Shown here piece after piece: positions 1 through 64,000 of a stretch of DNA of 64,000 nt. The notes under the pieces are model-generated. The model did no database searches. It saw nothing but the letters and a program-made list of their open reading frames with translations, and was not told the DNA's origin. Origin of the DNA: Acidobacteriota bacterium (GTDB lineage Bacteria; Acidobacteriota; Terriglobia; Terriglobales; Acidobacteriaceae); the NCBI GenBank assembly GCA_021793405.1, contig JAJYSV010000007.1, positions 1 to 64,000 of the forward strand. The letters run 5' to 3'. A program made the position numbers and the translations under genes. How positions within the stretch are numbered: position 1 is the first letter of the stretch; each line of letters begins with the position of its first letter.

Positions 1-194
1 CCACCGTTTGGTGATGCAGCGTGAATCTACCAGAACTCTGGTCCTCAACCCCTCTGGAAAGACAAGCGATGCAGCCGCACCGCCCGGGTTATTTGCGCCT
101 TGACAAAGCCTTCGTCCTTATCGAGGGGCACCCGGCTGTGTCAGAATCCCTACATAACTTCAGAAAGAGTTCTGTGGATATTTAAATAGTCCTT

Positions 195-617
195 ATGAAG
201 AATATGAAGAAGACGTTCGCCATCATTCTAATTGTTCTGTTCGCCTTAATAATCATGGGGCAGAGCTATCAGGTGAGCAAGACCCCGTATCTCAAGCAGG
301 GTGATCGGGCCGGATTCTTGGGTGAGATCTTCGACTATTTACTGCCGTACGTCGGACTGTACTACAGCACAAAGTGGCTCATGAAATTGTCGGGGCACAC
401 CCACAAAGTTGGGCGGCAAACATGGGCGGCCATTTTGTTTTGGTATTCAATTCTCGCCGTGTTAATTGGCCTGATGATTCTCGTGTACGAGAGGAACGTG
501 TTTGGCTTGATTTCGAGCGGCGTCATGGTTCTTATTTGGTCCCTCTCTGCCTATGCTTGTAGGCGCTGGCAGCAACGTCTTCGGATAGCAGATCGATCGC
601 AAAGTATCTGCGATTGA
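195..617 (+). CDS. Hypothetical small membrane protein
   Basis: A 140-residue protein that I do not recognise. The N-terminus is a short basic stretch (MKNMKK) followed by a hydrophobic segment (about residues 7-22) that could be a signal anchor. Further hydrophobic segments lie near residues 45-60, 78-98 and 102-120, so it is probably an integral inner-membrane protein of three or four spans. The C-terminus is basic and soluble. A second ATG three codons downstream is an equally possible start; neither has a strong ribosome-binding site. It lies 92 bp upstream of the likely miaB start on the same strand, but nothing links it to tRNA modification. No function is proposed. Confidence 0.6.
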   Translation: MKNMKKTFAIILIVLFALIIMGQSYQVSKTPYLKQGDRAGFLGEIFDYLLPYVGLYYSTKWLMKLSGHTHKVGRQTWAAILFWYSILAVLIGLMILVYERNVFGLISSGVMVLIWSLSAYACRRWQQRLRIADRSQSICD

Positions 618-709
618 AGAATGGTGCCCCATTCAAGCCTTCTTTTGGCTTGAGTGGGGGAAGTACCCGACGGCCTTTTCTGCCCCCGCTGCGTTATACT
701 TCAGGTGCG

Positions 710-2083
710 ATGGCCCTGCTCGACAAGACGTTTTACATCGAAACCTTCGGCTGCCAGATGAACGTCCATGACTCGGAAAAAGTCATCGGCACGCTGGTGC
801 GGGAAGGCTATCGCCAGGTCGAAACTGAGGTCGACGCGGCGCTGATTCTGTACAACACCTGCTCCATTCGCGATAAGGCGGAGCAGAAGGTCTTCAACCG
901 CCTGAACGACTACAAGGCGCTCCACAAACAAGGGAAGCGCTTCGGCGTGCTGGGCTGCGTGGCGCAGCAGGAGGGCGAAAAGATCTTCGAGCGCGCCCCC
1001 TATGTGTCGCTGGTCGCCGGGTCGGCCTCCTATCGCAAATTGCCGGAAATGCTGGTGCAACTGGAAGCTGGCAACAACCGCATCACGGGCCTCGACGACC
1101 GGCAGACCGATGAGACCTTCGAGACGGAATTTACCGCGCGCAGCAACAAGCATCGCGGATACATCACCATTATTGAAGGCTGCGATAAGTTTTGTTCCTA
1201 TTGCGTAGTGCCGTACACGCGCGGGAAAGAGCGGAGCCGGACGTCTGACTCCGTGCTGGCCGAGGCGCGGCAGATGGCCGACTCTGGCTATACGGACATC
1301 CAGTTGCTAGGGCAGAACGTAAACTCATATCGCGATCCCTCCGGCAAGATGAGTTTTGCGGATTTGCTGACTGCTGTCGGTCAGGTTGCAGGAATTCGAC
1401 GGGTTCGCTTCACGACTTCCCACCCACGCGACTTTACCCGCGATATTGTGGAAGCCATCGATGCTGTGCCGACCCTTTGCAACCACGTTCATCTACCGGT
1501 GCAGAGCGGGTCATCGCGCGTGTTGCAGCGGATGCAGCGGGAGTATACCCGGGAATGGTATTTGGAGCGAATTGCCTGGATTCGGGCGGCGCGACGCCCC
1601 ATTAGCCTGACGACGGACATTATCGTTGGGTTTCCTGGCGAAACCGAAGAGGATTTCGACGAGACGCTCAGCTTGCTGGCGCAGGTGGGCTACGATGCCG
1701 TGTTTGCCTTCCAATACTCTCCGCGGCGAAATACGCCCGCCATTTCCCTGGAAGACAGCATTCCAGTGGACGTAAAGAGTCGAAGGCTACAGACTCTTCT
1801 CGAACGCCAAAGGGAGATTCAAAGGGTTATATACAGCAAACATATTGGAGAGATAATTGAAGTAATGGTTGAAGGGGAGAGGGCTTCCCGTGGCCAGGTT
1901 TCCGGACGCAGTTCGCAAAATAAGGTGGTGAACTTTACCGTGGATTCTCCCATTTTGCCCGCAAGCGGAACATATTTGGATGTTCGCATTACCCAGAGTT
2001 TTCCGAACAGCCTGCTAGGCGAGGCTCTCGTTGCCAGTTATTCATCCACAGATATCACGCGAGAGGAAGTTCGAGTCGTATGA
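710..2083 (+). CDS. miaB: tRNA-2-methylthio-N6-dimethylallyladenosine synthase MiaB
   Basis: Radical-SAM methylthiotransferase that adds the 2-methylthio group to i6A37 in tRNAs reading UNN codons. The N-terminal UPF0004 domain carries the three cysteines of the auxiliary cluster (FGCQMN, NTCSIRD, LGCVAQ). The radical-SAM CxxxCxxC motif is GCDKFCSYC, followed by VVPYTRGKERSR. The last roughly 65 residues form the TRAM RNA-binding domain. At 457 residues it has the usual family length. An in-frame TTG at 614 would extend the protein by 32 residues of unconserved sequence. I chose the ATG at 710 because it begins MALLDKTFYIETFGC, as in other MiaB proteins. A TATACT hexamer at 695-700, ten bases upstream, raises the possibility of a leaderless transcript. 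The 3' end overlaps the next gene by 4 bp (ATGA). Confidence 0.96.
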   Translation: MALLDKTFYIETFGCQMNVHDSEKVIGTLVREGYRQVETEVDAALILYNTCSIRDKAEQKVFNRLNDYKALHKQGKRFGVLGCVAQQEGEKIFERAPYVSLVAGSASYRKLPEMLVQLEAGNNRITGLDDRQTDETFETEFTARSNKHRGYITIIEGCDKFCSYCVVPYTRGKERSRTSDSVLAEARQMADSGYTDIQLLGQNVNSYRDPSGKMSFADLLTAVGQVAGIRRVRFTTSHPRDFTRDIVEAIDAVPTLCNHVHLPVQSGSSRVLQRMQREYTREWYLERIAWIRAARRPISLTTDIIVGFPGETEEDFDETLSLLAQVGYDAVFAFQYSPRRNTPAISLEDSIPVDVKSRRLQTLLERQREIQRVIYSKHIGEIIEVMVEGERASRGQVSGRSSQNKVVNFTVDSPILPASGTYLDVRITQSFPNSLLGEALVASYSSTDITREEVRVV

Positions 2084-2607
2084 GCACACCTCCCCAACCC
2101 GGCGCAGGTGAAGTGCAGGCGGACGAAATGGAAGTGAAGATTCGCGGCCTCATGATGGACCCGGTTACCAACATGCCCATGGTGGTGTTGAAGGACATTC
2201 AGAGCGATGCTCTGGTGCCCATATGGGTTGGAATCTTTGAGGCCAACGCCATCGCCCTGGAGATTGAAAAGACTGCGATGCCACGCCCGATGACTCACGA
2301 TCTTCTGGCCAACCTGATCCGCACGCTGGATGGGGAAGTGCGCCGCGTGGTGATTACGGAGCTGAAAGACGACGTGTTTTACGCGCTGATCTGGATGGAA
2401 CAGGGCGGAGAACTGATCAGCCTGGATGCGCGGCCATCCGATGCACTGGCCCTGGCACTGCGCACGGATTGCCCGATCTTCCTTTCGGCCCAGGTTCTGC
2501 GCACCACGCGGATGGCAAATGCGGGCGTGGAGAATTTCTCTACCGAGGAACTGCGTCGCTGGCTGGAAAATTTGAACGATGAAGATCTCGGCCGCTACAA
2601 AATGTAG
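2080..2607 (+). CDS. Bifunctional nuclease family protein (BFN / DUF151)
   Basis: A 175-residue member of the bifunctional nuclease domain family (PF02577), whose members have reported DNase/RNase activity and are common in Acidobacteria, Actinobacteria, Thermotoga and plants. The characteristic stretch runs from MEVKIRGLMMDPVTNMPMVV through LVPIWVGIFEANAIALEIE to LDARPSDALALALRTDCPIF, which is the family's signature (PIWIG..EA.AI and ARPSDA.A.A). The start overlaps the miaB stop as ATGA, so translation is probably coupled. The C-terminal 35 residues are charged and likely form a helical tail. The biological role in this organism is not known; co-transcription with miaB hints at RNA metabolism, but that is inference. 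Confidence 0.9.
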   Translation: MSTPPQPGAGEVQADEMEVKIRGLMMDPVTNMPMVVLKDIQSDALVPIWVGIFEANAIALEIEKTAMPRPMTHDLLANLIRTLDGEVRRVVITELKDDVFYALIWMEQGGELISLDARPSDALALALRTDCPIFLSAQVLRTTRMANAGVENFSTEELRRWLENLNDEDLGRYKM

Positions 2608-2651
2608 CGATCGGCCCTTCGATGCGCCGGTTTTCCTGTAAGATTTCGGCC

Positions 2652-3815
2652 ATGTCGCCATCATCAAGCAGGTTCTGGAAGAAGGCAGCGTTCCAGACAA
2701 TCGCGCGCGCGGAACAACTTTTGCGCGGCAAACATCGATTCTCAGCAGCAGATCTATCCCAGATTCCAAATTTTCTGGTTTTGCAGCAGGAATCCCAGCT
2801 GGGCAGTGTGGTGCATGCGACGCCGTTATACGAGGCGCTGAAATGCGCTGTCCCCGATGCTCATATCACGGTTGCGGCCTCTCCGATGGCTGCCGCAGTT
2901 CTGCAACGTAATCCCCATATCGACCGCAGCGTCGTCACGCCCAATCCGTTTGCGGATTTTCGCGAGGCAGCGAGAGTGCTGCGAGCGTTATTTCAGTCCC
3001 AGCCAGACGGTCCGCAGTGCATGGTCACCACCATCGGGAACCAGCGCACGCGCCTGGCGATGCTTGGCCTGTTCGCGGGAGATGCGATACGAATCGGCTA
3101 CACGCTGGCGCCGGAACTGTACGATGTGCCACTTTGCTTCGATCCGGAACGGGGCCAAATTGAGGGCAATCTCGACATTGTGCGCCGACTCGGACACGAT
3201 GTCGGATTCTACGAACCCCGTGTTTTCTTTACGCAACGCGATGCCGAACGGGCAGCGCAGCATCTAGAATCGCTGGGGGCGCCGCTCAGTGTGCCTCGCG
3301 TGGCGTACGTTACGCAAAACAGCGGGGGGCAGCGCAACCAATGGAGCGCGGAGCGTTTTCAGCAGGTGGTCTCCATCCTGTCGCAACAAAGGCAAGCTGT
3401 GCCAATTTTTCTGGGGACGGCGGGTGAAGCTTCGACTATTGAAGCATTGCGGCGAGACTTGCCGGATCCAGGGATTTCGCTGGCTGGAAGAACGACCATT
3501 TCAGAGCTTGCGGCCGTATTGGCGCAATGCGACCTGGTCGTGAGCCTGGATACGGGCACTTTTCACGTGGCGCGCGCGGTTGGCTTGCCGGGCGTCGTGA
3601 TTTCGCAGGCGTGGAAAAGTCCGCTGGAGTGGTTGCCGGTCCATCATCCTCGCTACCGAGTGATGCGCGGGCCTACAATCTCCGAGGCTCCGCCCGATTA
3701 TTGGATCGAAGAGGTCAGTGCGGACCAAGTGCTCAAGGCTGCGACCGAGTTGATGGCCAGTTACCCGGCCGACCCCGCGCATCGAATGGAACGCCTGCAA
3801 CATTCGCTTCGATGA
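2652..3815 (+). CDS. Glycosyltransferase family 9 (heptosyltransferase-like)
   Basis: GT-B glycosyltransferase resembling ADP-heptose:LPS heptosyltransferases (GT9). The N-terminal Rossmann half starts around NFLVLQQESQLGSVVHATPL, the usual 'iGD...tPll' region. The C-terminal half contains NSGGQRNQWSAERF and the nucleotide-sugar site VSLDTGTFHVARAVGLPGVV, which matches the family 'DsG.mHlA.alg.P.v' motif with Thr-Gly-Thr variations. It probably adds a sugar to lipopolysaccharide core or another envelope glycan from the cytoplasmic side. An ATG at 2622 would add ten atypical residues; I prefer 2652. The flippase gene follows 135 bp later on the same strand, supporting a surface-polysaccharide role. 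The exact donor and acceptor cannot be read from the sequence. Confidence 0.85.
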   Translation: MSPSSSRFWKKAAFQTIARAEQLLRGKHRFSAADLSQIPNFLVLQQESQLGSVVHATPLYEALKCAVPDAHITVAASPMAAAVLQRNPHIDRSVVTPNPFADFREAARVLRALFQSQPDGPQCMVTTIGNQRTRLAMLGLFAGDAIRIGYTLAPELYDVPLCFDPERGQIEGNLDIVRRLGHDVGFYEPRVFFTQRDAERAAQHLESLGAPLSVPRVAYVTQNSGGQRNQWSAERFQQVVSILSQQRQAVPIFLGTAGEASTIEALRRDLPDPGISLAGRTTISELAAVLAQCDLVVSLDTGTFHVARAVGLPGVVISQAWKSPLEWLPVHHPRYRVMRGPTISEAPPDYWIEEVSADQVLKAATELMASYPADPAHRMERLQHSLR

Positions 3816-3950
3816 CAGTTCCGAAGCCTCACTCTGCGACAATACCGTTGTGCGATTGCGACGGATATGCACTTCCAGCACTGTCTTCGTGGTTTGCTGC
3901 AAATCTCGGCGGGGCCGCTTGCGCCCGCGGCGTAGCGTGGGCGACCTAAC

Positions 3951-5465
3951 ATGGGCATACTGACGCGCATTCTCAAAGTGATGGCAGCGCTGATGACTTC
4001 CAACGTGGTCAATCTGATCACAAAGTTATTGCTGCCGCCCGTCTTTCTTTATCGATATGGCACCACGCTGTACGGAGAATGGATTGCGCTGTCTGGCGCA
4101 GTGGCGTATCTCAGCACGCTCAACTTCGGCATCCAGACCTACGTTACACAGGACCTGACGGTTCGCTATCAACGGCACGAATTGGGGCGCTATCACCTGC
4201 AGCAGTCTACTTCGCTGCGCGTACTGCTGGGCATTCTCGGCAGTGCGGCGGTGGTATGCCTGGTCGTTTTCGCGCTCCCGGTTCAGCATTGGCTGCGATT
4301 GACGCTCTCTCAGCAGGTCACTTCCCTGACACTCTATCTGCTGGCCCTGCAAGTTTTGCTGGGAGTACTCTTCGGCTACTTTACTGGAATGTTTATAATC
4401 TTGAGCCGCGCCCACACAGGCGTGTTATGGGTGAACGGGCTACGGCTAGCTATGGTGCTGTTCACTTCCGCGGGCGCGTGGATGCGCTGGTCATTTCCCA
4501 CGTTGGCAGGATTGCAAGTCACCGTGTACGTTCTGGGAATTCTGCTGGTTCTGCTGCATATTCGCGGCGTCGCGCCCGAGATATTTCCCAAGATTGGCTT
4601 GTTTGATCGGAATGCGGTACGCGCCATCCTGGGGCCGAGCAGCTACTTCGGCCTGATTAGCATGAGCACGTTTCTCTCCTACGAAGTTCCAGTGCTGATC
4701 TTGCAGCGCGAAGCGGGGCCATTCGTCGTGGTTGCGTTTACGGTGATGCGGACTATCTTCTCCATGTGCCGGCAGATGCTGAATGCGCCGACGCAGGCCA
4801 TGGGCGCGGAAATTACACGGCTGTTTGGAAGACAGGAGTGGCGTGAACTGACCGCTGTCTACACGTATTCGGAACGCCTTATTTTCTCTGCGATTCCGAC
4901 GGTCAACCTTGGCGTGTTGGTTGTCTCGCCCATGCTGCTGACGATCTGGCTGCACAAACCGAATCTGTTTGCCGTGTTCCCTTACGCGATGATGGCGGCA
5001 ATTTCCATGATCTTGAGCGCCAAGGAGCACAAATTCCAGTTTCAATTTTCGACGAATACGCATGAGAAACTAGCGCGCATTATGTTTTTTAGTTATGTGG
5101 CGCTGACGATCCTGGCTGTTCCCATGGTGCAGTGGCTGGGGGAAATTGGATTTCTGTACGCATGGTTCGCCGTGGAGCTATTCCAGATCTTTCGTATTAT
5201 CGGGCTGAACCAGGAGTTGTTCGCGCATACGGGCGAGCATCGTCTTATCTATGTCTACCGGCTCATCGCCCTGTGCGGCATCGGGCTGCTGATTTCGGGC
5301 GGCATTCTGTCCCGCACCTACCAATACGCGTACCGATGGCAGTTGGTCGTCGGCTTCGGCGTCAGTTTCGCAACGGCAGCGGCCGCATTCTTCCTGTTCG
5401 ATATGCGAATCATCGTGAAAAAGCTTTTCGAGCGAATGAGGGTTAGACAGCTCAGGGCTGAGTGA
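3951..5465 (+). CDS. Polysaccharide flippase-like membrane protein (Wzx/MOP family)
   Basis: A 504-residue, very hydrophobic protein with about twelve to fourteen predicted membrane segments, in the size and pattern of the MOP superfamily (Wzx/RfbX-type lipid-linked oligosaccharide flippases). The N-terminus (MASNVVNLITKLLLPPVFLYRYG region) is typical of oligosaccharide flippases: the first helix, then the short 'G...YG.w' turn. It probably moves undecaprenyl-linked glycan across the inner membrane. It lies downstream of a GT9 glycosyltransferase and convergent with a methyltransferase, whose 3' end it overlaps by 14 bp. The substrate cannot be inferred, and a general MatE-type exporter is the main alternative. 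Confidence 0.8.
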   Translation: MGILTRILKVMAALMTSNVVNLITKLLLPPVFLYRYGTTLYGEWIALSGAVAYLSTLNFGIQTYVTQDLTVRYQRHELGRYHLQQSTSLRVLLGILGSAAVVCLVVFALPVQHWLRLTLSQQVTSLTLYLLALQVLLGVLFGYFTGMFIILSRAHTGVLWVNGLRLAMVLFTSAGAWMRWSFPTLAGLQVTVYVLGILLVLLHIRGVAPEIFPKIGLFDRNAVRAILGPSSYFGLISMSTFLSYEVPVLILQREAGPFVVVAFTVMRTIFSMCRQMLNAPTQAMGAEITRLFGRQEWRELTAVYTYSERLIFSAIPTVNLGVLVVSPMLLTIWLHKPNLFAVFPYAMMAAISMILSAKEHKFQFQFSTNTHEKLARIMFFSYVALTILAVPMVQWLGEIGFLYAWFAVELFQIFRIIGLNQELFAHTGEHRLIYVYRLIALCGIGLLISGGILSRTYQYAYRWQLVVGFGVSFATAAAAFFLFDMRIIVKKLFERMRVRQLRAE

Positions 5466-6219
5466 GAAGCGATTTCGCTCCGCTACTGAGCCAGAGAACA
5501 AGCCGGGTGGCCGGTACTCGATGGATCTCAATATCCGTGCGTTCGTTCAAATATCGGACGACACCTCGCCAGGCTGGTGAATAATCATCCCAGACGATCG
5601 CCCCAACTGAGCCGCTGACGATATTGAAGGCCGCTTGGGTGTCATTGGCTACGTAGTCGTAGGAGTGAGCGCCGTCCACGTAGACCAGATCGAAAGTCTT
5701 TCCAAGCGCGGAAAAATCAAACCGTGCCGAATCGCCCTCATGCTGGGTAATTCGTGAACCTTCGGGCTTGTCCTCGAAGACTCGCCGCCGCCGCCGCAAC
5801 GGCATATAGCCTTTGTCATCTCGCTCAAAATCCAATGCAGGAAGATCGCCTGCCGGAAGATCCAAGGTATCGATCGTTAGCGTGGGCAGGTTCATCGCCA
5901 GGGTAAATGCAGTGACGCCAGTAAACGTTCCAATCTCAAAAACTGTATGTGCATGGAGCGCTTTCGCTAGCAACACCAGAAAAGAGAGGCCATCCACGGT
6001 CTGCGTCCCATTCCCAAGCAACGCTCTTGGGGGCAGCGTCAGCGGCGCGGTTTCGAGTTTTTGCAAGAGCGCGTTGGACGCCTGCGGTATCGGCGAAGTA
6101 CTGAGGAACTCTCGATAAAAGAATTGGTCAGCCGCATTTCGAACGGCGCTGGAGAAATCGGGAAATGACGACGTAGCATAGCGGTACGTCGAATGTAGCT
6201 TACGGAATTTTCTAAGCAT
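5452..6219 (-). CDS. Class I SAM-dependent methyltransferase (Methyltransf_24 type)
   Basis: A 255-residue Rossmann-fold methyltransferase of the type found in polysaccharide and natural-product loci. SAM motif I is VFEIGTFTGVTAFTLA. The acidic post-I region is TIDTLDLP, and the catalytic-region signature LVYVDGAHSYDYV with downstream IVWDDYS matches the Methyltransf_24 family, in which the acidic residues bind metal. The open frame extends upstream to 6333, but the extra 38 residues look random; the ATG at 6219 gives MLRKFRKLHSTYRY, a more natural basic N-terminus. It is convergent with the flippase gene and shares 14 bp with it. It likely methylates a surface glycan or a related metabolite, but the substrate is unknown. 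Confidence 0.82.
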   Translation of the reverse strand: MLRKFRKLHSTYRYATSSFPDFSSAVRNAADQFFYREFLSTSPIPQASNALLQKLETAPLTLPPRALLGNGTQTVDGLSFLVLLAKALHAHTVFEIGTFTGVTAFTLAMNLPTLTIDTLDLPAGDLPALDFERDDKGYMPLRRRRRVFEDKPEGSRITQHEGDSARFDFSALGKTFDLVYVDGAHSYDYVANDTQAAFNIVSGSVGAIVWDDYSPAWRGVVRYLNERTDIEIHRVPATRLVLWLSSGAKSLLTQP

Positions 6220-6345
6220 GTGGATTTCGACCCTGACACGATAGCAATGTTGAGTGGGGGTTTGTCCTTCTGACCGCATTTTACTACCCTGAAATTTGTG
6301 CCCGCGAAGGGGCGTGCCGAGGGAGAGTCGCAACGTCCCGGCGAT

Positions 6346-7536
6346 TTATGAGCCCGCGCGTCTCACGTCGGCAAGGATTTGATCCAGCGTCTTCGAGTAA
6401 AGCTGGTACGCTCCGTCGTCTTCAATCTGTTGCAGAGCGTGCAACGCACTGGTGCTCAGCCTATGGCGCAAGTCGGGGGACGTATAGAGGCGCTGAATGG
6501 CGTGGGCGAGGCTTTCAGCGTCTTGCGCTGGGACGACGATCAGGTCTTGGTCGGGTGTGAAGAGCTCGGCAGCGCCGCAATGCGTAGTTGTAACTGTGGG
6601 CAGCCCGTGCGCCATCGCTTCCAGCAGGGCCATGCCAAATCCATCGTCAATCGTAGGGAAAACAAAAGCGTCACAGCGACGATAGAATTCGCTCATATTT
6701 TCGACATACTTGACCACTTCCACGTTTGGCAGCTTGCTCAGCAAATCCCGCAATGCAGGAAATCTTTCGAGATGGGCATCCGTGCGAAGAAGCAATTTCG
6801 CATTCGGCGGCTGTAGCCGCTCCCACGCCTGCAGCAGATAGAGAAAACCTTTGCGCAGCGGTTGTCCGCCGACGGTGCCGAATGTGAAGGGTCGGTCGCG
6901 GAATGTCTCCGTTGCATAAGAGGGACCGGAGGTAGGGGAAATGATGACTTGTTCCTGCGGCACTCGTCCAAAGAGTGGCGCGATGAATATCTTCGACTGT
7001 AACTCGGAAGGAAAGGACGCCCGGGAGTAGCTGGACGGGACCAGGATAACGTCGGCCTCGTCATATTCGGCAAGCTGGCGAGCGCGAAACCAGGGTGGCT
7101 CGGCTCGATAGTGAACTCGGAGGCGGGTGCACTCTTCACGTAGCATGGTCTGCTGAGCATCCACGTGTGGACAGGCGCGGTCAAGGACAAAACATGCGCC
7201 GCGGCACCGCGCGGCGCGCGCAGACGCTAGCGATCCTGACGCCCAGCCCCAGAAGAGATCGAATCGGTCGTTTCTAGACTCCATCTGCATTGCCACAAGA
7301 TGGTCATAGATGGCAGTATCGATGCGTTGCCAGGGACGTGGAAGCTGCACGCCAGTCAGGAAATGAAGGGACGAGACGAGTTGAGGGGCCCATCGGAGAG
7401 CAACACCGGGTGCAAGATCTCGAAAGCGAGAGCGATACGCCGCCGTAAATATGGTGACGTCCATTCCGCGCTTAGACAGCAGATTCGCGGGCAGGACGAC
7501 GTGGGCGGGGCGGCCCGTAGAGAATGCAATTCTCAT
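6346..7536 (-). CDS. Glycosyltransferase family 4 (GT1/GT4 superfamily)
   Basis: A 396-residue GT-B glycosyltransferase. The N-terminus, MRIAFSTGRPAHVVLPANLL, is a normal start for the donor-independent Rossmann half. The C-terminal half shows the nucleotide-sugar region FTFGTVGGQPLRKGFLYLL and the retaining-GT motif DGFGMALLEAMAHGLPTVTT, in which the first acid of the E-x7-E pair is Asp. The frame is open to 7809, but the additional 91 residues are low in similarity to any start of this family and overlap the lepB promoter region. It shares a strand with the methyltransferase 126 bp downstream, suggesting a small glycan-modifying operon. It is divergent from lepB. Sugar donor and acceptor are not predictable. 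Confidence 0.87.
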   Translation of the reverse strand: MRIAFSTGRPAHVVLPANLLSKRGMDVTIFTAAYRSRFRDLAPGVALRWAPQLVSSLHFLTGVQLPRPWQRIDTAIYDHLVAMQMESRNDRFDLFWGWASGSLASARAARCRGACFVLDRACPHVDAQQTMLREECTRLRVHYRAEPPWFRARQLAEYDEADVILVPSSYSRASFPSELQSKIFIAPLFGRVPQEQVIISPTSGPSYATETFRDRPFTFGTVGGQPLRKGFLYLLQAWERLQPPNAKLLLRTDAHLERFPALRDLLSKLPNVEVVKYVENMSEFYRRCDAFVFPTIDDGFGMALLEAMAHGLPTVTTTHCGAAELFTPDQDLIVVPAQDAESLAHAIQRLYTSPDLRHRLSTSALHALQQIEDDGAYQLYSKTLDQILADVRRAGS

Positions 7537-7699
7537 AGAACGTTGGATGTAGCTTAGAGCATTTCTCTGAATCCTGTGGGTAAGGGTCGCTTTTTTCGGG
7601 GCGGCCATTCTTGCAGCCAGAGCCGAAACAGCTGAAATGCGGCATTCCATATAAAATGCAAAACGAGGTTTGAATTTGTCTTTGGACGATCCCGAGAAT

Positions 7700-8251
7700 A
7701 TGGAACACACAAAACCCGAAGGCGCGAAGCCTGCGTCTACCCCTTTCACGGTCTCTACCTGGGTCCGCGATTTTCTCTTTGCCATTGCGATTTCTTTTCT
7801 CATCATCACCTTCCTCTACCAGCCGGTGCGGGTGGAAGGCACCAGCATGATGCCGGAATTGCAGGATCAAGAACGGCTATTTATCAACAAGTTCGAGTAT
7901 CGTTTTGAGCCGATCCACCGTGGCGATGTTGTCGTATTTCACTATCCTCTGGATCCCTCCAAGAGCTACATCAAGCGCGTGATTGCAGTGCCAGGAGACA
8001 ATCTGTATATCGACGGAGGCCAGGTCTATGTCAATGGAAAGGCGCTGAAGGAACGCTATGTGCCGATGCGCTTTCGAGACGAACGCTCCTATCCCGATAC
8101 GGTTTTGTCGGCAAACGAATATTTCGTGATGGGGGATCATCGCCTGATCTCGAGCGACAGCCGGGATTTTGGTCCAGTGAATCGCGGGTTGATTTATGGC
8201 AAAGCATCCTTCGTGTATTGGCCTGCGGACGACATGGGCGTGGTGCGGTAG
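7700..8251 (+). CDS. lepB: Signal peptidase I
   Basis: Membrane-bound serine/lysine protease that removes Sec and Tat signal peptides at the outer face of the inner membrane. A single N-terminal membrane segment (LFAIAISFLIITFLYQPV) is followed by the nucleophile box GTSMMPEL, then the general-base lysine in YIKRVIAVPGD. Box E reads GDHRLISSDSRDFGPV, with His where most enzymes have Asn. At 183 residues it is a short, Gram-positive-like LepB. A TTG at 7670 could add ten residues, but its Shine-Dalgarno spacing is too short; the ATG at 7700 has GGACGA upstream. A TATAAA hexamer at 7650-7655 lies in the divergent region shared with the glycosyltransferase gene. Confidence 0.93.
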   Translation: MEHTKPEGAKPASTPFTVSTWVRDFLFAIAISFLIITFLYQPVRVEGTSMMPELQDQERLFINKFEYRFEPIHRGDVVVFHYPLDPSKSYIKRVIAVPGDNLYIDGGQVYVNGKALKERYVPMRFRDERSYPDTVLSANEYFVMGDHRLISSDSRDFGPVNRGLIYGKASFVYWPADDMGVVR

Positions 8252-8350
8252 GGAACGGGCCTGAAGGCAATCCGAATAGACGCCCGATCTTCCACAGAGT
8301 GACGTCCAAGAATCTGTTAGACTTAATAAAATCCACTCCGCGGAGACAGG

Positions 8351-9493
8351 ATGCAGGCCATACTTGCGCTCGAAGATGGGCGTATCTTTCAGGGCCGCGG
8401 CTACGGGGCCAAGGCAGAGTGCTACGGCGAAGTCGTTTTCAATACTTCGCTATCCGGCTATCAGGAAATTTTCACCGACCCGTCCTATGCGGGTCAGATT
8501 GTTGTCCTGACCAATCCTCAAATCGGGAATTACGGCACAAATAATGCGGATGATGAAGCGAACCGGCCGTATATCGAGGGCCTGGTCACCCGTGAATTTT
8601 CGCCGGTCAGTTCCAATTGGCGCTCGCAGTTGGTGGCGGATGAATACCTGGAACGGTTCAACATTCCTGTCATCTCCGAGATTGATACGCGCGCTCTGGT
8701 GCGCCATCTGCGCACCTATGGGGTAATGCGGGGCGTGATCTCGTCGCTGGAAACCAATCCAGAAGTGCTGATCGAGAAGGCGCGTTCCATTCGCAAGATG
8801 GACGGAACCGACCTGGCCAGCGTGGTCACGACCAAGGTTCGCTATGAATGGGACAGGACAGACCCGCAGAACGCGAATGAAGATCCGTTGGCGATAGGCC
8901 CGGCTGCACCCATGCCGGAGCCGAATCTCCACGTGGTTGCGTATGACTATGGAATCAAACGCAACATCCTGCGCATGCTGACGCAGGGGGGCTGCCGCGT
9001 TACGGTGGTTCCAGCGACGACCTCCGCCGAAGATGTGCTGGCGCTGAACCCGGATGGCGTGTTCCTGTCGAACGGGCCGGGCGATCCCGAGCCGGTGAAA
9101 TATGCGCAGGAAAATATTCGCAGGCTGATGGGGAAGACTCCCGTGTTTGGAATTTGTCTGGGACATCAGTTGATTGGGTTGGCGCTGGGCGGTAAAACCT
9201 ACAAGCTGAAATTTGGCCACCATGGTGGGAACCATCCGGTACAGCAGACGCAGTCCGGCAAGGTGGAGATTACGGCGCACAACCACAACTATGCTGTCGA
9301 TCCAGACTCGCTGAAACAGAGCGAAGTGGATTTAACGCACATCGACCTGAACGACAACACGCTGGAAGGCTTGCGCCATCGCAGCCTGCCGCTGTTCAGC
9401 GTGCAATACCATCCGGAAGCCAGCCCCGGCCCCCACGATTCGCATTACCTCTTCCAGGACTTTCGCAAGATGATGGAGGAGTGGAAGAAGTGA
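8351..9493 (+). CDS. carA: Carbamoyl phosphate synthase small subunit
   Basis: Glutaminase subunit of carbamoyl phosphate synthase; it releases ammonia from glutamine for channelling to CarB in arginine and pyrimidine synthesis. The N-terminal CPSase small-chain domain begins [20 protein letters not shown] and contains the conserved [20 protein letters not shown] region (two parts). The C-terminal class I glutamine amidotransferase domain has the nucleophile elbow FGICLGHQL and the His-Glu pair in [11 protein letters not shown]. The length of 380 residues is standard. A GGAGACAGG sequence immediately upstream serves as ribosome-binding site. carB follows after 117 bp on the same strand. Confidence 0.98.
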
Positions 9494-9610
9494 GGACGAA
9501 CGGCTTTGCTAACGAGTAATCACCACCAGGAATGCCGCAATGTTTCGAAGACTCGCGGCTTCAACAGGGCCGTATTCGAATGAAGCCGTAAGAGCATAGG
9601 TTGGAGTTAG

Positions 9611-12600
9611 ATGCCACGCAGAAATGACATAACGAAAATCCTAGTCATCGGCTCTGGGCCCATTGTGATTGGCCAGTCGGCGGAGTTTGATTACTCCGGT
9701 ACGCAGGCATGCAAAGCCTTGCGCGCCGACGACTATGAAGTGGTGCTGGTGAACTCCAACCCAGCCACCATCATGACCGATCCGGACTTGGCGGACCGCA
9801 CTTACATTGAGCCGCTGACACTGGAGTATCTGGAAGAAATTATCCGCATTGAAACGGAAATGCTGACGAACGCCAACCGCACCGGCGTGTTTGCGCTGCT
9901 GCCGACGGTCGGTGGTCAGACCGCGCTGAATCTTGCCGTGGAGCTGGCCGATTCCGGCGTCTTGGATAAATACAAAGTCGAGTTGATCGGCGCGAAACTG
10001 GAAGCCATTAAAAAGGCCGAAGACCGGCTACTGTTCAAGGACGCAATGCGTCGCATTGGTTTGGATGTTCCGCGGTCGGCGCTGGTGAACAATCTCCGCG
10101 ATGGATTGGAATTTGCCGGAAAGATTGGATTCCCCGTCATTATTCGGCCCTCGTTTACTCTGGGCGGCTCCGGCGGCGGTCTTGCCTACAATCGCGAAGA
10201 GCTTATGGAGATTCTTTCTCGGGGACTCGATCTTTCGCCGGTGCATGAATGCCTAATCGAAGAGTCTGTACTGGGTTGGAAAGAGTACGAGTTGGAGGTG
10301 ATGCGCGATCTGGCCGACAACGTCATCATCATCTGCTCGATTGAAAACGTCGATCCCATGGGAGTGCATACGGGAGACTCCATCACGGTGGCGCCGGCGC
10401 AGACGCTAACCGACCGCGAGTACCAGGCGATGCGGGATGCGGCGATCAAAGTCATCCGCGAGATTGGAGTCGAAACCGGCGGTTCCAACGTGCAGTTTGG
10501 CGTACATCCATCGACCGGCCGTCTGGTCGTGATTGAGATGAATCCGCGTGTTTCGCGGTCCTCGGCACTGGCTTCGAAGGCCACGGGATTCCCGATTGCG
10601 AAGATTGCGGCGCGTCTCGCCGTAGGTTACACGCTGGATGAAATCCCCAACGACATTACGAAAAAGACTCCTTCCTGCTTTGAGCCGACAATCGACTACG
10701 TTGTCGTGAAAATTCCAAAGTGGCAGTTCGAGAAATTTCCGGGAACCGACGAAGGCCTCGGGCCGCAGATGAAATCTGTGGGCGAGGTTATGGCCATCGG
10801 CAGAACCTTCAAGGAATCGTTGATGAAGGCGATGCGCTCGCTGGAGACCGGCAAATCCATTGGCTCGGAAGTGATCGAGCCGCGGCGGTTGACGCAGCGG
10901 TTGGTCACACCTCATCCCGATCGGCTGGCCTACATTCGCTACGCGTTTCGTAGTGGTCACTCGGTGCGCGAAGTTGCGTGGATGACTTCGATGGACCCAT
11001 GGTTTTTGCAGCAGATCAAAGAGATCACCGATTGTTTGGGAGAGTTGGGCGAAACAAGATACGACACGATTGCGCCCGAGTTGCTGCGCAAAGTGAAGCG
11101 TATGGGCATCTCCGATGCACGCCTTGCCGCTGTGTGGGGAATCGATGGGCCGGAGGCAGTCGGGAAAATCCGAGAACTGCGATTGAAGCATAAGCTGCGG
11201 CCGGTGTACAAACTGGTCGATACGTGCGCGGCGGAATTTGAAAGTTTTACGCCCTATTTTTACTCCTGTTACGACGAGGAAGATGAAGCCACCCCCACCC
11301 AGAAGAAGAAAGTCATCATCCTGGGCAGCGGCCCGAATCGTATTGGGCAGGGAATTGAGTTCGACTATTGCTGTTGCCATGCCGCGTTTGCGCTGAAAGA
11401 AGATGGTTACGAGACCATCATGGTCAACTGCAATCCAGAAACGGTGTCGACAGATTATGACACCAGCGACCGGCTGTATTTTGAGCCGCTGACGTTTGAA
11501 GACGTGCTGGAAGTGTACGAGCACGAAGCCGCCTCTGGCGCGCCGATTGGGATGATCGTGCAGTTCGGCGGTCAAACTCCGCTGAATCTCGCCCTGCCGC
11601 TGAAGGCCGCCGGCGTGCCGATTATCGGCACGTCGCCGGAGTCAATTGATTTGGCGGAAGATCGCAAGCGCTTCGGCAAGCTGCTTGACGATCTGAAGAT
11701 TGCGCAGCCGCCCGGCGCACTGGCCACCAGCGTGGAAGAGGCTGTCGCCGGAGCGCGGCGCGTTGGATACCCTGTGCTGGTGCGACCTTCGTATGTACTG
11801 GGTGGGCGCGCCATGGTGATCGCGTACGACGACGCAGCTGTCATGCATTACATGCGGGAGGCAGTGGAATATTCGCAGCAGCGACCGGTGCTGATCGACC
11901 ACTTTTTGGAAGATGCAATCGAGGTGGACGTCGACGCCCTGGCGGATGGGGATGACGTGGTGATTGCCGGCATCATGCAACACATTGAGGAGGCAGGCAT
12001 CCACTCCGGAGACTCGTCGTGCGTCATGCCGAGTGTCGATCTCTCGGACCAGGTTCTGACAACAATTCGTGCGCATACGCACAAGCTGGCACGGGCCTTG
12101 AATGTGATTGGTCTGGTGAATATTCAGTTCGCGGTGCAGCGCGAGAATGTTTTCGTAATTGAGGTCAATCCGCGCGCATCGCGCACCGTACCGTATGTTT
12201 CGAAGGCCACCGGAATCCCGCTGGCGAAGATTGCCGCGCGGCTGATGACGGGCCGCAAGCTGCGTGAATTTCTTCCCGATTCGATTGATCGCGAAGCGGT
12301 CCTTGAAACGGGACCACATTATTTCGTGAAGTCGCCCGTGTTTGCGTGGAACAAATTCCCCGGCGTCGATACCGTTCTTGGCCCGGAGATGAAATCGACC
12401 GGGGAAGTGATGGGCGTCGCAGACAGCTTCGGCGAGGCGTTCGCCAAGGCACAGATTTCGGCAGGGCAAAAGCTGCCTGTGAAAGGGACGATATTTTTGA
12501 GCGTGAACGACCACGACAAGCCTGCGGTCGCCGACCTGGCGCTACAGTTTGTCGAACTTGGGTTCAAGTTGGTTGCAACCCACGGAACTGCCGATGTGCT

Positions 12601-12898
12601 GGAACAGGCCGGGTTTGTAGTCGAGCGCGTATACAAAGTAAAAGAAGGCAGACCCAACGTGGTCGATCTGATCAAGGGAGATCGGATTCAGCTGATCATC
12701 AACACGCCGCGCGGACAGGACACGTTTTTCGACGAGAAGGCAATTCGCCGGGCTGCCGTGACCCAACGGATTCCCACAATCACCACGATTGGCGCCGCGC
12801 GCGCTGCCGCAGGTGGCATCGCTGCGATCCAGCAACAGGAAATCTCTGTGACCGCCCTGCAGCACTACCACGCTGCGCGAATCGCCGCCAAGGTTTAG
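9611..12898 (+). CDS. carB: Carbamoyl phosphate synthase large subunit
   Basis: Ammonia- and bicarbonate-using synthetase subunit with two homologous ATP-grasp halves. The N-terminal half begins [20 protein letters not shown] and carries the first ATP-grasp with [17 protein letters not shown]. The second half restarts at [20 protein letters not shown] and has [17 protein letters not shown]. The C-terminal MGS-like allosteric domain (from about residue 950) ends in [14 protein letters not shown]. The total length of 1,095 residues is typical. A GGAG motif lies six to nine bases before the ATG. A hairpin directly after the stop is the likely transcript end. The 117-bp carA-carB gap contains no recognisable gene. 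Confidence 0.98.
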
Positions 12899-12921
12899 AG
12901 CGGCGACCTTACCGCCGCTTT
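12899..12921 (+). terminator. Probable terminator hairpin after carB
   Basis: A perfect 7-bp inverted repeat (AGCGGCG / CGCCGCT, at 12899-12905 and 12913-12919) with a 7-base loop starts on the base after the carB stop codon. Only three T residues follow, so termination may be weak or factor-assisted. Confidence 0.5.
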
Positions 12922-13123
12922 CGCCGCAGCCCGACTCCGCAATCACGATTCCGCAATCAAAAGTGTCAGAGCATTTTCACTATTACTTTGAACACTCCCG
13001 AAGTGATGCAGAGGTCGCAACGCAGGCGCCCCTTTGCATCACCGACCGTTGCATTTGCTGGGAATTGCTGCCTTAATGAATCGCGCGCCGCGTCTGCGGA
13101 TCGGATTGCGGTCGGCATTCAGC

Positions 13124-13315
13124 CTACACCGCGCGGAGGAGACGCGCAGGCAGGAAGATCAACGCGGCGACCAATGCCAGCGCGCCATGCACGGCGATCC
13201 CCATTATCCGAAAGGGCAGCAGAATCAGCCACACAATTGGATACAACACCAGGGCGAAAAGAGCCAGCGGCCAGCATAGTATCAGTAACACGCACCATAA
13301 TAAAAACTTCAACAT
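13124..13315 (-). CDS. Small hydrophobic membrane protein
   Basis: A 63-residue protein, almost entirely hydrophobic, that starts MLKFLLWCVLLILCWPLALF and ends in a basic RLLRAV tail. Two long membrane segments are visible (about residues 3-30 and 38-58), with a short LPFR turn between them. I prefer the ATG at 13315 over the longer frame because GAGGG lies three bases upstream. No family assignment is made. It is encoded between two convergent-looking neighbours (carB and the aldolase) on the opposite strand, so it is probably monocistronic. Confidence that it is expressed rests on the hydrophobic pattern and ribosome-binding site only. Confidence 0.55.
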   Translation of the reverse strand: MLKFLLWCVLLILCWPLALFALVLYPIVWLILLPFRIMGIAVHGALALVAALIFLPARLLRAV

Positions 13316-13477
13316 AGACCCTCGATTCCGAGCCGATCGGCGGGCTCCAGCGTTAGAAACGGCGGAAACCATCGAAGAAAATATTCGCGCTTATCGCGCC
13401 CCATCTCTTTAAGACATTACGCAAGTGTGGGGCGAAAAGTTCCAACGACCGAGAATACTTCGTCCTACAATATCCAC

Positions 13478-14551
13478 ATGCTACTCGAAGGGATTTTGCC
13501 GCCCATTACGACGCCGTTTTATCCAGACGGATCGCTGTACCTGCGCAAGTTGGAACATAATGTCGCGCTCTATTCCCGAACGCAACTGGCCGGTATGGTG
13601 GTGCTGGGCTCCACTGGAGAGGCAATCATGCTGAGTCCGGAAGAGCAGCGGGAGGTGCTGGGCACGGCGATTGCGGCGGCGGCGCCGGAGAAGGTGATGG
13701 TTGCGGGCGTGGGTCAGGAAAGCGTGCGGCAAACCCTAGCGATGGCGGAAACGGCTGCGGCGCTCAAGTACGACGCTGTCCTGGTACGCACGCCGTTTTT
13801 CTACCGGGGACAATTGCATCGTACCGACGGCCCGCAAATTGAGATGCTGACGTACTATCGTACCGTCGCGGACCATTCTCCTCTGCCCGTAGTGCTGTAC
13901 AGCGTCCCGGTCTTTACGCGGTATGACCTGCCGGTGGAGGTGATCGCGGAACTGGCGCAGCATCCCAACATCATCGGAATCAAGGACTCCAGCGGAGTGG
14001 TCGAACGGATCGCAGCTATCGTGAAGGCGACGGAATTTGTGAAGCGGACAGTGACGGTCACGCCCACGTTTGCCGCAGTAACCGAGCGAATGCTTGCGTC
14101 CCGACCGAGCAATTCCGCGACACGGTTTGTTGCAGCCGAGCAGCTGGAGCAGGGGAATTCCGCGCTTGCCGTTGCCGCTGCCCCATCCGCAATGAAAACA
14201 CGGCAGAAGGAAGTCGGATTTACGGTGCTCACCGGCGGAGCCAGCACCATGCACGCAGCGTTGCGCGAAGGAGCTTCCGGCGCAGTGATCGCCTTTGCCG
14301 TGTGCGCACCCCAGTGCTGCTCAGAAATATGGACGGCCTGGAAAGAAGGTGACCAGGGGTTGGCCGAAGAAAAGCAGGAGCGTATTCGCCAAGCGTCCAT
14401 CATAGTGGGCTCGCAGATGGGTATTCCGGGATTGAAATTTGCCTGTGATTTAAATGGCTATTACGGCGGCCGGGCGCGCCTGCCGCTGCTGCCGCTGACT
14501 GCGCAGCAGCAGCAGGAAGTGACGAAGCTGATGACCGATATCCGCTATTGA
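13478..14551 (+). CDS. Dihydrodipicolinate synthase family (DapA/NAL) aldolase with insertion
   Basis: Class I pyruvate-dependent lyase of the DapA / N-acetylneuraminate lyase superfamily. The N-terminus GILPPITTPFYPDGS and the pyruvate carboxylate loop GSTGEAI are conserved. The Tyr site is VVLYSVP and the Schiff-base lysine lies in NIIGIKDSSG. The protein is 357 residues against the usual 290-310. The excess is an Ala/Ser-rich insert of roughly 55-60 residues after the Lys strand (between KATEFVKR and KEVGFTVLTGGAS). The C-terminal region ends AQQQQEVTKLM. Members of this superfamily differ in substrate, so lysine biosynthesis cannot be claimed; a sugar-acid or hydroxyproline-type aldolase is as likely. 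A TACAAT hexamer seven bases upstream of the ATG (13466-13471) suggests a leaderless or very short-leader mRNA. Confidence 0.85.
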   Translation: MLLEGILPPITTPFYPDGSLYLRKLEHNVALYSRTQLAGMVVLGSTGEAIMLSPEEQREVLGTAIAAAAPEKVMVAGVGQESVRQTLAMAETAAALKYDAVLVRTPFFYRGQLHRTDGPQIEMLTYYRTVADHSPLPVVLYSVPVFTRYDLPVEVIAELAQHPNIIGIKDSSGVVERIAAIVKATEFVKRTVTVTPTFAAVTERMLASRPSNSATRFVAAEQLEQGNSALAVAAAPSAMKTRQKEVGFTVLTGGASTMHAALREGASGAVIAFAVCAPQCCSEIWTAWKEGDQGLAEEKQERIRQASIIVGSQMGIPGLKFACDLNGYYGGRARLPLLPLTAQQQQEVTKLMTDIRY

Positions 14552-14599
14552 GAAAGTAGAAGATACATTCGGACACGCTGGATAGCGCCGGATTCGGCC

Positions 14600-15907
14600 C
14601 TATTCGTCGCCGCGTATCACGAACTCCGGATAGGCTCCTCCGCCAAGTTCATACAAGTCCATACCCTGCCGTTCGCCGCGACGTTCGACCCGCTGTGAAT
14701 CGATGCGGTTGAGCAGCCAGTTCAGTCCATACACCATGGGCAGGATAAAGCCGAGAAGTGTGGCGATTCCCACTACCTGCGCAAGAAATTGTCCGGAATT
14801 ACCAAAAGCGCCGAGCTGGAGTGGAGCGATGCCGTCCCGGATGTGCGGGAAAATACCGACCGCGAGCAACCCCCAAATACCCGCAACAGCGTGGACGGAA
14901 ATCGCGCCGCCGGGATCGTCCATGGCCAGATGTACTTCGAGGACTTCCACTGCGGCCGTTACCAGGATTCCAGCAACCAGTCCGACCAGAATTGCCTCCA
15001 GGGGAGTTACAAAGCAGCAGATGGCGCTGCTGGCGACCAGCCCGCCGAGCCATCCATTGGCGCAGAGCGATGCATCCGGTTTTCCAAAACGGATGTGAGT
15101 AACCGCAACCGCGGCGAGGCACGACGCGGAAGCCGACAACAGCGTGGTAGCCGCGATGAGTGGGATATGAGAGATCGGCGCTCCGATAAAGAGCATGGCA
15201 CCCGCGGAGTTCAGCGCGATCCAGCCCGGCACAATTAAGGCGCAGCCAAACAGGACATAGACCATGTTGTGCCCTGGAATGGCGGCAATGCCACCCTCCG
15301 CAGGATATTTTCCACGACGGGGTCCCAGAATCCACATAATCGCCAAGGCAGACAATCCTCCCAGGGCTTGAATCGTGCCGGCTCCTCCGGCATCGAGGAA
15401 ACCATGCCCCAGATGAAAATCGCTCCCCAGTTGGGCCAGCCATCCGCCACCCCAGACCCAGTGTGCGAATAACGGATAGCTCCAGCCTGCCAGCAGCACG
15501 GTAGAGATGCAGGTGGAGCGCATCCGCCACCGGTCCGCGCCTGTGCTGATCGGAATCAGCGCAGCAATGCCAACCGTGAAGATTTGGAGGAGCATGGCCA
15601 GAGTCGTGGGCGAATCGTTCCATTCGAACCCACGCATCAAGAAGGGTTCGTTCGCTAACCAGTTCCACGATGTTCCACCCAGAACAAATTGGTGAGCTGG
15701 ACAGCCAGGGAAACCCTCCCAGGAGAATCCTACGAGAGCATAGACGATGGCGGCGATCGCCATCGCGGCGAGAGAGGATAGCATGGCGTGCGCTGCGCCG
15801 CGGGCGCGACCAAAGCCGGTATTGATCAGCGCAAGCCCAACCGCAGCAAGCGGAACCAGAACGATCAGAAGGCTGCAGGTGGAAAGCATCGCAGGATCTG
15901 CACTCAT
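14600..15907 (-). CDS. amt: Ammonium transporter (Amt family)
   Basis: A 435-residue Amt/Mep/Rh channel that imports ammonium through the inner membrane. About eleven membrane segments are seen. Family signatures include FQWNDSP-like loop residues, HWVWGGGWLAQLG with the conserved WxWG, DAGGAGTIQALGG (the usual DfAGg.vVH motif in altered form) and the C-terminal QVVGIATLLGFILP and QRVERRGERQGMDLYELGGGAYPEF, close to the Amt tail 'GLDxxxHGExAY'. Two details differ from typical Amt proteins: the pore His of 'VH' and the tail 'HGE' are not obvious. The start at 15907 lies eight bases after the stop of a small upstream ORF, implying translational coupling. It is divergent from glnA, a usual nitrogen-assimilation arrangement. 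Confidence 0.88.
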   Translation of the reverse strand: MSADPAMLSTCSLLIVLVPLAAVGLALINTGFGRARGAAHAMLSSLAAMAIAAIVYALVGFSWEGFPGCPAHQFVLGGTSWNWLANEPFLMRGFEWNDSPTTLAMLLQIFTVGIAALIPISTGADRWRMRSTCISTVLLAGWSYPLFAHWVWGGGWLAQLGSDFHLGHGFLDAGGAGTIQALGGLSALAIMWILGPRRGKYPAEGGIAAIPGHNMVYVLFGCALIVPGWIALNSAGAMLFIGAPISHIPLIAATTLLSASASCLAAVAVTHIRFGKPDASLCANGWLGGLVASSAICCFVTPLEAILVGLVAGILVTAAVEVLEVHLAMDDPGGAISVHAVAGIWGLLAVGIFPHIRDGIAPLQLGAFGNSGQFLAQVVGIATLLGFILPMVYGLNWLLNRIDSQRVERRGERQGMDLYELGGGAYPEFVIRGDE

Positions 15908-15915
15908 TGGAGATA

Positions 15916-16095
15916 TCACTCGGATGACTCCCTTGCGACCCGAGCAGCGCGGAAACATAGCCCTAGCCCGATCCCCTCCATGCTTACGCCCGCAAAGACG
16001 AAGATCGCTCGGGAAGCGGTTTGTGGAAACAGCACCACTGCGGAGATGACAATCAGCCATCCCGCTGGGAGCAGGAAGAAACCAGCCAGTTTCAT
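15916..16095 (-). CDS. Small two-span membrane protein upstream of amt
   Basis: An overlooked 59-codon ORF on the minus strand. It begins MKLAGFFLLPAGWLIVISAV and ends ARVARESSE. Two hydrophobic segments are visible (about residues 4-24 and 30-47), with a short polar turn and a basic C-terminal region. A good ribosome-binding site (GAGG, seven bases before the ATG) supports translation. Its TGA is eight bases before the amt ATG, so the two are almost certainly one transcript and likely coupled. It has no resemblance to GlnK/GlnB, the usual amt partner. It may be a small subunit or chaperone of the transporter, but that is inference from position only. Confidence 0.6.
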   Translation of the reverse strand: MKLAGFFLLPAGWLIVISAVVLFPQTASRAIFVFAGVSMEGIGLGLCFRAARVARESSE

Positions 16096-16504
16096 TTGGA
16101 ATCCTCACACCGGTACATGGAGCACAGCTTGGGGGGCGCCATCCCACTCGACCCCTGGGCGCGAAGGAAGCTCTTCAGCGGAACTCTAGAGATTGCGCCG
16201 GTAACTGCATTCCAGCATATACGCAAGGCGCCAGGGGGCGAATAGCTATTCTGCGGCTTTCTGCATCCGAGGTCGCTGATTCTATCCGCCATGAAGGCCG
16301 AACGTGACCGGGGACCGAATTACTTCCGAGGTCAAGATAAAGAAAACCTATGCGGAGAATAAAGCGAATCTATTTCTCATTGCGATGATGAGGACGTAGT
16401 CTATAAAGAAATGGGAGTAGAATTCCCGAGGTTGTGGCAGTGTATCCAAAGCTCCAAATTACAAATTCAAACTTTGACTTGAAATCCATTCAATAGGAGA
16501 AGGT
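16096..16504. promoter_or_regulatory. amt-glnA divergent intergenic region
   Basis: A 409-bp AT-richer gap between the divergent amt and glnA transcription units. It contains a plausible sigma-70 promoter for glnA (TTGCGA at 16380-16385, 16-bp spacer, TATAAA at 16402-16407), which would give a roughly 90-base leader, and the glnA ribosome-binding site AGGAGAAGGT directly before its ATG. I looked for a sigma-54 TGGCAC-N5-TTGC element and found none; the closest string, TGGCAG, lacks the second half. No gene is visible. Confidence 0.45.
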
Positions 16505-17935
16505 ATGTCAAGCGAATTGCGGGATTTTCTTGCGCTCTCGTACGGGGAGCTGGAGGACTTGAATCTGGAGGCCAAGGAGCAGCGCAGGAACCGCGTCGCG
16601 GCCCACAAGATCCAGGAACAGCGGATCAAGTACCTGACGGACGAAAAGCGCATCAAGGCGGTGACCGTGCTGTTCAGCGACCTGGAAGGCCGCTTGCACA
16701 TGCTCGATTACGACAAGAAGTTCCTGGTGAAAAGCTGGGACAACCTGACGTTCGACGGCTCCTCCATTCGCGGCTTTACCGCGCAGCGGGAGAGCGACTT
16801 GCGGCTGGGCATCGACTGGAGCGCGTTCTACTGGGCGCCCGCCGATGTATTCGGCAACGGCAAAGTGTTGGTGTTCGGAGAGGTCATCGATAAGGAGGGC
16901 GGCCCGTATTCTGGTGACCTCCGCAGCGTATTGAAGCAATACTCCGACGGGCAATACAAATCCAACGGCTACACCCTGAACGCGGCCAACGAGATTGAAG
17001 GCTTCCTGTTCGCTGGCGTGGACGCGGAACGGCGCTATCACGAGACGGGCAAGTTTGAGTATGTGAACACGGGCGGCTACTACCACTCACTGCCGGGCGA
17101 TCCATTGCGCAAGTTCATCGACACGGTGGCCGAGGTGCAGCGGTCGATGGGCTTCGAGAACGAGAAGGACCACCCCGAGGTGGCGCCGTCGCAGTTTGAG
17201 ATCAATTACGGCTACGGCGAGGTAGTGGCGGCCGCCGACCAGATCCAGCTCTACAAGCTCATCTGCCGGCAGGTGGCGACGAACCTCGGCTACACGGCGT
17301 CGTTCCTGCCCAAGCCGGTGGTGGGCGTCAACGGCAGCGGCATGCACACCAACGTCTCGGTCTCCAAGGACAGCACCAACCTGTTCTGGGACCCGAAGGG
17401 CGAGGAGAAGTTGAGCAAGTTTGGCTGGACTTTCCTCGACCGGATTCTGACCCACGGCCTGGATCTTTGCCTGACCTTCAACTCCAGCGTGAACGCCTAC
17501 CGCCGTCTCGATCCGCACTATGAAGCGCCGAACCAGTTGCGGGCGTCAGCGGTGGACCGGGGGGCCATGGTGCGGGTCCCGATCGGCAATCACCGCAGCA
17601 TGCGCATCGAGGTGCGAGCAGTGGCTCCCGATGCGAATCCGTACCTCGTGCTCTACTCGATCTTCAAGACGGGCCTGGACGGCGAAATCTCGAAAATAGA
17701 CAACCTGCGCCAAGCGGAACGCTATCTTCCGGACAATATCTACACGGCGATCGAGGATTTCCGCGATGCCGCGTGGACGACCACGCTGTTGGGCGCGGAC
17801 GTCAAGGGCCGGTATGCGGACCTGAAGCAGGCTGCCGCCGACCGTTGCGCGCGATTGCTGGGCACGATTGTTAAAGCGCCTGAGGTCCAATACCATCACG
17901 ACGTCTACAACCAGTACCTCTGGAACATGTTCTAG
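16505..17935 (+). CDS. glnA: Glutamine synthetase (type I)
   Basis: ATP-dependent condensation of glutamate and ammonia; a dodecameric GSI-family enzyme. Conserved elements seen: LTFDGSSIRGF (beta-Grasp latch), ANEIEGFLFAG (metal-binding Glu region), APSQFEINYGYGE, the KPVVGVNGSGMHTNVSV stretch, NAYRRLDPHYEAPNQLRAS and the RIEVRAVAPDANPYLVL region. The segment RYLPDNIYTAIEDF occupies the place of the adenylylation loop, but the NLYDLP tyrosine motif is absent, so adenylylation control is unlikely. The start follows a strong ribosome-binding site. Codon use is visibly richer in G/C at third positions than in flanking genes, consistent with high expression. It is divergent from amt and ends in a strong hairpin. 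Confidence 0.95.
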   Translation: MSSELRDFLALSYGELEDLNLEAKEQRRNRVAAHKIQEQRIKYLTDEKRIKAVTVLFSDLEGRLHMLDYDKKFLVKSWDNLTFDGSSIRGFTAQRESDLRLGIDWSAFYWAPADVFGNGKVLVFGEVIDKEGGPYSGDLRSVLKQYSDGQYKSNGYTLNAANEIEGFLFAGVDAERRYHETGKFEYVNTGGYYHSLPGDPLRKFIDTVAEVQRSMGFENEKDHPEVAPSQFEINYGYGEVVAAADQIQLYKLICRQVATNLGYTASFLPKPVVGVNGSGMHTNVSVSKDSTNLFWDPKGEEKLSKFGWTFLDRILTHGLDLCLTFNSSVNAYRRLDPHYEAPNQLRASAVDRGAMVRVPIGNHRSMRIEVRAVAPDANPYLVLYSIFKTGLDGEISKIDNLRQAERYLPDNIYTAIEDFRDAAWTTTLLGADVKGRYADLKQAAADRCARLLGTIVKAPEVQYHHDVYNQYLWNMF

Positions 17936-17960
17936 AGATAGCCGACAGAGATTCATCTCT

Positions 17961-17999
17961 CAAGCAAACGGCATGGCCAATGGCCATGCCGTTTGCTTG
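17961..17999 (+). terminator. Long perfect hairpin after glnA
   Basis: An 18-bp uninterrupted inverted repeat with a 3-base loop (CAAGCAAACGGCATGGCC, AAT, then the exact complement) begins 25 bp after the glnA stop. It lies between convergent glnA and the porin gene. There is no U-tract on either side, so it may act as a bidirectional barrier or RNA-stabilising element rather than a classical terminator. Confidence 0.75.
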
Positions 18000-18145
18000 T
18001 GGATTGTTGAATCGTTATTGTTTTCTTCGAAACCGCTCCTTGTCGTTCGAAGTGCCGGATCATTTCGTCTGCTGACGAGTGCCGCAGTAAAGACCTCCGG
18101 CCGCTTCGAGTGAAGAAAGCGACTATCGAATTTCGGCTTCGGCTC

Positions 18146-19363
18146 TTAGAACATGAACCCAGCTTCAATTATTCCGCGGACCTGGGTGGCATTGGTACCG
18201 CTAGAGCCAAACACATCTCCTGCCGTAGTGTCCATCGCGTGGACTGCGGAAAACTCGGCGCGAGCGAAAAACGCATTGTCCTGATATGTGGGTGTCAGCG
18301 TCATCGACCATGCGTCACTTCCTGTTCCGTACATCAGATTGACGGACCCGTCGCTGGTGCTGCCTGTGCTGGCAAGGTATTCGCCCCGCGCCGCGAGCGT
18401 AACGTGGGGGGTAAAGGTGTAAGTCCCCAAAACCGCGCCTCCGATTGTCGACGTTGCGTGCCCTACCCCAATGTCCGTGTTCATCGGCACATGGGTGATC
18501 TGGATATACGGTTCGAGAATCCACTTCTTGGCCGTGTGGGTATAAATAACGTTGTAGATGGAACTATTGTTTTGATAGAGCGGCGTAGCGACGCTCGAAT
18601 AGCCGGTCTTTCCATAATTTCCGCCGCCGACAAACTCCACGCTATTCGCCGCATTCGCTGTGTATGTGAACAGACCCGTGATCCAGTTATATCGATTGGA
18701 ATAAAAGCCGTCGTTCCAAGTCAGTGAACTGCTGATCTTGCCCTTGCTGTAGTTCACCTGCAGGCCGCGATTGACGGCGTTTTCCTGGTTCCACAGGAGG
18801 CCACGTTCAATGTTCATGTTTTCAAAGGTGAATGTATCCTCAGCGCCAATCAGTGTCGGCAATTTCCCGGCTAGGTACGAAAAACTACCCTTCGGGGCAA
18901 GTTTTATGTACCCCTGCGGGAGTGCGCCGTAAAAGTCCGTAACAGTATCGCGGGTGGAAAGAAACGGCGTGCCGAGCGCAGGAAGGTTATATGCGCCACC
19001 CTGCAAATAATACTGCACCAGGCCACTGGTCTTTTGGACAAAGACCTGAGCGTTGCTTACATCCGCGTACTTCAAATGATCGCTCAAGCTATGGTTGTCC
19101 TGCACATACACAAAGCCACTGAGGATTCCGGTAACTTGCAATTTTCCGAAGTACCGGCCCGCATCGAACGTTGCAGGAGAAGCAGTGCTGAGCGGGCCAA
19201 TCATGGCTGGCATGGCCAGGGGCGCTGCTGCCGGTGCTCCTGCCGGAGGCGGCGGAGGTGGAGGTGGAGTCGGCGCTGGTGTAGTTTGTGCCTGGGCCCC
19301 TGCGGATAAAACGCAGCAGAGAAAAAGTCCGGTAATCCTGTGCAGTACGCTTTTGCTTGTCAA
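18146..19363 (-). CDS. Outer-membrane beta-barrel protein (porin-like)
   Basis: A 405-residue exported protein. A Sec signal peptide (SVLHRITGLFLCCVLSAGAQA) is followed by a Pro-rich linker with eight consecutive prolines. About 320 residues of alternating hydrophobic/aromatic beta-strands come next, ending in the outer-membrane assembly signature GIIEAGFMF with terminal Phe. The pattern (YFGKLQVTGILSGFVYVQDN, GYIKLAPKGSFSYLAGKLPT, MNIERGLLWNQENAVNRG) resembles acidobacterial OmpL/BBP2-type porins. I place the start at the TTG at 19363 because a perfect GGAGG lies five bases upstream of it. The upstream ATG at 19375 has no such site, and GGAGG would fall inside its codons 1-3. It is convergent with glnA. 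Transported substrate is unknown. Confidence 0.8.
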   Translation of the reverse strand: MTSKSVLHRITGLFLCCVLSAGAQAQTTPAPTPPPPPPPPAGAPAAAPLAMPAMIGPLSTASPATFDAGRYFGKLQVTGILSGFVYVQDNHSLSDHLKYADVSNAQVFVQKTSGLVQYYLQGGAYNLPALGTPFLSTRDTVTDFYGALPQGYIKLAPKGSFSYLAGKLPTLIGAEDTFTFENMNIERGLLWNQENAVNRGLQVNYSKGKISSSLTWNDGFYSNRYNWITGLFTYTANAANSVEFVGGGNYGKTGYSSVATPLYQNNSSIYNVIYTHTAKKWILEPYIQITHVPMNTDIGVGHATSTIGGAVLGTYTFTPHVTLAARGEYLASTGSTSDGSVNLMYGTGSDAWSMTLTPTYQDNAFFARAEFSAVHAMDTTAGDVFGSSGTNATQVRGIIEAGFMF

Positions 19364-19373
19364 TGAATCCTCC
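19363..19373 (-). promoter_or_regulatory. Shine-Dalgarno that fixes a TTG start for the porin gene
   Basis: On the minus strand, GGAGG (19373-19369) is followed after ATTCA by TTG (19363-19361). The spacing of five bases fits initiation at TTG, not at the upstream ATG at 19375, which overlaps the Shine-Dalgarno sequence. Confidence 0.55.
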
Positions 19374-19857
19374 ATGAAATGTGTCATGCCAACTGGTTGG
19401 AATTTTTGCGTGAACACTGGCTGCCATCCAGATGAGAAGTAGTAGTCTTAGGAACGCAAATTAGTCATGAGGAATCCATAAAGAAATTTCGCCCGGCGGA
19501 AGTTTCTTGGCCTCTTTGCAGGCTGCCTCGAAGTTTTTAGGAAATTGCTTGAAATTTCAGATGAAGTTATGCAAACTTTAGGAAAGGTCTGATACAGTAA
19601 ATATTTTTTCCTCAAAAAACTTGGCCCACGCGGTCGAGTCCGGAGCCGGGCAGCATCGTTCGCCGCTAATATCCAGGATTGGCGCACCCCCGTGCATCCA
19701 GTATTCCCTTTGAAAACTGTGACAGGAATTCAACGAGACGAATTGGAGAGGTGGCCTTTCATGCAAGCCAAACGTTTTCTGGCGTGGGAGTCGCAGGCTG
19801 CCCGGTTCCACTCTTTCCCATGGGCTTCCCGAATCGTGCGCGAAAGGATGTCGTGCA
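19364..19857. other. 494-bp intergenic region, porin to histidine kinase
   Basis: A divergent gap that should hold promoters for the porin gene and the two-component pair. It includes AT-rich stretches around 19,540-19,620 (several A/T runs, including TAAATATTTTTTCC), but no convincing -35/-10 pair with standard spacing. Short open frames on both strands have unconvincing composition. I see no RNA gene or repeat. Confidence 0.4.
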
Positions 19858-20955
19858 ATGAGTGATAAGCTGTACGAATTCATTCAACACATCACCCAGT
19901 TGAACTTGCATCGTGAGCCGGGCCAGCAAATTGCTGCATTGATCCAGTCTACCTTTGCAATGGACGCGGTGGCCCTGTTCGACGCCGATCTGCAGACGAT
20001 CTACCAGGCAGGAGACTGGTTTGCGGGCATGGAGAACGTGGTCCGCAACATCTACTTCTTTGAGAGTGTGGCGGATGACCCCGAAACCGGTCTGGTCCGC
20101 AGAGTATTACGTATTGGCAATCTGGCAGTTGGAGCGCTTCTAATGCGCGGCGAAATCTGCCCACACGTCAGCACCGCGATCGCATGTCTGGTCGCGATTA
20201 CTTTCGACCGCTACCATTCCCATGCCAATGTGAGCCGTACTGAAAGCGCTCGTCAGACGGAACAAATGCGGACCACGGTTCTAGACAGCCTAGCCCATGC
20301 GTACAAAACACCGCTGACCGCAATCCGCGCAGCCAGCACGGGACTGAACGAAATGGGCAATCTTACCCCGGCACAATCCGAACTGGTCCAACTTATCGAC
20401 GAGCAGTCTGGCGCACTGAACGAACTGACTACACGTCTTCTGAAAACCGCGCGGCTCGAGGCGCACGATCTGACGCTGCGGAAGGAAACGGTGGCCGTTG
20501 CGCCTCTCATCGAGGACGTGGTGGCCACCTTCCGCGCCGAGCTGGCAAATACTCCTGTGAACATTACCGTGCCGCGCGAAGACATATCGATCTACTGCGA
20601 CCGCGATCTTCTCGCTGCTCTGCTAACGCAGTATATCGACAACGCAGGAAAGTACTCGAGCGCAGGTTCGCCAATTACGATTCAGGTCTCGGAGCGTCCA
20701 GGCGAAATGGTTTTCTCGGTCCACAACATCGGCCCTGTCATCAGGCCGGCCGATTGCGAGCGGATCTTCGATCGCTATTTTCGCTGCGCCAGTTCGCTCG
20801 GCAAGACATCGGGTACTGGGATTGGCCTTTCTGTGGCGAAACGCGCCGCACAGGCGCACGGAGGTGACGTCTGGCTGACAAGCGACATTGAAAGAGGAAC
20901 CACTTTTTTTGCCTCTCTACTGGTTGCATCGGAAGGAGTGCGTATCCATGAGTGA
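19858..20955 (+). CDS. Sensor histidine kinase (KdpD-type catalytic core)
   Basis: A 365-residue cytosolic histidine kinase without membrane segments. Residues 1-115 form a GAF-like sensor domain (ALFDADLQTIYQAGDWF, GNLAVGALLMRG). The dimerisation/phosphoacceptor region around residue 143 reads SLAHAYKTPLTAIRAA. The ATPase domain has the N-box YIDNAGKYS, a G1-like HNIGPVI, the F-box IFDRYFR and G2 GTGIGLSVAKR. Its core resembles KdpD, but it lacks the KdpD N-terminal and Usp domains. The acidic residue usually next to the phosphoacceptor His is Ala here. Its 3' end overlaps the response regulator by 8 bp, so the two are a cognate pair. The signal is unknown. Confidence 0.88.
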   Translation: MSDKLYEFIQHITQLNLHREPGQQIAALIQSTFAMDAVALFDADLQTIYQAGDWFAGMENVVRNIYFFESVADDPETGLVRRVLRIGNLAVGALLMRGEICPHVSTAIACLVAITFDRYHSHANVSRTESARQTEQMRTTVLDSLAHAYKTPLTAIRAASTGLNEMGNLTPAQSELVQLIDEQSGALNELTTRLLKTARLEAHDLTLRKETVAVAPLIEDVVATFRAELANTPVNITVPREDISIYCDRDLLAALLTQYIDNAGKYSSAGSPITIQVSERPGEMVFSVHNIGPVIRPADCERIFDRYFRCASSLGKTSGTGIGLSVAKRAAQAHGGDVWLTSDIERGTTFFASLLVASEGVRIHE

Positions 20956-21709
20956 ATCTCCAATCCGCGTGTTGCTGGTTGACGATGAAGTGGCGATCCG
21001 GCGTGCCTTGCGTACCCCTCTGAACGAACTGGGTTTCGAGACTGTGGAAGTATCGCGCGGCGAAGAGGCCTTGCTTCTGGCCCGCGCCGAGAGCTTTCAT
21101 GTCGTTCTTCTGGACATTCAGATGCCTGGCATTGGCGGCATGAAGACGCTGGTTCGTCTACGCGCCATGGCGCCGCGCCTGCCGATCCTGATGCTGACTG
21201 TCCAGGATTGCGAGGAGCAAAAAGTGGAAGCCCTGGAGTGTGGCGCCGACGACTACATTACCAAGCCGTTCAGTATTCGCGAATGCATCGCCCGCATCCG
21301 ATCCGCAGTACGCCGGGCACAGACTCCGGAGCGGGCGGAGGATGCTCCCCTGCAGATCGGCGATATTCAGATGTTCCCAGCGCGACGCGCCGTCAGCAAA
21401 GCCGGCCGCTCCATCCATCTCACCAAGAAGGAGTATGACATCCTTCACTACTTGATGACGCACGCCGGACGAGCTGTCACCTACGGAAAGCTGCTCAGCT
21501 CAGTCTGGGGGATTGAGTATCGGACCGAGGTCGATTATCTGCGCACGTTTGTCCGGCAGCTGCGCAAGAAAATTGAGGATGATCCTTCCAATCCAAAATA
21601 CCTGCTTACCGACCCTTATGTAGGCTATCGGTTTGCGGAATTGCCCTTCATCGAGGAAGCTGCGGTTCCTCTCGCGACCGCGGAACCCGCGCCCGGATTC
21701 CACCAGTAG
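20948..21709 (+). CDS. OmpR/KdpE-family response regulator
   Basis: A 253-residue DNA-binding response regulator. The receiver domain (residues 1-120) shows the acidic pocket VLLVDDEVAIRRAL, the phosphoacceptor Asp in VVLLDIQMPGIGG and the conserved Lys in DDYITKPFS. The C-terminal winged-helix domain carries IHLTKKEYDILHYLMTHAG and EVDYLRTFVRQLRKKIEDD, the OmpR/PhoB recognition-helix region, closest in pattern to KdpE. A short Ala/Pro-rich tail of about 15 residues follows. The start at 20948 (MSESPIRVLL) lies inside the histidine-kinase 3' end. The target genes are unknown; the adjacent aquaglyceroporin is one candidate, by proximity only. Confidence 0.92.
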   Translation: MSESPIRVLLVDDEVAIRRALRTPLNELGFETVEVSRGEEALLLARAESFHVVLLDIQMPGIGGMKTLVRLRAMAPRLPILMLTVQDCEEQKVEALECGADDYITKPFSIRECIARIRSAVRRAQTPERAEDAPLQIGDIQMFPARRAVSKAGRSIHLTKKEYDILHYLMTHAGRAVTYGKLLSSVWGIEYRTEVDYLRTFVRQLRKKIEDDPSNPKYLLTDPYVGYRFAELPFIEEAAVPLATAEPAPGFHQ

Positions 21710-21827
21710 CGGCAAGCTGTGTTATACGGTGCTGCAACGCGGCAATTCGATCTTCGCGCGCCGCGGGACTGAGGGCAGATCCGCCGCGGGGAGGTAACGA
21801 AGCGGATGCAGGAGACTTTGATCTTGA

Positions 21828-22721
21828 ATGCCCGGTGGTCAAAATAGCTGGGAAATTCCGCGCTTTATCGCTATGCTCATAACGGACGTCCCACCCCTTA
21901 TGAGAAGAACTGCATTCGGCACACTCATTTCAGAAGCGGTCGCAGTCTTCATCATCATCGCTTTTGGAGATTCCACCGCCGCCATGTATTCGCTGTATAC
22001 GCCCAGCCCCTATAAAAATGCCTATTGGGGCGTCTGCATCGCGTGGGGCCTGGCGGTCACGATCGCTATCTACGCAACCGGTTCCGTCAGCGGATGCCAC
22101 GCGAACCCGGCGGTAACGATCGCACTTGCCCTCTACCGAAAATTCTCATGGCGTAAGGTTTTGCCGTATTTTGCCGCTCAAGTTGTCGGCGGATTTCTCG
22201 GAGCGATTGTTGTCTATGCGCTCTTCTATCCGGTCATCGATTACGCAAATACGGCCAGCCATCTGACCCGTGCGGCAGGCGGCAATGCGGCTGTTTTCTT
22301 CACCCATCCAGGACTTGCCGTCACTCCTCTGCACGCCTTCAGCGATGAGATCATCTTGACCGCGTTTCTTATCTTCGGTATCTTCGCCATCACCGAGCAA
22401 TACAACGAAATGGCTCCAGGCGCGAATTCGGGAGCCTTGATCATAGGGTTTCTTGTAGCGACAATTGGGGCGTCTATGGGATATCTGGAAGCGTTCGCCA
22501 TCAATCCGGCGCGCGATTTCGGTCCCAGACTTTTTTGCTTTTTTGCCGGATGGGGGAGATCAGCCCTTCCTTCTCCAGATCATTACTGGTGGGTGCCCAT
22601 TGTCGGCCCGCTTTTCGGCGGTGTTCTTGGTGGCGGGGCGTACCAACTGCTGATTCATCCATATCTGCCGGCACGGATTCGGTCGGTGAGTGCGTCGGGC
22701 GCGGAATCAGCCAGCGTTTAA
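21828..22721 (+). CDS. MIP-family aquaporin / glycerol facilitator
   Basis: A 297-residue major intrinsic protein with six membrane segments and two half-helices. The first signature is SGCHANPAVTIAL; the second is AINPARDFGPRLF. The Asp after the second NPAR (NPARD) and the preceding residues are the pattern of aquaglyceroporins such as GlpF rather than strict water channels. The N-terminal 16-24 residues before the ATGs at 21873 and 21900 may not be translated; I kept 21828 because AGGAG lies upstream. It follows the two-component pair on the same strand after 118 bp. The final roughly 20 residues are Ser/Ala rich and probably cytosolic. Confidence 0.88.
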   Translation: MPGGQNSWEIPRFIAMLITDVPPLMRRTAFGTLISEAVAVFIIIAFGDSTAAMYSLYTPSPYKNAYWGVCIAWGLAVTIAIYATGSVSGCHANPAVTIALALYRKFSWRKVLPYFAAQVVGGFLGAIVVYALFYPVIDYANTASHLTRAAGGNAAVFFTHPGLAVTPLHAFSDEIILTAFLIFGIFAITEQYNEMAPGANSGALIIGFLVATIGASMGYLEAFAINPARDFGPRLFCFFAGWGRSALPSPDHYWWVPIVGPLFGGVLGGGAYQLLIHPYLPARIRSVSASGAESASV

Positions 22722-23156
22722 GCTCATCGCACTCCCCCCCAAAAGCGAAGGGAAGCGTGACTTTAAGTTGCTCAAGATTGGAAACAAAACAGCAATCTGA
22801 TTCACTTAAACCTTGTGTAATAAGTTGTTAACTAGATAATCCTCGCGTAAATCTAGAGGTGTGAACGATGGAGCTAGCCAGTAGGGTCTGCCTGAGCACA
22901 AGCACAATGGTAATCACCTCAATTAAAACTAGGATGCCGGATTTTATCGGGATGGAAGGAAGCTTCAAAGTATGCAAAAGTCTGCGCAATAGCTTCGTTT
23001 TGCAGTAGCACGTTCGGAAGGCAAACCCAATGGAAGCTCATTTATGGGGAACTTGCAGCATGTTTGGGGGGAACGGCGCAATCGACCGCAAATGGCCATG
23101 AACATGCATATTCTATTTTGCCAGTCCAGTCGTGCCGGTCCTGCGAGGTTCGTACT
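22722..23156 (+). promoter_or_regulatory. 435-bp region upstream of the PKS-NRPS operon, with candidate promoter
   Basis: The only sizeable gap before the 39-kb operon, so it should contain the main promoter. A plausible sigma-70 site is TTGTGT at 22813-22818, a 16-bp spacer and GATAAT at 22835-22840, within an AT-rich stretch. This would give a leader of about 310 bases before the thioesterase ATG. The leader could encode a 40-residue peptide at 22868-22990 (GAGG lies before its ATG), but that ORF has no recognisable features. No riboswitch or operator was recognised. Confidence 0.35.
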
Positions 23157-23936
23157 ATGCAGAAACAGAGATCGCAATTTGTCATTTTCAGGCCGAGACC
23201 AGCGGCCTCTTTTCGTGTGTTTTGCTTTCCGCACGCCGGCGGCGCTCCGATTGCCTTCTTTCCATGGGCAGAGTGGTTCAGCGAAGACATTGAATGCGTA
23301 TGCCTGCAGTATCGAGGCAGAGCGCAGCGGATCAGAGAAAAGCCTTTAACGTCAATCGGAGAATTTGTTAGCGAGATCAGCGAGGATCTGGCTGCACTGT
23401 CAGACACGCCGTTCGCGTTTTACGGACATAGTTTCGGCGGTATTGTGGCGTTTGAGTTGGCCAGACAACTTCGGCGTTCCGGACGACCAGGACCGTCCCA
23501 CCTATTTGTAGGAGCGACGCGTCCTCCTCACCTGGAGTCACCATTTTCGCCCATCCATGCGCTTGCGAAAGAGGACTTTATCGCAAACGTGCAGTCTCGA
23601 TATGGCGGGATTCCCTCGGTAATTCTTGAAGATGCAGAGGTGATGAAGATGTTTCTGCCTGCAATGCGGGGCGACTTTACAGCTTATGAATCATATAGAT
23701 ATGAGCCTGGACCCCCGCTCGACATTCCGATTACCGCTTTCGGCGGAGCGCAAGACAAGGCTGTGGAACCTGAATGCCTCTACGAATGGGAATTGCATAC
23801 CCAAGCTGTTTTTGCTAGCAACATTCTACCGGGCGACCATTTTTTCTCTCTGACAAGTGGTAAAGAGCTGGTTCGCACAATCGAAGCCCGTTTTGTTGCA
23901 GGTAGGAGTGAACGGAACGCCACCTTCGCGGGTTGA
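23157..23936 (+). CDS. Type II thioesterase (PKS/NRPS editing)
   Basis: A 259-residue alpha/beta hydrolase of the external TEII family that removes aberrant acyl groups from carrier domains. The start region RPRPAASFRVFCFPHAGGAP is characteristic (LFCFPyAGG). The nucleophile elbow is FYGHSFGGIVAFELA with Ser92, the acid is probably the Asp in GGAQDKAV, and the His is His228 in PGDHFF. An upstream in-frame start at 23064 would add 31 unconserved residues. It is the first gene of the operon; PKS1 starts 15 bp downstream. No integrated thioesterase exists in the cluster, so this enzyme may also take part in product release, which is inference. Confidence 0.93.
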   Translation: MQKQRSQFVIFRPRPAASFRVFCFPHAGGAPIAFFPWAEWFSEDIECVCLQYRGRAQRIREKPLTSIGEFVSEISEDLAALSDTPFAFYGHSFGGIVAFELARQLRRSGRPGPSHLFVGATRPPHLESPFSPIHALAKEDFIANVQSRYGGIPSVILEDAEVMKMFLPAMRGDFTAYESYRYEPGPPLDIPITAFGGAQDKAVEPECLYEWELHTQAVFASNILPGDHFFSLTSGKELVRTIEARFVAGRSERNATFAG

Positions 23937-23951
23937 AAGTGCAGAGGGCTG

Positions 23952-26900
23952 ATGAAAAGCGAAAGAACAAGCCAGGAAAGACAAGATCGGCAGTCAACCC
24001 AGAAGACGTTGGACCGCGATCCCATCGCGATTGTCGGGATCGGTTGCCGGTATCCCGGCGCGTCGAATCCTGAGGAGCTTTGGCGGAACCTGCTGGCCGG
24101 CACGGAATCCGTTGGGCCCTACCCGGGAGGGCGTTTTGCCGAGTTGGATCGGCTATATGAACAAGTCCGGAGCAAACACGCTCGGCTGTTTACCGACCGC
24201 GGCGGTTTTCTGCCCGACATTGCTGGCTTCGATTCACAGTTCTTTGAGATTTCCCCGCGGGAGTCGATCTATATCGATCCCCAGCATCGTCTGCTGCTGG
24301 AAGTTGCCTGGGAGGCCCTCGAAGACGCCGGCCAGACTCGGGAAACGTATGAAAATTCAGCCACGGGTGTGTACCTGGGGCTATGGACGAACGAGTACGA
24401 GTCACGATTGTATGAATCCGCCAGCGAAGGAGATTTTTATTCTGTAACTGGGTGCGGCCGTGCTTCGGCGTCAGGGCGGCTGTCGTTCACGTTTGGTTTT
24501 CAAGGGCCAAGCGTGACCATCGACACGGCCTGTTCTTCCTCGCTCGTGGCAGCGCATATGGCCTGTCAAAGCCTATGGGCTGGCGATATCGATATGGCGC
24601 TGGCTGGCGGAGCCAATCTCATCCTGGGCGCGGAGATTTCCGAGTTGTTTACCAAAGCCAACATGCTCTCGCCCGAGGGGAGCTGCAAGTTCGGAGATGA
24701 GTCGGCGAGCGGATTTGTGCGCAGTGAAGGCGCAGGCATTGTAGTTTTGAAAAGGCTGGCGCGCGCCGTTGCGGACAACGATCCCATTTACGCAGTCATT
24801 CGCGGCAGCGCAGTGAACAATGACGGACGTAGCAGTGGACTGCTGGTAACGCCCAGCCGCAGCGCGCAGCAGGAGTTGCTGCGCGCCGCCTGGAAATCCG
24901 CTGGCATCGAGCCGAAAGACATCTCCTACATCGAAATGCATGGCACGGGAACCAGTGTCGGTGATCCTGTCGAAGTTTCAGCGGTTGGCACCGCTTTGGC
25001 GGAGGCAGGCGTCACCGAGCCCTGTGCACTGGGATCCCTCAAGACGAATATCGGCCATACAGAATCTGCCGCCGGTGTAGCCGGACTCGTCAAGGCGGCG
25101 TTGACTCTGAAATATCGCACGATCCCCCCGAGTCTTCACTTCCATGTTCCAAATCCTAAGGTAGCGTGGGACAAGCTTCCTGTGCGGGTTGTAACGGAAA
25201 CAGTGCGGTTGCCGCAGACAACTGACTTGAGCCTGGCAGGGGTTAGCTCTTTTGGTATCACGGGGACGAATGCACACCTGGTTCTTGAAGAAGTGCGCCA
25301 GCCAGAGAATACTTTTCAGGGAAGTGGCCCTTATCTGCTGACGGTTTCGGCCCGCAGTCCGGAGGCCTTGGATTCGCTGTTGCGGGAGCATCTCGATGAG
25401 ATGCGCGCAGCCGGCCCGGAGTATCCCATTCGCGACGTCTGTTATACGGCGAGTGTCCGGCGCACCCACCACGAATGCCGGGCCGCGATCATCGCTGAGA
25501 ATATGACAGAATTCGAGGGGAACCTGGCTGCGGCCATTGCCAGGGAAGACAGCGATGGAGTTGTTTTCGGTCGTGCAAGCTCGACCCAGCAACCAACGGA
25601 GAACACCATCGTATTTGTTGCTCCTGGCCAGGGTTCGCAATGGCTGGGGATGGTCGGTGAACTTTTCGACCGCAATCCGGTATTTCGCCAGGCTTTCGAG
25701 CAATGCAACGCCGCCATCCACGCGGAAACGGGCTGGAGCTTGATTGATCGCGTCATAGGCGAGGATGCGGAGCGATACCTGACACAAATCGATGTGATAC
25801 AATCGGCCCTATTTGCCATGAGCGTTGCTCTTGCCGCCGTGTGGCGATCCTGGGGGATTGTCCCGAGTGCAGTCGTAGGTCACAGCATGGGTGAGGTTGC
25901 GGCAGCCCACATCGCCGGAATTCTTGATTTACAGGATGCTGTTGCCGTGATCTGCCGACGCAGCCAGTTGATGAAGACACTCACCAGCGCAGGCAGCATG
26001 GCGACCGTTGAGCTTCCCATGGCCGATGTCGAACTGCTGCTCGCATCTGTCGATGAGGTTTCCGTGGCAGCCAGCAATGGCCCTCACACCACCGTGATTT
26101 CCGGAGACACAAAGGCGATTGAGTCGATGTTGCGAGATCTAACCGCGAAGGACATCTATTGTCGGCAGATCAAAGTGGACGTGGCGTCGCATAGCGCCCA
26201 GGTCGATCCAATTCTGCCGGACCTTTTGGTCGCGCTATCGGGCGTTCGCCCTCACCCTGCCGAAATCCAGATGCTGTCTACGGTTACCAGCGAGTACGCG
26301 CAGAAAGCGGGCGATTCGCCCGGCGACGCAGGAACCCGCTTGGATGCCGACTACTGGGTCGAGAATCTGCGCCGCAGTGTTCTGTTCGCCCCAGCGATCA
26401 AGCAACTGTGCGCTGACGGCAAGGATGTCTTTATTGAACTTAGCCCGCATCCGATTCTGCTTCCGTCCATTGAATCGTCCGCGCGAGCGATCAATCCCCG
26501 CGCTGTTGCGGTGGCTTCGCTGCGCCGCGAAAAACCGGCTTGCGCAACCATGCTGGCCGGATTGTCGGCGCTGTACGCGGCGGGACGCCAGATCGACTGG
26601 CGGCGGCTCTATCCGGATCAAGCTCGTTGTGTGCGGTTGCCACAGTATCCGTTTCAGCGCGAGCGTTGCTGGCCGGAGCCGGGCGACCCGGCGCGCGGGA
26701 AGTATGCATGGCATACCAGCCAGACCAGTCCACTGCTCGGCCACAGATTTGAATCTTCGCTCGATCCCAATGCAATGCTTTGGGAAACTGATTTGCAACT
26801 CGCAAGCATTCGCTATCTCAACGACCATCGTGTCCTGCGCTCCGCTGTGTTTCCAGCGTCTGGTCATGTCGATATGGCTTTATCCGCTGCCAAGGAGATG

Positions 26901-29900
26901 TTCCCCGACCAGGTTTTTGAGGTCAGGAATGCGGTCTTTGCGAGTGCCGCGTACATTCCCGAGCAGGGAGCGAAAACGTTTCAATTGGCGCTCACTCCGG
27001 ACGGAAATGGTGCATACTCCTTTGCCATTCGAAGTCGGGGGGATCAAGGGGAAGCCGCGTGGCCCGTGCGCTCCCACGGCATCCTCCAGCCAGTTCAATC
27101 TGAGACCGCCCCTCCTGAAACCATCTCTTTGGCCGCTTTACAGGCTCAATATACGACTCACCGGGACGCGCAAGATCACTATGCCAGAACGACCCGATGC
27201 GGGCTGCAATATGGCCCCGCCTTTCAGTTGGTGCAGGAAGCCTGGGTCGGCGACCTCGCGAGTCTATGCAGATTGCGAGCCGACGTGTCGGACGGAGATC
27301 AGGATGTGATCCATCCCGCGATTCTCGACGCTTGTTTCCAGGCCATGACCCATGTGAGGCCAGAGCGGGACGCATTCAAAGCGGAAGACACATATTTACC
27401 GGTTGCGATCGAGAGGGTCTGCATCTACGGTCCAATTCCTGACCACGGTGATCTGTACGCGCAAGCTATGCTTGTGAGCGCCGATCCTCTGAATGGAACG
27501 TTCCGCACGGACTTGCGTTTGCTTGATCCTGTAGGCAACGTGCTGGTGGATGTCACAGGAATCGAAGTCAAGAAGGTCACCGAGCACAACGTGGCCACCA
27601 CCGAGCCGCTCTACGCGCTGCAATGGGTGGAAGAAAAACAGACCGGAACCGCAGGCCAGGCAGCCGAAGCGAGCACCTTGCTGCTACCCAAGGCGTCGGC
27701 TGAAAACTGGATGATCTTCGCCGATAACACTGGAATTGCGGAGGCGATGAAAACGTCGCTCGAATTTATCGGTGGACGCTGCACGCTGATCAGACCTGGT
27801 TCGAAGTTCAGAAGGATTGACGATTCGGAATTTGAGGTAAGTCTGGATGTTCACGATCTGAAGCGGCTGTTCGAGGATGCGGCCATCGGCGCCGGCACGC
27901 CTACCGCCGTGGTTCACCTGTGGTCGCTCGATCATGCTGCGGTCGCAGCCTATAAAGCAGAAGATCTTCTTCAAGCCCAAGCTAGGGGGAGCCAATATAT
28001 CCCCGGAATTGTGCAGGCAATAACGGCCGCGAATTGGGAGAATCCGCCGCGCCTTTGGCTAGTGACGGCAGGCGTGATGATGGTGGATAACAGCACCGAT
28101 TTGCCCCGGATTGAGAGCGCACCAATGTGGGGAATTGGCCGGAGCGTGGACCGGGAACACCCGGAGTTATGCACCACGCTGGTCGACTTGAGCTTGACGC
28201 CAGATCCGCTGGAAGCCCGCGCTTTAGCGCTACAAATTTGCACCAGAGGGCAAAACGATTGGATTGCGCTGCGCGGAAACCTGAAATATGTTGGGCGGCT
28301 CACACGTTATTCCCCGATGGTTCCGGAAGTAAAAGCGGAGCAGCTTGGAGATGGAGAAGACTATCGCATTGAGATTTCGGCAACCGGTATTTTCGACAAC
28401 GTCGAGTTGCGCGCTCGCGAGCATTCTTCGCCGAAGGCGGGTGAAATTGCCGTGGAAGTGGTGGAAGCTGGTCTGAACTTCAGCGACGTGACTAAAGTGA
28501 TGGGTCTCTATCCTGGACTGGTTCCGGGCGATCCCATCCCCCTGGGGAATGAAGGTGTGGGAAGGGTGGTTGCTGTCGGCGAAGGCGTGACGGAGTTCCA
28601 GGTTGGCGATGAGGTCATCGCCATTACTCCATCCATGCGGACAACCGGAATGATGGCATCCACAGTTTCGGTGCCTGTCGAGTTGGCTCTGCATAAACCG
28701 GTTGGGTTGACGGTCGAAGAAGCTGCGACGGTCGCGGTGGTTTATCTGACGGCTTATTGGTCGCTCGTGGAGCAAGCCCGTATCCGCGCGGGAGAGTGGG
28801 TATTGATTCATGCTGGGGCCGGCGGAGTCGGACTGGCCGCCATCGAAATCGCCAAATGGTCGAAGGCGAACATTATCGCCACGGTGGGCTCCAGGGAGAA
28901 GGAAGATTATCTGAGGTCTCTCGGAGTCCAGCACGTGCTCAACTCGAGATCGCTTACCTTTGCCGACGGCGTGATGGAAATTACGGAAGGACGAGGCGTC
29001 GATATCGTTCTGAATTCTCTTGCCGGAGAGTTTCTTTCGAAAGGCCTGGAGGTGCTGGCGCCATACGGACGGTTTATTGAAATGGGCAAGCGGGATATTT
29101 ACGAAGACAAGCCTGTAGGTCTCAAGGTGTTTCGCAACAACATTTCTTTCCATGTGGTCGATGTGGCCGCCGCCGTCGAAGACAGGCGCGCATATGTCGG
29201 GGAGTTGCTGGGCGAAGTGATGCGTCACATTGAAAGCGGCGACTGGCAGCCGTTGCCCGTGCAGTCTTTCTCCGCCGCCGATCCCAGCGTTCCATTCCGC
29301 TTTATGGCGCAGGCGCGCCACATTGGAAAAATTTCCATCCGCATGGATCGGGATGTTCGAGTTCTTCCCGCAAAAGACAAACCGCTGTTTTCCGCGAAGG
29401 CCAGCTATCTCATTACCGGAGGTCTTGGAGGCGTAGCCCTCACGGTGGCGGAGTGGATGGCAGAAAACGGTGCGGGTCATCTGGTCCTGATGTCGCGTCG
29501 TGGTCCGTCCACGGAATCCTCGGAAGCGATCCGAAGGATCGAGGAACGCGGAGCAAAGGTGGTCATGCTCCAAGGCGATATCACGCAGGAATCCGATCTG
29601 ACGAAAGCGCTGGAAACGATTCGAACAAATCTGCCTACACTCAAGGGAGTGATGCATGCCGCCGCGGTGGTGGACGATGCATTGATCGCGGATGTATCCG
29701 CGGGTCGATTTGTACCGGTGATGGCACCAAAAATAATCGGGACGTGGAATTTGCATCGGGCAACGCTCGATGAGAATTTAGATTTCTTCGTCATGTTTTC
29801 TTCCATCGCCGCTGTTCATCCACAACCTGGAATGGGCAGTTATGCGGCAGGAAACGCATTCCTGGATACGTTCGCGCACTACCGGCGAGCCCTGGGCCTG

Positions 29901-30617
29901 CCAGCCACCTCAGTAAACTGGGGCGGCTGGGACCGGATCGGGCTGGCACGAGCAGCTGGAACAGAACGCAGCATTGAAGGATATGAACTGCAGGGAATGA
30001 GGAATTTTTCGGGATCGGAGGCGCTTGCCGCTCTCGGACGCGTGCTCGAAACCAATCCAGTGCAGGTCATTGCCGTTCCATTCGATTGGGAAAAATTTGC
30101 TGCGTTCCACGGACCGAACGGAGCTCCACCGGCTTTCTCCGCCCTGTCGCGCATTTCTGTCGCGACCGAGACCTCCAGTCGCTCAGAGATTTTAGATCAG
30201 CTAATTGAAGCCGATTCGATTCCGCAGCGCCAGGAATTGCTCGAAACCTATTTGCAGGAAGTGTTGGGCCGAGTGTTAAAACTGGCGACGCGAAAGATCG
30301 ATCGGGAGCGTCCTCTGGGAAGCATGGGCCTGGACTCGTTGATGGGGCTGGAATTTGTTCGCCGGCTCAGCAACACACTCCAAATCGCCGTGCCGGCCAC
30401 CGTGGTTTTCAACTACCCGACCATTCAGCAGATGGCTTCTCACCTTCTGCGCAGATTGCAGTTGGCTGCTTCGGAAGATTCGAGCACGCCCGCGGAAAAA
30501 CCTGCCGGCACGCCTGTGCTGAATGGCAAAGACAGCCGGGTAGATGGCCTTTCCGATGGCTTGACGGAACAAGACGCGTTGCACGCCCTGATGGGTAATG
30601 GGCAGAGGAGTTCCTGA
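23952..30617 (+). CDS. Type I PKS module 1: KS-AT-DH-ER-KR-ACP
   Basis: A fully reducing polyketide synthase module of 2,221 residues. KS (about 22-440) has Cys194 in DTACSSS plus HGTGTS and KTNIGH histidines; it is not a KSQ decarboxylase. AT (about 550-890) has Ser645 in GHSMGE and the specificity motif VASH, which leans to methylmalonyl-CoA. DH (about 925-1205) has His959 (HRVLRSAVFP, Arg in place of the usual Gly) and HPAILDACFQ. ER (about 1480-1790) shows LIHAGAGGVGLAA. KR (about 1815-2010) has TGGLGGVA, a Tyr in SYAAGNAF and a VDD motif (B-type). ACP Ser2129 lies in GLDSLM. Its stop overlaps the PKS2 ATG (TGATG). As the first PKS it would accept an unidentified starter. Confidence 0.94.
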   Translation: MKSERTSQERQDRQSTQKTLDRDPIAIVGIGCRYPGASNPEELWRNLLAGTESVGPYPGGRFAELDRLYEQVRSKHARLFTDRGGFLPDIAGFDSQFFEISPRESIYIDPQHRLLLEVAWEALEDAGQTRETYENSATGVYLGLWTNEYESRLYESASEGDFYSVTGCGRASASGRLSFTFGFQGPSVTIDTACSSSLVAAHMACQSLWAGDIDMALAGGANLILGAEISELFTKANMLSPEGSCKFGDESASGFVRSEGAGIVVLKRLARAVADNDPIYAVIRGSAVNNDGRSSGLLVTPSRSAQQELLRAAWKSAGIEPKDISYIEMHGTGTSVGDPVEVSAVGTALAEAGVTEPCALGSLKTNIGHTESAAGVAGLVKAALTLKYRTIPPSLHFHVPNPKVAWDKLPVRVVTETVRLPQTTDLSLAGVSSFGITGTNAHLVLEEVRQPENTFQGSGPYLLTVSARSPEALDSLLREHLDEMRAAGPEYPIRDVCYTASVRRTHHECRAAIIAENMTEFEGNLAAAIAREDSDGVVFGRASSTQQPTENTIVFVAPGQGSQWLGMVGELFDRNPVFRQAFEQCNAAIHAETGWSLIDRVIGEDAERYLTQIDVIQSALFAMSVALAAVWRSWGIVPSAVVGHSMGEVAAAHIAGILDLQDAVAVICRRSQLMKTLTSAGSMATVELPMADVELLLASVDEVSVAASNGPHTTVISGDTKAIESMLRDLTAKDIYCRQIKVDVASHSAQVDPILPDLLVALSGVRPHPAEIQMLSTVTSEYAQKAGDSPGDAGTRLDADYWVENLRRSVLFAPAIKQLCADGKDVFIELSPHPILLPSIESSARAINPRAVAVASLRREKPACATMLAGLSALYAAGRQIDWRRLYPDQARCVRLPQYPFQRERCWPEPGDPARGKYAWHTSQTSPLLGHRFESSLDPNAMLWETDLQLASIRYLNDHRVLRSAVFPASGHVDMALSAAKEMFPDQVFEVRNAVFASAAYIPEQGAKTFQLALTPDGNGAYSFAIRSRGDQGEAAWPVRSHGILQPVQSETAPPETISLAALQAQYTTHRDAQDHYARTTRCGLQYGPAFQLVQEAWVGDLASLCRLRADVSDGDQDVIHPAILDACFQAMTHVRPERDAFKAEDTYLPVAIERVCIYGPIPDHGDLYAQAMLVSADPLNGTFRTDLRLLDPVGNVLVDVTGIEVKKVTEHNVATTEPLYALQWVEEKQTGTAGQAAEASTLLLPKASAENWMIFADNTGIAEAMKTSLEFIGGRCTLIRPGSKFRRIDDSEFEVSLDVHDLKRLFEDAAIGAGTPTAVVHLWSLDHAAVAAYKAEDLLQAQARGSQYIPGIVQAITAANWENPPRLWLVTAGVMMVDNSTDLPRIESAPMWGIGRSVDREHPELCTTLVDLSLTPDPLEARALALQICTRGQNDWIALRGNLKYVGRLTRYSPMVPEVKAEQLGDGEDYRIEISATGIFDNVELRAREHSSPKAGEIAVEVVEAGLNFSDVTKVMGLYPGLVPGDPIPLGNEGVGRVVAVGEGVTEFQVGDEVIAITPSMRTTGMMASTVSVPVELALHKPVGLTVEEAATVAVVYLTAYWSLVEQARIRAGEWVLIHAGAGGVGLAAIEIAKWSKANIIATVGSREKEDYLRSLGVQHVLNSRSLTFADGVMEITEGRGVDIVLNSLAGEFLSKGLEVLAPYGRFIEMGKRDIYEDKPVGLKVFRNNISFHVVDVAAAVEDRRAYVGELLGEVMRHIESGDWQPLPVQSFSAADPSVPFRFMAQARHIGKISIRMDRDVRVLPAKDKPLFSAKASYLITGGLGGVALTVAEWMAENGAGHLVLMSRRGPSTESSEAIRRIEERGAKVVMLQGDITQESDLTKALETIRTNLPTLKGVMHAAAVVDDALIADVSAGRFVPVMAPKIIGTWNLHRATLDENLDFFVMFSSIAAVHPQPGMGSYAAGNAFLDTFAHYRRALGLPATSVNWGGWDRIGLARAAGTERSIEGYELQGMRNFSGSEALAALGRVLETNPVQVIAVPFDWEKFAAFHGPNGAPPAFSALSRISVATETSSRSEILDQLIEADSIPQRQELLETYLQEVLGRVLKLATRKIDRERPLGSMGLDSLMGLEFVRRLSNTLQIAVPATVVFNYPTIQQMASHLLRRLQLAASEDSSTPAEKPAGTPVLNGKDSRVDGLSDGLTEQDALHALMGNGQRSS

Positions 30618-33600
30618 TGCCTGCTTCCGATAAGCCCCGCATCTCCCCGGCAAAGCTCGCGCTCGCTGTTCGGCGGCTGCGAGCTGAGAAGGAAGATCTC
30701 GATCTGATCGCCTCCGACCCGATCGCCGTGGTTGGGATGGGATGCCGCTTTCCGGGTGGAGGCAATTCTCCAGAAGAATTTTGGACAGCTCTCAAGGAAG
30801 GATGCGACGGCGTCAGCGAAGTTCCTGAGGGACGCTGGAAAGACGCTGCCGAGCTTCCGCTCCAACTCCGAAGAGGAGCCTACTTACCAGAGATTGACGG
30901 ATTCGACGCTGCGTTTTTCGGCATTTCACCACGCGAGGCGCAACTGATGGACCCACAGCAGCGATTGCTGCTGGAAGTGACATGGGAAGCGTTATGGGAT
31001 GCTGGGATTGATCCCGCGAGTCTCGCCGGCACGGATGCCGGAGCATTCATCGCCATTTACAACAGCGATTACGCGCGGCTCCATTTCCGCGACACCTCAG
31101 CCCTGACTGCGCACGGAGGGATCGGCAGCGCGCATAGTGTTGCGGCTGGGCGGCTATCATTTTTGCTCAATCTAAAAGGACCGAGTCTGGCCATCGATAG
31201 CGCGTGTTCTTCCTCGCTGGTTGCCACCCATCTCGCCTGCCAAAGCCTGCGCAGCCGGGAGTGTGGTCTTGCCATTGTAGGTGCGAGCAGTCTCAAAACG
31301 CTTTCCGATGAAGTGATCGTATTTTCAAAGTGGGGAATGCTGGCGAGCGACGGAAAGTGCAAGGCATTCGATGCCAGCGCCGACGGTTTTGTGCCGGGAG
31401 AAGGCAGCGGCGTCGTCATTTTGAAGCGGCTTTCGGACGCGCTTCAGGATGGGGACCGCGTCCGCGCCGTGATTCGCGGCACGGCCGTGAACCACGATGG
31501 GAAAACAACCGTGCTGACCGCGCCGAACGGCCTGGCGCAGGAAGCCCTCTTTCGCGCGGCGCTGAGCAATGCCATGCTTGCGCCCGGCGACATCAGCTAC
31601 ATTGAAACGCACGGCACCGGTACCTCGCTTGGCGACCCCATCGAGATCGAGGCCGTCAGCGCAGTGTACGGACAGCCGGGTACGGGAGCGCCACCTTGCA
31701 TACTGGGCGCTGTGAAAACAAACTTGGGCCATCTCGAGGCAGCGGCGGGAATCGCCGGAATCATCAAAACAGTGCTGTGCCTTGAGCACGGAGAAATCCC
31801 GCGAAATTTGCACTTCCACCGGTTGAATCCGGAGATTTCTCTCACTGGTACGCGCCTGAAGATATCAGCGGAAAACACGCCATGGGCCCGCGGCGAAAAA
31901 CCGCGAACCGCCGGTGTCAGCTCGTTCGGTTTGGGGGGCACGAATGGCCATGTAATTTTGGAAGAAGCACCCCTGCTTCCAACACAGAACGCCGCCAGCG
32001 GCCGCACAATTCCGCTGCCAGCCTACGCGTGGAAACGCGAGCGATTCTGGCTGGCTGAAGTTCTCACCGCGAAGCGGATCGATCAAGAGGCCACCCCCGC
32101 ACGTGTTCCCGCCGATGGGCTTGTCCACCCGTTGCTGGGAAAACAAATTGAATCTGTCTTCATTCAGGGTAAGCTTTTTGAATCGGAACTCGACACATTC
32201 GCCGATTCTTACCTGGCGGATCACACCTTGGGGTACCGGCCTATTCTTCCGTTCGCGGCATTTCTGGAAATCGCGGCGGCGGCGCTTCGGCAAATAGACA
32301 AGTCCGGCAGCTCGATCCGCAATCTTGTAGTCCGTGATCCACTCTTTCTATCTTCCGGCGGTTGCCGACTGCAAGTGCTGGTTACCGACGGCTCTATCGA
32401 GATGGCCAGCGTTAGCGGGACCCGCTGGACAACGCACACCAAAGGCTCGGTTCAGCCATCGGACAGGGGAATACCTATCGTCGATCTGGCCGGTCTGCAG
32501 GCAAGCTGCCAGAAAGAAATTTCTGCAAACGATATCTATGACATTTTGGAGCGCACGGGCCTTCGCTATGGAACGGCCTTCCGAACGATTCAGGCGGTGT
32601 GGTCCGGCAAGGGCGAATCACTTGCGCGCCTGCGCTTGTCGGAAGAGGCGGCAAGAGATGCGCAGCAGTACGGACTGCATCCCACGTTGCTCGATGGTTG
32701 TTTGCAGACCGTTATCGCCGCGCGAGAGGAATCGAACGCCGACTTATTTCTGCCCATCAGTGTCGATCATTTCGAGTTGCTTCAGACGGGCAAGACCGAA
32801 GTCTGGGTCCACGTAAAGGTTGTCGCTTCCAGCGCAGAGGCATTTTCCGCCGATATTGTCGTGATGGACGCCTCCGGCAGCGTCGTAGCGCGGCTCGTCG
32901 GTTTTCAAGCAAAGCGCGCGAACGCAGTCACGTTGAACCAGGCACCTTCCAGCGATTCGGCTCCAATGTATGAGTTGGCGTGGCGCCCCGCACCGCTGGC
33001 GGCTGGAGTTAGGTCTTCCCGATCCGGCGAGCACTGGCTGCTGATCGAGTCGCAGGAAGGAAGTTGCAGCCATCTGGTGGATCTGCTGGAGCAACAGGGT
33101 GGCAAGTGCGACGTGCTTGTTCGCGGCGCACAATCTCTTCACTCCATAATCGCCAAGGTTGCATGGTCGGGAATCGTATATGACGCGCGCGGAAGTGAAA
33201 ATCCCGGGGATGCTTCCGAGTGGACTCACCCGGAAAAGAATGACGTAGAGTTTGTTCTGGAGTTTGTAAAGTTTCTGGGAATTCCAAACGACGCAGTCGC
33301 TCCAAGGATTTGGATCGTATCTTCCGCTTCTGCGGCGGTGTTGCCATCGGAGAGTGTATCGATTGCGCAATCGCCTCTGTGGGGATTGGCGCGCACGCTG
33401 ATGCTGGAGCATCCAGAGACTTCGCCGGTTCTGATCGATGTCGGATCGGAGATGGGTACCGTAGGCGCATCGCAAGAGATAGCGGAGATGGTGGCTGCTG
33501 AGATGGCTGCCAATGGTCCAGAAGCGATGGTCGCCTTCCGGCACGGGACCCGTTACATAGCTCGGCTGATCCCGGATCTTCAGCGCCCAGAAGCTGCACA

Positions 33601-35821
33601 AAGGCTAAGAATCGATCCGTCGGGCCGTCTGGAAGACCTACGCATCGAAGCGACAAAACGGAAAGAGCCACAACCGCACGAAGTCGAAATCGAGGTGCGC
33701 GCATCGGGCCTGAATTTCCGCGATGTACTGACGGCGCTGGCCATGTTTCCAGCCCGCACTGCGACGCCAGGCGCTGAGTGTGCCGGCACGATTGTGAGGG
33801 TAGGTTCCGAGGTTCGCGGCTTGCAGGTCGGCGATGCCGTTCTCGCCTTCGCGCCAGCCAGCCTGCAAACCTTCGTCAACCTACCGGCAGATTTCGTGAC
33901 GAGAAAGCCGGCGGCCTTGGCCTTCGCCGAGGCAGCTGGAATTCCAATTGCGTTTTTGACCGCGGAGTATGGCCTGCATCGGTTGGCCAACCTCTTCGCT
34001 GGACAACGTATTCTGATTCATGCCGCCGCCGGTGGATTGGGATTGGCCGCCGTCCAGTTGGCGATGCGTGCGGGTGCAGAAGTATTTGCCACCGCCGGCC
34101 ATCCAGACAAGAGGGCGTTTCTGGCAAAGCTGGGGGTGGAGCATATCTTCGACTCGCGCTCACTCTCATTTCGTGACGAAGTATTGCGGGTGACCGGAGG
34201 AGTGGGTGTCGATGTGGTGCTGAACTCACTTGCCGGGGAGTTTATTCGCGCCAGTCTCGATGTCGTGGCCGAAGGCGGTTGTTTTCTCGAAGTGGGCAAG
34301 CGCGATCTGTGGAGCGCTGAAGAAGTGGCAGCACTTGGAAAGCATATTCGCTATTTTCCATTCGACCTGGGCGAAGTGGCAACGGATGATCCGAAGCTGA
34401 TTGCGAAGATGTTGAGTGAGTTGATGGGGCGTTTCTCAACCGGTGAACTGCAGCCATTGCCAACCACGCTCTATTCCATTGAAGACGCGGCGCAGGCCTT
34501 CCGCACCATGGCTCAGGCCCGCCAGATTGGGAAGATCGTGCTGGGGTTCGATAGCGCAAACCGAGGCCAGACTGTTCGCGACGCAGTATCGGATGGCACC
34601 GTATTGATTACAGGCGGCCTGGGAGCATTAGGCTCGCAGTTGGCACGATGGCTGGCAGGACAAGGAGCCAAGCACATCGTTCTCGCGGGCAGAAGCGCGG
34701 ATGATAGCGGAGAAAACTCGGCTGTCGTAGAGCTGCGCAACCAAGGTGTGGATGTCACGATCGAGCGCGTCGATGTAGCATCATCCTCCCAATTGCAGCG
34801 ACTTCTCGATGATATTCGTGCTGCGCGACCGCCGCTGCGCGCCGTGTTTCATGCCGCCGGCGTCCTGCACGATTCTGTGTTGGGCAAAGAGTCATGGGAC
34901 TCCTACTGCGAAACCACGGCGCCGAAGATTCAAGGAGCGTGGAATCTCGATCGGCTAACTCAGCACGACCCGATCCGGCTTATGGTGTTTTTCTCTTCGG
35001 CGGCATCTGTCCTTGGTTCGCCTGGGCAAGGAAGCTATGCCGCGGGCAACGCATTTCTCGACGCGCTGGCGCATCATCGCTCCAGCCGGGGGCTGGCGAC
35101 GCTCAGCGTGAACTGGGGAGCGTGGGCGTCGTCGGGAATGGCTGCACGCCTGACACCGGAGCAATCCGCCCGATGGACTCGGCAAGGAGTAATCCCTATG
35201 GAGCCTCGCGCTGCATTGGCGGCACTCCAGACGGCTATCGAAGCAGGTCGTTCGCAGGTCGCGGTGATGGATCTGGATTGGGAACAATTTCTCAGCGCCG
35301 GTCCAGCGCGACGAGATGTCGCCTTTTTCTCCGAACTTCAGTCGTTCGAACGCGAGCACAGAGAACAGCACCGGAGTGACCATGTTCAACCGGCTCGCAG
35401 GATCGTCGAGGAGCTGCGCTCCGCTCCAGAATTCGAACGGAAATTTCTTTTGTCTACGCACATAAAAATATGCGCGCGTCGAGTGCTGGGGTTGCGGGAA
35501 TCGGCGCCCATTACGGATAGCGTTGCATTGCAGGATGTTGGATTGGACTCTTTGATGGCCCTCGAAATGCGGAATGATCTCTCGCAGTCTTTGGGCATAA
35601 CGCTGGCAGCGGGTCTGCTATTCGACCATCCGTCCATCGAAGAACTCACCCAGCATTTACTTGGAATTTTGGCGCCATCCATAGAATCTGTCGCCGCAAC
35701 CACAGTGCCGGACGATGCAACCGGCGCAACGATCGAGTTGCAATCCATAAGTGACGCAGAGGCGGAACTGCTCCTGATTCAAGAGCTCGATCGAGCCGGA
35801 AGGGAAAAAGCGAATGCCTGA
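30617..35821 (+). CDS. Type I PKS module 2 lacking AT: KS-DH-ER-KR-ACP
   Basis: A 1,734-residue module. A coiled-coil N-terminal docking helix precedes KS (about 33-450; Cys197 in DSACSSS, HGTGTS, KTNLGH). An AT should follow, but after the KS end (GHVILEEAPLL) only about 15 residues remain before the post-AT linker motif LPAYAWKRERFWL. DH (His536 in DHTLGYRPILP; HPTLLDGCLQ), ER (about 995-1310; HAAAGGLGLAA), KR (about 1325-1510; GGLGALG, SYAAGNAFLD, LHD) and ACP (Ser1645 in GLDSLM) are all intact. The preserved linker shows precise loss of an AT rather than descent from trans-AT PKSs. The carrier must be loaded by another AT. Its 3' end overlaps PKS3 by 8 bp. Confidence 0.94.
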   Translation: MPASDKPRISPAKLALAVRRLRAEKEDLDLIASDPIAVVGMGCRFPGGGNSPEEFWTALKEGCDGVSEVPEGRWKDAAELPLQLRRGAYLPEIDGFDAAFFGISPREAQLMDPQQRLLLEVTWEALWDAGIDPASLAGTDAGAFIAIYNSDYARLHFRDTSALTAHGGIGSAHSVAAGRLSFLLNLKGPSLAIDSACSSSLVATHLACQSLRSRECGLAIVGASSLKTLSDEVIVFSKWGMLASDGKCKAFDASADGFVPGEGSGVVILKRLSDALQDGDRVRAVIRGTAVNHDGKTTVLTAPNGLAQEALFRAALSNAMLAPGDISYIETHGTGTSLGDPIEIEAVSAVYGQPGTGAPPCILGAVKTNLGHLEAAAGIAGIIKTVLCLEHGEIPRNLHFHRLNPEISLTGTRLKISAENTPWARGEKPRTAGVSSFGLGGTNGHVILEEAPLLPTQNAASGRTIPLPAYAWKRERFWLAEVLTAKRIDQEATPARVPADGLVHPLLGKQIESVFIQGKLFESELDTFADSYLADHTLGYRPILPFAAFLEIAAAALRQIDKSGSSIRNLVVRDPLFLSSGGCRLQVLVTDGSIEMASVSGTRWTTHTKGSVQPSDRGIPIVDLAGLQASCQKEISANDIYDILERTGLRYGTAFRTIQAVWSGKGESLARLRLSEEAARDAQQYGLHPTLLDGCLQTVIAAREESNADLFLPISVDHFELLQTGKTEVWVHVKVVASSAEAFSADIVVMDASGSVVARLVGFQAKRANAVTLNQAPSSDSAPMYELAWRPAPLAAGVRSSRSGEHWLLIESQEGSCSHLVDLLEQQGGKCDVLVRGAQSLHSIIAKVAWSGIVYDARGSENPGDASEWTHPEKNDVEFVLEFVKFLGIPNDAVAPRIWIVSSASAAVLPSESVSIAQSPLWGLARTLMLEHPETSPVLIDVGSEMGTVGASQEIAEMVAAEMAANGPEAMVAFRHGTRYIARLIPDLQRPEAAQRLRIDPSGRLEDLRIEATKRKEPQPHEVEIEVRASGLNFRDVLTALAMFPARTATPGAECAGTIVRVGSEVRGLQVGDAVLAFAPASLQTFVNLPADFVTRKPAALAFAEAAGIPIAFLTAEYGLHRLANLFAGQRILIHAAAGGLGLAAVQLAMRAGAEVFATAGHPDKRAFLAKLGVEHIFDSRSLSFRDEVLRVTGGVGVDVVLNSLAGEFIRASLDVVAEGGCFLEVGKRDLWSAEEVAALGKHIRYFPFDLGEVATDDPKLIAKMLSELMGRFSTGELQPLPTTLYSIEDAAQAFRTMAQARQIGKIVLGFDSANRGQTVRDAVSDGTVLITGGLGALGSQLARWLAGQGAKHIVLAGRSADDSGENSAVVELRNQGVDVTIERVDVASSSQLQRLLDDIRAARPPLRAVFHAAGVLHDSVLGKESWDSYCETTAPKIQGAWNLDRLTQHDPIRLMVFFSSAASVLGSPGQGSYAAGNAFLDALAHHRSSRGLATLSVNWGAWASSGMAARLTPEQSARWTRQGVIPMEPRAALAALQTAIEAGRSQVAVMDLDWEQFLSAGPARRDVAFFSELQSFEREHREQHRSDHVQPARRIVEELRSAPEFERKFLLSTHIKICARRVLGLRESAPITDSVALQDVGLDSLMALEMRNDLSQSLGITLAAGLLFDHPSIEELTQHLLGILAPSIESVAATTVPDDATGATIELQSISDAEAELLLIQELDRAGREKANA

Positions 35822-38800
35822 TTCCATTTCCGATCGCAACAACAGTTCTCCGGAACTGTCGCCCGTCAAGCGGGCACTGCATGAAATTCGCGCCTTGCGC
35901 GCCCGGGTAAACGAACTTGAGTCGGCGCAACATGAGCCGATTGCAATCATTGGCACCGGGCTAAGATTTCCCGGGGGTGTGATCGATGAGTCATCATTTT
36001 GGAAGTTGCTTGCCGAAGGATGCGACGCGATTACTGAAATTCCGCGCGACCGATGGGACTGGCGCGCGTACTTCAACGCCGATCCAGACGCTCCCGGCGC
36101 GATGGTTACGCAGCATGGCGGATTTGTTGCTGGAGTCGATCGCTTCGATGCTGCGTTCTTCGGCATCTCTCCGCGCGAAGCCATAGCCATGGATCCCCAG
36201 CATCGCCTTGCTCTGGAAGTTGGTTGGGAAGCACTCGAGAATGCCGGGTACAGTCCCGCCGTGCTTCAGGACACGCCGACGGGGGTGTTCCTCGGTATAG
36301 GCAATCACGATTATGGCCGTTCTGCACTAGCAGATATTGAGCACATCGATGCGTACACTGGCTCCGGCAATTCTCCCGCCATGGTTGCGGGGCGCCTCTC
36401 GTATGTATTGGGTCTGCACGGGCCGTCGTTGGCCGTCGATACTTCCTGTTCGTCTTCGTTGGTTGCGGTCCATCTTGCCTGTCAGAGCCTGCGGGCAGGG
36501 GAGTGCAAATTTGCGCTGGCGGGTGGAGTGAATCTCATTCTGTCGCCCGATTCGAATATTGCACTATCGAAGGCGCACATGATGGCGCGCGACGGGCATT
36601 GCAAGACTTTCGATGAAGCAGCAGATGGTTATGTGCGCGGCGAGGGCTGCGGAATCGTCGTGTTAAGAAAATTGTCCGACGCACTCGCCGATGGTGATCG
36701 CATCCTCGCGGTCATTCGAGGATCTGCCGTGAACCACGATGGGCGCAGCGGAGGGTTGACCGCGCCCAATGGTCCAGCGCAGGCGGCGGTAATTCGCTCC
36801 GCACTCGAAGTCGCGCAGGTAAACGCGGCAGAGATTGGATATCAAGAAACCCACGGCACCGGCACGGCATTGGGCGATCCCATTGAAGTGGAAACGCTCG
36901 CGTCCGTAATGGGCAGCGGACGGGCCGCTGATACTCCAGTGGCGATCGGCTCGGTGAAGACAAACATCGGACACCTGGAAGCGGCCAGCGGTATAGCGGG
37001 CCTGATGAAAGCTGTGCTTGCGCTCCAGCATCATGCCATTCCGCCGAGCCTGCACCTGAAGCAAAAAAGTTCTCACATCGATTGGGATCGCCTACCGGTT
37101 GTGGTGCCGACCGAGATTGCCGAATGGAAGCCCCTGAACGGCCATCGATACGCCGGTGTCAGCTCGTTTGGATTCAGCGGAACAAATGCACACATCGTGC
37201 TGGAAGAGGCTCCAAAGCTGGTACGTGTCGCGAGCGTCGGCGAATGTCCAAAACATATCCTTACCATTTCCGCAAGATCGCAGGAAGCCCTCGACAGTCT
37301 CCGGGTACAGTACGCGGCTGCTCTCCGTGCATCTTCCGCAGATGCATTGCCGAACCTTTGTTTCACAGCCAATTCCGGACGCACGCACTTTGCTCATCGC
37401 ATGGCTGTTATAGCAGAGACTGCCGAACAGATGGCAACAGCATTGGAGCAGGATCAGAATGTTCGATCATCCGCATGTATATTTACCGGAATTGCCGAAG
37501 ACGGCGATGCGGGCCGGATCTGTTTTTTATGTACGGGGCAGGGGAGCCAGTATGTAGGGATGGGTCAGGAACTGTATGCAAGCTCGGAGGTATTTCGCGC
37601 GGCGATCGAGCGATGCGCGGCGGGGTGGAAAGAAGAGACAGGCGAGTCGCTGATCGAGGTGCTGTACCCGCAGGAAGGCGAGGTCAACAGAGCGAACGCC
37701 GAGAGCCGAATGAAGCAGGCGCGGTACGCGCAGGCGGCATTGTTTGCCTTGGAGTATGCGCTGGCGGAGTTATGGCGCAGTTGGGGGATCGAGCCGAGCG
37801 TGGTGCTGGGCCACAGCCTGGGAGAATATGTCGCAGCGGTGATTGCAGGCGTGTTCAGCGTGGAGGATGGACTGCGGTTGGTATGCGCGCGGGCGCGGCT
37901 GATGGACACGTTGACAGAACCGGGAGCGATGCGATCGATAGGAGCGACCGCGGAGCGGGTGCGGCAAGAGATTGCAGGGCTGGAATCGGAAGTAGGGATT
38001 GGAGTCATCAACGGGGCGGAGACGGTGGTGCTGTCGGGGCTGGCCGAGACGGTGGAGAGGGTGGCGAAGAAACTCGAAGCAGAGGGTATTCGGACGCGGC
38101 CGCTGGAGGTGACGCATGCCTTTCACTCACCGTTGCTGGAGCCGATCCTCAACGAGTTTGAATCCTGTGCGGGGAAGGTGCAGTATCATGCGCCGCGCAT
38201 TCGCATCATCTCGAATCTGACGGGAAAGGCGGCGCGAGCCGAAGAGATTACGACGGCGCAATACTGGCGGGAGCATATGCGCCGGACGGTGCAATTCGAT
38301 GCCGGCCTGAAGACCGCGCTCGAAACCGGCTGCCAGACCCTGCTCGAAATCGGCCCCCAGCCCCATTTGAAGGCCCTCGCGGTGCGCTCGGATGCATCTC
38401 TGGAATCACGCATCAAGATCTCACTACGACGGCAGAAAAATGACTGGGATCAAATGCTGGAGACACTTGCCACGTTGTATGTCGAGGGAGAAGCGGTTAA
38501 TTGGCGCGGCTTCGAAAGGGGTCATCGCCGCACCCGCATGGCACTTCCCACCTATCCATTTGAGCGCCAGCGGTACTGGCTCGCTTCGGAGGACGGAGAC
38601 GTTTCCCTCCGGAAATGGCAGTGCGCCACGGGGGCGGCATTGTCACAGTCGAGACTCGTGCCGATCGGCTTGAAGGTCGAATCGTTCGCCGCTAAATGGA
38701 TGGCCCTCGAACGATTGACGATTGCGGAGATCCTCCGAGCACTGCGAGGTCTCGGCGCCTTCGCTACGGCCGGCACCTCCCATGACGCGAAATCACTTAC

Positions 38801-40259
38801 CGCCAGCTGCGGAATTGTGCCGGCGCATGTGAAATTGATGGGCCGTTGGCTGCGCTTATTGTGTGAAGCGGGGTATCTGGAACGAGATGGCTCGCGGTTC
38901 TGGAATCTCGCTGCGCTGCCCGATGGGGACATGGACCAAGCCTGGCGGGATGCAGAACAATGCTTGGGCGACGATCCGTTTCTGCTGGAATATCTTCGCA
39001 ACTGCTCGAAGCATCTCCGCGGAGTTTTGCTCGGCACAACCAGTCCGCTTGAAACGTTATTTCCCGCCGAATCGCCACAACTGGCGCAGAACCTCTATGA
39101 GAATTCCATCGGGGCGCGGTATGCCAACTTGATCGTAGCGGCGGCGGTGCAGGCTATCGCCAACTCCGCTTCCGCAAAGCACCGACTGCAAATCCTCGAG
39201 GTCGGCGGAGGCACTGGAGCAACCACTTCTACCATTCTTCCCATGCTGTCCCCCGATCGCGCCTCCTACCATTTCACGGAGGTCTCCGAAGTGTTTCTGC
39301 AGCGGGCCAGCGCGCGGTTTGCTACGTATCCATTTGTCCGCTACGGCTTGCTGGACATCGAAAACGAAGATCACCTCGCCCGGCATCGCGGTTTGTTCGA
39401 TGTTGTGATCGCAGCCAACGTGGTTCATGCCACGCGGGACCTGCGCGCCACACTGTCTGGAATTGCGAGTCTGCTAACGCCCGGCGGAGTCATGGTGCTG
39501 CTGGAAACGACACAACAATTTGCATGGCATGACATCACTACCGGATTGATTGAAGGCTGGCAAAAATCGGAAGATGATCTGCGCGCGGGCGCGCCACTGC
39601 TCGGAGTGGCGGAATGGACGTCCGCACTGCAGGCTGCGGGATTGGTCGAGATCGTTTCCGCGCCGGAGCCAGAATCTGCCGCCGGGATCATTGGATTGCA
39701 TGTGATTTTAGCCAGAGGCTCCAACGCGGGCAGCGGGGTACTTGCAGAGGCAACCGGGACATCGAATTCCGTGTATCTGCCCCACGACAGCGCGTCGGCA
39801 TACAACCCCGCTATAGACGCAGCGGCGACAAACGCGAGTGAGGCTTCAGCAATTGCTGCCGTGCTGCAAGACGCGCCCCTGTCGGAACGTCGCGCCCTGT
39901 TGCTCGATGTTGTTCTGAAGGAGATTGCTCAGGTGCTCCGGCTCGGAGCGGACGCTAAGCCCAGAAAACGCGACAGACTGATGGATCTGGGCATGGATTC
40001 TTTGATGGCGGTCGAACTGCGAAACCGGCTATCTAATTTGCTGGGCGTGGACAGTCTTCCCGCGACATTGATTTTCGATTATCCCACGCCGGATGCGGTT
40101 GCGGGCTATCTCCTCGGCAGATTGCAGGACGAGACCGTATCGGACGGCGAGACATCTTCCTCGTTGCCTGTCGCCCCGGAAAGACTGCTGACCGCGGAAG
40201 AAGTCGACAAATTGTCGGAAGAAGATGTAGCGGCGTTGCTACGGAGCCGGCTGGCTTGA
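35814..40259 (+). CDS. Type I PKS module 3: KS-AT-cMT-ACP
   Basis: A 1,481-residue non-reducing, C-methylating module. After an N-terminal coiled-coil docking helix (LHEIRALRARVNELESAQ), KS (about 43-470) has Cys212 in DTSCSSS, HGTGTA and KTNIGH. AT (about 565-855) has Ser668 in GHSLGEY and THAFHS, so malonyl-CoA. A C-methyltransferase (about 950-1300) has SAM motif LEVGGGTGATT and ANVVHATRDLR. ACP Ser1396 lies in GMDSLM. There is no KR, so the beta-keto group should remain next to a methylated alpha carbon. The C-terminus LSEEDVAALLRSRLA is a docking helix. The AT DNA is nearly identical to that of PKS4. PKS4 starts 18 bp downstream. Confidence 0.94.
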   Translation: MPDSISDRNNSSPELSPVKRALHEIRALRARVNELESAQHEPIAIIGTGLRFPGGVIDESSFWKLLAEGCDAITEIPRDRWDWRAYFNADPDAPGAMVTQHGGFVAGVDRFDAAFFGISPREAIAMDPQHRLALEVGWEALENAGYSPAVLQDTPTGVFLGIGNHDYGRSALADIEHIDAYTGSGNSPAMVAGRLSYVLGLHGPSLAVDTSCSSSLVAVHLACQSLRAGECKFALAGGVNLILSPDSNIALSKAHMMARDGHCKTFDEAADGYVRGEGCGIVVLRKLSDALADGDRILAVIRGSAVNHDGRSGGLTAPNGPAQAAVIRSALEVAQVNAAEIGYQETHGTGTALGDPIEVETLASVMGSGRAADTPVAIGSVKTNIGHLEAASGIAGLMKAVLALQHHAIPPSLHLKQKSSHIDWDRLPVVVPTEIAEWKPLNGHRYAGVSSFGFSGTNAHIVLEEAPKLVRVASVGECPKHILTISARSQEALDSLRVQYAAALRASSADALPNLCFTANSGRTHFAHRMAVIAETAEQMATALEQDQNVRSSACIFTGIAEDGDAGRICFLCTGQGSQYVGMGQELYASSEVFRAAIERCAAGWKEETGESLIEVLYPQEGEVNRANAESRMKQARYAQAALFALEYALAELWRSWGIEPSVVLGHSLGEYVAAVIAGVFSVEDGLRLVCARARLMDTLTEPGAMRSIGATAERVRQEIAGLESEVGIGVINGAETVVLSGLAETVERVAKKLEAEGIRTRPLEVTHAFHSPLLEPILNEFESCAGKVQYHAPRIRIISNLTGKAARAEEITTAQYWREHMRRTVQFDAGLKTALETGCQTLLEIGPQPHLKALAVRSDASLESRIKISLRRQKNDWDQMLETLATLYVEGEAVNWRGFERGHRRTRMALPTYPFERQRYWLASEDGDVSLRKWQCATGAALSQSRLVPIGLKVESFAAKWMALERLTIAEILRALRGLGAFATAGTSHDAKSLTASCGIVPAHVKLMGRWLRLLCEAGYLERDGSRFWNLAALPDGDMDQAWRDAEQCLGDDPFLLEYLRNCSKHLRGVLLGTTSPLETLFPAESPQLAQNLYENSIGARYANLIVAAAVQAIANSASAKHRLQILEVGGGTGATTSTILPMLSPDRASYHFTEVSEVFLQRASARFATYPFVRYGLLDIENEDHLARHRGLFDVVIAANVVHATRDLRATLSGIASLLTPGGVMVLLETTQQFAWHDITTGLIEGWQKSEDDLRAGAPLLGVAEWTSALQAAGLVEIVSAPEPESAAGIIGLHVILARGSNAGSGVLAEATGTSNSVYLPHDSASAYNPAIDAAATNASEASAIAAVLQDAPLSERRALLLDVVLKEIAQVLRLGADAKPRKRDRLMDLGMDSLMAVELRNRLSNLLGVDSLPATLIFDYPTPDAVAGYLLGRLQDETVSDGETSSSLPVAPERLLTAEEVDKLSEEDVAALLRSRLA
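37509..38369 (+). repeat. AT-domain repeat, copy 1 (in PKS3)
   Basis: An 861-bp segment covering the whole AT core of PKS3. It matches 41943-42803 in PKS4 at constant offset (4,434 bp) without indels; comparing by eye I found eight substitutions, three of them changing amino acids. Sequence on both sides diverges abruptly to ordinary paralogue levels. This indicates recent duplication or gene conversion. Confidence 0.9.
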
Positions 40260-40277
40260 TGAAAGTTTGTTCGTACC

Positions 40278-43200
40278 ATGGATGAGGCAAAGAAATCGAC
40301 GGAAGGATCGGCGCTTCTCAAGCAGGCCTTTCTCGCGGTCCAGGAGATGCAGGCGAAGCTGGAGGCGGCGGAGCTGCGCTCTCGCGAGCCCATTGCGATC
40401 ATCGGCCTGGGATGTAGATTTCCAGGCGCAGTGGTCAATGGCGACACCTTTTGGGATCTGCTTCGGGAGGGTCGCGATGCGATTTCGCTGGTTCCACCCG
40501 ATCGCTGGGATGCCGACGCATATTATGATCCCGATCCCGATCAGCCCGGCAAAATGGTGACGCGCTGGGGCGGATTTCTCGATCAAATCGATCAATTCGA
40601 TGCAAAGTTTTTTGAGATTGCACCCCGAGAAGCGGCCAGCATGGATCCGCAGCAGCGGCTTGCGTTGGAAGTCGCCTGGGAAACATTGGAGAACGCTGGG
40701 GTTGCTCCAACGGATTTACGCGGCACAAAAACCGGGGTCTTTTTGGGCATCGCCAGCAACGATTATAGCCAGCTCTTTGCGCAGACTGGCGATCCTGAAG
40801 CGATGGATGCGCATTACGCTTCGGGTATTGCGCACAGCATTGCGTCAGGGCGTATTTCCTACCTTCTTGGACTGGAAGGTCCCAGTATCTCTTTAGACAC
40901 AGCTTGCTCGTCGTCGCTGGTTGCGGTTCATCTGGCCTGTGAGAGCCTGCGCGCGGGTGACTGCAGTCTTGCTCTGGCAGGCGGCGTGAATGCGATGCTG
41001 GCTCCCGAAACGACTGCTCTCCTGTCGCGTGTCCGCATGCTCTCGCCAGGTGGCCGCTGCAAAGCGTTTGATGAAAGCGCGGACGGGTTTGTTCGGGGCG
41101 AAGGCTGCGGCTTCGTGGCGCTGAAAACCCTGTCCCAGGCGCAGGTCGATGGCGATCGCATCTTGGCGGTGATTCGCGGCACAGCCATCAATCAAGACGG
41201 CGCGAGTAGCAGTCTGACTGCTCCCAATGGTCCATCGCAGGTAACCCTGATGCGACAGGCCCTTGCAACTGCCGGACTCCGGCCCGCAGATGTCTCCTAT
41301 GTCGAAGCCCACGGGACAGGAACCGCATTGGGTGATCCGATCGAGCTTCAGGCCCTGGGAGCCGTCTATGGGGCGGCGCGTCCGCAGGACCGGCCTCTTC
41401 ATGTGGGTTCGCTCAAAACGAATCTAGGCCATCTGGAGGCAGCGGCAGGCATCGCGGGACTCATCAAGACGGTCCTTGCACTCGACCATGCCCAGATTCC
41501 TCCGCACCTCCATCTCAAGCAGCCGACTTCGCACGTGCGATGGGATGATTTGAGGCTCACGGTTCCGGGGCAATTGATCGACTGGGAGACAGACGGGCAG
41601 GAGCGCATCGCGGCCGTCAGTTCGTTCGGATTCAGCGGCACCAACGCGCACATTATCGTGGCCGCAGGTTTGCCAGACAACACTCCCCGCAGCAATACCG
41701 GCTGGCCGGTGCAGGTACTTGCGCTATCGGCAAAGTGCAATTCGGCGCTCAAGCAGTTGACGGAGCAGTATCGCGCAGTTCTTGAACAAGCGCCCCCAAC
41801 CGACCTGCGCGATGTTTGTTTTACCGCGAATACTGGCCGGTCACACTTTCCTCATCGCGCATGTTTCCTCGCCGCCGATGCTGAGCAGATAAGGCAACAG
41901 CTCGCAGCTTTTCAGAATCCGGCCGTACCGGTCGCCACTGCGGCGGGCCGGATCTGTTTTTTATGTACGGGGCAGGGGAGCCAGTATGTAGGGATGGGGC
42001 AGGAGCTATATGCAAGCTCGGCGGTATTTCGCGCGGCGATCGAGCGATGCGCGGCGGCGTGGAAAGAAGAGACAGGGGAGTGGCTGATCGAGGTGCTGTA
42101 CCCGCAGGAAGGCGAGGTCAACAGAGCGAACGCCGAGAGCCGAATGAAGCAGGCGCGGTACGCGCAGGCGGCATTGTTTGCCTTGGAGTATGCGCTGGCG
42201 GAGTTATGGCGCAGTTGGGGGATCGAGCCGAGCGTGGTGCTGGGCCACAGCCTGGGAGAATATGTCGCAGCGGTGATTGCAGGCGTGTTCAGCGTGGAGG
42301 ATGGACTGCGGTTGGTATGCGCGCGGGCGCGGCTGATGGACACGTTGACAGAACCGGGAGCGATGCGATCGATAGGAGCGACCGCGGAGCGGGTGCGGCA
42401 AGAGATTGCAGGGCTGGAATCGGAAGTAGGGATTGGAGTCATCAACGGGGCGGAGACGGTGGTGCTGTCGGGGCTGGCCGAGACGGTGGAGAGGGTGGCG
42501 AAGAAACTCGAAGCAGAGGGTATTCGGACGCGGCCGCTGGAGGTGACGCATGCCTTTCACTCACCGTTGCTGGAGCCGATCCTCAACGAGTTTGAATCCT
42601 GTGCGGGGAAGGTGCAGTATCATGCGCCGCGCATTCGCATCATCTCGAATCTGACGGGAAAGGCGGCGCGAGCCGAAGAGATTACGACGGCGCAATACTG
42701 GCGGGAGCATATGCGCCGGACGGTGCAATTCGATGCTGGCCTGAAGACCGCGCTCGAAACCGGCTGCCAGACCCTGCTCGAAATCGGCCCCCAGCCCCAT
42801 TTGCTGAGTCTCGGCAAGTCGGCTCACAACGCTCCCGATTGCTTCTGGTTGCCGTCGGTCCGCAAGGGGCGCAATCCGTGGCTTGACCTTCTCAGCTCGG
42901 TCAAGACCCTCTATGAGCTAGGAGCGGAAATCAACTGGAAAGCTCTTTACGGAAAGTCCGGCCGTCCCATCGCGCTACCGACGTATCCGTTCGAGCGCCA
43001 ACGTCATTGGTTCCCGATGAAGCCAGAAAGGATTTCCGCATCTCTTCCGCTCTGCTCCGCCGGAAACCATCCACTGCTGGGTGCGCGCGTCAACTCGCCT
43101 CTTGCGGAAATTCAGTTTGCATCGCAGATCCGTCCCGATCATCCATCGTACCTTGGCGACCATGTTGTAGCAGGGCAACGTGTAGTTCCGGCAGCGGCAT

Positions 43201-46200
43201 ACCTGGACATGGCGTTGAGTGCCGCCAAGGCGGCTGGTCTGGCTGCACCCGGCGAATCGTCATCTGTGAGGGCAGTCGCTTTCCTACAGCCCTGCATATT
43301 TGATGAGCCACGAAATCTGCAATGCGTGCTTCGCAGCCAGGAAAGGGGCCACTCATTTGCGATCTATAGTTGCGCCGCCGAAACGGAGGCAGAAGACGAT
43401 GCGACCGGGCCGCAGTGGGTCCTGCACGCAACCGGGGAGTTATCGTCGGATCCGCGTGGCCAATCCATGCAGGAGAATCTCGAAGCAATTCGCAAGCGTT
43501 GTGGCGAAGAAAAAGACTCCAATACTTTCTATCGCGCGTTTGACGAACTTGGCGTGCGTTTTGGCGTCAGTTTCCGTCCTGTGACCCGCGTGTTTCTTGG
43601 CGCTAATGAAGCCCTTGTAGAGTTTGCGCTCCCGCCCGACATAGACGCAGCTCCCTATCAGATTCATCCCATCGCGTTGGACGCCTGTTTTCAGGCTGTC
43701 GCAGCGATTCTGTCACCATCTGCGGATAGTCGCGGCGCCATCTATCTTCCTGCGGCGCTGGAAGAACTTCGCATCACCGGTGATCCACGAACGGTGGCAC
43801 TCGCCCATGCCCGGGTGCGGCGTGGGAGTCCAGACGAAAGTGGCCTGCCCGTCACTGCGGATGTGTACGGATTCGATCCATCCGGCCACCTTCTTGTGTC
43901 CGCGACCGGCTTGATGCTTCGCCCCTTCGATCGGGAAGCTCAGGAGTGGTCGGGTTCCAATTCAATTTCCGAATCGATCTATGAAGTCGTTTGGATCCCC
44001 GTAGAAGGAGCTGCTCAGGCTGTTTTCAATCCGAGCAATATAGACGCGCAACCGTCGGCGCCTGACGCCGCGAGGACTGCAATGAACGCAATTCACGGCA
44101 CCTGCGTGCTCGCTGGGGCTGGGGATGAGGCATGGACTTCCAGCCTGACGCACGTACTCAGGCGCGATGGCATTTCCTGTGCGACCATGCAGCCAGGCGA
44201 GGCTGAAACAAAACTTGCTGCGATCGGGAATGAGATGGCGTCCCCCATCAGCGATCTCATATACCTGGCCACGCCTGCGTCAGATATCTCGCAGATCGAG
44301 CCGGCAGACGGGATGAAGATCGAAGCGCAGATCCTGGGGGAGTGCTTGCGAATCGTCCAAGCGCTGTTGGCCTTGGATTTGAAAACGACTCCGAGACTTT
44401 GGATTGTCACCAGGGGAGCTCAAGGTCCAGCGGTATCGAATGTCCTGCAGTCCACTGTCTGGGGATTTGGCCGTTCCGTTGCCGCGGAATATCCGGAAAT
44501 GCGCGTCGTGCGGATCGACCTCGACCCCTCACGCGAGACCACAGGTGAAGAACTACTAAGGCTGGTGCAGGCAAAGCAATCGTTGCCTGAGATTGCGTCA
44601 GAAGATGAGCTGGCATGGCGCGGGAATGAAATCTATGTCCCGAGACTCAGGCCCATTGCATCCCTCTCATCGACACCGGAGCGAGATTGCAGCGCGGAAG
44701 AACCGAATGAGCAGCTTGCCCTCGTCTCAGTCGGCACTCTGGATGGAATTGAATTGATCCCGACGGGCCGCCGCAGCCCGGAACCTGGAGAAATCGAAAT
44801 CCGAGTGCATGCCGCTGGATTGAATTTTCGCGATGTCCTGAATGTGCTCGGAATGTACAAGGGAAAAAGCGGGCCGCTCGGAGGAGAATGTGCCGGAACA
44901 GTCGTTCGAGTCGGTTCGGGAGTGAAGGCCTTTCGGCCAGGGGATCAAGTCGTCGCTCTCGGCCAGGGCTGCTTTGCGAGATTCGTAACCGCACGCGCAA
45001 ATATGGCGTGGCGAAAACCTGCAAATCTTAGCTTCGAGGCCGCCGTAACCATTCCAGTCGCATTCCTGACGGCGAAATACGCGTTGGAGACCTTGGCCGG
45101 CATACGGTCGGGCGACCGCGTATTGATTCATGCCGGTGCGGGCGGAGTCGGTCTAGCCGCAATTCAGATTGCGCAGAAGGCGGGCGCTACCGTTTTTGCC
45201 ACTGCGGGAAGCGCGGAAAAGCGAGCCTACCTTGCATCCATCGATGTGGGGCATGTCATGGATTCGAGATCAATCGAGTTCGCACGTGAGATTCGCGAGA
45301 TCACGCACGGACGAGGAGTGGATATTGTTCTGAATTCACTGAGCGGACAATTCATCGATGCGGGACTGGAGATATTAGCGCCCGGCGGACGTTTTATAGA
45401 AATGGGAGTTGCGGACCTTCGGTCGCAGGAATCCGTGGCGAAGGTTCGTCCGGATGTGACCTACACTCCGTTCAACCTGGCGCCGGCGCTCGAGAGCGGC
45501 GACAGTTTTGTTCGCGAAACTTTGACGGCCATCTTCGATCAATTCCAGTCCAGCACGCTGCATCCCTTGCCGCAGAAAACCTTTCCCTTGGAAAAGGCGC
45601 AGGAATCATTTCGATATATGGCGCAGGCGCGACATATCGGCAGAGTAGTTCTTTGCCCCGCTTTGAATCTCAATTTGGCCAGCATCCGCCCAGACGGCGC
45701 ATACCTGGTAACGGGTGGACTGGCCGGAATCGGCTTGTCGATCGCGGAGTGGCTCAGTCAGCGCAGCGCGGGCCAAGTCATCGTATTGGGACGAAGTGCG
45801 CCCAGCGCCGATGCAGCGAAGGTGTTCGACAGAATGCGTTCTGCCGGCACGGGCGTGAGCATTTGCCAAGGCGATGTTTCGAAGGAAGCCGATGTGGCGG
45901 CTGCTCTCCACTATGCAGACAAATTTCCACTCTTGGGGGTCTTTCATTGCGCCGGTGTTCTCGATGACGGAGCATTATTGCAGCAAGACTGGGACAGGTT
46001 TGAACGCGTCTTATCTCCCAAGCTGGAAGGTGTATGCCACCTGCATCATCTCACCGCCGGCAAGCGCCTGGATCATTTCGTACTGTTTTCGTCGATAGCC
46101 TCGATATTCGGTTCGGAAGGACAAGCCAATCACGCCGCTGCCAATGCTTTCCTCGATGCCATGGCTCAATATCGGAATGCGCACGGACTGCCCGCGCTGA

Positions 46201-46907
46201 GTATCAACTGGGGACCGTGGAGTGAGACCGGAGCCGCAGTGCGCCATCGCGTGGTGCAGCGAAAATCGAGAATGGGTGTCGGCGGTATCTGCACGAGCGG
46301 TGGCCTGCAAGTGCTCGAGATGCTGATGGCTGATGGTCGCGCTCAGGCAATTGTTGCGCCGATCGACTGGAAGCAATACTTTGCCAACCGCAGTATTGAA
46401 TCCGATGGGGATTTGAATCGCCCACTCCTGCGTGAATTGCGGGTCGCGTATGAAGCGAAAAGCGCGACCCCGGCAGCGCAGAAGAAAAAGCATCCATCCT
46501 GGCGGCCACAATTGGAAGCGGCTGCTCCAGCCCAGCGGACGCGAATATTAATGGACCTGATTGCGGAGCGCGTCAAGGCTACTTTGGGAATCCATAGCAC
46601 TCAGGAAATCGATCCAAGTCAACCCTTACAGGAGCTTGGGCTGGACTCTCTGCTATCGATTGAGCTTCGCAATTCGCTGGGAGCATGTCTGGGCCAGAGT
46701 CTCCCGGCTACTTTGTTGTTCAACTATCCCACGCTCAATGCTTTGGCTGGATTCATTTCTCGCGAGGCGCTCGGGGACGCACCGGAAACAACAGTGGCCA
46801 GGAAATCTGAATTGGCGCCCACAAGGCTTGTCGAAGACATCGAAGCGCTTTCCGATGACGAAGTAGATCGGCTGCTGAGCGCGCGAGCGGCAGGGGGCGT
46901 GCGATGA
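40278..46907 (+). CDS. Type I PKS module 4: KS-AT-DH-ER-KR-ACP
   Basis: A 2,209-residue module with a full reductive set. KS (about 37-460) has Cys210 in DTACSSS. AT (about 555-850) has Ser658 in GHSLGEY and THAFHS (malonyl). DH (about 925-1230) has His962 in the exact HxxxGxxxxP motif HVVAGQRVVP and HPIALDACFQ. ER (about 1485-1790) has LIHAGAGGVGLAA. KR (about 1805-1990) has TGGLAGIG and a VLDD motif (B-type), but the catalytic Tyr is His1952 (QANHAAANAFLD). ACP Ser2124 lies in GLDSLL. If the KR is inactive, DH and ER would have no substrate and a ketone would remain; His at this position may still be compatible with activity. It overlaps PKS5 by ATGA. Confidence 0.94.
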   Translation: MDEAKKSTEGSALLKQAFLAVQEMQAKLEAAELRSREPIAIIGLGCRFPGAVVNGDTFWDLLREGRDAISLVPPDRWDADAYYDPDPDQPGKMVTRWGGFLDQIDQFDAKFFEIAPREAASMDPQQRLALEVAWETLENAGVAPTDLRGTKTGVFLGIASNDYSQLFAQTGDPEAMDAHYASGIAHSIASGRISYLLGLEGPSISLDTACSSSLVAVHLACESLRAGDCSLALAGGVNAMLAPETTALLSRVRMLSPGGRCKAFDESADGFVRGEGCGFVALKTLSQAQVDGDRILAVIRGTAINQDGASSSLTAPNGPSQVTLMRQALATAGLRPADVSYVEAHGTGTALGDPIELQALGAVYGAARPQDRPLHVGSLKTNLGHLEAAAGIAGLIKTVLALDHAQIPPHLHLKQPTSHVRWDDLRLTVPGQLIDWETDGQERIAAVSSFGFSGTNAHIIVAAGLPDNTPRSNTGWPVQVLALSAKCNSALKQLTEQYRAVLEQAPPTDLRDVCFTANTGRSHFPHRACFLAADAEQIRQQLAAFQNPAVPVATAAGRICFLCTGQGSQYVGMGQELYASSAVFRAAIERCAAAWKEETGEWLIEVLYPQEGEVNRANAESRMKQARYAQAALFALEYALAELWRSWGIEPSVVLGHSLGEYVAAVIAGVFSVEDGLRLVCARARLMDTLTEPGAMRSIGATAERVRQEIAGLESEVGIGVINGAETVVLSGLAETVERVAKKLEAEGIRTRPLEVTHAFHSPLLEPILNEFESCAGKVQYHAPRIRIISNLTGKAARAEEITTAQYWREHMRRTVQFDAGLKTALETGCQTLLEIGPQPHLLSLGKSAHNAPDCFWLPSVRKGRNPWLDLLSSVKTLYELGAEINWKALYGKSGRPIALPTYPFERQRHWFPMKPERISASLPLCSAGNHPLLGARVNSPLAEIQFASQIRPDHPSYLGDHVVAGQRVVPAAAYLDMALSAAKAAGLAAPGESSSVRAVAFLQPCIFDEPRNLQCVLRSQERGHSFAIYSCAAETEAEDDATGPQWVLHATGELSSDPRGQSMQENLEAIRKRCGEEKDSNTFYRAFDELGVRFGVSFRPVTRVFLGANEALVEFALPPDIDAAPYQIHPIALDACFQAVAAILSPSADSRGAIYLPAALEELRITGDPRTVALAHARVRRGSPDESGLPVTADVYGFDPSGHLLVSATGLMLRPFDREAQEWSGSNSISESIYEVVWIPVEGAAQAVFNPSNIDAQPSAPDAARTAMNAIHGTCVLAGAGDEAWTSSLTHVLRRDGISCATMQPGEAETKLAAIGNEMASPISDLIYLATPASDISQIEPADGMKIEAQILGECLRIVQALLALDLKTTPRLWIVTRGAQGPAVSNVLQSTVWGFGRSVAAEYPEMRVVRIDLDPSRETTGEELLRLVQAKQSLPEIASEDELAWRGNEIYVPRLRPIASLSSTPERDCSAEEPNEQLALVSVGTLDGIELIPTGRRSPEPGEIEIRVHAAGLNFRDVLNVLGMYKGKSGPLGGECAGTVVRVGSGVKAFRPGDQVVALGQGCFARFVTARANMAWRKPANLSFEAAVTIPVAFLTAKYALETLAGIRSGDRVLIHAGAGGVGLAAIQIAQKAGATVFATAGSAEKRAYLASIDVGHVMDSRSIEFAREIREITHGRGVDIVLNSLSGQFIDAGLEILAPGGRFIEMGVADLRSQESVAKVRPDVTYTPFNLAPALESGDSFVRETLTAIFDQFQSSTLHPLPQKTFPLEKAQESFRYMAQARHIGRVVLCPALNLNLASIRPDGAYLVTGGLAGIGLSIAEWLSQRSAGQVIVLGRSAPSADAAKVFDRMRSAGTGVSICQGDVSKEADVAAALHYADKFPLLGVFHCAGVLDDGALLQQDWDRFERVLSPKLEGVCHLHHLTAGKRLDHFVLFSSIASIFGSEGQANHAAANAFLDAMAQYRNAHGLPALSINWGPWSETGAAVRHRVVQRKSRMGVGGICTSGGLQVLEMLMADGRAQAIVAPIDWKQYFANRSIESDGDLNRPLLRELRVAYEAKSATPAAQKKKHPSWRPQLEAAAPAQRTRILMDLIAERVKATLGIHSTQEIDPSQPLQELGLDSLLSIELRNSLGACLGQSLPATLLFNYPTLNALAGFISREALGDAPETTVARKSELAPTRLVEDIEALSDDEVDRLLSARAAGGVR
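41943..42803 (+). repeat. AT-domain repeat, copy 2 (in PKS4)
   Basis: Second copy of the 861-bp AT segment of PKS3 (37509-38369). Both ends fall at domain borders: the start is at the first beta-strand (GRICFLCTGQGSQ) and the end is after EIGPQPHL. The exact borders suggest homologous replacement of one whole AT by another. Confidence 0.9.
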
Positions 46908-49900
46908 GCGATTTTCTCGACAGAATTTCGAAGCTTTCGCCACAGCGCCTCGCGTTATTGGCTGACGAGTTGAACGAACGCGTGCAGGCCGCTGAAAAAC
47001 AACGAAGAGTTCCGCTCGCTGTTATAGGGATGGGCTGCAGATTTCCTGGCGGAGTGCATGATCCGGAGCAATTCTGGGGGCTATTGAGCGAAGGGGTCGA
47101 TGCGATCAGCGAGGTGCCCGCGTCGCGTTGGGACACGCAGGAATTCTACGATCGCAATCCAGCGACGCCGGGGAAAATGACGACGCGCTGGGGCGGTTTT
47201 ATTGACGAACCGGATCAATTCGATCCAAAGTTTTTTGGGATTGCGCCCACCGAAGCCATAAGTATGGATCCGCAGCAGCGCTTGTTGCTGGAAACTTCGT
47301 GGGAAGCGCTGGAACATGCCGGCATTGCGCCCTCGCGCCTGGGGGGTACCAAGACAGGGGTTTTCGTCGGCATTTGTAATGGGGATTACAGTCAAGTGGC
47401 CCTCAGTTCGCCACGGGAGAAAATCTCACCATACTTTGCGCCCGGACTTTCCCATGCAGTGGCCGCAGGCCGCATCTCGTATGTGCTTGGGTTTCAGGGC
47501 CCCAGCCTGGCGGTGGATACATCGTGCTCGGCCTCGCTGGTTGCAGTCCATCTGGCTTGCCAAAGCCTACGGCTCGGGGAATGCAATGCGGCGCTGGCAG
47601 GCGGAGTGAACCTGATTCTCAATCCAGAAATTACGATTGCCTTATCGCAAAGTCGCATGATGGCCCCGGACGGCCGCTGCAAGGCATTTTCAGAATCAGC
47701 CAATGGCTTTGTGCGCGGCGAGGGATGCGGCATGATTCTGTTGAAGCGGCTGCCCGACGCGATCCGCGACCGGAATCGCATTCTAGCTGTGATTCGCGGC
47801 TCAGCATGCAATCAGGATGGACGCAGCAGCGGTCTGACTGTTCCCAATGGGCCCTCGCAGGAGGCTGTCATTGCCGCCGCTCTGGCTGACGCAGGCATGA
47901 ATCCCAACGACGTGGACTACATCGAAGCGCATGGTACGGGGACCTCACTGGGCGATCCCATCGAGGCAGGCGCGTTGAATGCCGTCTTTACAGACCGATC
48001 GAAAACCTCGGGACCTCTGCTCGTCGGGTCGGTGAAAACCAATCTCGGCCATCTGGAATCCGCTGCGGGAATCGCTGGGCTGATGAAACTGGTACTGTCG
48101 ATCCAACATGAAAAAATTCCAGCCAGCCTGCATTTCGAAACACCGAACAGCCGCATTGAATGGGACCATTTGCCGATCCGAATTCCGACGGAACTTCAGG
48201 CGTGGGCTCGCCGCGGGCGCACGCGAGTGGGCGGCGTCAGTTCGTTCGGGTTCAGCGGTACGAATGCGCATGTCATCGTAGAAGAATACCTCCAGGACGC
48301 AATCCCCAGGGTCGCCGCGTCGGCAAACGCCGGTCCTACAGCAGAACAGGCGTATCTCTTTCCGCTTTCGGCAAAGACCGGAACCGCATTGACGGCCGTA
48401 GCGGCGCGGTTGCATCGTCATCTGCTCGAGCATCCATCGCTTCTGCTCGCCGATATCGCGCGCACGCTGAATGCAGGCCGTTCGCATTTTGAGTATCGTG
48501 CAGCTCTGGTGGCAGCCTCGCGCGCGGAATTGCTCGAACGGCTGCATGGGTTGGCAAACGATAATCCTCCCGCGACCGTCCAGATGGGACGCATTCTGAG
48601 CCACTCCCCACGGATTGCTTTCGTTTTCGGAGGCGAAGAACCGGCTCTCCAAGTTGGAGGACAGCAACTCTACGAACGCTCGGCGGCATTCCGCGAAGCG
48701 GTGCAGCAGTGCGAAGCGATTATAAGAAACGAACTTGGATTGCCGCTTCATTCTCCTCTGTGCGGAAGTGCCAATCCATCTGAAGACCAGACAATCAGTT
48801 CACCGGCGTGGTATGACGAGGTTGCTGCTTTTGCCCTCCAGTACGCACTGGCGGAATTGTGGCGATCCTGCGGCATTCAACCCTCTGTGGTCTTCGGTTA
48901 TGGCACTGGTGAACTTGTCGCGGCCAGTGTCGCCGGGGTCTTCGATCTGTGCGATGCCTTGCGCCTTACAGTTGCGAACGGTGAGAAAAGTCTGTCCAAG
49001 CTGGAAGAATGCGCGAAGCAAATCCGGTTTAGCGCGCCACGAATTCCTCTTCTTCCAAATTTACTCAACCCAGCTCGGCGCGAAGTTTCAGTGAATTCCG
49101 CCGACTACTGGCGACTTGGTTCCCAATCCACGGTTCCTTCCAGGGAAGCGTTCCCGCTGCTGGCGAAAGAGAGTTGTGCGGCATATCTCTATATGGGAGA
49201 CGGCTCGGCGCTTCAGCAATTTACGCGACTCGCGGACGGCGATCTGACAGGGAAGTGTCTAGCTTCGTTCAGTCAAGATCGAGGCGACGATTTGCAATTC
49301 CTCCGCACGGCAGCGGCATTGTATGTTCTTGGCTGCGAGTTGGACATGGACGGATTTTCCTCGATAGCAGCGGCGAATACAGTCGCGCTTCCCACGTACC
49401 CTTTTGAACGGGAACGATACTGGCTGGACCCAGTTACCGAAGATCGCTCCAAGCCGAACGCGGGTAAGAAAAACCTGGATCAAGACAATCCTGCAGGGTC
49501 ACCTTTGGATACCCCATACAATCCAACCGCGGACCCGCGGATTGCGGACGTTGATAAGTGGATCTATGACCTGGTGTGGGAATCCAAGCCGCTCTCACGC
49601 AAAACATCACGGTCCACAGCAAGACTGGATGACGATCTGATCGGGAGTCTGGCGGTCACGCCTGCGAGCGAGGATCTTGTGCGTGTTGAACGCCTCATGT
49701 CTGCGATGAAGCCCGTCTATGCGACGTACATCCTCCGTGCTCTTCAGGACGCAGGCCTGTCACCGCTTCCCACTGCGGCATTCAGCCTGGATGAACTGAG
49801 CCAGCGGTTGAAGATCATTCCCACACGCCGCCGCGTGCTGGGACGGATGCTGGCGATACTGGCGGAAGACCGCATCCTAGAGCGCACGGCGGATCGCTTC

Positions 49901-52537
49901 CGCATTGTGGATTTCTGTCCTCGTCCAGAGGCAGAACTCGCGCTTGACAAACTGAGCGCTGAATATCCGGAAATGCTGACGGAAATCAATATCCTCAAGA
50001 GATGCGGGAAAAAATTGTCGGCTGTGTTGCGGGGAGAGTATGACCCCATGCAGCTTGTGTTTGCGGATGGCTCCATTGGAGAGGCCGAGAAAATTTACGA
50101 ACAGTCACCGGTGTGCCGTTTTTTCAATGACAAGGCTGCCAAAGTAGTTCGATCGTCGGTGGAGTCGATAACGGAGCGCCCAGCGCGCATTCTTGAAATC
50201 GGAGGCGGTACTGGAGCAACAACCGTCCCGATTTTGTCGACGCTTGCGGACAAGAACATCGAGTACGTATTTACCGATGTCTCTCAAGTGTTTTTGTCCC
50301 GGGCACGCGTCAAGTTTTCCAAGACGTCATCCATGAGCTATCGAATTCTCGATATCGAGAACGATCCTCTCGGGCAGGGCTTCGAAGCGGGCGCCTATGA
50401 CATCGTCATCGCCGCGAACGTCCTGCATGCAACAGCCGATCTGCGTCAAACCTTGGCACACATTCGCGCGATACTCGCGTCTGGTGGAATGCTATTGCTC
50501 GTGGAGGGGGTTCGTCCGGACCGCTGGCTGGATCTCACGTTCGGCCTGACGGACGGCTGGTGGCGAAGCAGAGACGTTAATCTCCGTCCAGAGCATCCGA
50601 TGGTTTCCGCCGAGAGTTGGGTGCGCTTGCTGAAGGAGGCGGGAATCGGTTCCAGCCGGACCATTTCCTATGTTCTGGGAGACGGCTCGTCTTCCCAGCA
50701 GACTGTCATCGTCGCGCAGGTTGACGCGGACAATACGCTTGCCAGTGAAAATTTAGAAAAGCCGAGCAGGCACTGGATGATTTTCGCGGATGAGTTCGGC
50801 GTGGGAGATGTTCTCGGCAAGTTGCTGGACGCCAAGGGCGAATCCTACGAGACGATTCGTCACCCGAGAACTGCAATCGAAATCGCTTCCGAGTTTCATC
50901 GGTTGAAGACAACGCGTCGACAGGACTTCTCGCAGGAGGTCGTCTATCTGTGGGGAATGGATGTAGCCGATCCGATTGGATCGAGCGGCGCGCTGGAACA
51001 AGGAGAAGAGATTTGCGGCAAGACGTTGGTGCTGCTGATTCAGGCGCTGCTGGAGCCTACTGAAGGAAACGCGCATCTGTGGATCGCGACGCGCGGCGCA
51101 CAGGCTACCGATTCTTTTTCACCGTCAATCGGCGGGGCCTTGCAATCCCTCGCGTGGGGAATTGGGCGCGTTCTAGGACTGGAGGCTCCGGGGCTGTATC
51201 GAGGGCTGATCGATCTAGACCCGGCGCTCACGCCAGAGGCCGCCGCGAGGAGCCTGCTGGGTGAACTGCTGGGCGCCGACCGGGAAGATCAGGTTGCATA
51301 CCGTGATGGCGAACGCCTCGTGGCGCGCCTGAAACATGCACGTCTCAAGGGTCCGACCACACAGGTAAAGCATGGAATCCGCGGGGATGCTTCGTATTTG
51401 ATCGTTGGCGGCTTGGGCGGAGTCGGTCTGCAAGTGGCGCGCTGGACAGCGGAACAAGGCCCCGGCCACCTGCTATTGCTCAGCAGGACTGGAATGGGGA
51501 GCGACGCTGGTCCATTCGCGGCGGAGCGCCTGAAGACAATCAGGGAAATTGAGGCGCTGGGGGTAAAAATTACTGTGGTCGCGGGAGATGTCGCTTCTCC
51601 CACGGACATGAATCTTCTCTTCGGTCGATTCGGACGGGAATTTCCGCCGTTGCGTGGAGTATTTCATGCTGCCACAGTTGTCAGTGGGGCGAAACTCTTC
51701 GATCTCACCGAAGAAACCGTCGACAGGATGTTTCGGCCCAAAGTTCTAGGCGCATGGGAATTGCACGAGCAAACGAAAAATCTGAACTTGGATTTTTTTC
51801 TGGTATTTTCTTCTACGACTTCTTTGCTTGGAGCAAAATGGTTGGCCCATTATGCCGCCGCAAATCAATTTCTAGACTCGTTCGCTCACTCTCGCCGCGC
51901 ACTGGGACTGCCCGCGCTGTCCATCAATTGGGGGGCGTGGGACACGATGTGGTCTGTCTCACCCCGGGAACAAGAGCGTTCTGCCGAAGCAGGTTTGCTC
52001 CCCATGTCTTCCGAGAAGCTCTTCAATCTATTCGGAGACCTGATTGTCTCTTCCCGTGCGCAAGTGATGATCGCAGATGTGGATTGGAATGTTTTGAAGC
52101 CAGCTCTCGAATTTCAAAGAACCAGACCGCTCCTGGAGGACTTTGGCACGAGACGCGTAGCACAAAAGGAGGCACGCGCTGCATCTATTCCGCTCGCGTC
52201 CAGTCTGCATAAAGTAATGGAGATGACGCCGGAGAAACGGAGAAAATCGATTGAAGCATTCATCCGCGAACAAGCCAGCCAGATATTGGGCTTTCATCGC
52301 GATGAAGTGCTGCCCGCCGATGTTTCTCTGACCGATCTGGGCCTGGATTCGCTGATGGCGGTAGATTTGAAAAATCGTCTGCAGGCTGGGCTCGGCCAGG
52401 AATTGTCCCCTACAGTCGTTTTCGATTATCCCAGTGTTTCTGAAATGGTAGGCCTGCTCGAAACCATGCTGTGGGCCGCTCACGGCAGCATGGAATCCGA
52501 ACCTGCAACACTGCTGAAGGACGAAATTCGCATATGA
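46904..52537 (+). CDS. Type I PKS module 5: KS-(degenerate AT)-cMT-KR-ACP
   Basis: A 1,877-residue module. KS (about 30-455) has Cys208 in DTSCSAS, HGTGTS and KTNLGH. The AT region (about 565-800) is broken: the nucleophile motif GHSxGE reads GYGTGE, with Gly667 in place of Ser. About 80 residues that normally include the HAFH specificity loop are missing between ALRLTV and KQIRFSAPRI. The post-AT linker YPFERERYWL is intact. A C-methyltransferase (about 950-1290; LEIGGGTGATT, ANVLHATADLR), KR (about 1495-1690; GGLGGVG, HYAAANQFLD, no LDD, so probably A-type) and ACP (Ser1816 in GLDSLM) follow. The expected unit is alpha-methyl-beta-hydroxy, provided the ACP is loaded in trans. Confidence 0.94.
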   Translation: MSDFLDRISKLSPQRLALLADELNERVQAAEKQRRVPLAVIGMGCRFPGGVHDPEQFWGLLSEGVDAISEVPASRWDTQEFYDRNPATPGKMTTRWGGFIDEPDQFDPKFFGIAPTEAISMDPQQRLLLETSWEALEHAGIAPSRLGGTKTGVFVGICNGDYSQVALSSPREKISPYFAPGLSHAVAAGRISYVLGFQGPSLAVDTSCSASLVAVHLACQSLRLGECNAALAGGVNLILNPEITIALSQSRMMAPDGRCKAFSESANGFVRGEGCGMILLKRLPDAIRDRNRILAVIRGSACNQDGRSSGLTVPNGPSQEAVIAAALADAGMNPNDVDYIEAHGTGTSLGDPIEAGALNAVFTDRSKTSGPLLVGSVKTNLGHLESAAGIAGLMKLVLSIQHEKIPASLHFETPNSRIEWDHLPIRIPTELQAWARRGRTRVGGVSSFGFSGTNAHVIVEEYLQDAIPRVAASANAGPTAEQAYLFPLSAKTGTALTAVAARLHRHLLEHPSLLLADIARTLNAGRSHFEYRAALVAASRAELLERLHGLANDNPPATVQMGRILSHSPRIAFVFGGEEPALQVGGQQLYERSAAFREAVQQCEAIIRNELGLPLHSPLCGSANPSEDQTISSPAWYDEVAAFALQYALAELWRSCGIQPSVVFGYGTGELVAASVAGVFDLCDALRLTVANGEKSLSKLEECAKQIRFSAPRIPLLPNLLNPARREVSVNSADYWRLGSQSTVPSREAFPLLAKESCAAYLYMGDGSALQQFTRLADGDLTGKCLASFSQDRGDDLQFLRTAAALYVLGCELDMDGFSSIAAANTVALPTYPFERERYWLDPVTEDRSKPNAGKKNLDQDNPAGSPLDTPYNPTADPRIADVDKWIYDLVWESKPLSRKTSRSTARLDDDLIGSLAVTPASEDLVRVERLMSAMKPVYATYILRALQDAGLSPLPTAAFSLDELSQRLKIIPTRRRVLGRMLAILAEDRILERTADRFRIVDFCPRPEAELALDKLSAEYPEMLTEINILKRCGKKLSAVLRGEYDPMQLVFADGSIGEAEKIYEQSPVCRFFNDKAAKVVRSSVESITERPARILEIGGGTGATTVPILSTLADKNIEYVFTDVSQVFLSRARVKFSKTSSMSYRILDIENDPLGQGFEAGAYDIVIAANVLHATADLRQTLAHIRAILASGGMLLLVEGVRPDRWLDLTFGLTDGWWRSRDVNLRPEHPMVSAESWVRLLKEAGIGSSRTISYVLGDGSSSQQTVIVAQVDADNTLASENLEKPSRHWMIFADEFGVGDVLGKLLDAKGESYETIRHPRTAIEIASEFHRLKTTRRQDFSQEVVYLWGMDVADPIGSSGALEQGEEICGKTLVLLIQALLEPTEGNAHLWIATRGAQATDSFSPSIGGALQSLAWGIGRVLGLEAPGLYRGLIDLDPALTPEAAARSLLGELLGADREDQVAYRDGERLVARLKHARLKGPTTQVKHGIRGDASYLIVGGLGGVGLQVARWTAEQGPGHLLLLSRTGMGSDAGPFAAERLKTIREIEALGVKITVVAGDVASPTDMNLLFGRFGREFPPLRGVFHAATVVSGAKLFDLTEETVDRMFRPKVLGAWELHEQTKNLNLDFFLVFSSTTSLLGAKWLAHYAAANQFLDSFAHSRRALGLPALSINWGAWDTMWSVSPREQERSAEAGLLPMSSEKLFNLFGDLIVSSRAQVMIADVDWNVLKPALEFQRTRPLLEDFGTRRVAQKEARAASIPLASSLHKVMEMTPEKRRKSIEAFIREQASQILGFHRDEVLPADVSLTDLGLDSLMAVDLKNRLQAGLGQELSPTVVFDYPSVSEMVGLLETMLWAAHGSMESEPATLLKDEIRI

Positions 52538-55500
52538 GATCGATCATTGAATTGCTGGGTAATCTGCGGTCTCTCAATGTCGGCCTGTCGTTGGACGGAG
52601 ACGCATTGAAGTGCAATGCTCCGCAAGGCGTCTTGACCCCTGCACTGCGCCAGGAACTGGGGGAACGCAAACCTGAAATCATCGCTTTCCTGCGGGCCTC
52701 GCGCCAGGCGCGGGTGGGTGGTGACGCGGGTATCGCGCGCATCGATCGGTCCGGGCCGCTACCGCTATCGCTCGCCCAGCAACGTCTATGGTTCCTGAAT
52801 CAGTTGGACCCCGACAGTCCTGTCTATAACATCGGTGCGGCATTACGGATGAAGGGGCATATCGATGTGCCGGCGCTGGAGCGGACGCTTCAGGAAATCG
52901 TCCAGCGGCACGAGGATTTGAGAACTAATTTCGTGCAAATCAACGGCATGCCGCAGGTGGTAATTCGAGATGGACGCGATTGGCGGCTGCAGAAAATCGA
53001 TGTGCGTCATCTCGCTGACGAAGGTCCCGGTTCCGAACTTCGGATGTATGCCGCGCAACTGATCCGTGAAGTATTTGACATTAGTCGCGAGTCGCTTTTT
53101 CGCGTGCATCTGCTAACCGCAGCTCCTGAAAATCACGTTCTTTTAATTACGATGCATCACCTGATCTCCGACGGCTGGTCTATGGGAGTGTTGGGGCAGG
53201 AATTTGCCGAACTTTATTCTGCCTATGCGGCTGGTCGGGAGCCGTCCCTGGCACCGCTGAGTATTCAATACGTAGACTTTGCAGCCTGGCAGCGGAAATG
53301 GCTGGAAGCTGGCGAGTTGGATCGTCAGCTTCCGTACTGGAAGAAGCAGTTGGCTGGCTCTCCCCCCGTATTGGGATTTCCAGCGGATCATCGGCGTCCA
53401 AAAACGGAAATGTTTCGAGGATGCAGGTCGAAGCTCGTCATCCCGCAACAGCTTGTCAGTGCGGTGGAGCAACTCAGTCAGCGCCATGGTGTCACTTTAT
53501 TCATGACCTTGCTGGCAGCTTTTAAAGTGCTTCTGGCACGGTATTCGAGTCAGGACGACATTGTCGTGGGCTCGCCTTCGGCCAATCGCAGCCGTGCCGA
53601 ACTGAACCAACTCATCGGCTTCTTCGTCAATAATCTCGTTCTGCGCACGGATCTCAGCGGCAACCCTTCCTTTGCCACTCTGCTGGGCAGAATTCGTGAA
53701 GTAACTCTTCGCTCATACGAACATCAGGATGTTCCCTTCGACGTGCTGGTCCATGCGTTGAATCCGGAACGGTCTCTGGATCATTCGCCTATGTTTCAGG
53801 TCATGTTTATCCTGCAGAACTATCCGCTGGATGAATTAGACCTGGCCGGCATTGTGACGACACCGCTGGAACTCCAGGTGGATACTGCGCGTTTCGACCT
53901 TACCGTTGAGGTATATCCGAGGCGCGGCGAGTTGTGGGCATTCTTCGATTACAACTCAGACCTCTATGACGCGGAAACAATCGGACGGATCCAGGAGTAC
54001 TATGTGGCCATACTGAGCGCGGTGTGTGCCGATCCAAATCAGAACATTGCGTCCATTCCACTTTTGTCCTCGTCCGAACGGCAGAAGCTGCTCGTCGATT
54101 GGAATCGGACGGAGGAAACATTCCCCGATATCTGTTTTCACCAGCAGTTTGAGGCCCAAGCGCGCGCCACTCCAGAGCGTCTCGCAGTAATTGCAGGTGG
54201 GCATTCGCTCACCTACGGAGAGTTGGAGGAGCGGGCCAATCGCATTGCCAATCATCTGAAATCGCGAGAAGCGGGACCTGAAAACCTCGTGGCTCTCTGC
54301 CTGGAACGTTCTGCGGATCTTGTTGCGGCCATGCTCGCGGTAGCCAAGGCAGGCGCCGCGTACGTACCGCTAGACCCCAGCTATCCCGCAGCCAGAATTG
54401 CAAACATTTTTGAAGATGCGAAGCCGCTTGTCACCTTGACAACGCAGAGTCTGCTGTCCTTATTGCCCGCTGCAGGCGAGCATGGAACCTTCGACGTGGT
54501 TTGTCTCGACAAGCTCGATGAGCCCGTCGATTTCCAGACCGTCCTCACCGCGCAGGAAGCAGTTTCGGTTTCCAGGATCGTCCGTCCGGACAACCTCGCC
54601 TATGTGATCTTCACGTCGGGATCAACCGGCAGACCCAAGGGCGTGCAAATCACCCACCGGGCTCTGGTGAATTTTCTCGAGAGCATGCGCAAAGAGCCCG
54701 GCTACTCGGCGAACGATGTATTGCTGGCGGTAACGACGGTGTCCTTCGATATCGCCGGACTGGAATTGCTGCTGCCGCTCTACACCGGCTCAACTGTATG
54801 CATTGCCCTTGAACCCGGAGATCCGGAGAGCCTGCTTGCGGATCTGGAGCGGTATCGCCCGACAGTGATGCAGGCTACACCGGCGACATGGAAACTGCTG
54901 ATCGCTGCCGGATGGAAAGGCGATCCTCACCTGAAGATTCTATGCGGTGGGGAAGCCATGGATACCGAACTGGCGCGATCTCTGCTCGTTCGTTCCGAGT
55001 CCCTCTGGAATATGTATGGGCCCACGGAAACGACCATCTGGTCCGCAGTGCTGCGGCTTGAGCACGCGGGAGAGGAAGCAATCCCCGTGGGACGTCCTAT
55101 CCAGAACACATCTTTCTATATTCTGGATCCACTGGGGCAACCCGTGCCGCAAGGTGCACCCGGAGAACTTTGGATTGGTGGCGAAGGCCTGGCTCGCGGA
55201 TATCTGAACCGTCCTGACCTTACAGCCGAACGATTTGTCACAATGTCATTTCCAGAACTACCACCGGCGAACGCAAGTGTTCGTTTGTACCGCACTGGCG
55301 ACCTGGTACGCTATCGGCCCGATGGCACACTGGATTTTCTGGGGCGAATGGACCACCAGGTGAAACTCCGCGGCTTCCGTATCGAGCTGGGAGAAATTGA
55401 AAGCGCATTGCGGAACTGCCTTGGCATCGCCGATGCTGTGACCATATTGCGAGAGGACAAGGGAGAAAAACGTCTGGTGGCGTATCTGTTGTGCACCGAT

Positions 55501-55938
55501 GGCGAGTCTCCTGCGGGGGCCAGCTTGCGCGATCACCTGCGGGGGGTCCTGCCCGGCTATATGATTCCATCGGCCTTCGTCTTCCTGCAAGAATTTCCCA
55601 GGCTGCCCAACGGAAAACTAAACCGAGCTGCGCTACCCGCTCCAGAACGATCTGTGGAGGCGGACAATCTGCGCTTTGCGGCTCCCGCAACGACATTGCA
55701 ACAGACGATTGCGGAGGTATTTCGCACTGTTCTTGATATCGAGCAAGTGAGCGTAGACAGTAACTTTTTCGATCTCGGCGCTCACTCCCTGCAAATTGTC
55801 CGTGCACATGACGAACTGAATCGGCGCATCGATTCCAAGATCCCATTGATCGGTTTCTTCCAGTATCCGACTATTCGAATGCTGGCGGGCTTCATCGAAC
55901 AGCAAAGCCAGGCTGAAGCCTGCAGCGTCAAGAAGTAG
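52534..55938 (+). CDS. NRPS module: TubC-type docking-C-A(Gly)-PCP
   Basis: A 1,134-residue NRPS module. Residues 1-55 (MRSIIELLGNLRSLNVGLSL and onward) are a TubC-type N-terminal docking domain that pairs PKS or NRPS partners. C (about 68-500) has HHLISDG with His208, His209 and Asp213. A (about 545-1035) shows YVIFTSGSTGRPKG, NMYGPTETTIW, YRTGDLVRY and NGKLNR. From GrsA-style alignment by eye, the code is D-I-L-Q-L-G-M-I-W-(K), which corresponds to glycine. PCP Ser1085 lies in LGAHSLQ. There is no methylation, epimerisation or thioesterase domain. It overlaps the PKS5 stop (ATGA). It should amidate the polyketide acid from PKS5 with glycine. Confidence 0.93.
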   Translation: MRSIIELLGNLRSLNVGLSLDGDALKCNAPQGVLTPALRQELGERKPEIIAFLRASRQARVGGDAGIARIDRSGPLPLSLAQQRLWFLNQLDPDSPVYNIGAALRMKGHIDVPALERTLQEIVQRHEDLRTNFVQINGMPQVVIRDGRDWRLQKIDVRHLADEGPGSELRMYAAQLIREVFDISRESLFRVHLLTAAPENHVLLITMHHLISDGWSMGVLGQEFAELYSAYAAGREPSLAPLSIQYVDFAAWQRKWLEAGELDRQLPYWKKQLAGSPPVLGFPADHRRPKTEMFRGCRSKLVIPQQLVSAVEQLSQRHGVTLFMTLLAAFKVLLARYSSQDDIVVGSPSANRSRAELNQLIGFFVNNLVLRTDLSGNPSFATLLGRIREVTLRSYEHQDVPFDVLVHALNPERSLDHSPMFQVMFILQNYPLDELDLAGIVTTPLELQVDTARFDLTVEVYPRRGELWAFFDYNSDLYDAETIGRIQEYYVAILSAVCADPNQNIASIPLLSSSERQKLLVDWNRTEETFPDICFHQQFEAQARATPERLAVIAGGHSLTYGELEERANRIANHLKSREAGPENLVALCLERSADLVAAMLAVAKAGAAYVPLDPSYPAARIANIFEDAKPLVTLTTQSLLSLLPAAGEHGTFDVVCLDKLDEPVDFQTVLTAQEAVSVSRIVRPDNLAYVIFTSGSTGRPKGVQITHRALVNFLESMRKEPGYSANDVLLAVTTVSFDIAGLELLLPLYTGSTVCIALEPGDPESLLADLERYRPTVMQATPATWKLLIAAGWKGDPHLKILCGGEAMDTELARSLLVRSESLWNMYGPTETTIWSAVLRLEHAGEEAIPVGRPIQNTSFYILDPLGQPVPQGAPGELWIGGEGLARGYLNRPDLTAERFVTMSFPELPPANASVRLYRTGDLVRYRPDGTLDFLGRMDHQVKLRGFRIELGEIESALRNCLGIADAVTILREDKGEKRLVAYLLCTDGESPAGASLRDHLRGVLPGYMIPSAFVFLQEFPRLPNGKLNRAALPAPERSVEADNLRFAAPATTLQQTIAEVFRTVLDIEQVSVDSNFFDLGAHSLQIVRAHDELNRRIDSKIPLIGFFQYPTIRMLAGFIEQQSQAEACSVKK

Positions 55939-55964
55939 TAAAGAAAAACTCAGGTGTCAGTGAT

Positions 55965-58900
55965 ATGAACGAATCTGCGGCAAAGCATCACAGGAAGGGA
56001 ATTGCAATCGTCGGTGTTGCTGGACGGTTTCCCGGCGCACCCACTGTGAAGGATTTCTGGAAAAATCTGACCGAGGGCGTAGAGTCAATTCATTTTGCTT
56101 CCGATGCGGAATTGACCGCTGCTGGAATCGATCCTGGCTTGATCGCCCGTCCAGACTACGTGTGGGCCAGCGGCACGATTCATGAGCCAGACTATTTCGA
56201 TGCATCCTTTTTCGGCTTCAGCGGGCGCGAAGCCGAGATCATCGACCCACAACAAAGAGTATTTCTCGAGTGTGCCTGGGAGGCGCTCGAAGATGCCGGT
56301 TGCGACCCTAGCTCGTACCCGGGTACCATTGGCGTCTTTGCCGGCGCGGGAATGAATTCCTACGGTGTTGTCAACCTTCTCTCCAATCCAGAGGTGATCG
56401 AGTCTGTCGGCGGCTATCAAGTGATGGTCGGCAACGATAAGGATTTTCTCTGCAGCCGGGTGGCGTACAAGCTGAACTTACGAGGTCCGGCAATCGGAGT
56501 GCAAACAGCGTGTTCCACCTCGCTGGTAGCTGTGCAGATGGCGTTTGAAAGCTTGCTTCGACACGAATGCGATATGGCCCTTGCCGGGGGCGTTTCTATT
56601 CCCATTCCGCAGAGCCCCGGGTATCTCTATGTTCCGGGCATGATTCTGTCGCGGGATGGTCATTGTCGCGCCTTCGATGCCGCGGCTACCGGTATCGTGC
56701 CGGGGGGCGGAGCTGGCATCGCCGTATTGAAGCGTCTCGACGATGCGATCGCGGACCGGGATCATATCTACGCTGTGATTCGAGGAGCGGCAGTGAACAA
56801 TGACGGCTCGGCAAAGGTCGGCTACTCGGCGCCGAGTGTCGAGGGTCAAAGCGCCGTCATTCGAAAGTCGATGGAGATGGCTGGATTTGCTCCCGAGTCC
56901 ATCGGCTACATCGAAGCCCATGGTACGGGCACAGAGGTAGGCGACCCAATAGAAATTGCGGCTTTGTCGAAGGTATTCGAATCCTCTGAAATAAAGCCGC
57001 ACTCCTGTGTGCTGGGATCGGTGAAGACGAACATTGGTCATCTGGACACGGCTGCGGGCATTGCTGGCCTCATCAAGACTGCACTGTGCGTCGAACGCCG
57101 CACGATCCCGGCGACGCTCCATTTTACACACCCGAATCCACTCATCGATTTTAAGAGAATGCCTTTCACCGTAAGCGCATCGCTGGCTACCTATGACAAG
57201 CCGGGACCGTTTCGTGCCGGAGTCAGTTCCTTTGGTATCGGAGGCACAAATGCACACGTTTCCATGGAAGAAGCCCCCCTCGTTCACTCCGACCCTTTGA
57301 GCGCATCGCAATTGATGGTTCTTTCGGCCAAAACGAGCGGCGCCCTCGATGCGCGGTCCGCTCAACTGCTGCGTTATCTCGAGGAAAATCCGTCAGCAAA
57401 TCTCGCCGACATCGCGTTCACGCTGCAGAAAGGACGTCAGGCTTTCCAACATCGTCGCGTGCTGGTGGCGCGGGATGTGGCAGCGCTTAAAACAATGCTG
57501 GAAGCGCCCCATTCACCATCGCGAAAATCCCAATCGTTGAGAACCGAGAATGCGCCCACGGAGCCCGCAGGAGTCGTTTTCCTTTTTCCCGGCCAGGGTG
57601 CTCAGTACGTGAACATGGGACTTGATCTGTATCGCACGACGCCTGTCTTTCGCGACACCGTGGACCGTTGCTGCGAAATCTTGAAACCCCAACTGGATGT
57701 CGACCTGAGAAGTGTTCTTTTCCCCCCCTCAGGCAAGGAACAAGAGGTCGAGGGTCTGCTGAACCAAACGGCCATCACGCAGCCAGCGCTGTTTGTCGTC
57801 GAATATGCGATGGCAATGCTTTTCCTGGAATGTGGCATCCGGCCCGCAGCGATGATAGGGCATAGCGTCGGAGAATATGTCGCGGCATGTCTTGCCGGAG
57901 TATTTTCGCTCGAAGACGCCCTCGCATTGATTTCCACACGGGGAAGAATGATCCAGGCGCTGCCCGGCGGAGCCATGCTGGCGGTCAGTCTTTCCGAATC
58001 GGATCTTCTACCCTTACTCTCGTCCGAAACCTCCATCGCGGCCGTAAACGCGCCAATCCAAACAGTCGCATCCGGGACGGGAACGGCTATCGCAACTCTG
58101 GAGACCAGACTCCGAGGTAAGAAAATTGAATGCAGGCGCTTGCATACTTCCCATGCCTTTCATTCACCTATGATGGACGAAATCCTGGAAGAGTTCGTTC
58201 GCCGTGTTGCCAAGGTCCAGTTGAATCCGCCTACGGTTCCTTATCTGTCGAACGTTACCGGCACGTGGATTACGGAGAGCCAAGCCACCGACCCGGAATA
58301 CTGGGGATCGCATATTCGAAAGACGGTCCAGTTCTCCGATTGCATTCAGAAAGTGATGAGGGAATCCAGCCCAATTCTGTTGGAGGTGGGGCCGGGCGAG
58401 ACGCTCCTATCGCTGACACGTCAACATCTGGAGCCGCGCAGCACGCGGCCCCTCATTCCTTCCATGCGGCCTCGTCAAGCGGCGCAAGATGACCGCGAGA
58501 CTTGGCTGACTGCTATCGGACGGCTCTGGCTTTTGAATATGCGGCCAAACTGGGATGCACTGCACGCAGGCGAACGGCGTGTCCGCCTGTCGCTACCCAC
58601 CTACCCATTCGAACGCCAGCGATACTGGGTAGAGCCGAAAAAAGCGACGGCAGTTACTACAACCGCAATGCCGCTCAAGCAGGCGGACATCGCGGATTGG
58701 TTCTATGTTCCATCGTGGACTCGCACCTCACCCGAACTTCTGAAGAAATCGCAAACCGATTCGACTCAGACATGGCTGCTTCTAGCGGAGGAGGGGAGCT
58801 TTCCCAACGCTCTCGCATCCGAACTCGGCTCACATGGTCAGACAATCCGAGTACGAAGCGGAGAGAAATTTCTGCGGGTCTCTTCCGCGCTCTATGAGAT

Positions 58901-60578
58901 CGATCCCGCCAGACAAGAAGACTATCTCACGTTGCTCGACGATCTGCGAGCGAGCGAACATTGGCCGGATCGAATCGTCCACGCGTGGATGCCGGATGCA
59001 ACCGTCGAAGGAGCCCTGCAAACCGCATTGGATCGTAGCGTGTTGAGCGCCATGTTTCTGGTTCAGGCCGCTCAGGAGCAAAGTTCCAGCAGGAGAATCG
59101 AGTTCAGTGTCCTCTCCGACCGCGCATACAGCGTGTTCGGCGAGCGTGTTTCTTCTCCAATCGCCGCCGCGCTGAATGCGTTTTGCGGCGTCATTCCGAT
59201 CGAATGCCCGAATGTCACCTCCAGAGTCATCGATGTCGATCTAGTATCCAACTCCGCATCCGCGATCCAACAGCTTATCCGAGAACTCGTGTCTCCGCCG
59301 TCCAGCGATATCGTTGCCTATCGCGGATCATCGCGATGGGTACAACATTTTGAACCGGTCCGAATTGAGAAGCCACTTCCAGACCAAAAGAACGACCGGA
59401 GCATTTCGCTGAGAGCCGGAGGCACCTACGTAATCACCGGAGGGTTGGGCGGCGTCGGGCTCGTTCTCGCCCAGCATCTGGCTCGAACTGCACAGGCGCG
59501 CCTCGTCCTTACTGCTCGCACGCCTTTACCAGCCGCCTCGGAGTGGAAAACACTCCTTGAAGCGCCGGAAACACCGGATGATCTCAAAAGGAAAATTCAA
59601 GGTGTCCAGTCGATAGAGGATCTCGGCGGGAAGCCAATCGTAGTCGCGGCGGATACCGTTGACGTGGCAGCGATGCGACAGCTTCTTGCCACGGTAGCTG
59701 CCGAATATGGTCCGATTCGCGGCATCATCCATGCTGCCGGTATAGCCGGAGCTGGCATGATCCAAACAAAATCGCGAGAAGAAGCGCTCGCCGTTCTTTC
59801 ACCTAAGGTGCAGGGAACGGAATGGATTCGCGAATGCCTGGCAGTAGCGGAGCTTGATTTCGTCCTGCTCTGTTCCTCCATCAGCGCCCTGATTCCATCG
59901 ATCGGACTGTCCGACTATGCTGCGGCAAATGCTTATCTCGACGGCTTCGCGGCCGTCTATGACGACACTCGCGGCACACGGATTTTATCCGTGAATTGGG
60001 ATACGTGGCGTGATGTCGGCATGGCTGTACACATGCAATTGCCCGCCGCGCTGGCCCACCTTCGAGAAGACAATCTGAAGCATGCCATTGGCTCTGCAGA
60101 AGCGGCCGATGTATTCGATCGCGTGCTCTTTTCTCCCGTGTCACAGGTACTTGTTTCGACACGCGACTTCAACGCCCTGCAACGACTGACAGCGCAGGCC
60201 ATCGCGGATCTTCAAGAGGGAATGAACTCTGCACGCCCGCACCCAGCCATGAGTGTCCATGCCCGGCCAGATTCACTGGATGATTTTGTTCCGGCTGGGG
60301 ATGAGATTGAACAGTTCATCGTGACTACGTGGCAAGAGCTTCTTGGAGTCGAACCGATCGGTATTCATGACGATTTTTTCAAACTCGGCGGCCACTCGCT
60401 GTTAGGAACACAAGTTCTGGCTCGAATGCGCGAGCGTTTTAAAATCGATATATCACTGCGTATTATCTTTGAAGCTGCTACGCCAGCAGAGTTGGCGCAG
60501 CATGTTCGATTAATGTCGTGGGCTTCGAGTTCGACATCCCCCACCTCGGCTCTGGAGCGCGAGGAGATCGAAATCTGA
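55965..60578 (+). CDS. Type I PKS module 6: KS-AT-KR-ACP
   Basis: A 1,537-residue PKS that would extend a peptidyl (glycyl) thioester. Unlike PKS2-5 it has almost no N-terminal docking helix. KS (about 12-440) has Cys183 in QTACSTS, HGTGTE and KTNIGH; such KSs are usual after NRPS modules. AT (about 525-820) has Ser634 in GHSVGEY and SHAFHS (malonyl). KR (about 1150-1345) has TGGLGGVG and Tyr1318 in SDYAAANAYLD. The LDD motif is absent, suggesting an A-type product. The carrier domain reads LGGHSLLGTQ with Ser1478 and looks more like a PCP than a PKS ACP, fitting the downstream C domain. It predicts a 4-amino-3-hydroxybutyrate-like unit if glycine precedes. Confidence 0.93.
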   Translation: MNESAAKHHRKGIAIVGVAGRFPGAPTVKDFWKNLTEGVESIHFASDAELTAAGIDPGLIARPDYVWASGTIHEPDYFDASFFGFSGREAEIIDPQQRVFLECAWEALEDAGCDPSSYPGTIGVFAGAGMNSYGVVNLLSNPEVIESVGGYQVMVGNDKDFLCSRVAYKLNLRGPAIGVQTACSTSLVAVQMAFESLLRHECDMALAGGVSIPIPQSPGYLYVPGMILSRDGHCRAFDAAATGIVPGGGAGIAVLKRLDDAIADRDHIYAVIRGAAVNNDGSAKVGYSAPSVEGQSAVIRKSMEMAGFAPESIGYIEAHGTGTEVGDPIEIAALSKVFESSEIKPHSCVLGSVKTNIGHLDTAAGIAGLIKTALCVERRTIPATLHFTHPNPLIDFKRMPFTVSASLATYDKPGPFRAGVSSFGIGGTNAHVSMEEAPLVHSDPLSASQLMVLSAKTSGALDARSAQLLRYLEENPSANLADIAFTLQKGRQAFQHRRVLVARDVAALKTMLEAPHSPSRKSQSLRTENAPTEPAGVVFLFPGQGAQYVNMGLDLYRTTPVFRDTVDRCCEILKPQLDVDLRSVLFPPSGKEQEVEGLLNQTAITQPALFVVEYAMAMLFLECGIRPAAMIGHSVGEYVAACLAGVFSLEDALALISTRGRMIQALPGGAMLAVSLSESDLLPLLSSETSIAAVNAPIQTVASGTGTAIATLETRLRGKKIECRRLHTSHAFHSPMMDEILEEFVRRVAKVQLNPPTVPYLSNVTGTWITESQATDPEYWGSHIRKTVQFSDCIQKVMRESSPILLEVGPGETLLSLTRQHLEPRSTRPLIPSMRPRQAAQDDRETWLTAIGRLWLLNMRPNWDALHAGERRVRLSLPTYPFERQRYWVEPKKATAVTTTAMPLKQADIADWFYVPSWTRTSPELLKKSQTDSTQTWLLLAEEGSFPNALASELGSHGQTIRVRSGEKFLRVSSALYEIDPARQEDYLTLLDDLRASEHWPDRIVHAWMPDATVEGALQTALDRSVLSAMFLVQAAQEQSSSRRIEFSVLSDRAYSVFGERVSSPIAAALNAFCGVIPIECPNVTSRVIDVDLVSNSASAIQQLIRELVSPPSSDIVAYRGSSRWVQHFEPVRIEKPLPDQKNDRSISLRAGGTYVITGGLGGVGLVLAQHLARTAQARLVLTARTPLPAASEWKTLLEAPETPDDLKRKIQGVQSIEDLGGKPIVVAADTVDVAAMRQLLATVAAEYGPIRGIIHAAGIAGAGMIQTKSREEALAVLSPKVQGTEWIRECLAVAELDFVLLCSSISALIPSIGLSDYAAANAYLDGFAAVYDDTRGTRILSVNWDTWRDVGMAVHMQLPAALAHLREDNLKHAIGSAEAADVFDRVLFSPVSQVLVSTRDFNALQRLTAQAIADLQEGMNSARPHPAMSVHARPDSLDDFVPAGDEIEQFIVTTWQELLGVEPIGIHDDFFKLGGHSLLGTQVLARMRERFKIDISLRIIFEAATPAELAQHVRLMSWASSSTSPTSALEREEIEI

Positions 60579-60637
60579 GCGGGTCACTTTCGGCCAGGGC
60601 CGGATCGTTCGGTGTTGCCTGGGACCTATATAAGCGT

Positions 60638-62275
60638 ATGCAGGAACTTACGACGGGCCAATTTATTAGCCTCCTTCGACAGCGGAACATCGACGTCCGC
60701 GCCGAGGACGGGCGGCTACACATCAGCGCACCGGCTGGTGCGGTGGATTCGCAGCTTCGCAGAGAACTCGCGCGCCGCAAGGGCGATCTCCTGTCGACTC
60801 TACAGAATGCCGGCGCCGTTCGCCCGCAAAGCCCGTTGGTCCCGGCAGGACGGGCTGGAAAAATTCCCCAGACAGGTGCCCAGCAAGGGCTGTGGCTCAT
60901 CGATCACTTCGATCCCGGCTGCGTTGCATACAACATTCCCATCGCCTATTTGGTGGAGGGGCCAGTGGATTTGGCGGCTCTCCAGATGGCCGCCGACCAG
61001 ATGCTTGTCCGCCATGAAATACTGCGCACCTCCTTCTATGAGGAAGATGGCGATCTTTTTCAGGCTGTTGCCCCCGAGGCCGGTACCATGGTGGAGTTCA
61101 CGGATCTTTCGAGTCTTGCCGAAACCAATCGAGACCAGGAACTCGATACGTTGATCCGTGAACAGGCGCGACGGCCATTCGATCTGCATCAACCGCCGCT
61201 GGTTCGGTTTCACCTGTTCCGTCTGACGGAGCAGCGGCACGTGGTATTTTTCAACATTCATCACATTATCGCTGACCGCAAATCATTGACGATTTTGTGG
61301 GAGGAACTCAGAATCCTGTATCAGGCGGCAATGCGAAATGAGACCGCCAACCTTCCCAAGCTTCCCATTCAGTATGCCGATTATGCCATGTGGGCGGCCC
61401 AACATCTGGCCGATGGTCGAATGCAGGAGCAAATCCTGTATTGGAAAACAAAGCTTGCTGGGTTGCCTGCCTATCTGGACCTTCCCACCAACCGCCCATA
61501 TCCGGAAAAACGGACGCCGTGGGGCGCAACCACTCCTGTCGTGATAGATGTATCGTTGCGAGATGCAATGATGGAAATTGCCCAGCAAGAGGGCGCCACG
61601 ATGTTCATGACGCTGCTAGCTGCCTTTGCCGTTCTGCTGTACAAGCAATCGGGGAAAGAAGACTTTTGTATCGGCTCCCCCAGCACGCTGCGCAAGCACG
61701 TGGAAACAGAGTCTATCATCGGGTTGTTCGTGAACATGCTTGTGTTCCGTTGTGACCTGGGCGGCGAGCCCAGTTTCCGGGATGTTCTACGACGCGTACG
61801 TAGCACCGCCCTGGAAGCCTATGAGAACAGCGATGTGCCTTTTCAGGAAATAGTCCGGGCCTTGAAACCCGACCTTAGATCGTTACGGTCCCCGTTTTTT
61901 CAAGCGATGTTTGGCTTTGACTCTGAGGATGGAAAAGGAACCAGCGGTTTGATACAACTCGACACAAAACCAGGTACAGCAAGATTCGATCTAACATTGC
62001 AACTAACCGAGCATGCTGACGGGATTTCCGGTTCCTTTGAATATTGCACCGATTTGTTTGACGCGCTGGACATGGCGGAGCTCAGCGGACGACTCGTTGC
62101 TTTACTCCGAGAAATCAGCGCGTATCCAGACCGTTCGGTCTCCAAATTAGAAATTCCTGCTACGAGCCGAGGAGAGGGAACTGTGGCGGATGCTCAGATG
62201 GAGAACTCGAACTTCTGGAGGCGAGCGACCAAACACGCCACGGAACGATTCGCGCATCGCTTCCAAAGGAATTGA
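60638..62275 (+). CDS. Terminal NRPS fragment: TubC-type docking-condensation domain
   Basis: A 545-residue protein. Residues 1-57 (MQELTTGQFISLLRQRNIDV onward) are a second TubC-type docking domain. The rest is one condensation domain with the catalytic motif HHIIADR (His208, His209, Asp213), in which the usual Gly after Asp is Arg214. No adenylation, carrier or thioesterase domain follows; the C-terminal 35 residues (from GEGTVADAQMENSNFW) match nothing. In the +1 frame from 62157 the DNA reads LLRAEERELWRMLRW, close to the normal C-A linker, so the gene seems to have lost its A-PCP part by a frameshift and deletion. It may still act as a releasing C domain using a free amine or alcohol. 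Confidence 0.9.
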   Translation: MQELTTGQFISLLRQRNIDVRAEDGRLHISAPAGAVDSQLRRELARRKGDLLSTLQNAGAVRPQSPLVPAGRAGKIPQTGAQQGLWLIDHFDPGCVAYNIPIAYLVEGPVDLAALQMAADQMLVRHEILRTSFYEEDGDLFQAVAPEAGTMVEFTDLSSLAETNRDQELDTLIREQARRPFDLHQPPLVRFHLFRLTEQRHVVFFNIHHIIADRKSLTILWEELRILYQAAMRNETANLPKLPIQYADYAMWAAQHLADGRMQEQILYWKTKLAGLPAYLDLPTNRPYPEKRTPWGATTPVVIDVSLRDAMMEIAQQEGATMFMTLLAAFAVLLYKQSGKEDFCIGSPSTLRKHVETESIIGLFVNMLVFRCDLGGEPSFRDVLRRVRSTALEAYENSDVPFQEIVRALKPDLRSLRSPFFQAMFGFDSEDGKGTSGLIQLDTKPGTARFDLTLQLTEHADGISGSFEYCTDLFDALDMAELSGRLVALLREISAYPDRSVSKLEIPATSRGEGTVADAQMENSNFWRRATKHATERFAHRFQRN

Positions 62276-62493
62276 TCCGGGCAATTTCCTAAACTCATTG
62301 ACATTGATCGGAATGTAGCCGATTCGGAATCAACAGAACGGCCTTCGATAGGACCTTTCTGTAATTCGGGTCGTATGGAAGACTTGGAGCATTTCGATCC
62401 GTCGCGAATGCTACCATACGGGTATTGCGGACTGTATCTGCATCACAGCGATTATTCCGCGCCGACTGTTTTTGCCACGGTCGAATCCACAGT

Positions 62494-62570
62494 GGCCCCG
62501 TAGCTCAGGTGGATAGAGCGACGGTTTCCTAAACCGCAGGTCGGAAGTTCGAATCTTCCCGGGGTCACCA
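62494..62570 (+). tRNA. tRNA-Arg (anticodon CCU)
   Basis: A 77-nt cloverleaf with encoded CCA. The acceptor stem is GGCCCCG with CGGGGTC (one G-T pair) and discriminator A. The D-arm is GCTC/GAGC. The anticodon stem-loop at 62521-62537 has loop TTCCTAA with anticodon CCT at 62528-62530 and an A-C mismatch at its base. The T-arm is GGAAG-TTCGAAT-CTTCC. It decodes AGG. It ends one base before the stop codon of the convergent methyltransferase gene. It sits about 220 bp after the truncated end of the PKS-NRPS operon. Confidence 0.97.
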
Positions 62571-62571
62571 C

Positions 62572-63417
62572 TCAGCTTGCCGATTTTTGTCGCAGATACA
62601 TTCCACTAAATGCTCGCACGGAATGGTCCGGATGAAATGGAATGTAGCAGCTGAACTCCGGATTGTCCCAGCTGTCCACCAACTCATAACCCAGATCGTA
62701 AGCCGACTCCAAGAATTCCCCACGATTTGCGATGCGGTAAGGAGCCAGGGCGGGCCCCATGTTATGCAGTGTGTAGAAGGTGTCGCGCTCAGTGAACGGC
62801 AATTTATTGATCAGCACATGCGCAGGAAGATTCGAGAGTCGACGGAAAGATTCAGCGAAGGTGGCTTCTGGAAATTGGAACGATCCGAATGTCAAAAAGA
62901 GAGGGAACTCCTGCGCCCGCTCAAAGGTGGTCGTAAAAGCGAGCCGGCGTCTTGTGTCCTTTTCCTGCGCCAGCTCTTCCCCCGCACGGACGACAGCCGG
63001 CACATCGTAGATCGTCCACTGAAGATTCGGCGGATAGTCCAAGAGTTTTTCAAAAGAATAATAGGAGATGCCGAGATAGCCGCCAAAATCAAAGACGCGC
63101 GAATTTTTATCCAGCAGCTTCGCAAGCCAGAAGAGTACGGGATAATCGCTGGAGCGGACGGAGCCTTTGTAGCCGAGAAACGTCGCTGAATCCGCATTGT
63201 CGTAGCTGTTGTTGCGCCCAGCGGGGATGGCCGCGTTGGCAGCGGCAAATGAGGGATAGACGCCGGAGAACAGACGCTCCCATTCCGCGACACGCAGAAA
63301 ATGCTCTTCATATTCGAAGCGATGCCATTTACGGATTAGCGGAACAGCAGCTTCGACCTTATCGACGAAGTTCTTGGTTGCAGGCGAAAGCAGCAACCCC
63401 TTGATGGCTTGTTTCAT
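62572..63417 (-). CDS. Putative methyltransferase, TIGR04325-like
   Basis: A 281-residue protein that resembles the TIGR04325 (LIC12133-like) methyltransferase group found in surface-polysaccharide loci. The glycine-rich site is RVFDFGGYLGISYYSF, followed by QWTIYDVPAVVRAGEEL with the acidic residue at the end of beta-2. C-terminal motifs are LINKLPFTERDTFYTLHN and the ending FSGMYLRQ. The frame is open to 63651, but I place the start at 63417 (MKQAIKGLLLSPATKNFVDK), since the upstream residues belong to a decayed gene. The stop is one base from the tRNA 3' end. Similar proteins usually sit with glycosyltransferases, so a link to the PKS cluster is unlikely. Confidence 0.75.
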   Translation of the reverse strand: MKQAIKGLLLSPATKNFVDKVEAAVPLIRKWHRFEYEEHFLRVAEWERLFSGVYPSFAAANAAIPAGRNNSYDNADSATFLGYKGSVRSSDYPVLFWLAKLLDKNSRVFDFGGYLGISYYSFEKLLDYPPNLQWTIYDVPAVVRAGEELAQEKDTRRRLAFTTTFERAQEFPLFLTFGSFQFPEATFAESFRRLSNLPAHVLINKLPFTERDTFYTLHNMGPALAPYRIANRGEFLESAYDLGYELVDSWDNPEFSCYIPFHPDHSVRAFSGMYLRQKSAS

Positions 63418-63497
63418 TCGACCTCTGACTCGATCAAGAGCGTTCCAGTCATTGTATGCGACGGAAGCGGTGACGCGAATGCGGAGCGAGCAGCAGC

Positions 63498-64000
63498 CTA
63501 TTGGGCCATATAGACCTGCAATTGCGCGGTTGTAATCACACCGCTGGATGGCATGGAAGGCTTGCACGGTGATTCCGTCCAAGACGGGCGCAGCAACGGT
63601 AGCATTGGTGCATCCCGACAGGGTAGCCAGTCCCAGGAACAAAATTAGCAAGGAGACCCGCCCCCCAGCCTAGCGAAGCAGATCGCCGCCTTGAGAAAAA
63701 TGGCAGCATGGTGGCGCCGAGTCCCAGCAGAAGCAGCAAGACGGCCCTCTCCTGTTCTGGGGCCGTTGGGTCATCTGCCCCACGTGCTGTCTTGGCGGCG
63801 CCCTTATATCGATCAGCAGGTCGTTTCTCCGGTGGGGTGACTTGGGTACCCAACAACCGCAGCAAGATAATCGCAAAAACTCCTTGTTCGTGGGCAATCC
63901 GCGTGGCGGCAGGAGGTTGAAGCGGCAACACAAGCTGAGTTTGGCTTCCCCCTGTTGAAGCTGGTCGAACTGCTTGGTGTTTGCCATCCGATGGGCTAAC
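63498..64000 (-). pseudogene. Frameshifted C-terminal remnant of a secreted acidobacterial protein (partial)
   Basis: No intact gene is seen here. On the minus strand an open frame enters from the window end and reads a hydrophobic LLLLLGLGATMLPFF followed by SRRRSASLGWG. Removing one G from the G6 run at 63661-63666 joins this to LLILFLGLATLSGC, giving the double-helix plus Arg-rich plus 'SGC' tail typical of the C-termini of large Ig-like-repeat secreted proteins of Acidobacteria. A second frame change near 63555 would lead to SSGVITTAQLQVYMAQ and a TAG at 63500-63498, again like the final beta-strand of those proteins. Family assignment is from memory of the pattern and is uncertain. Confidence 0.4.

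Follow-up and report, generated by a model that had tools for sequence, protein, structure and literature searches.

The window, i.e., the whole stretch of DNA that was analyzed, comprises bases 1-64000 of a 120-kb contig from a soil acidobacterium. The genome (4.6 Mb, 137 contigs, completeness rated 100%; G000 below) has Acidobacteria metagenome-assembled genomes (MAGs) as its closest relatives by record name. Positions 23157 to 62275 (39 kb) hold nine genes in series on the plus strand, mostly overlapping or separated by gaps of 15-26 bases, with a maximum spacing of about 60 bases ahead of the likely start of the last gene. All nine frames are open; the accumulated stops that the original prediction had named as a case against itself were not seen. 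Position 23157 is the ATG of a thioesterase (TE) gene, the same start as in that prediction, and every domain named there was seen again by Pfam. The genes and the features within them are as follows (M1 to M8 denote modules; module domain content is according to Pfam).

23157-23936, plus strand: discrete thioesterase, type II-like, GHSFGG (PF00975, E 4e-42)
23952-30617, plus strand: M1, KS-AT-DH-ER-KR-ACP, no loading module
30617-35821, plus strand: M2, KS-DH-ER-KR-ACP, no AT
31979-32084, plus strand: M2 junction, lacking the AT and one half of the linker between KS and AT; post-AT linker kept
35814-40259, plus strand: M3, KS-AT-cMT-ACP, no KR
37509-38369, plus strand: AT3, tract attributed to gene conversion, 99.07% identical to AT4; GHSLGE/HAFH, malonyl type
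40278-46907, plus strand: M4, KS-AT-DH-ER-KR-ACP
41943-42803, plus strand: AT4, tract attributed to gene conversion, partner of AT3
46904-52537, plus strand: M5, KS-psiAT-cMT-KR-ACP
48605-49435, plus strand: inactivated M5 AT, GYGTGE at 48896, in frame despite a deletion of about 90 residues
52534-55938, plus strand: M6, TubC docking-C-A-PCP
55965-60578, plus strand: M7, KS-AT-KR-T with a PCP-like T; AT at 57576-58502, GHSVGE/HAFH
60638-62275, plus strand: M8, TubC docking and a stand-alone terminal C, HHIIADRKS at 61259

The M6 open reading frame was listed from 52471, and the ATG at 52534 overlaps the M5 stop; that of M8 was listed from 60518, with a likely ATG at 60638. Multimodular KS/AT/ACP proteins with built-in ATs are combined here with a C-A-PCP module, as in cis-AT hybrids. 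An intact AT is present in four of the six KS modules, M2 having none and M5 an inactive one. Read by eye in the translations, the active-site residues are in place, i.e., the KS Cys and His, the DH His and Asp, and the KR Ser, Tyr, and Asn.

The best solved relative of M1 is mycocerosic acid synthase (MAS), with which it shares the domain order and the methylmalonyl-type AT motif; the difference is that M1 passes its chain into a modular line. AT1 (25611-26564) carries GHSMGE/VASH, as does the M1 AT of every relative in which it was read, and methylmalonyl-CoA mutase genes are present in the window genome. Approximately 280 amino acids lie between DH and ER in both M1 and M4, which is room for a structural KR part (PF21394 match in M1); because the stretch fits such a part, M1 is read as having no methyltransferase. 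The methyl branch considered possible at M1 by the original prediction could thus be supplied by the methylmalonyl-type AT, but not by a C-methyltransferase.

Orthologous lines were found in two congeners (G006 and G008; 60-72% at the amino acid level) and in two genomes of another genus (G025 and G119). The thioesterase orthologs (60% in G008, 50% in G025) lie immediately upstream of M1 in each case. It should be noted that the relatives are draft MAGs, and that contigs break in M3/M4 in G006, G008, and G025. Upstream of the cluster, the window contains an aquaporin-family (major intrinsic protein) gene at 21828-22721; aquaporin-family genes also occur downstream of the cluster in G025 (L024:16774-17514) and, by a resemblance judged by eye, probably in G119 (L068:2252-2992). 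Identity between the copies in the window and in G025 is only 29%, and they lie on opposite sides, so that a conserved cluster neighbor was rejected and the co-occurrence is probably a coincidence.

Missing and inactivated acyltransferases

In M2, the C-terminal extension of the KS is shortened and the post-AT linker PLPAYAWKRERFW comes straight after it, with no AT. The M5 remnant matches the first ~115 positions, about a third, of the AT profile, and has GYGTGE in place of the active-site GHSxGE. The AT deficiency originally predicted for two modules thus stands, and because orthologous lines with the same oddities occur in four other genomes, chance is excluded. M2 is AT-less over its full length in orthologs at 70% (G008) and 51-52% (G025), whereas the state of the M5 AT is graded: the lesion is common to the congeners G006 and G008, where it reads GYGLGE, the AT is wholly absent in G025, from another genus of the family, and it is intact in the M5-like module of the divergent G067 line. 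Deeper lines (G068, G236, G203) open with the same TE and MAS-like methylmalonyl module 1, and the next module is again AT-less, i.e., KS-ACP in G068 and KS-KR-ACP in G236 and G203; the third module of G203 is KS-DH without AT (modules 2 and 3 of G203 were read from the translation).

Among solved structures, taken as best relatives rather than as a full KS tree, KS2 and KS5 best match cis-AT KSs, with CurL and DEBS scoring above single-KS trans-AT chains, PksJ, and other AT-less KSs; on the same basis neither belongs with the trans-AT clade KSs. M2 and M5 are therefore likely to be cis-AT modules that lost their AT. An import of KS2 and KS5 from a trans-AT system was considered, as the top match was 7zma, and rejected: the 7zma chain appears to hold two KSs with a summed score, and single-KS chains of its series score below CurL. 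The dN/dS ratio is 0.08 for KS5, 0.17-0.25 for the terminal C domain (C8), and 0.21-0.43 for the dead M5 AT; the KS5 and C8 values indicate that the line is maintained.

AT3 and AT4, both of malonyl type (HAFH), differ at 8 positions in 861 bp, with a longest identical run of 654 bp and sharp edges, and the KSs adjoining them are only ~65% identical. On these sequence patterns, the near-identity, which was absent from the original prediction, is a product of recent gene conversion. A 4.5-kb contig of G006 (C261, L042) closes on itself through a 131-bp end overlap and joins ACP3-KS4-AT-cMT3; its KS part is 77% identical to KS4 and 56% to KS3, and its AT 83%. A duplicated KS-AT-cMT module in G006 was rejected as the reading of this contig, the closure being explained by near-identical AT3 and AT4. 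Because the contig fits such a pair, AT3 and AT4 appear to be near-identical in G006 as well, and homogenization appears to recur within lineages.

An identical repeat of 654 bp is beyond short-read bridging, which, together with the psiAT in M5 and the lost A-T-TE, could suggest that the cluster is an assembly artefact or is decaying. However, independent assemblies share the architecture, and one copy per flank means that the repeat permits only the order KS3-AT-cMT-ACP-KS4-AT-DH, a linkage that the closed G006 contig has as well; the nine open frames and the KS5 ratio argue against decay. We consider either explanation highly improbable, and the line real and probably working.

Proposed malonyl supply to M2 and M5

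The ATs of the window genome are AT1, AT3, AT4, AT7, the M5 remnant, two in other PKS lines (C96 and C128), and one discrete. The latter is a 323-aa FabD-type enzyme beside PF02504 (PlsX-type) and YceD genes; no dedicated discrete trans-AT was found in the cluster or in the genome. Since the only discrete AT is of FabD type, the loading of M2 and M5 must come from neighboring ATs or from FabD. From the gene order we infer AT sharing within the line: the M2 and M5 ACPs would take malonyl in trans, most likely from AT3, which adjoins M2, and from AT4, which adjoins M5, or else from FabD. Of the two other PKS lines, one (L028, G000:C128, 8487-18712) reads A-PCP, then KS-AT-aminotransferase-C-A-T, then a C...T-TE gene, and has related genes in G006, G008, G025, and G119; the other (L030, G000:C96, 4697-13026) reads A-PCP, then KS-AT-KR-DH-ACP-TE.

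Loading of both AT-less modules by the FabD of fatty acid synthesis, with no sharing inside the line, is a possibility that we take seriously while leaning against it. The discrete FabD-type AT exists, and a malonyl transacylase rescues the AT-null module 6 of DEBS in trans (PMC6164871). The AT-less KS-ACP module of G068 also fits this explanation, as only the methylmalonyl-type AT1 and a distant AT7 were seen in that line. Conversely, in the window both AT-less modules are adjoined by malonyl modules that bear an AT, and aureothin, in which the AT of one module also loads the neighboring module of a cis-AT line, is an earlier case of intra-line sharing (PMC9899208). The proximity of AT3 and AT4 to M2 and M5 is compatible with FabD loading too, their conversion can have occurred without any AT sharing, and FabD would give the same product.

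The loading predicted here resembles that of aureothin in that the AT of one module would serve its neighbor; aureothin sharing takes place within one polypeptide, whereas here each AT-less module is a protein of its own, there are two of them per line, and they are found again in relatives. The DEBS AT6null module is similar, being a cis-AT module with a dead AT to which a FabD-type enzyme supplies malonyl in trans, but it is engineered, whereas the present case is natural and conserved. Trans-AT PKSs likewise have AT-less modules with the post-AT linker kept, but here the KSs are of cis-AT type, in a genome without a dedicated discrete AT. A broader proposal, which we regard as unlikely, is that this acidobacterial line family shifted from cis-AT to neighbor-AT operation, with ATs excised, a few homogenized malonyl ATs serving several ACPs across proteins, and the last extension module cut to a releasing C domain.

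The terminal C domain and its proposed role in chain release

M8 consists of TubC docking and one C domain, and is followed by ~220 bp without a gene. A tRNA-Arg(CCT) at 62494-62570 comes next, a possible integration site; a genomic island at this tRNA was set aside on the basis of G+C content, which is not distinctive. The C domain is fused to M7 in G006 and G008, and is a separate gene in G025 and G119; in G006 a DDE transposase gene immediately follows the M7-C gene (L023:8239-9072). In the window genome and these four relatives it is the last NRPS domain, and no A, T, or TE was found after it in the available sequence, which extends to only 0.9 kb in G008.

Of ~800 family and phylum genomes sampled, nine contained the terminal C. 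The orthologous C of G068 and G236 sits in a full C-A-T module, which in G068 also has a TE, and in G067 and G203 the C gene is separate, beside an A-T-TE gene without a working C. In the C tree, all nine split from the M6 C domains (100/100); the stand-alone and terminal Cs, including those of G067 and G203, group together (100/99), with the C of the G068 and G236 C-A-T modules as their sister. Thus, the terminal C most likely descends from the C of an extension module, the A-T-TE having been lost here. The A-T-TE genes at L161:6726-10241 (minus strand) and G067:C1:1764593-1767190, beside a stand-alone C gene, have a TE nucleophile motif with Cys for Ser (GWCLWG/GWCLWA), and the C of the L161 gene lacks the N-terminal half carrying HHxxxDG. 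At L067:12530-15554, a type 2A encapsulin (SrpI-like) gene and then a class-V aminotransferase/cysteine-desulfurase-type gene adjoin a stand-alone C gene.

By its sequence, the terminal C is a candidate release domain: it stands at the line end with a catalytic HHxxxD, the H, H, and D of which are invariant. The cyclizing CT domains of fungi carry SHxxxDxxS, and the stand-alone clade does not, reading HHI[IV][AS]D[RA][KR]. The change from HHxxxDG to DR was rejected as a mark of release domains, as the full C-A-T module of G236 and split modules have the same G-to-R change. A structure model of M8 (pLDDT 60, pTM 0.47, 7 sequences) was too poor for use. We propose that the chain would leave T7 via the M8 C, the nucleophile most likely being either water or a free small amine; a nine-membered macrolactone formed via the M5 hydroxyl is less likely.

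Two other roles for M8 were considered. It could be half of a split module: an A-T(-TE) protein encoded at another locus would present an aminoacyl group, M8 would condense the M7 product with it, and that protein would then release the chain. The same-clade C genes of G067 and G203 have an A-T-TE neighbor, and homologous A-T regions occur in the window genome's remaining NRPS clusters; however, the A-T units seen in C96 and C128 are parts of the lines encoded there, none of the five genomes has a free A-T-TE at the locus, and the fusion to M7 in G006 and G008 also argues against this role, which we judge unlikely. Alternatively, M8 could be a relic of structural value only, with hydrolysis of the chain from T7 left to the discrete thioesterase upstream, as would suit a line end without a TE domain and the conservation of that thioesterase directly upstream of M1. 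This is a doubtful reading, to which we give little weight: the invariant HHxxxD and the dN/dS of 0.17-0.25 in C8 speak for a maintained function, the C became fused to M7 in G006 and G008, and a discrete TE in such a position usually has an editing role.

For release by the M8 C, which we prefer, glidonin offers a parallel, as the C of its last module (C13) releases the chain onto putrescine (PMC10587159). The likeness, predicted for M8 from sequence, lies in the C of a final module acting as the releaser; the difference is that A*-T-TE follows C13, whereas a PKS module precedes the M8 C, with no further domain behind it. For the crocacin synthetase, hydrolytic chain release by a C-like domain is reported (Chem Biol 2014, 21:855), and M8 is likened to it by this description only, i.e., a C-like domain at the release step.

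Predicted product and significance

The colinear reading in the original prediction was a reasonable one. In our version, M1 would take an acyl starter, add a methylmalonyl unit, and reduce it fully; M2, loaded in trans, would add a fully reduced malonyl unit; M3 a C-methylated unit with its beta-ketone left; M4 a reduced unit; M5 a C-methylated, hydroxyl-bearing unit, again after loading in trans; M6 probably glycine; and M7 a malonyl-derived beta-hydroxy unit. The M6 A code, DILQCGMIW(K), appears glycine-like by eye; it was compared with the reference A code DILQLGLIWK. The predicted chain is R-CH2-CH(CH3)-CH2-CH2-CO-CH(CH3)-CH2-CH2-CH(OH)-CH(CH3)-CO-NH-CH2-CH(OH)-CH2-CO-X, i.e., a lipopeptide-like (lipid-peptide) molecule.

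Taken as a whole, we give an even chance to a maintained orphan, mainly cis-AT PKS-NRPS line, in which M2 and M5 are loaded in trans with malonyl and release proceeds via the M8 C. The orphan hybrid with two AT-deficient modules and a C-domain end that was originally described is borne out, with conservation and purifying selection added. The suggestion that it represents a new pathway type does not hold, because AT sharing and C-domain release each have precedents, i.e., aureothin (PMC9899208) and the DEBS rescue (PMC6164871) for the former, and glidonin (PMC10587159) and, as reported, crocacin for the latter. Literature searches gave no acidobacterial match.

The source group has few characterized metabolites. 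Arguments on how cis-AT and trans-AT systems interconvert, and on how a PKS-NRPS line loses or changes its release step, usually start from end states. In this case, intermediates of both kinds occur within a single bacterial family: an M5 AT that is intact (G067), inactivated (the window genus), or absent (G025), and a last module in the form of C-A-T(-TE) (G068, G236), a C split from A-T-TE (G067, G203), or a C alone (the window genus, G025, G119). With these natural intermediate states, both AT sharing and C-domain release could be tested by exchanging natural parts.

Follow-up and report, generated by a model that had tools for sequence, protein, structure and literature searches.

Differing stages and extents of AT loss in two modules of one acidobacterial PKS-NRPS line

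We examined a PKS-NRPS line carried by the window, that is, the whole 64,000-nucleotide stretch of acidobacterial DNA that was analyzed. AT-bearing and AT-less modules occur together in this line, and its features are as follows.

23064 to 23936, + strand: stand-alone thioesterase (type II) adjoining the line
25611 to 26564, + strand: PKS1 AT, intact (GHSMGE, VASH), candidate loader
30617 to 35821, + strand: PKS2 gene, KS-DH-ER-KR-ACP without AT or KS-AT linker domain (LD) (1734-aa ORF, Pfam domains)
30716 to 31972, + strand: PKS2 KS with its active-site Cys and both His, in the cis-AT clade in trees
31973 to 32008, + strand: PKS2 junction, where the AT is missing along with the LD and most of the post-AT linker
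32009 to 32050, + strand: PKS2 post-AT linker remnant, IPLPAYAWKRERFW
32126 to 32926, + strand: PKS2 DH with its His and Asp; Tyr takes the place of the motif Gly
33671 to 34543, + strand: PKS2 ER (Pfam, motif check)
34595 to 35128, + strand: PKS2 KR (Pfam, motif check)
35471 to 35659, + strand: PKS2 ACP with GLDSL, a carrier that very probably needs loading in trans
37524 to 38393, + strand: PKS3 AT, intact (GHSLGE, HAFH), candidate loader
41958 to 42875, + strand: PKS4 AT, intact, near-copy of the PKS3 AT, candidate loader
46904 to 52537, + strand: PKS5, KS-LD-AT (dead by motif)-MT-KR-ACP
48620 to 49423, + strand: PKS5 AT relic, with GYGTG in place of GHSxG and without the segment that holds the catalytic His; in the relative G025, excised completely
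57576 to 58502, + strand: PKS7 AT, intact (GHSVGE, HAFH), candidate loader

The last protein of the line (60518-62275) carries just two domains, a TubC-type docking domain and a condensation domain, and lacks a TE in cis; its C domain may release the chain.

A Pfam scan of the translated PKS2 ORF placed the KS at aa 34 to 401 and the DH from aa 504, followed by ER, KR, and ACP, and gave no match to Acyl_transf_1. The KAsynt_C_assoc match ended at profile position 55 of 111. The KS end and the linker motif were separated by 17 residues in PKS2 versus 439 to 449 in PKS1, PKS3, PKS4, and PKS7; the loss therefore takes in not the AT alone but also the LD and the greater part of the post-AT linker. 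About 425 residues (1.3 kb) are absent, and the sequence across the junction reads GHVILEEAPLLPTQNAASGRTIPLPAYAWKRERFWL. The initial annotation, which had reported that PKS2 lacks its entire AT but keeps the post-AT linker, was right about the AT; of the linker, about 14 residues remain, followed by DH-ER-KR-ACP, and most is gone. Its description of a precise AT excision does not hold, as the LD and most of the linker were lost too. Its statement that all other motifs are intact was only nearly right, because the Gly of the DH motif is replaced. The catalytic motifs of the KS, ER, KR, and ACP are intact. In the DH, HxxxGxxxxP has Tyr at the Gly position in the window; two relatives have Asp there, and G025 has the Gly. 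In an AlphaFold2 model of the KS-DH region, both domains folded, and residues 455 to 520, including the linker remnant, had a pLDDT of <50 and were covered by only four sequences; thus, we base no claim on this model.

Orthologues of PKS2 were found in three relatives, G008 (70% identity), G006 (71%), and G025 (52%), the last of which belongs to another genus of the same family. The module is carried by 3 of 10 genomes of the genus, its own genome included, and the line is syntenic in four genomes from two genera. The three relatives are separate MAG assemblies, and in each the junction is spanned, in frame, within a single contig. This bears on the possibility, named by the initial annotation as its own refutation, that an AT identical to another had been collapsed during assembly. 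The ATs of PKS3 and PKS4 are indeed 99% identical, and a collapse of this type does occur in G006, but at the PKS3/PKS4 AT repeat, where one contig (L033, G006:C261) fuses the KS-LD-AT of PKS4 with the MT of PKS3 and is an assembly chimera. Collapse of the PKS2 AT is ruled out by the three separately assembled relatives, which share the junction with diverged sequence, and we regard the chance of such an artifact as negligible. The dN/dS ratios of the PKS2 domains ranged from 0.04 to 0.21, values that are rough because dS was near or at saturation; PKS2 is under strong purifying selection.

The initial annotation had proposed that a module of cis-AT descent had lost its AT, with the phylogeny of the KS as a check. 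In a careful tree of 81 KSs, the PKS2 KS (KS2) of all four genomes fell inside a clade of 36 rows (100/99), in which every row from another line with sufficient downstream sequence has an AT. The Bacillus trans-AT KSs formed another clade, with the exception of one divergent row. Forcing KS2 to group with the Bacillus trans-AT KSs, a reference consisting of one Bacillus line in both the tree and the AU test, cost 93 log units (p-AU, 6e-6); trans-AT ancestry of KS2 is thus ruled out, and the proposed descent is borne out. L018, which had an odd placement on a long branch, was left out of a second KS tree. The best single solved KS for KS2 by sequence was that of CurL, which we take to be a cis-AT PKS. 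PKS2 resembles a trans-AT PKS in having no AT domain inside the module, a domain that a cis-AT PKS has, and resembles a cis-AT PKS in the clade of its KS, which lies outside the trans-AT clade. Its flank also differs from that of trans-AT modules, as had been stated, because the LD is gone as well. The loss of the AT from PKS2 is real, conserved, and of cis-AT origin.

PKS5 contains a second affected AT, which the initial annotation had missed. Its serine motif is GYGTG here and GYGLG in two relatives, the segment bearing the catalytic His is gone, its Pfam match spans only positions 2 to 115 of 319, and, judged from these features, this AT is catalytically dead. The relic has also evolved faster than the intact ATs (dN, 0.40, versus 0.15 in AT1 and AT7). 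In G025, the AT of PKS5 is wholly gone and the LD is kept, with 115 residues between the end of the KS and the motif. With PKS2 excised together with its LD, and PKS5 dead here and excised in G025, one line thus shows AT loss in two modules, at differing stages and to differing extents.

Several further features of the line were observed. The motifs of AT1 (GHSMGE and VASH) are unlike the malonyl-type HAFH of AT3, AT4, and AT7, and in the DH motif of PKS1 (23952-30617), HRVLRSAVFP, Arg occupies the place of the Gly. A segment of 861 bases with sharp edges is common to the PKS3 and PKS4 ATs, at 99.07% identity (37509-38369 and 41943-42803). This repeat has a GC skew of 0.26 versus 0.05 for the cluster and a TA skew of only −0.09, shows the same skew in G006, and resembles GRINS gene-conversion repeats. 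In the KR of PKS4 (40278-46907), the catalytic Tyr is replaced by His (QANHAAAN), and the Tyr is retained in G008, G006, and G025.

Besides four intact ATs within the line, a search of the genome (G000; completeness estimate, 100%) found one more at each of two further PKS loci and a single free-standing AT. The free-standing AT adjoins plsX and rpmF (gene names read from translations) and so is the housekeeping FabD, the only discrete AT of the genome; the initial annotation had suggested looking for such an AT and had not seen that this is the only one. FabD was also the only free-standing AT in G008 and G025, and it was not found in G006, whose genome is 72% complete. No dedicated discrete AT, as found with trans-AT PKSs, is encoded with the line, and relocation of the PKS2 AT to another ORF is ruled out, as there is none in the genome. 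Since PKS2 has no AT, a separate enzyme probably provides its building block, and we consider it very probable that the AT-less modules are loaded in trans, in agreement with the earlier claim that the PKS2 carrier must be loaded from elsewhere. FabD, which is favored because it is free to diffuse, is the most probable supplier, followed by an intact AT of a neighboring subunit; our confidence that FabD is the loader is moderate. For the AT-less barnesin NRPS-PKS, findings indicate that FabD can do the loading (PMC13096860). FabD would be unsuitable if module 2 requires methylmalonyl.

The best explanation, which we hold with middling confidence, is that PKS2 would be a working elongation module of cis-AT descent, from which an in-frame deletion would have removed the AT together with the LD and the bulk of the post-AT linker before the genus and the lineage of G025 split. 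Its ACP would be charged in trans, most probably by the malonyl transferase FabD. PKS5 would be on the same path, its AT dead here and excised in the relative. A neighboring intact cis-AT could instead charge ACP2 and ACP5 besides its own ACP, with FabD uninvolved, and we consider this possible, if doubtful. AT1 could act via PKS1-PKS2 docking, as the two genes are adjacent and overlapping, or AT3, AT4, or AT7 could do so, and all four have complete active-site motifs; nothing in the sequence singles out any one of them, however, and cis-ATs usually prefer the ACP of their own module.

It is also conceivable that module 2 is skipped, with the chain passing from ACP1 through KS2 to ACP2 without extension, so that no loader is needed. 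The lack of a dedicated AT in the cluster and the replaced DH motif Gly in three of the four genomes fit this, but the DH, ER, and KR would then be left without a substrate and yet are kept under purifying selection, the KS residues for condensation are also kept, and PKS5 would require the same excuse; skipping is therefore unlikely. That the ACPs are loaded by a discrete trans-AT missing from the assembled contigs or the bin is very unlikely: the genomes are drafts (at least 137 contigs), but the completeness estimate of G000 is 100%, the whole line lies on one contig with no such gene beside it, and in G008 and G025, too, no free-standing AT other than FabD was found. That the line is a decaying, nonfunctional locus is scarcely credible. 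AT5 has decayed, and in the window the KR of PKS4 is without its catalytic Tyr, but the large ORFs have no stop or frameshift, constraint is strong, and synteny is kept in four genomes of two genera.

Lines that mix the two kinds of module are known: in a catalogue of 8799 lines, 473 combine cis-AT and AT-less modules (122 PKS and 351 PKS-NRPS) (PMC10394414). Of the other AT-less KSs, 30 had sufficient downstream sequence, and an LD was detectable in 28 of these; an LD kept behind the KS, as in trans-AT PKSs, is absent from PKS2 and present in PKS5 of G025. With a junction profile (A2), we found no further LD-less case among the best candidates in surveys of the order (298 genomes), the phylum (396 genomes), and the phylum of an actinobacterium (396 genomes). 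At least one case (G699) was found in 386 genomes of a cyanobacterium's phylum and at least two (G1228 and G1122) in 377 genomes of a myxobacterium's phylum. These counts are lower bounds because genomes were sampled, only the best 10 or 13 candidates in each survey were scored, and the profile was built from four close sequences and is biased to them. The junctions of G699, G1228, and G1122 share the form of the PKS2 junction (IIQEAPFISSIEKSFRTPLPPYSFQRQRYW and LILGEAPALDEAAAAARAARPKVEPAVFQPKRYW), and their KSs fell in the cis-AT clade, apart from KS2, in a quick tree. The acidobacterial and myxobacterial LD-less KSs were separated in the free tree, and a single clade of both was not quite rejected (AU p, 0.07), so an independent origin of these junctions is likely rather than shown. 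It is unusual for the cut to be so clean and for stages of loss to coexist in a single line, and LD loss is uncommon. We tentatively see here a natural cis-to-trans conversion in progress, in which ATs are lost one by one (PKS2 with its LD; PKS5 dead or excised) as FabD or a neighboring AT takes over, and in which excision of LD and AT at the KS end may have come about on more than one occasion among the cis-AT KS lineages of separate phyla.

Two other groups of loci were noted in the surveys. The cyanobacterial line L159/L160 (G699:C23) has one full-AT module, AT-less modules with only an LD, and one AT-less module without an LD, and its other KSs group with trans-AT KSs. An actinobacterial PKS family has AT-less KS modules in which the LD is kept, several of them beside AT-bearing modules on the same locus (L043, L048, L058, L065, L069, L076, L082, L088-L090, L093, L098, L099, L102, L104-L107, and L119).

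The origin of AT-less assembly lines is debated. In the syntenic lines of these close relatives, ATs that are intact, dead by motif, excised with the LD, and excised without it stand side by side, so the steps of the loss and the loader are directly testable. The EEAP site is where engineers split KS from AT (PMC11907408), and the natural cut in PKS2 falls just behind it. A cis-type KS and a DH are here naturally joined without an LD or an AT between them, and the junction is a template for building AT-less modules.

Compared with known systems, the line is like the kirromycin-type mixed lines in combining AT-bearing and AT-less modules in one PKS-NRPS line and unlike them in that no discrete AT is encoded with it and PKS2 has no LD (PMC10394414). 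With the bacillaene-type trans-AT PKS (PMC11907408), PKS2 shares the lack of an AT and, as far as its sequence suggests, a carrier loaded in trans. However, bacillaene-type KSs keep the LD, whereas PKS2 has a KS of the cis-AT clade, no LD, and no dedicated trans-AT; only PKS5 of G025, with its LD kept, resembles the bacillaene-type flank. PKS2 probably works like a trans-AT module, and by KS clade, LD, and dedicated AT it lies outside the trans-AT family.

The FK228 system is an AT-less NRPS-PKS served by FabD. The barnesin system is like the present one in having an AT-less module and FabD as the sole free-standing AT (PMC13096860); unlike it, the line described here keeps ATs in its other modules, and loading by FabD is here only putative. 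In algal type I PKSs, cis-AT modules have likewise been inferred to have lost their ATs and to rely on trans loading (PMC4661987), but nearly all of the multimodular ones are AT-less, whereas in the closely related bacteria described here the loss can be followed one module at a time. Mixed lines are known, and what is new is the excision that took the LD as well and the graded series within one line.

Follow-up and report, generated by a model that had tools for sequence, protein, structure and literature searches.

A shortened acyltransferase core lacking its catalytic residues is conserved in a mixed cis-AT/AT-less polyketide synthase line of Acidobacteriota

In module 12 of the irumamycin polyketide synthase (PKS) the GHS serine of the acyltransferase (AT) is a glycine, and the authors infer that the domain is inactive and that its ACP is loaded by AT11 (PMC11672594). 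This is the terminal module of a Streptomyces line and, as far as the accessible part of that account goes, it has lost the motif only, with removal of a subdomain, conservation and a test of selection not described (PMC11672594). The AT of the pep cluster is called truncated in a pathway that works and makes its product, and the portion of the source available describes neither the nature of the truncation nor the loading route. In algal PKSs integrated ATs were displaced during evolution and loading takes place in trans (PMC4661987). Trans-AT (AT-less) PKSs have modules with no working AT that retain a linker and a post-AT remnant and contain C-methyltransferases. An AT-null DEBS module is reportedly loaded by added malonyl transferase and FabD is said to serve the FK228 PKS, in both cases by experiment. 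A search of the literature for 'inactive acyltransferase' and 'AT0 domain' returned nothing.

We analysed a 64,000 nucleotide stretch of DNA from an Acidobacteriota bacterium (the window), in which two of six PKS modules, PKS2 and PKS5, are AT-deficient, as a preliminary description made from the sequence had correctly stated. Going by what the source gives of irumamycin module 12, it and PKS5 both belong to cis-AT lines with one Ser-to-Gly AT (PMC11672594), and the shortened PKS5 AT resembles that of the pep cluster by description. The trans-AT features listed above also occur in the line studied here; unlike trans-AT PKSs, however, the genome has no dedicated trans-AT and most modules have working cis-ATs, and whereas linkers alone remain in those systems PKS5 keeps the entire alpha/beta core of the domain. 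AT displacement in algae was complete (PMC4661987), in contrast to the acidobacterial loss, which is partial, module by module and leaves a folded remnant. The features used here are as follows.

30617..35821, forward strand: PKS2, KS-DH-ER-KR-ACP, lacking both the AT and the KS-AT linker domain, the sole remnant being the post-AT motif LPAYAWKRERFW; orthologs also AT-less
37509..38369, forward strand: PKS3 AT, intact, its DNA 99.1% identical to the PKS4 AT across 861 bp
41943..42803, forward strand: PKS4 AT, intact, a copy of the PKS3 AT
46904..52537, forward strand: PKS5, an ORF of 1877 aa read as KS-AT(dead)-MT-KR-ACP from its translation, Pfam domains and intact KS Cys/His/His
48239..48616, forward strand: KS-AT linker domain of PKS5, kept (Pfam CurL-like_PKS_C and RhiE-like_linker)
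48617..49282, forward strand: AT-derived core of PKS5 (aa 572-793) without small subdomain or catalytic residues, from alignments, AlphaFold2 and orthologs
48896..48913, forward strand: GYGTGE replacing GHSxGE (aa 665-670), with the Gly667 codon at 48902-48904; GYGLGE in orthologs
48968..48990, forward strand: approximate deletion junction in the PKS5 AT, about 83 residues absent (FabD about 118-206, the small subdomain plus flanking Arg117 and His201), from alignments and the secondary structure of the PKS5 and PKS3 models
49283..49429, forward strand: post-AT linker of PKS5, ending LPTYPFERERYWL, kept and conserved above the AT core (71% identity to the congeneric genome G008)

Alignment to the ATs of PKS1, PKS3, PKS4 and PKS6 places Gly667 of PKS5 against the Ser of GHSLGE in PKS3 and PKS4, which bears out the nucleophile change reported in the preliminary description, and shows that the oxyanion-hole motif GQGSQ has become GEEPA (GQG to GEE), a change absent from that description. 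From the start of the AT to LPTYPFER there are approximately 256 residues in PKS5 versus approximately 340 in PKS3 and PKS4; the absent block is the PKS3 stretch from the Arg motif CARARLM to beyond HAFH. The earlier figure of about 80 deleted residues including HAFH therefore holds, at a net loss of about 83 and with the Arg117-type motif also gone, and the reading frame and linker are retained as claimed, the ORF being open and LPTYPFERERYWL in place. A profile of intact ATs, 372 positions long, matches PKS5 over 7-132 and then again over 217-370, and Pfam Acyl_transf_1 (PF00698) matches over profile positions 2-115 of 319 only, at 47-51 bits (47 as compared with 211 for PKS3 and PKS4). As this is over the cut-off, pipelines that call every PF00698 match an AT will misread such modules. 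Judged by the features of active members of the family the domain has no Ser in GHSxGE, no His general base (HAFH/YASH), no Arg117 and no small subdomain. Among the three PKS5 orthologs described below there is no invariant His between aa 572 and 762, which leaves no visible candidate for a substitute catalytic pair in the core. The absence of nucleophile, oxyanion Gln, Arg117 and His201 with no conserved substitute supports reading the PKS5 AT as catalytically dead. The MT, KR and ACP of the same protein have normal Pfam scores and intact motifs, and the KS Cys-His-His motifs are intact in both PKS5 and PKS2.

An AlphaFold2 model of PKS5 aa 1-845 from 33 sequences (pLDDT 88, pTM 0.88) is predicted to fold with the small subdomain missing, its best structural neighbour being the CurL KS-AT didomain 4mz0 (Z 63); trans-AT KS structures also align to it. 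In the corresponding model of PKS3 aa 1-934 (pLDDT 90.5) the elements after helix 683-697 are E704-709, H713-719, E727-734, E737-743, H744-756, E761-764 and lastly helix 773-786, so that residues 704-764 form a beta-alpha-beta-beta-alpha-beta unit between two helices that adjoin each other in PKS5, where helix 682-693 runs straight into helix 697-705 and the strands of the small subdomain are absent. On the models the deletion took out the ferredoxin-like small subdomain, which in E. coli FabD spans approximately 128-197, together with flanks carrying Arg117 and His201. Since this subdomain is a single contiguous insertion in the AT core its deletion can leave a foldable remainder.

When used as a single-sequence query the PKS5 AT gave no match, but an alignment-based search recovered orthologous PKS5 proteins in two congeneric genomes, both 'Acidobacteria bacterium' MAGs: G008 (C152, JAJZCA010000025.1) and G006 (C279, JAJYBW010000320.1). 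Both ATs read FGYGLGE and have the same gap in frame, so the state of the PKS5 AT is no accident of one genome. Identity of the window's AT is 54% to G008 and 50% to G006, few parts of PKS5 are less conserved than this domain relative to G008, and with its C-terminal half at just 38% identity to G008 part of its retention may be weak. In order to compare domains in the relaxed-constraint test that the preliminary description had proposed we used the unsaturated pair G008-G006 (dS 0.6-0.77), in which the dead AT had an omega of 0.236 (bootstrap 0.158-0.351); the values were 0.054 in the KS, 0.162 in the KS-AT linker and 0.102 (0.064-0.152) in the functional AT of PKS6. The PKS5 KR and ACP gave 0.07-0.08 when compared with G008, a pair that is saturated. 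Constraint on the AT is thus relaxed 2.3-fold relative to a working AT and 4-fold relative to the KS and is not neutral, and across three species, whose synonymous distances range from 0.6 to above 1.4, there is no stop or frameshift. On these results the domain is under relaxed yet clear purifying selection and is neither a recent nor a neutral pseudo-domain, although an omega of this size can reflect selection just for solubility and freedom from stops.

A profile of the shortened AT was searched against 396 genomes of the phylum, with an uninterrupted full-length match taken as the sign of a missing subdomain, and 13 genomes including the window's own contained such matches. Outside the window's genus the members examined have the order KS-AT-DH-MT-ER-KR-ACP-KS-AT(dead) with no ACP behind, and the short ATs there have Gly, Asp or some residue other than Ser at the nucleophile position; Thr is also seen among shortened ATs. 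A tree built from shared columns puts 18 short-AT proteins in one clade (99/96) and the PKS5 group in another (100/100), the latter placed with PKS3 and PKS4 (95/95) and with a long stem branch for the PKS5 AT (1.21). Identical deletion borders had raised the suspicion of a single origin for PKS5 and the 18 proteins, which come from other classes; the tree rejects this (AU p = 0.0005). Judged from this tree the same excision arose independently at least twice within the phylum. Further cases in Sulfuricella (L110, gap with GETTGE) and on cyanobacterial plasmids are separate from the acidobacterial ones. Tolypothrix PCC 7601 (P0009; plasmid L113:18300-21530) has the gap and keeps GHSVGE, and PCC 7712 and Aulosira (L114) likewise give a single uninterrupted short-AT match. 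In G742 (L090; also L117:6963-10043), which also belongs to the family, the subdomain is removed with Ser and Arg kept. Because Ser persists in the subdomain-less ATs of G742 and Tolypothrix, the two losses are, as read from these sequences, separable, and excision recurs.

The 18 proteins (L043:4060-14352, L047:1795-12153 and 16 related ones) are fungal-like highly reducing PKSs in Acidobacteriota that end in KS-AT(dead) without an ACP. Their terminal KS keeps its Cys, and both His in all but one (HGAGS/HGGGS variants). One that was examined adjoins phosphopantetheinyl transferase and hydrolase genes.

PKS2 has no AT match in Pfam and only about 30 aa lie between its KS and the LPAYAWKRERFW remnant. 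Its orthologs in G008 and G006 are likewise AT-less, with DH-ER-KR kept in all three species, and as the PKS5 AT is shortened in both genomes too, both losses predate the split of the three species and the order in which they occurred cannot be read. To speak of two stages of AT loss in one pathway, as the preliminary description did, is thus fair as a description but not as a sequence of events. Related clusters have also lost ATs in several modules and to differing extents. In the cluster of G078 (L118 and L116; C3, 178-214 kb) four of the seven PKS modules are AT-less, in a row, with the KS-AT linker kept, and in G043 an intact AT (GHSLGE, HAFH) sits in a KS-AT-MT-KR-ACP module, with C-A and KS-AT-KR coming after it in the order seen in the window. 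One-to-one orthology of the middle modules of these two clusters with PKS2-PKS5 was considered and set aside because the KS tree lacks resolution there, and we therefore do not claim complementary loss in orthologous modules. A grouping of the PKS5 KS with KS-AT modules of G043 and G078 was weak (88% SH-aLRT) and did not recur. The KSs of PKS2 and PKS5 group among those of AT-containing modules in a tree built without reference trans-AT KSs.

Although PKS5 matches a trans-AT module in having no working AT, neither its cluster nor its genome supplies a dedicated free-standing AT; a search for one in the window's own genome and in five relatives recovered nothing beyond proteins of FabD size or fragments of these. 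In G000, G043 and G078, each 99% complete or better, the only ATs outside PKS proteins are single FabD-sized proteins, and in the window's genome, scored 100% complete, the only one is a FabD of 323-326 aa in an rpmF-plsX-fabD locus. Related clusters include modules with a complete AT, with a dead core that lacks the small subdomain, with linkers only and with a post-AT motif only, and have no dedicated trans-AT, a range that makes the transition from cis-AT to AT-less PKSs testable (does the core stabilise the KS, and is FabD enough?). Of greater interest is the conservation and repeated origin of a folded AT remnant without its subdomain in mixed-AT lines that have no dedicated trans-AT.

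Taken together, selection and predicted fold suggest that the dead core has probably been kept as a scaffold in a mixed cis-AT/AT-less line whose PKS5 ACP would be loaded in trans. The AT would have lost catalysis and its ferredoxin-like small subdomain while the alpha/beta core stayed, packed against the KS and the two linkers that flank the AT (KS-AT and post-AT) and so leaving the module foldable. Retention of the shrunken AT across related species makes it probable that PKS5 is loaded by an outside enzyme and that the dead domain is structural padding. A decaying relic without a role, as the preliminary description's 'degenerate pseudo-domain' implied, would account for the lost catalytic residues and the missing 83 or so, the long stem branch, a rate above that of a working AT and the low conservation relative to the rest of PKS5; catalytic death is the part of that description we retain, but free decay sits poorly with an omega far below 1 in an unsaturated pair (upper bound 0.35), a frame open in three species over such synonymous distances and an intact predicted fold, and we regard it as unlikely. 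Far less credible still is a variant that works through a different nucleophile or carries out a different reaction. Its conservation in three species and the appearance of the same shape elsewhere are what could be expected of one, and the preliminary description had named a conserved short AT with its own nucleophile in a related cluster as a sign of it; the conservation is there but the alternative nucleophile is absent, the core having no conserved Ser/Cys/His pair and the position being Gly in all three orthologs and Gly, Asp or Thr in other shortened ATs, save the Ser of G742 and the cyanobacterial ones.

The PKS5 module would go on extending the chain with its own KS, MT, KR and ACP, as their intact and conserved state suggests, and the methyl branch would be made by its own C-methyltransferase. 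Modules that pass the chain on without extension occur in other assembly lines, and PKS5 could be one that cannot be loaded; with its KR, MT and ACP conserved at low omega with intact motifs, and the AT-less PKS2 still keeping DH-ER-KR in three species, this is quite improbable. For the scaffold reading the malonyl unit would reach the ACP of PKS5, and that of PKS2, in trans, most likely from the cell's single free-standing FabD and otherwise from the AT of a neighbouring module, two routes that look alike in sequence; FabD is favoured by exclusion and by precedent, the loading of AT-null modules in DEBS and FK228 being reportedly experimental whereas for PKS5 we infer it. Loading by the AT of PKS4 or PKS6, a variant of the same explanation at the loading step, is possible but doubtful. 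ATs are scattered across modules in related clusters, the preceding module has an intact AT, and in the available text on irumamycin AT11 is proposed to serve module 12 with the same Ser-to-Gly change (PMC11672594); four consecutive AT-less modules in G078, on the other hand, are easier to explain by a diffusible loader. We suggest only tentatively the wider proposition that AT loss in bacterial PKSs has proceeded repeatedly by excision of the small subdomain, a folded alpha/beta core staying behind on the KS, with acidobacterial lines standing between cis-AT and AT-less, served by FabD and never having gained a dedicated trans-AT.

Several further observations were made on the cluster. The genes surrounding the near-identical PKS3 and PKS4 ATs have diverged, and the 861 bp shared by the two reads as a sign of recent gene conversion. 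A contig of G006 fuses a PKS4-like KS with PKS3-like downstream sequence at the AT repeat and one of G008 starts close to the end of this repeat, which suggests homogenisation of these ATs in both genomes as well. A type II-like thioesterase gene (23064-23936) lies directly upstream of PKS1, and its product could plausibly proofread for a line that is loaded in trans. At 55965-62275 PKS6 and the following condensation-domain protein are encoded by two overlapping ORFs, which are a single ORF of 2036 aa in G008 and also, judging from its length, in G006; the N-terminus of the condensation-domain protein in the window looks like a docking segment.
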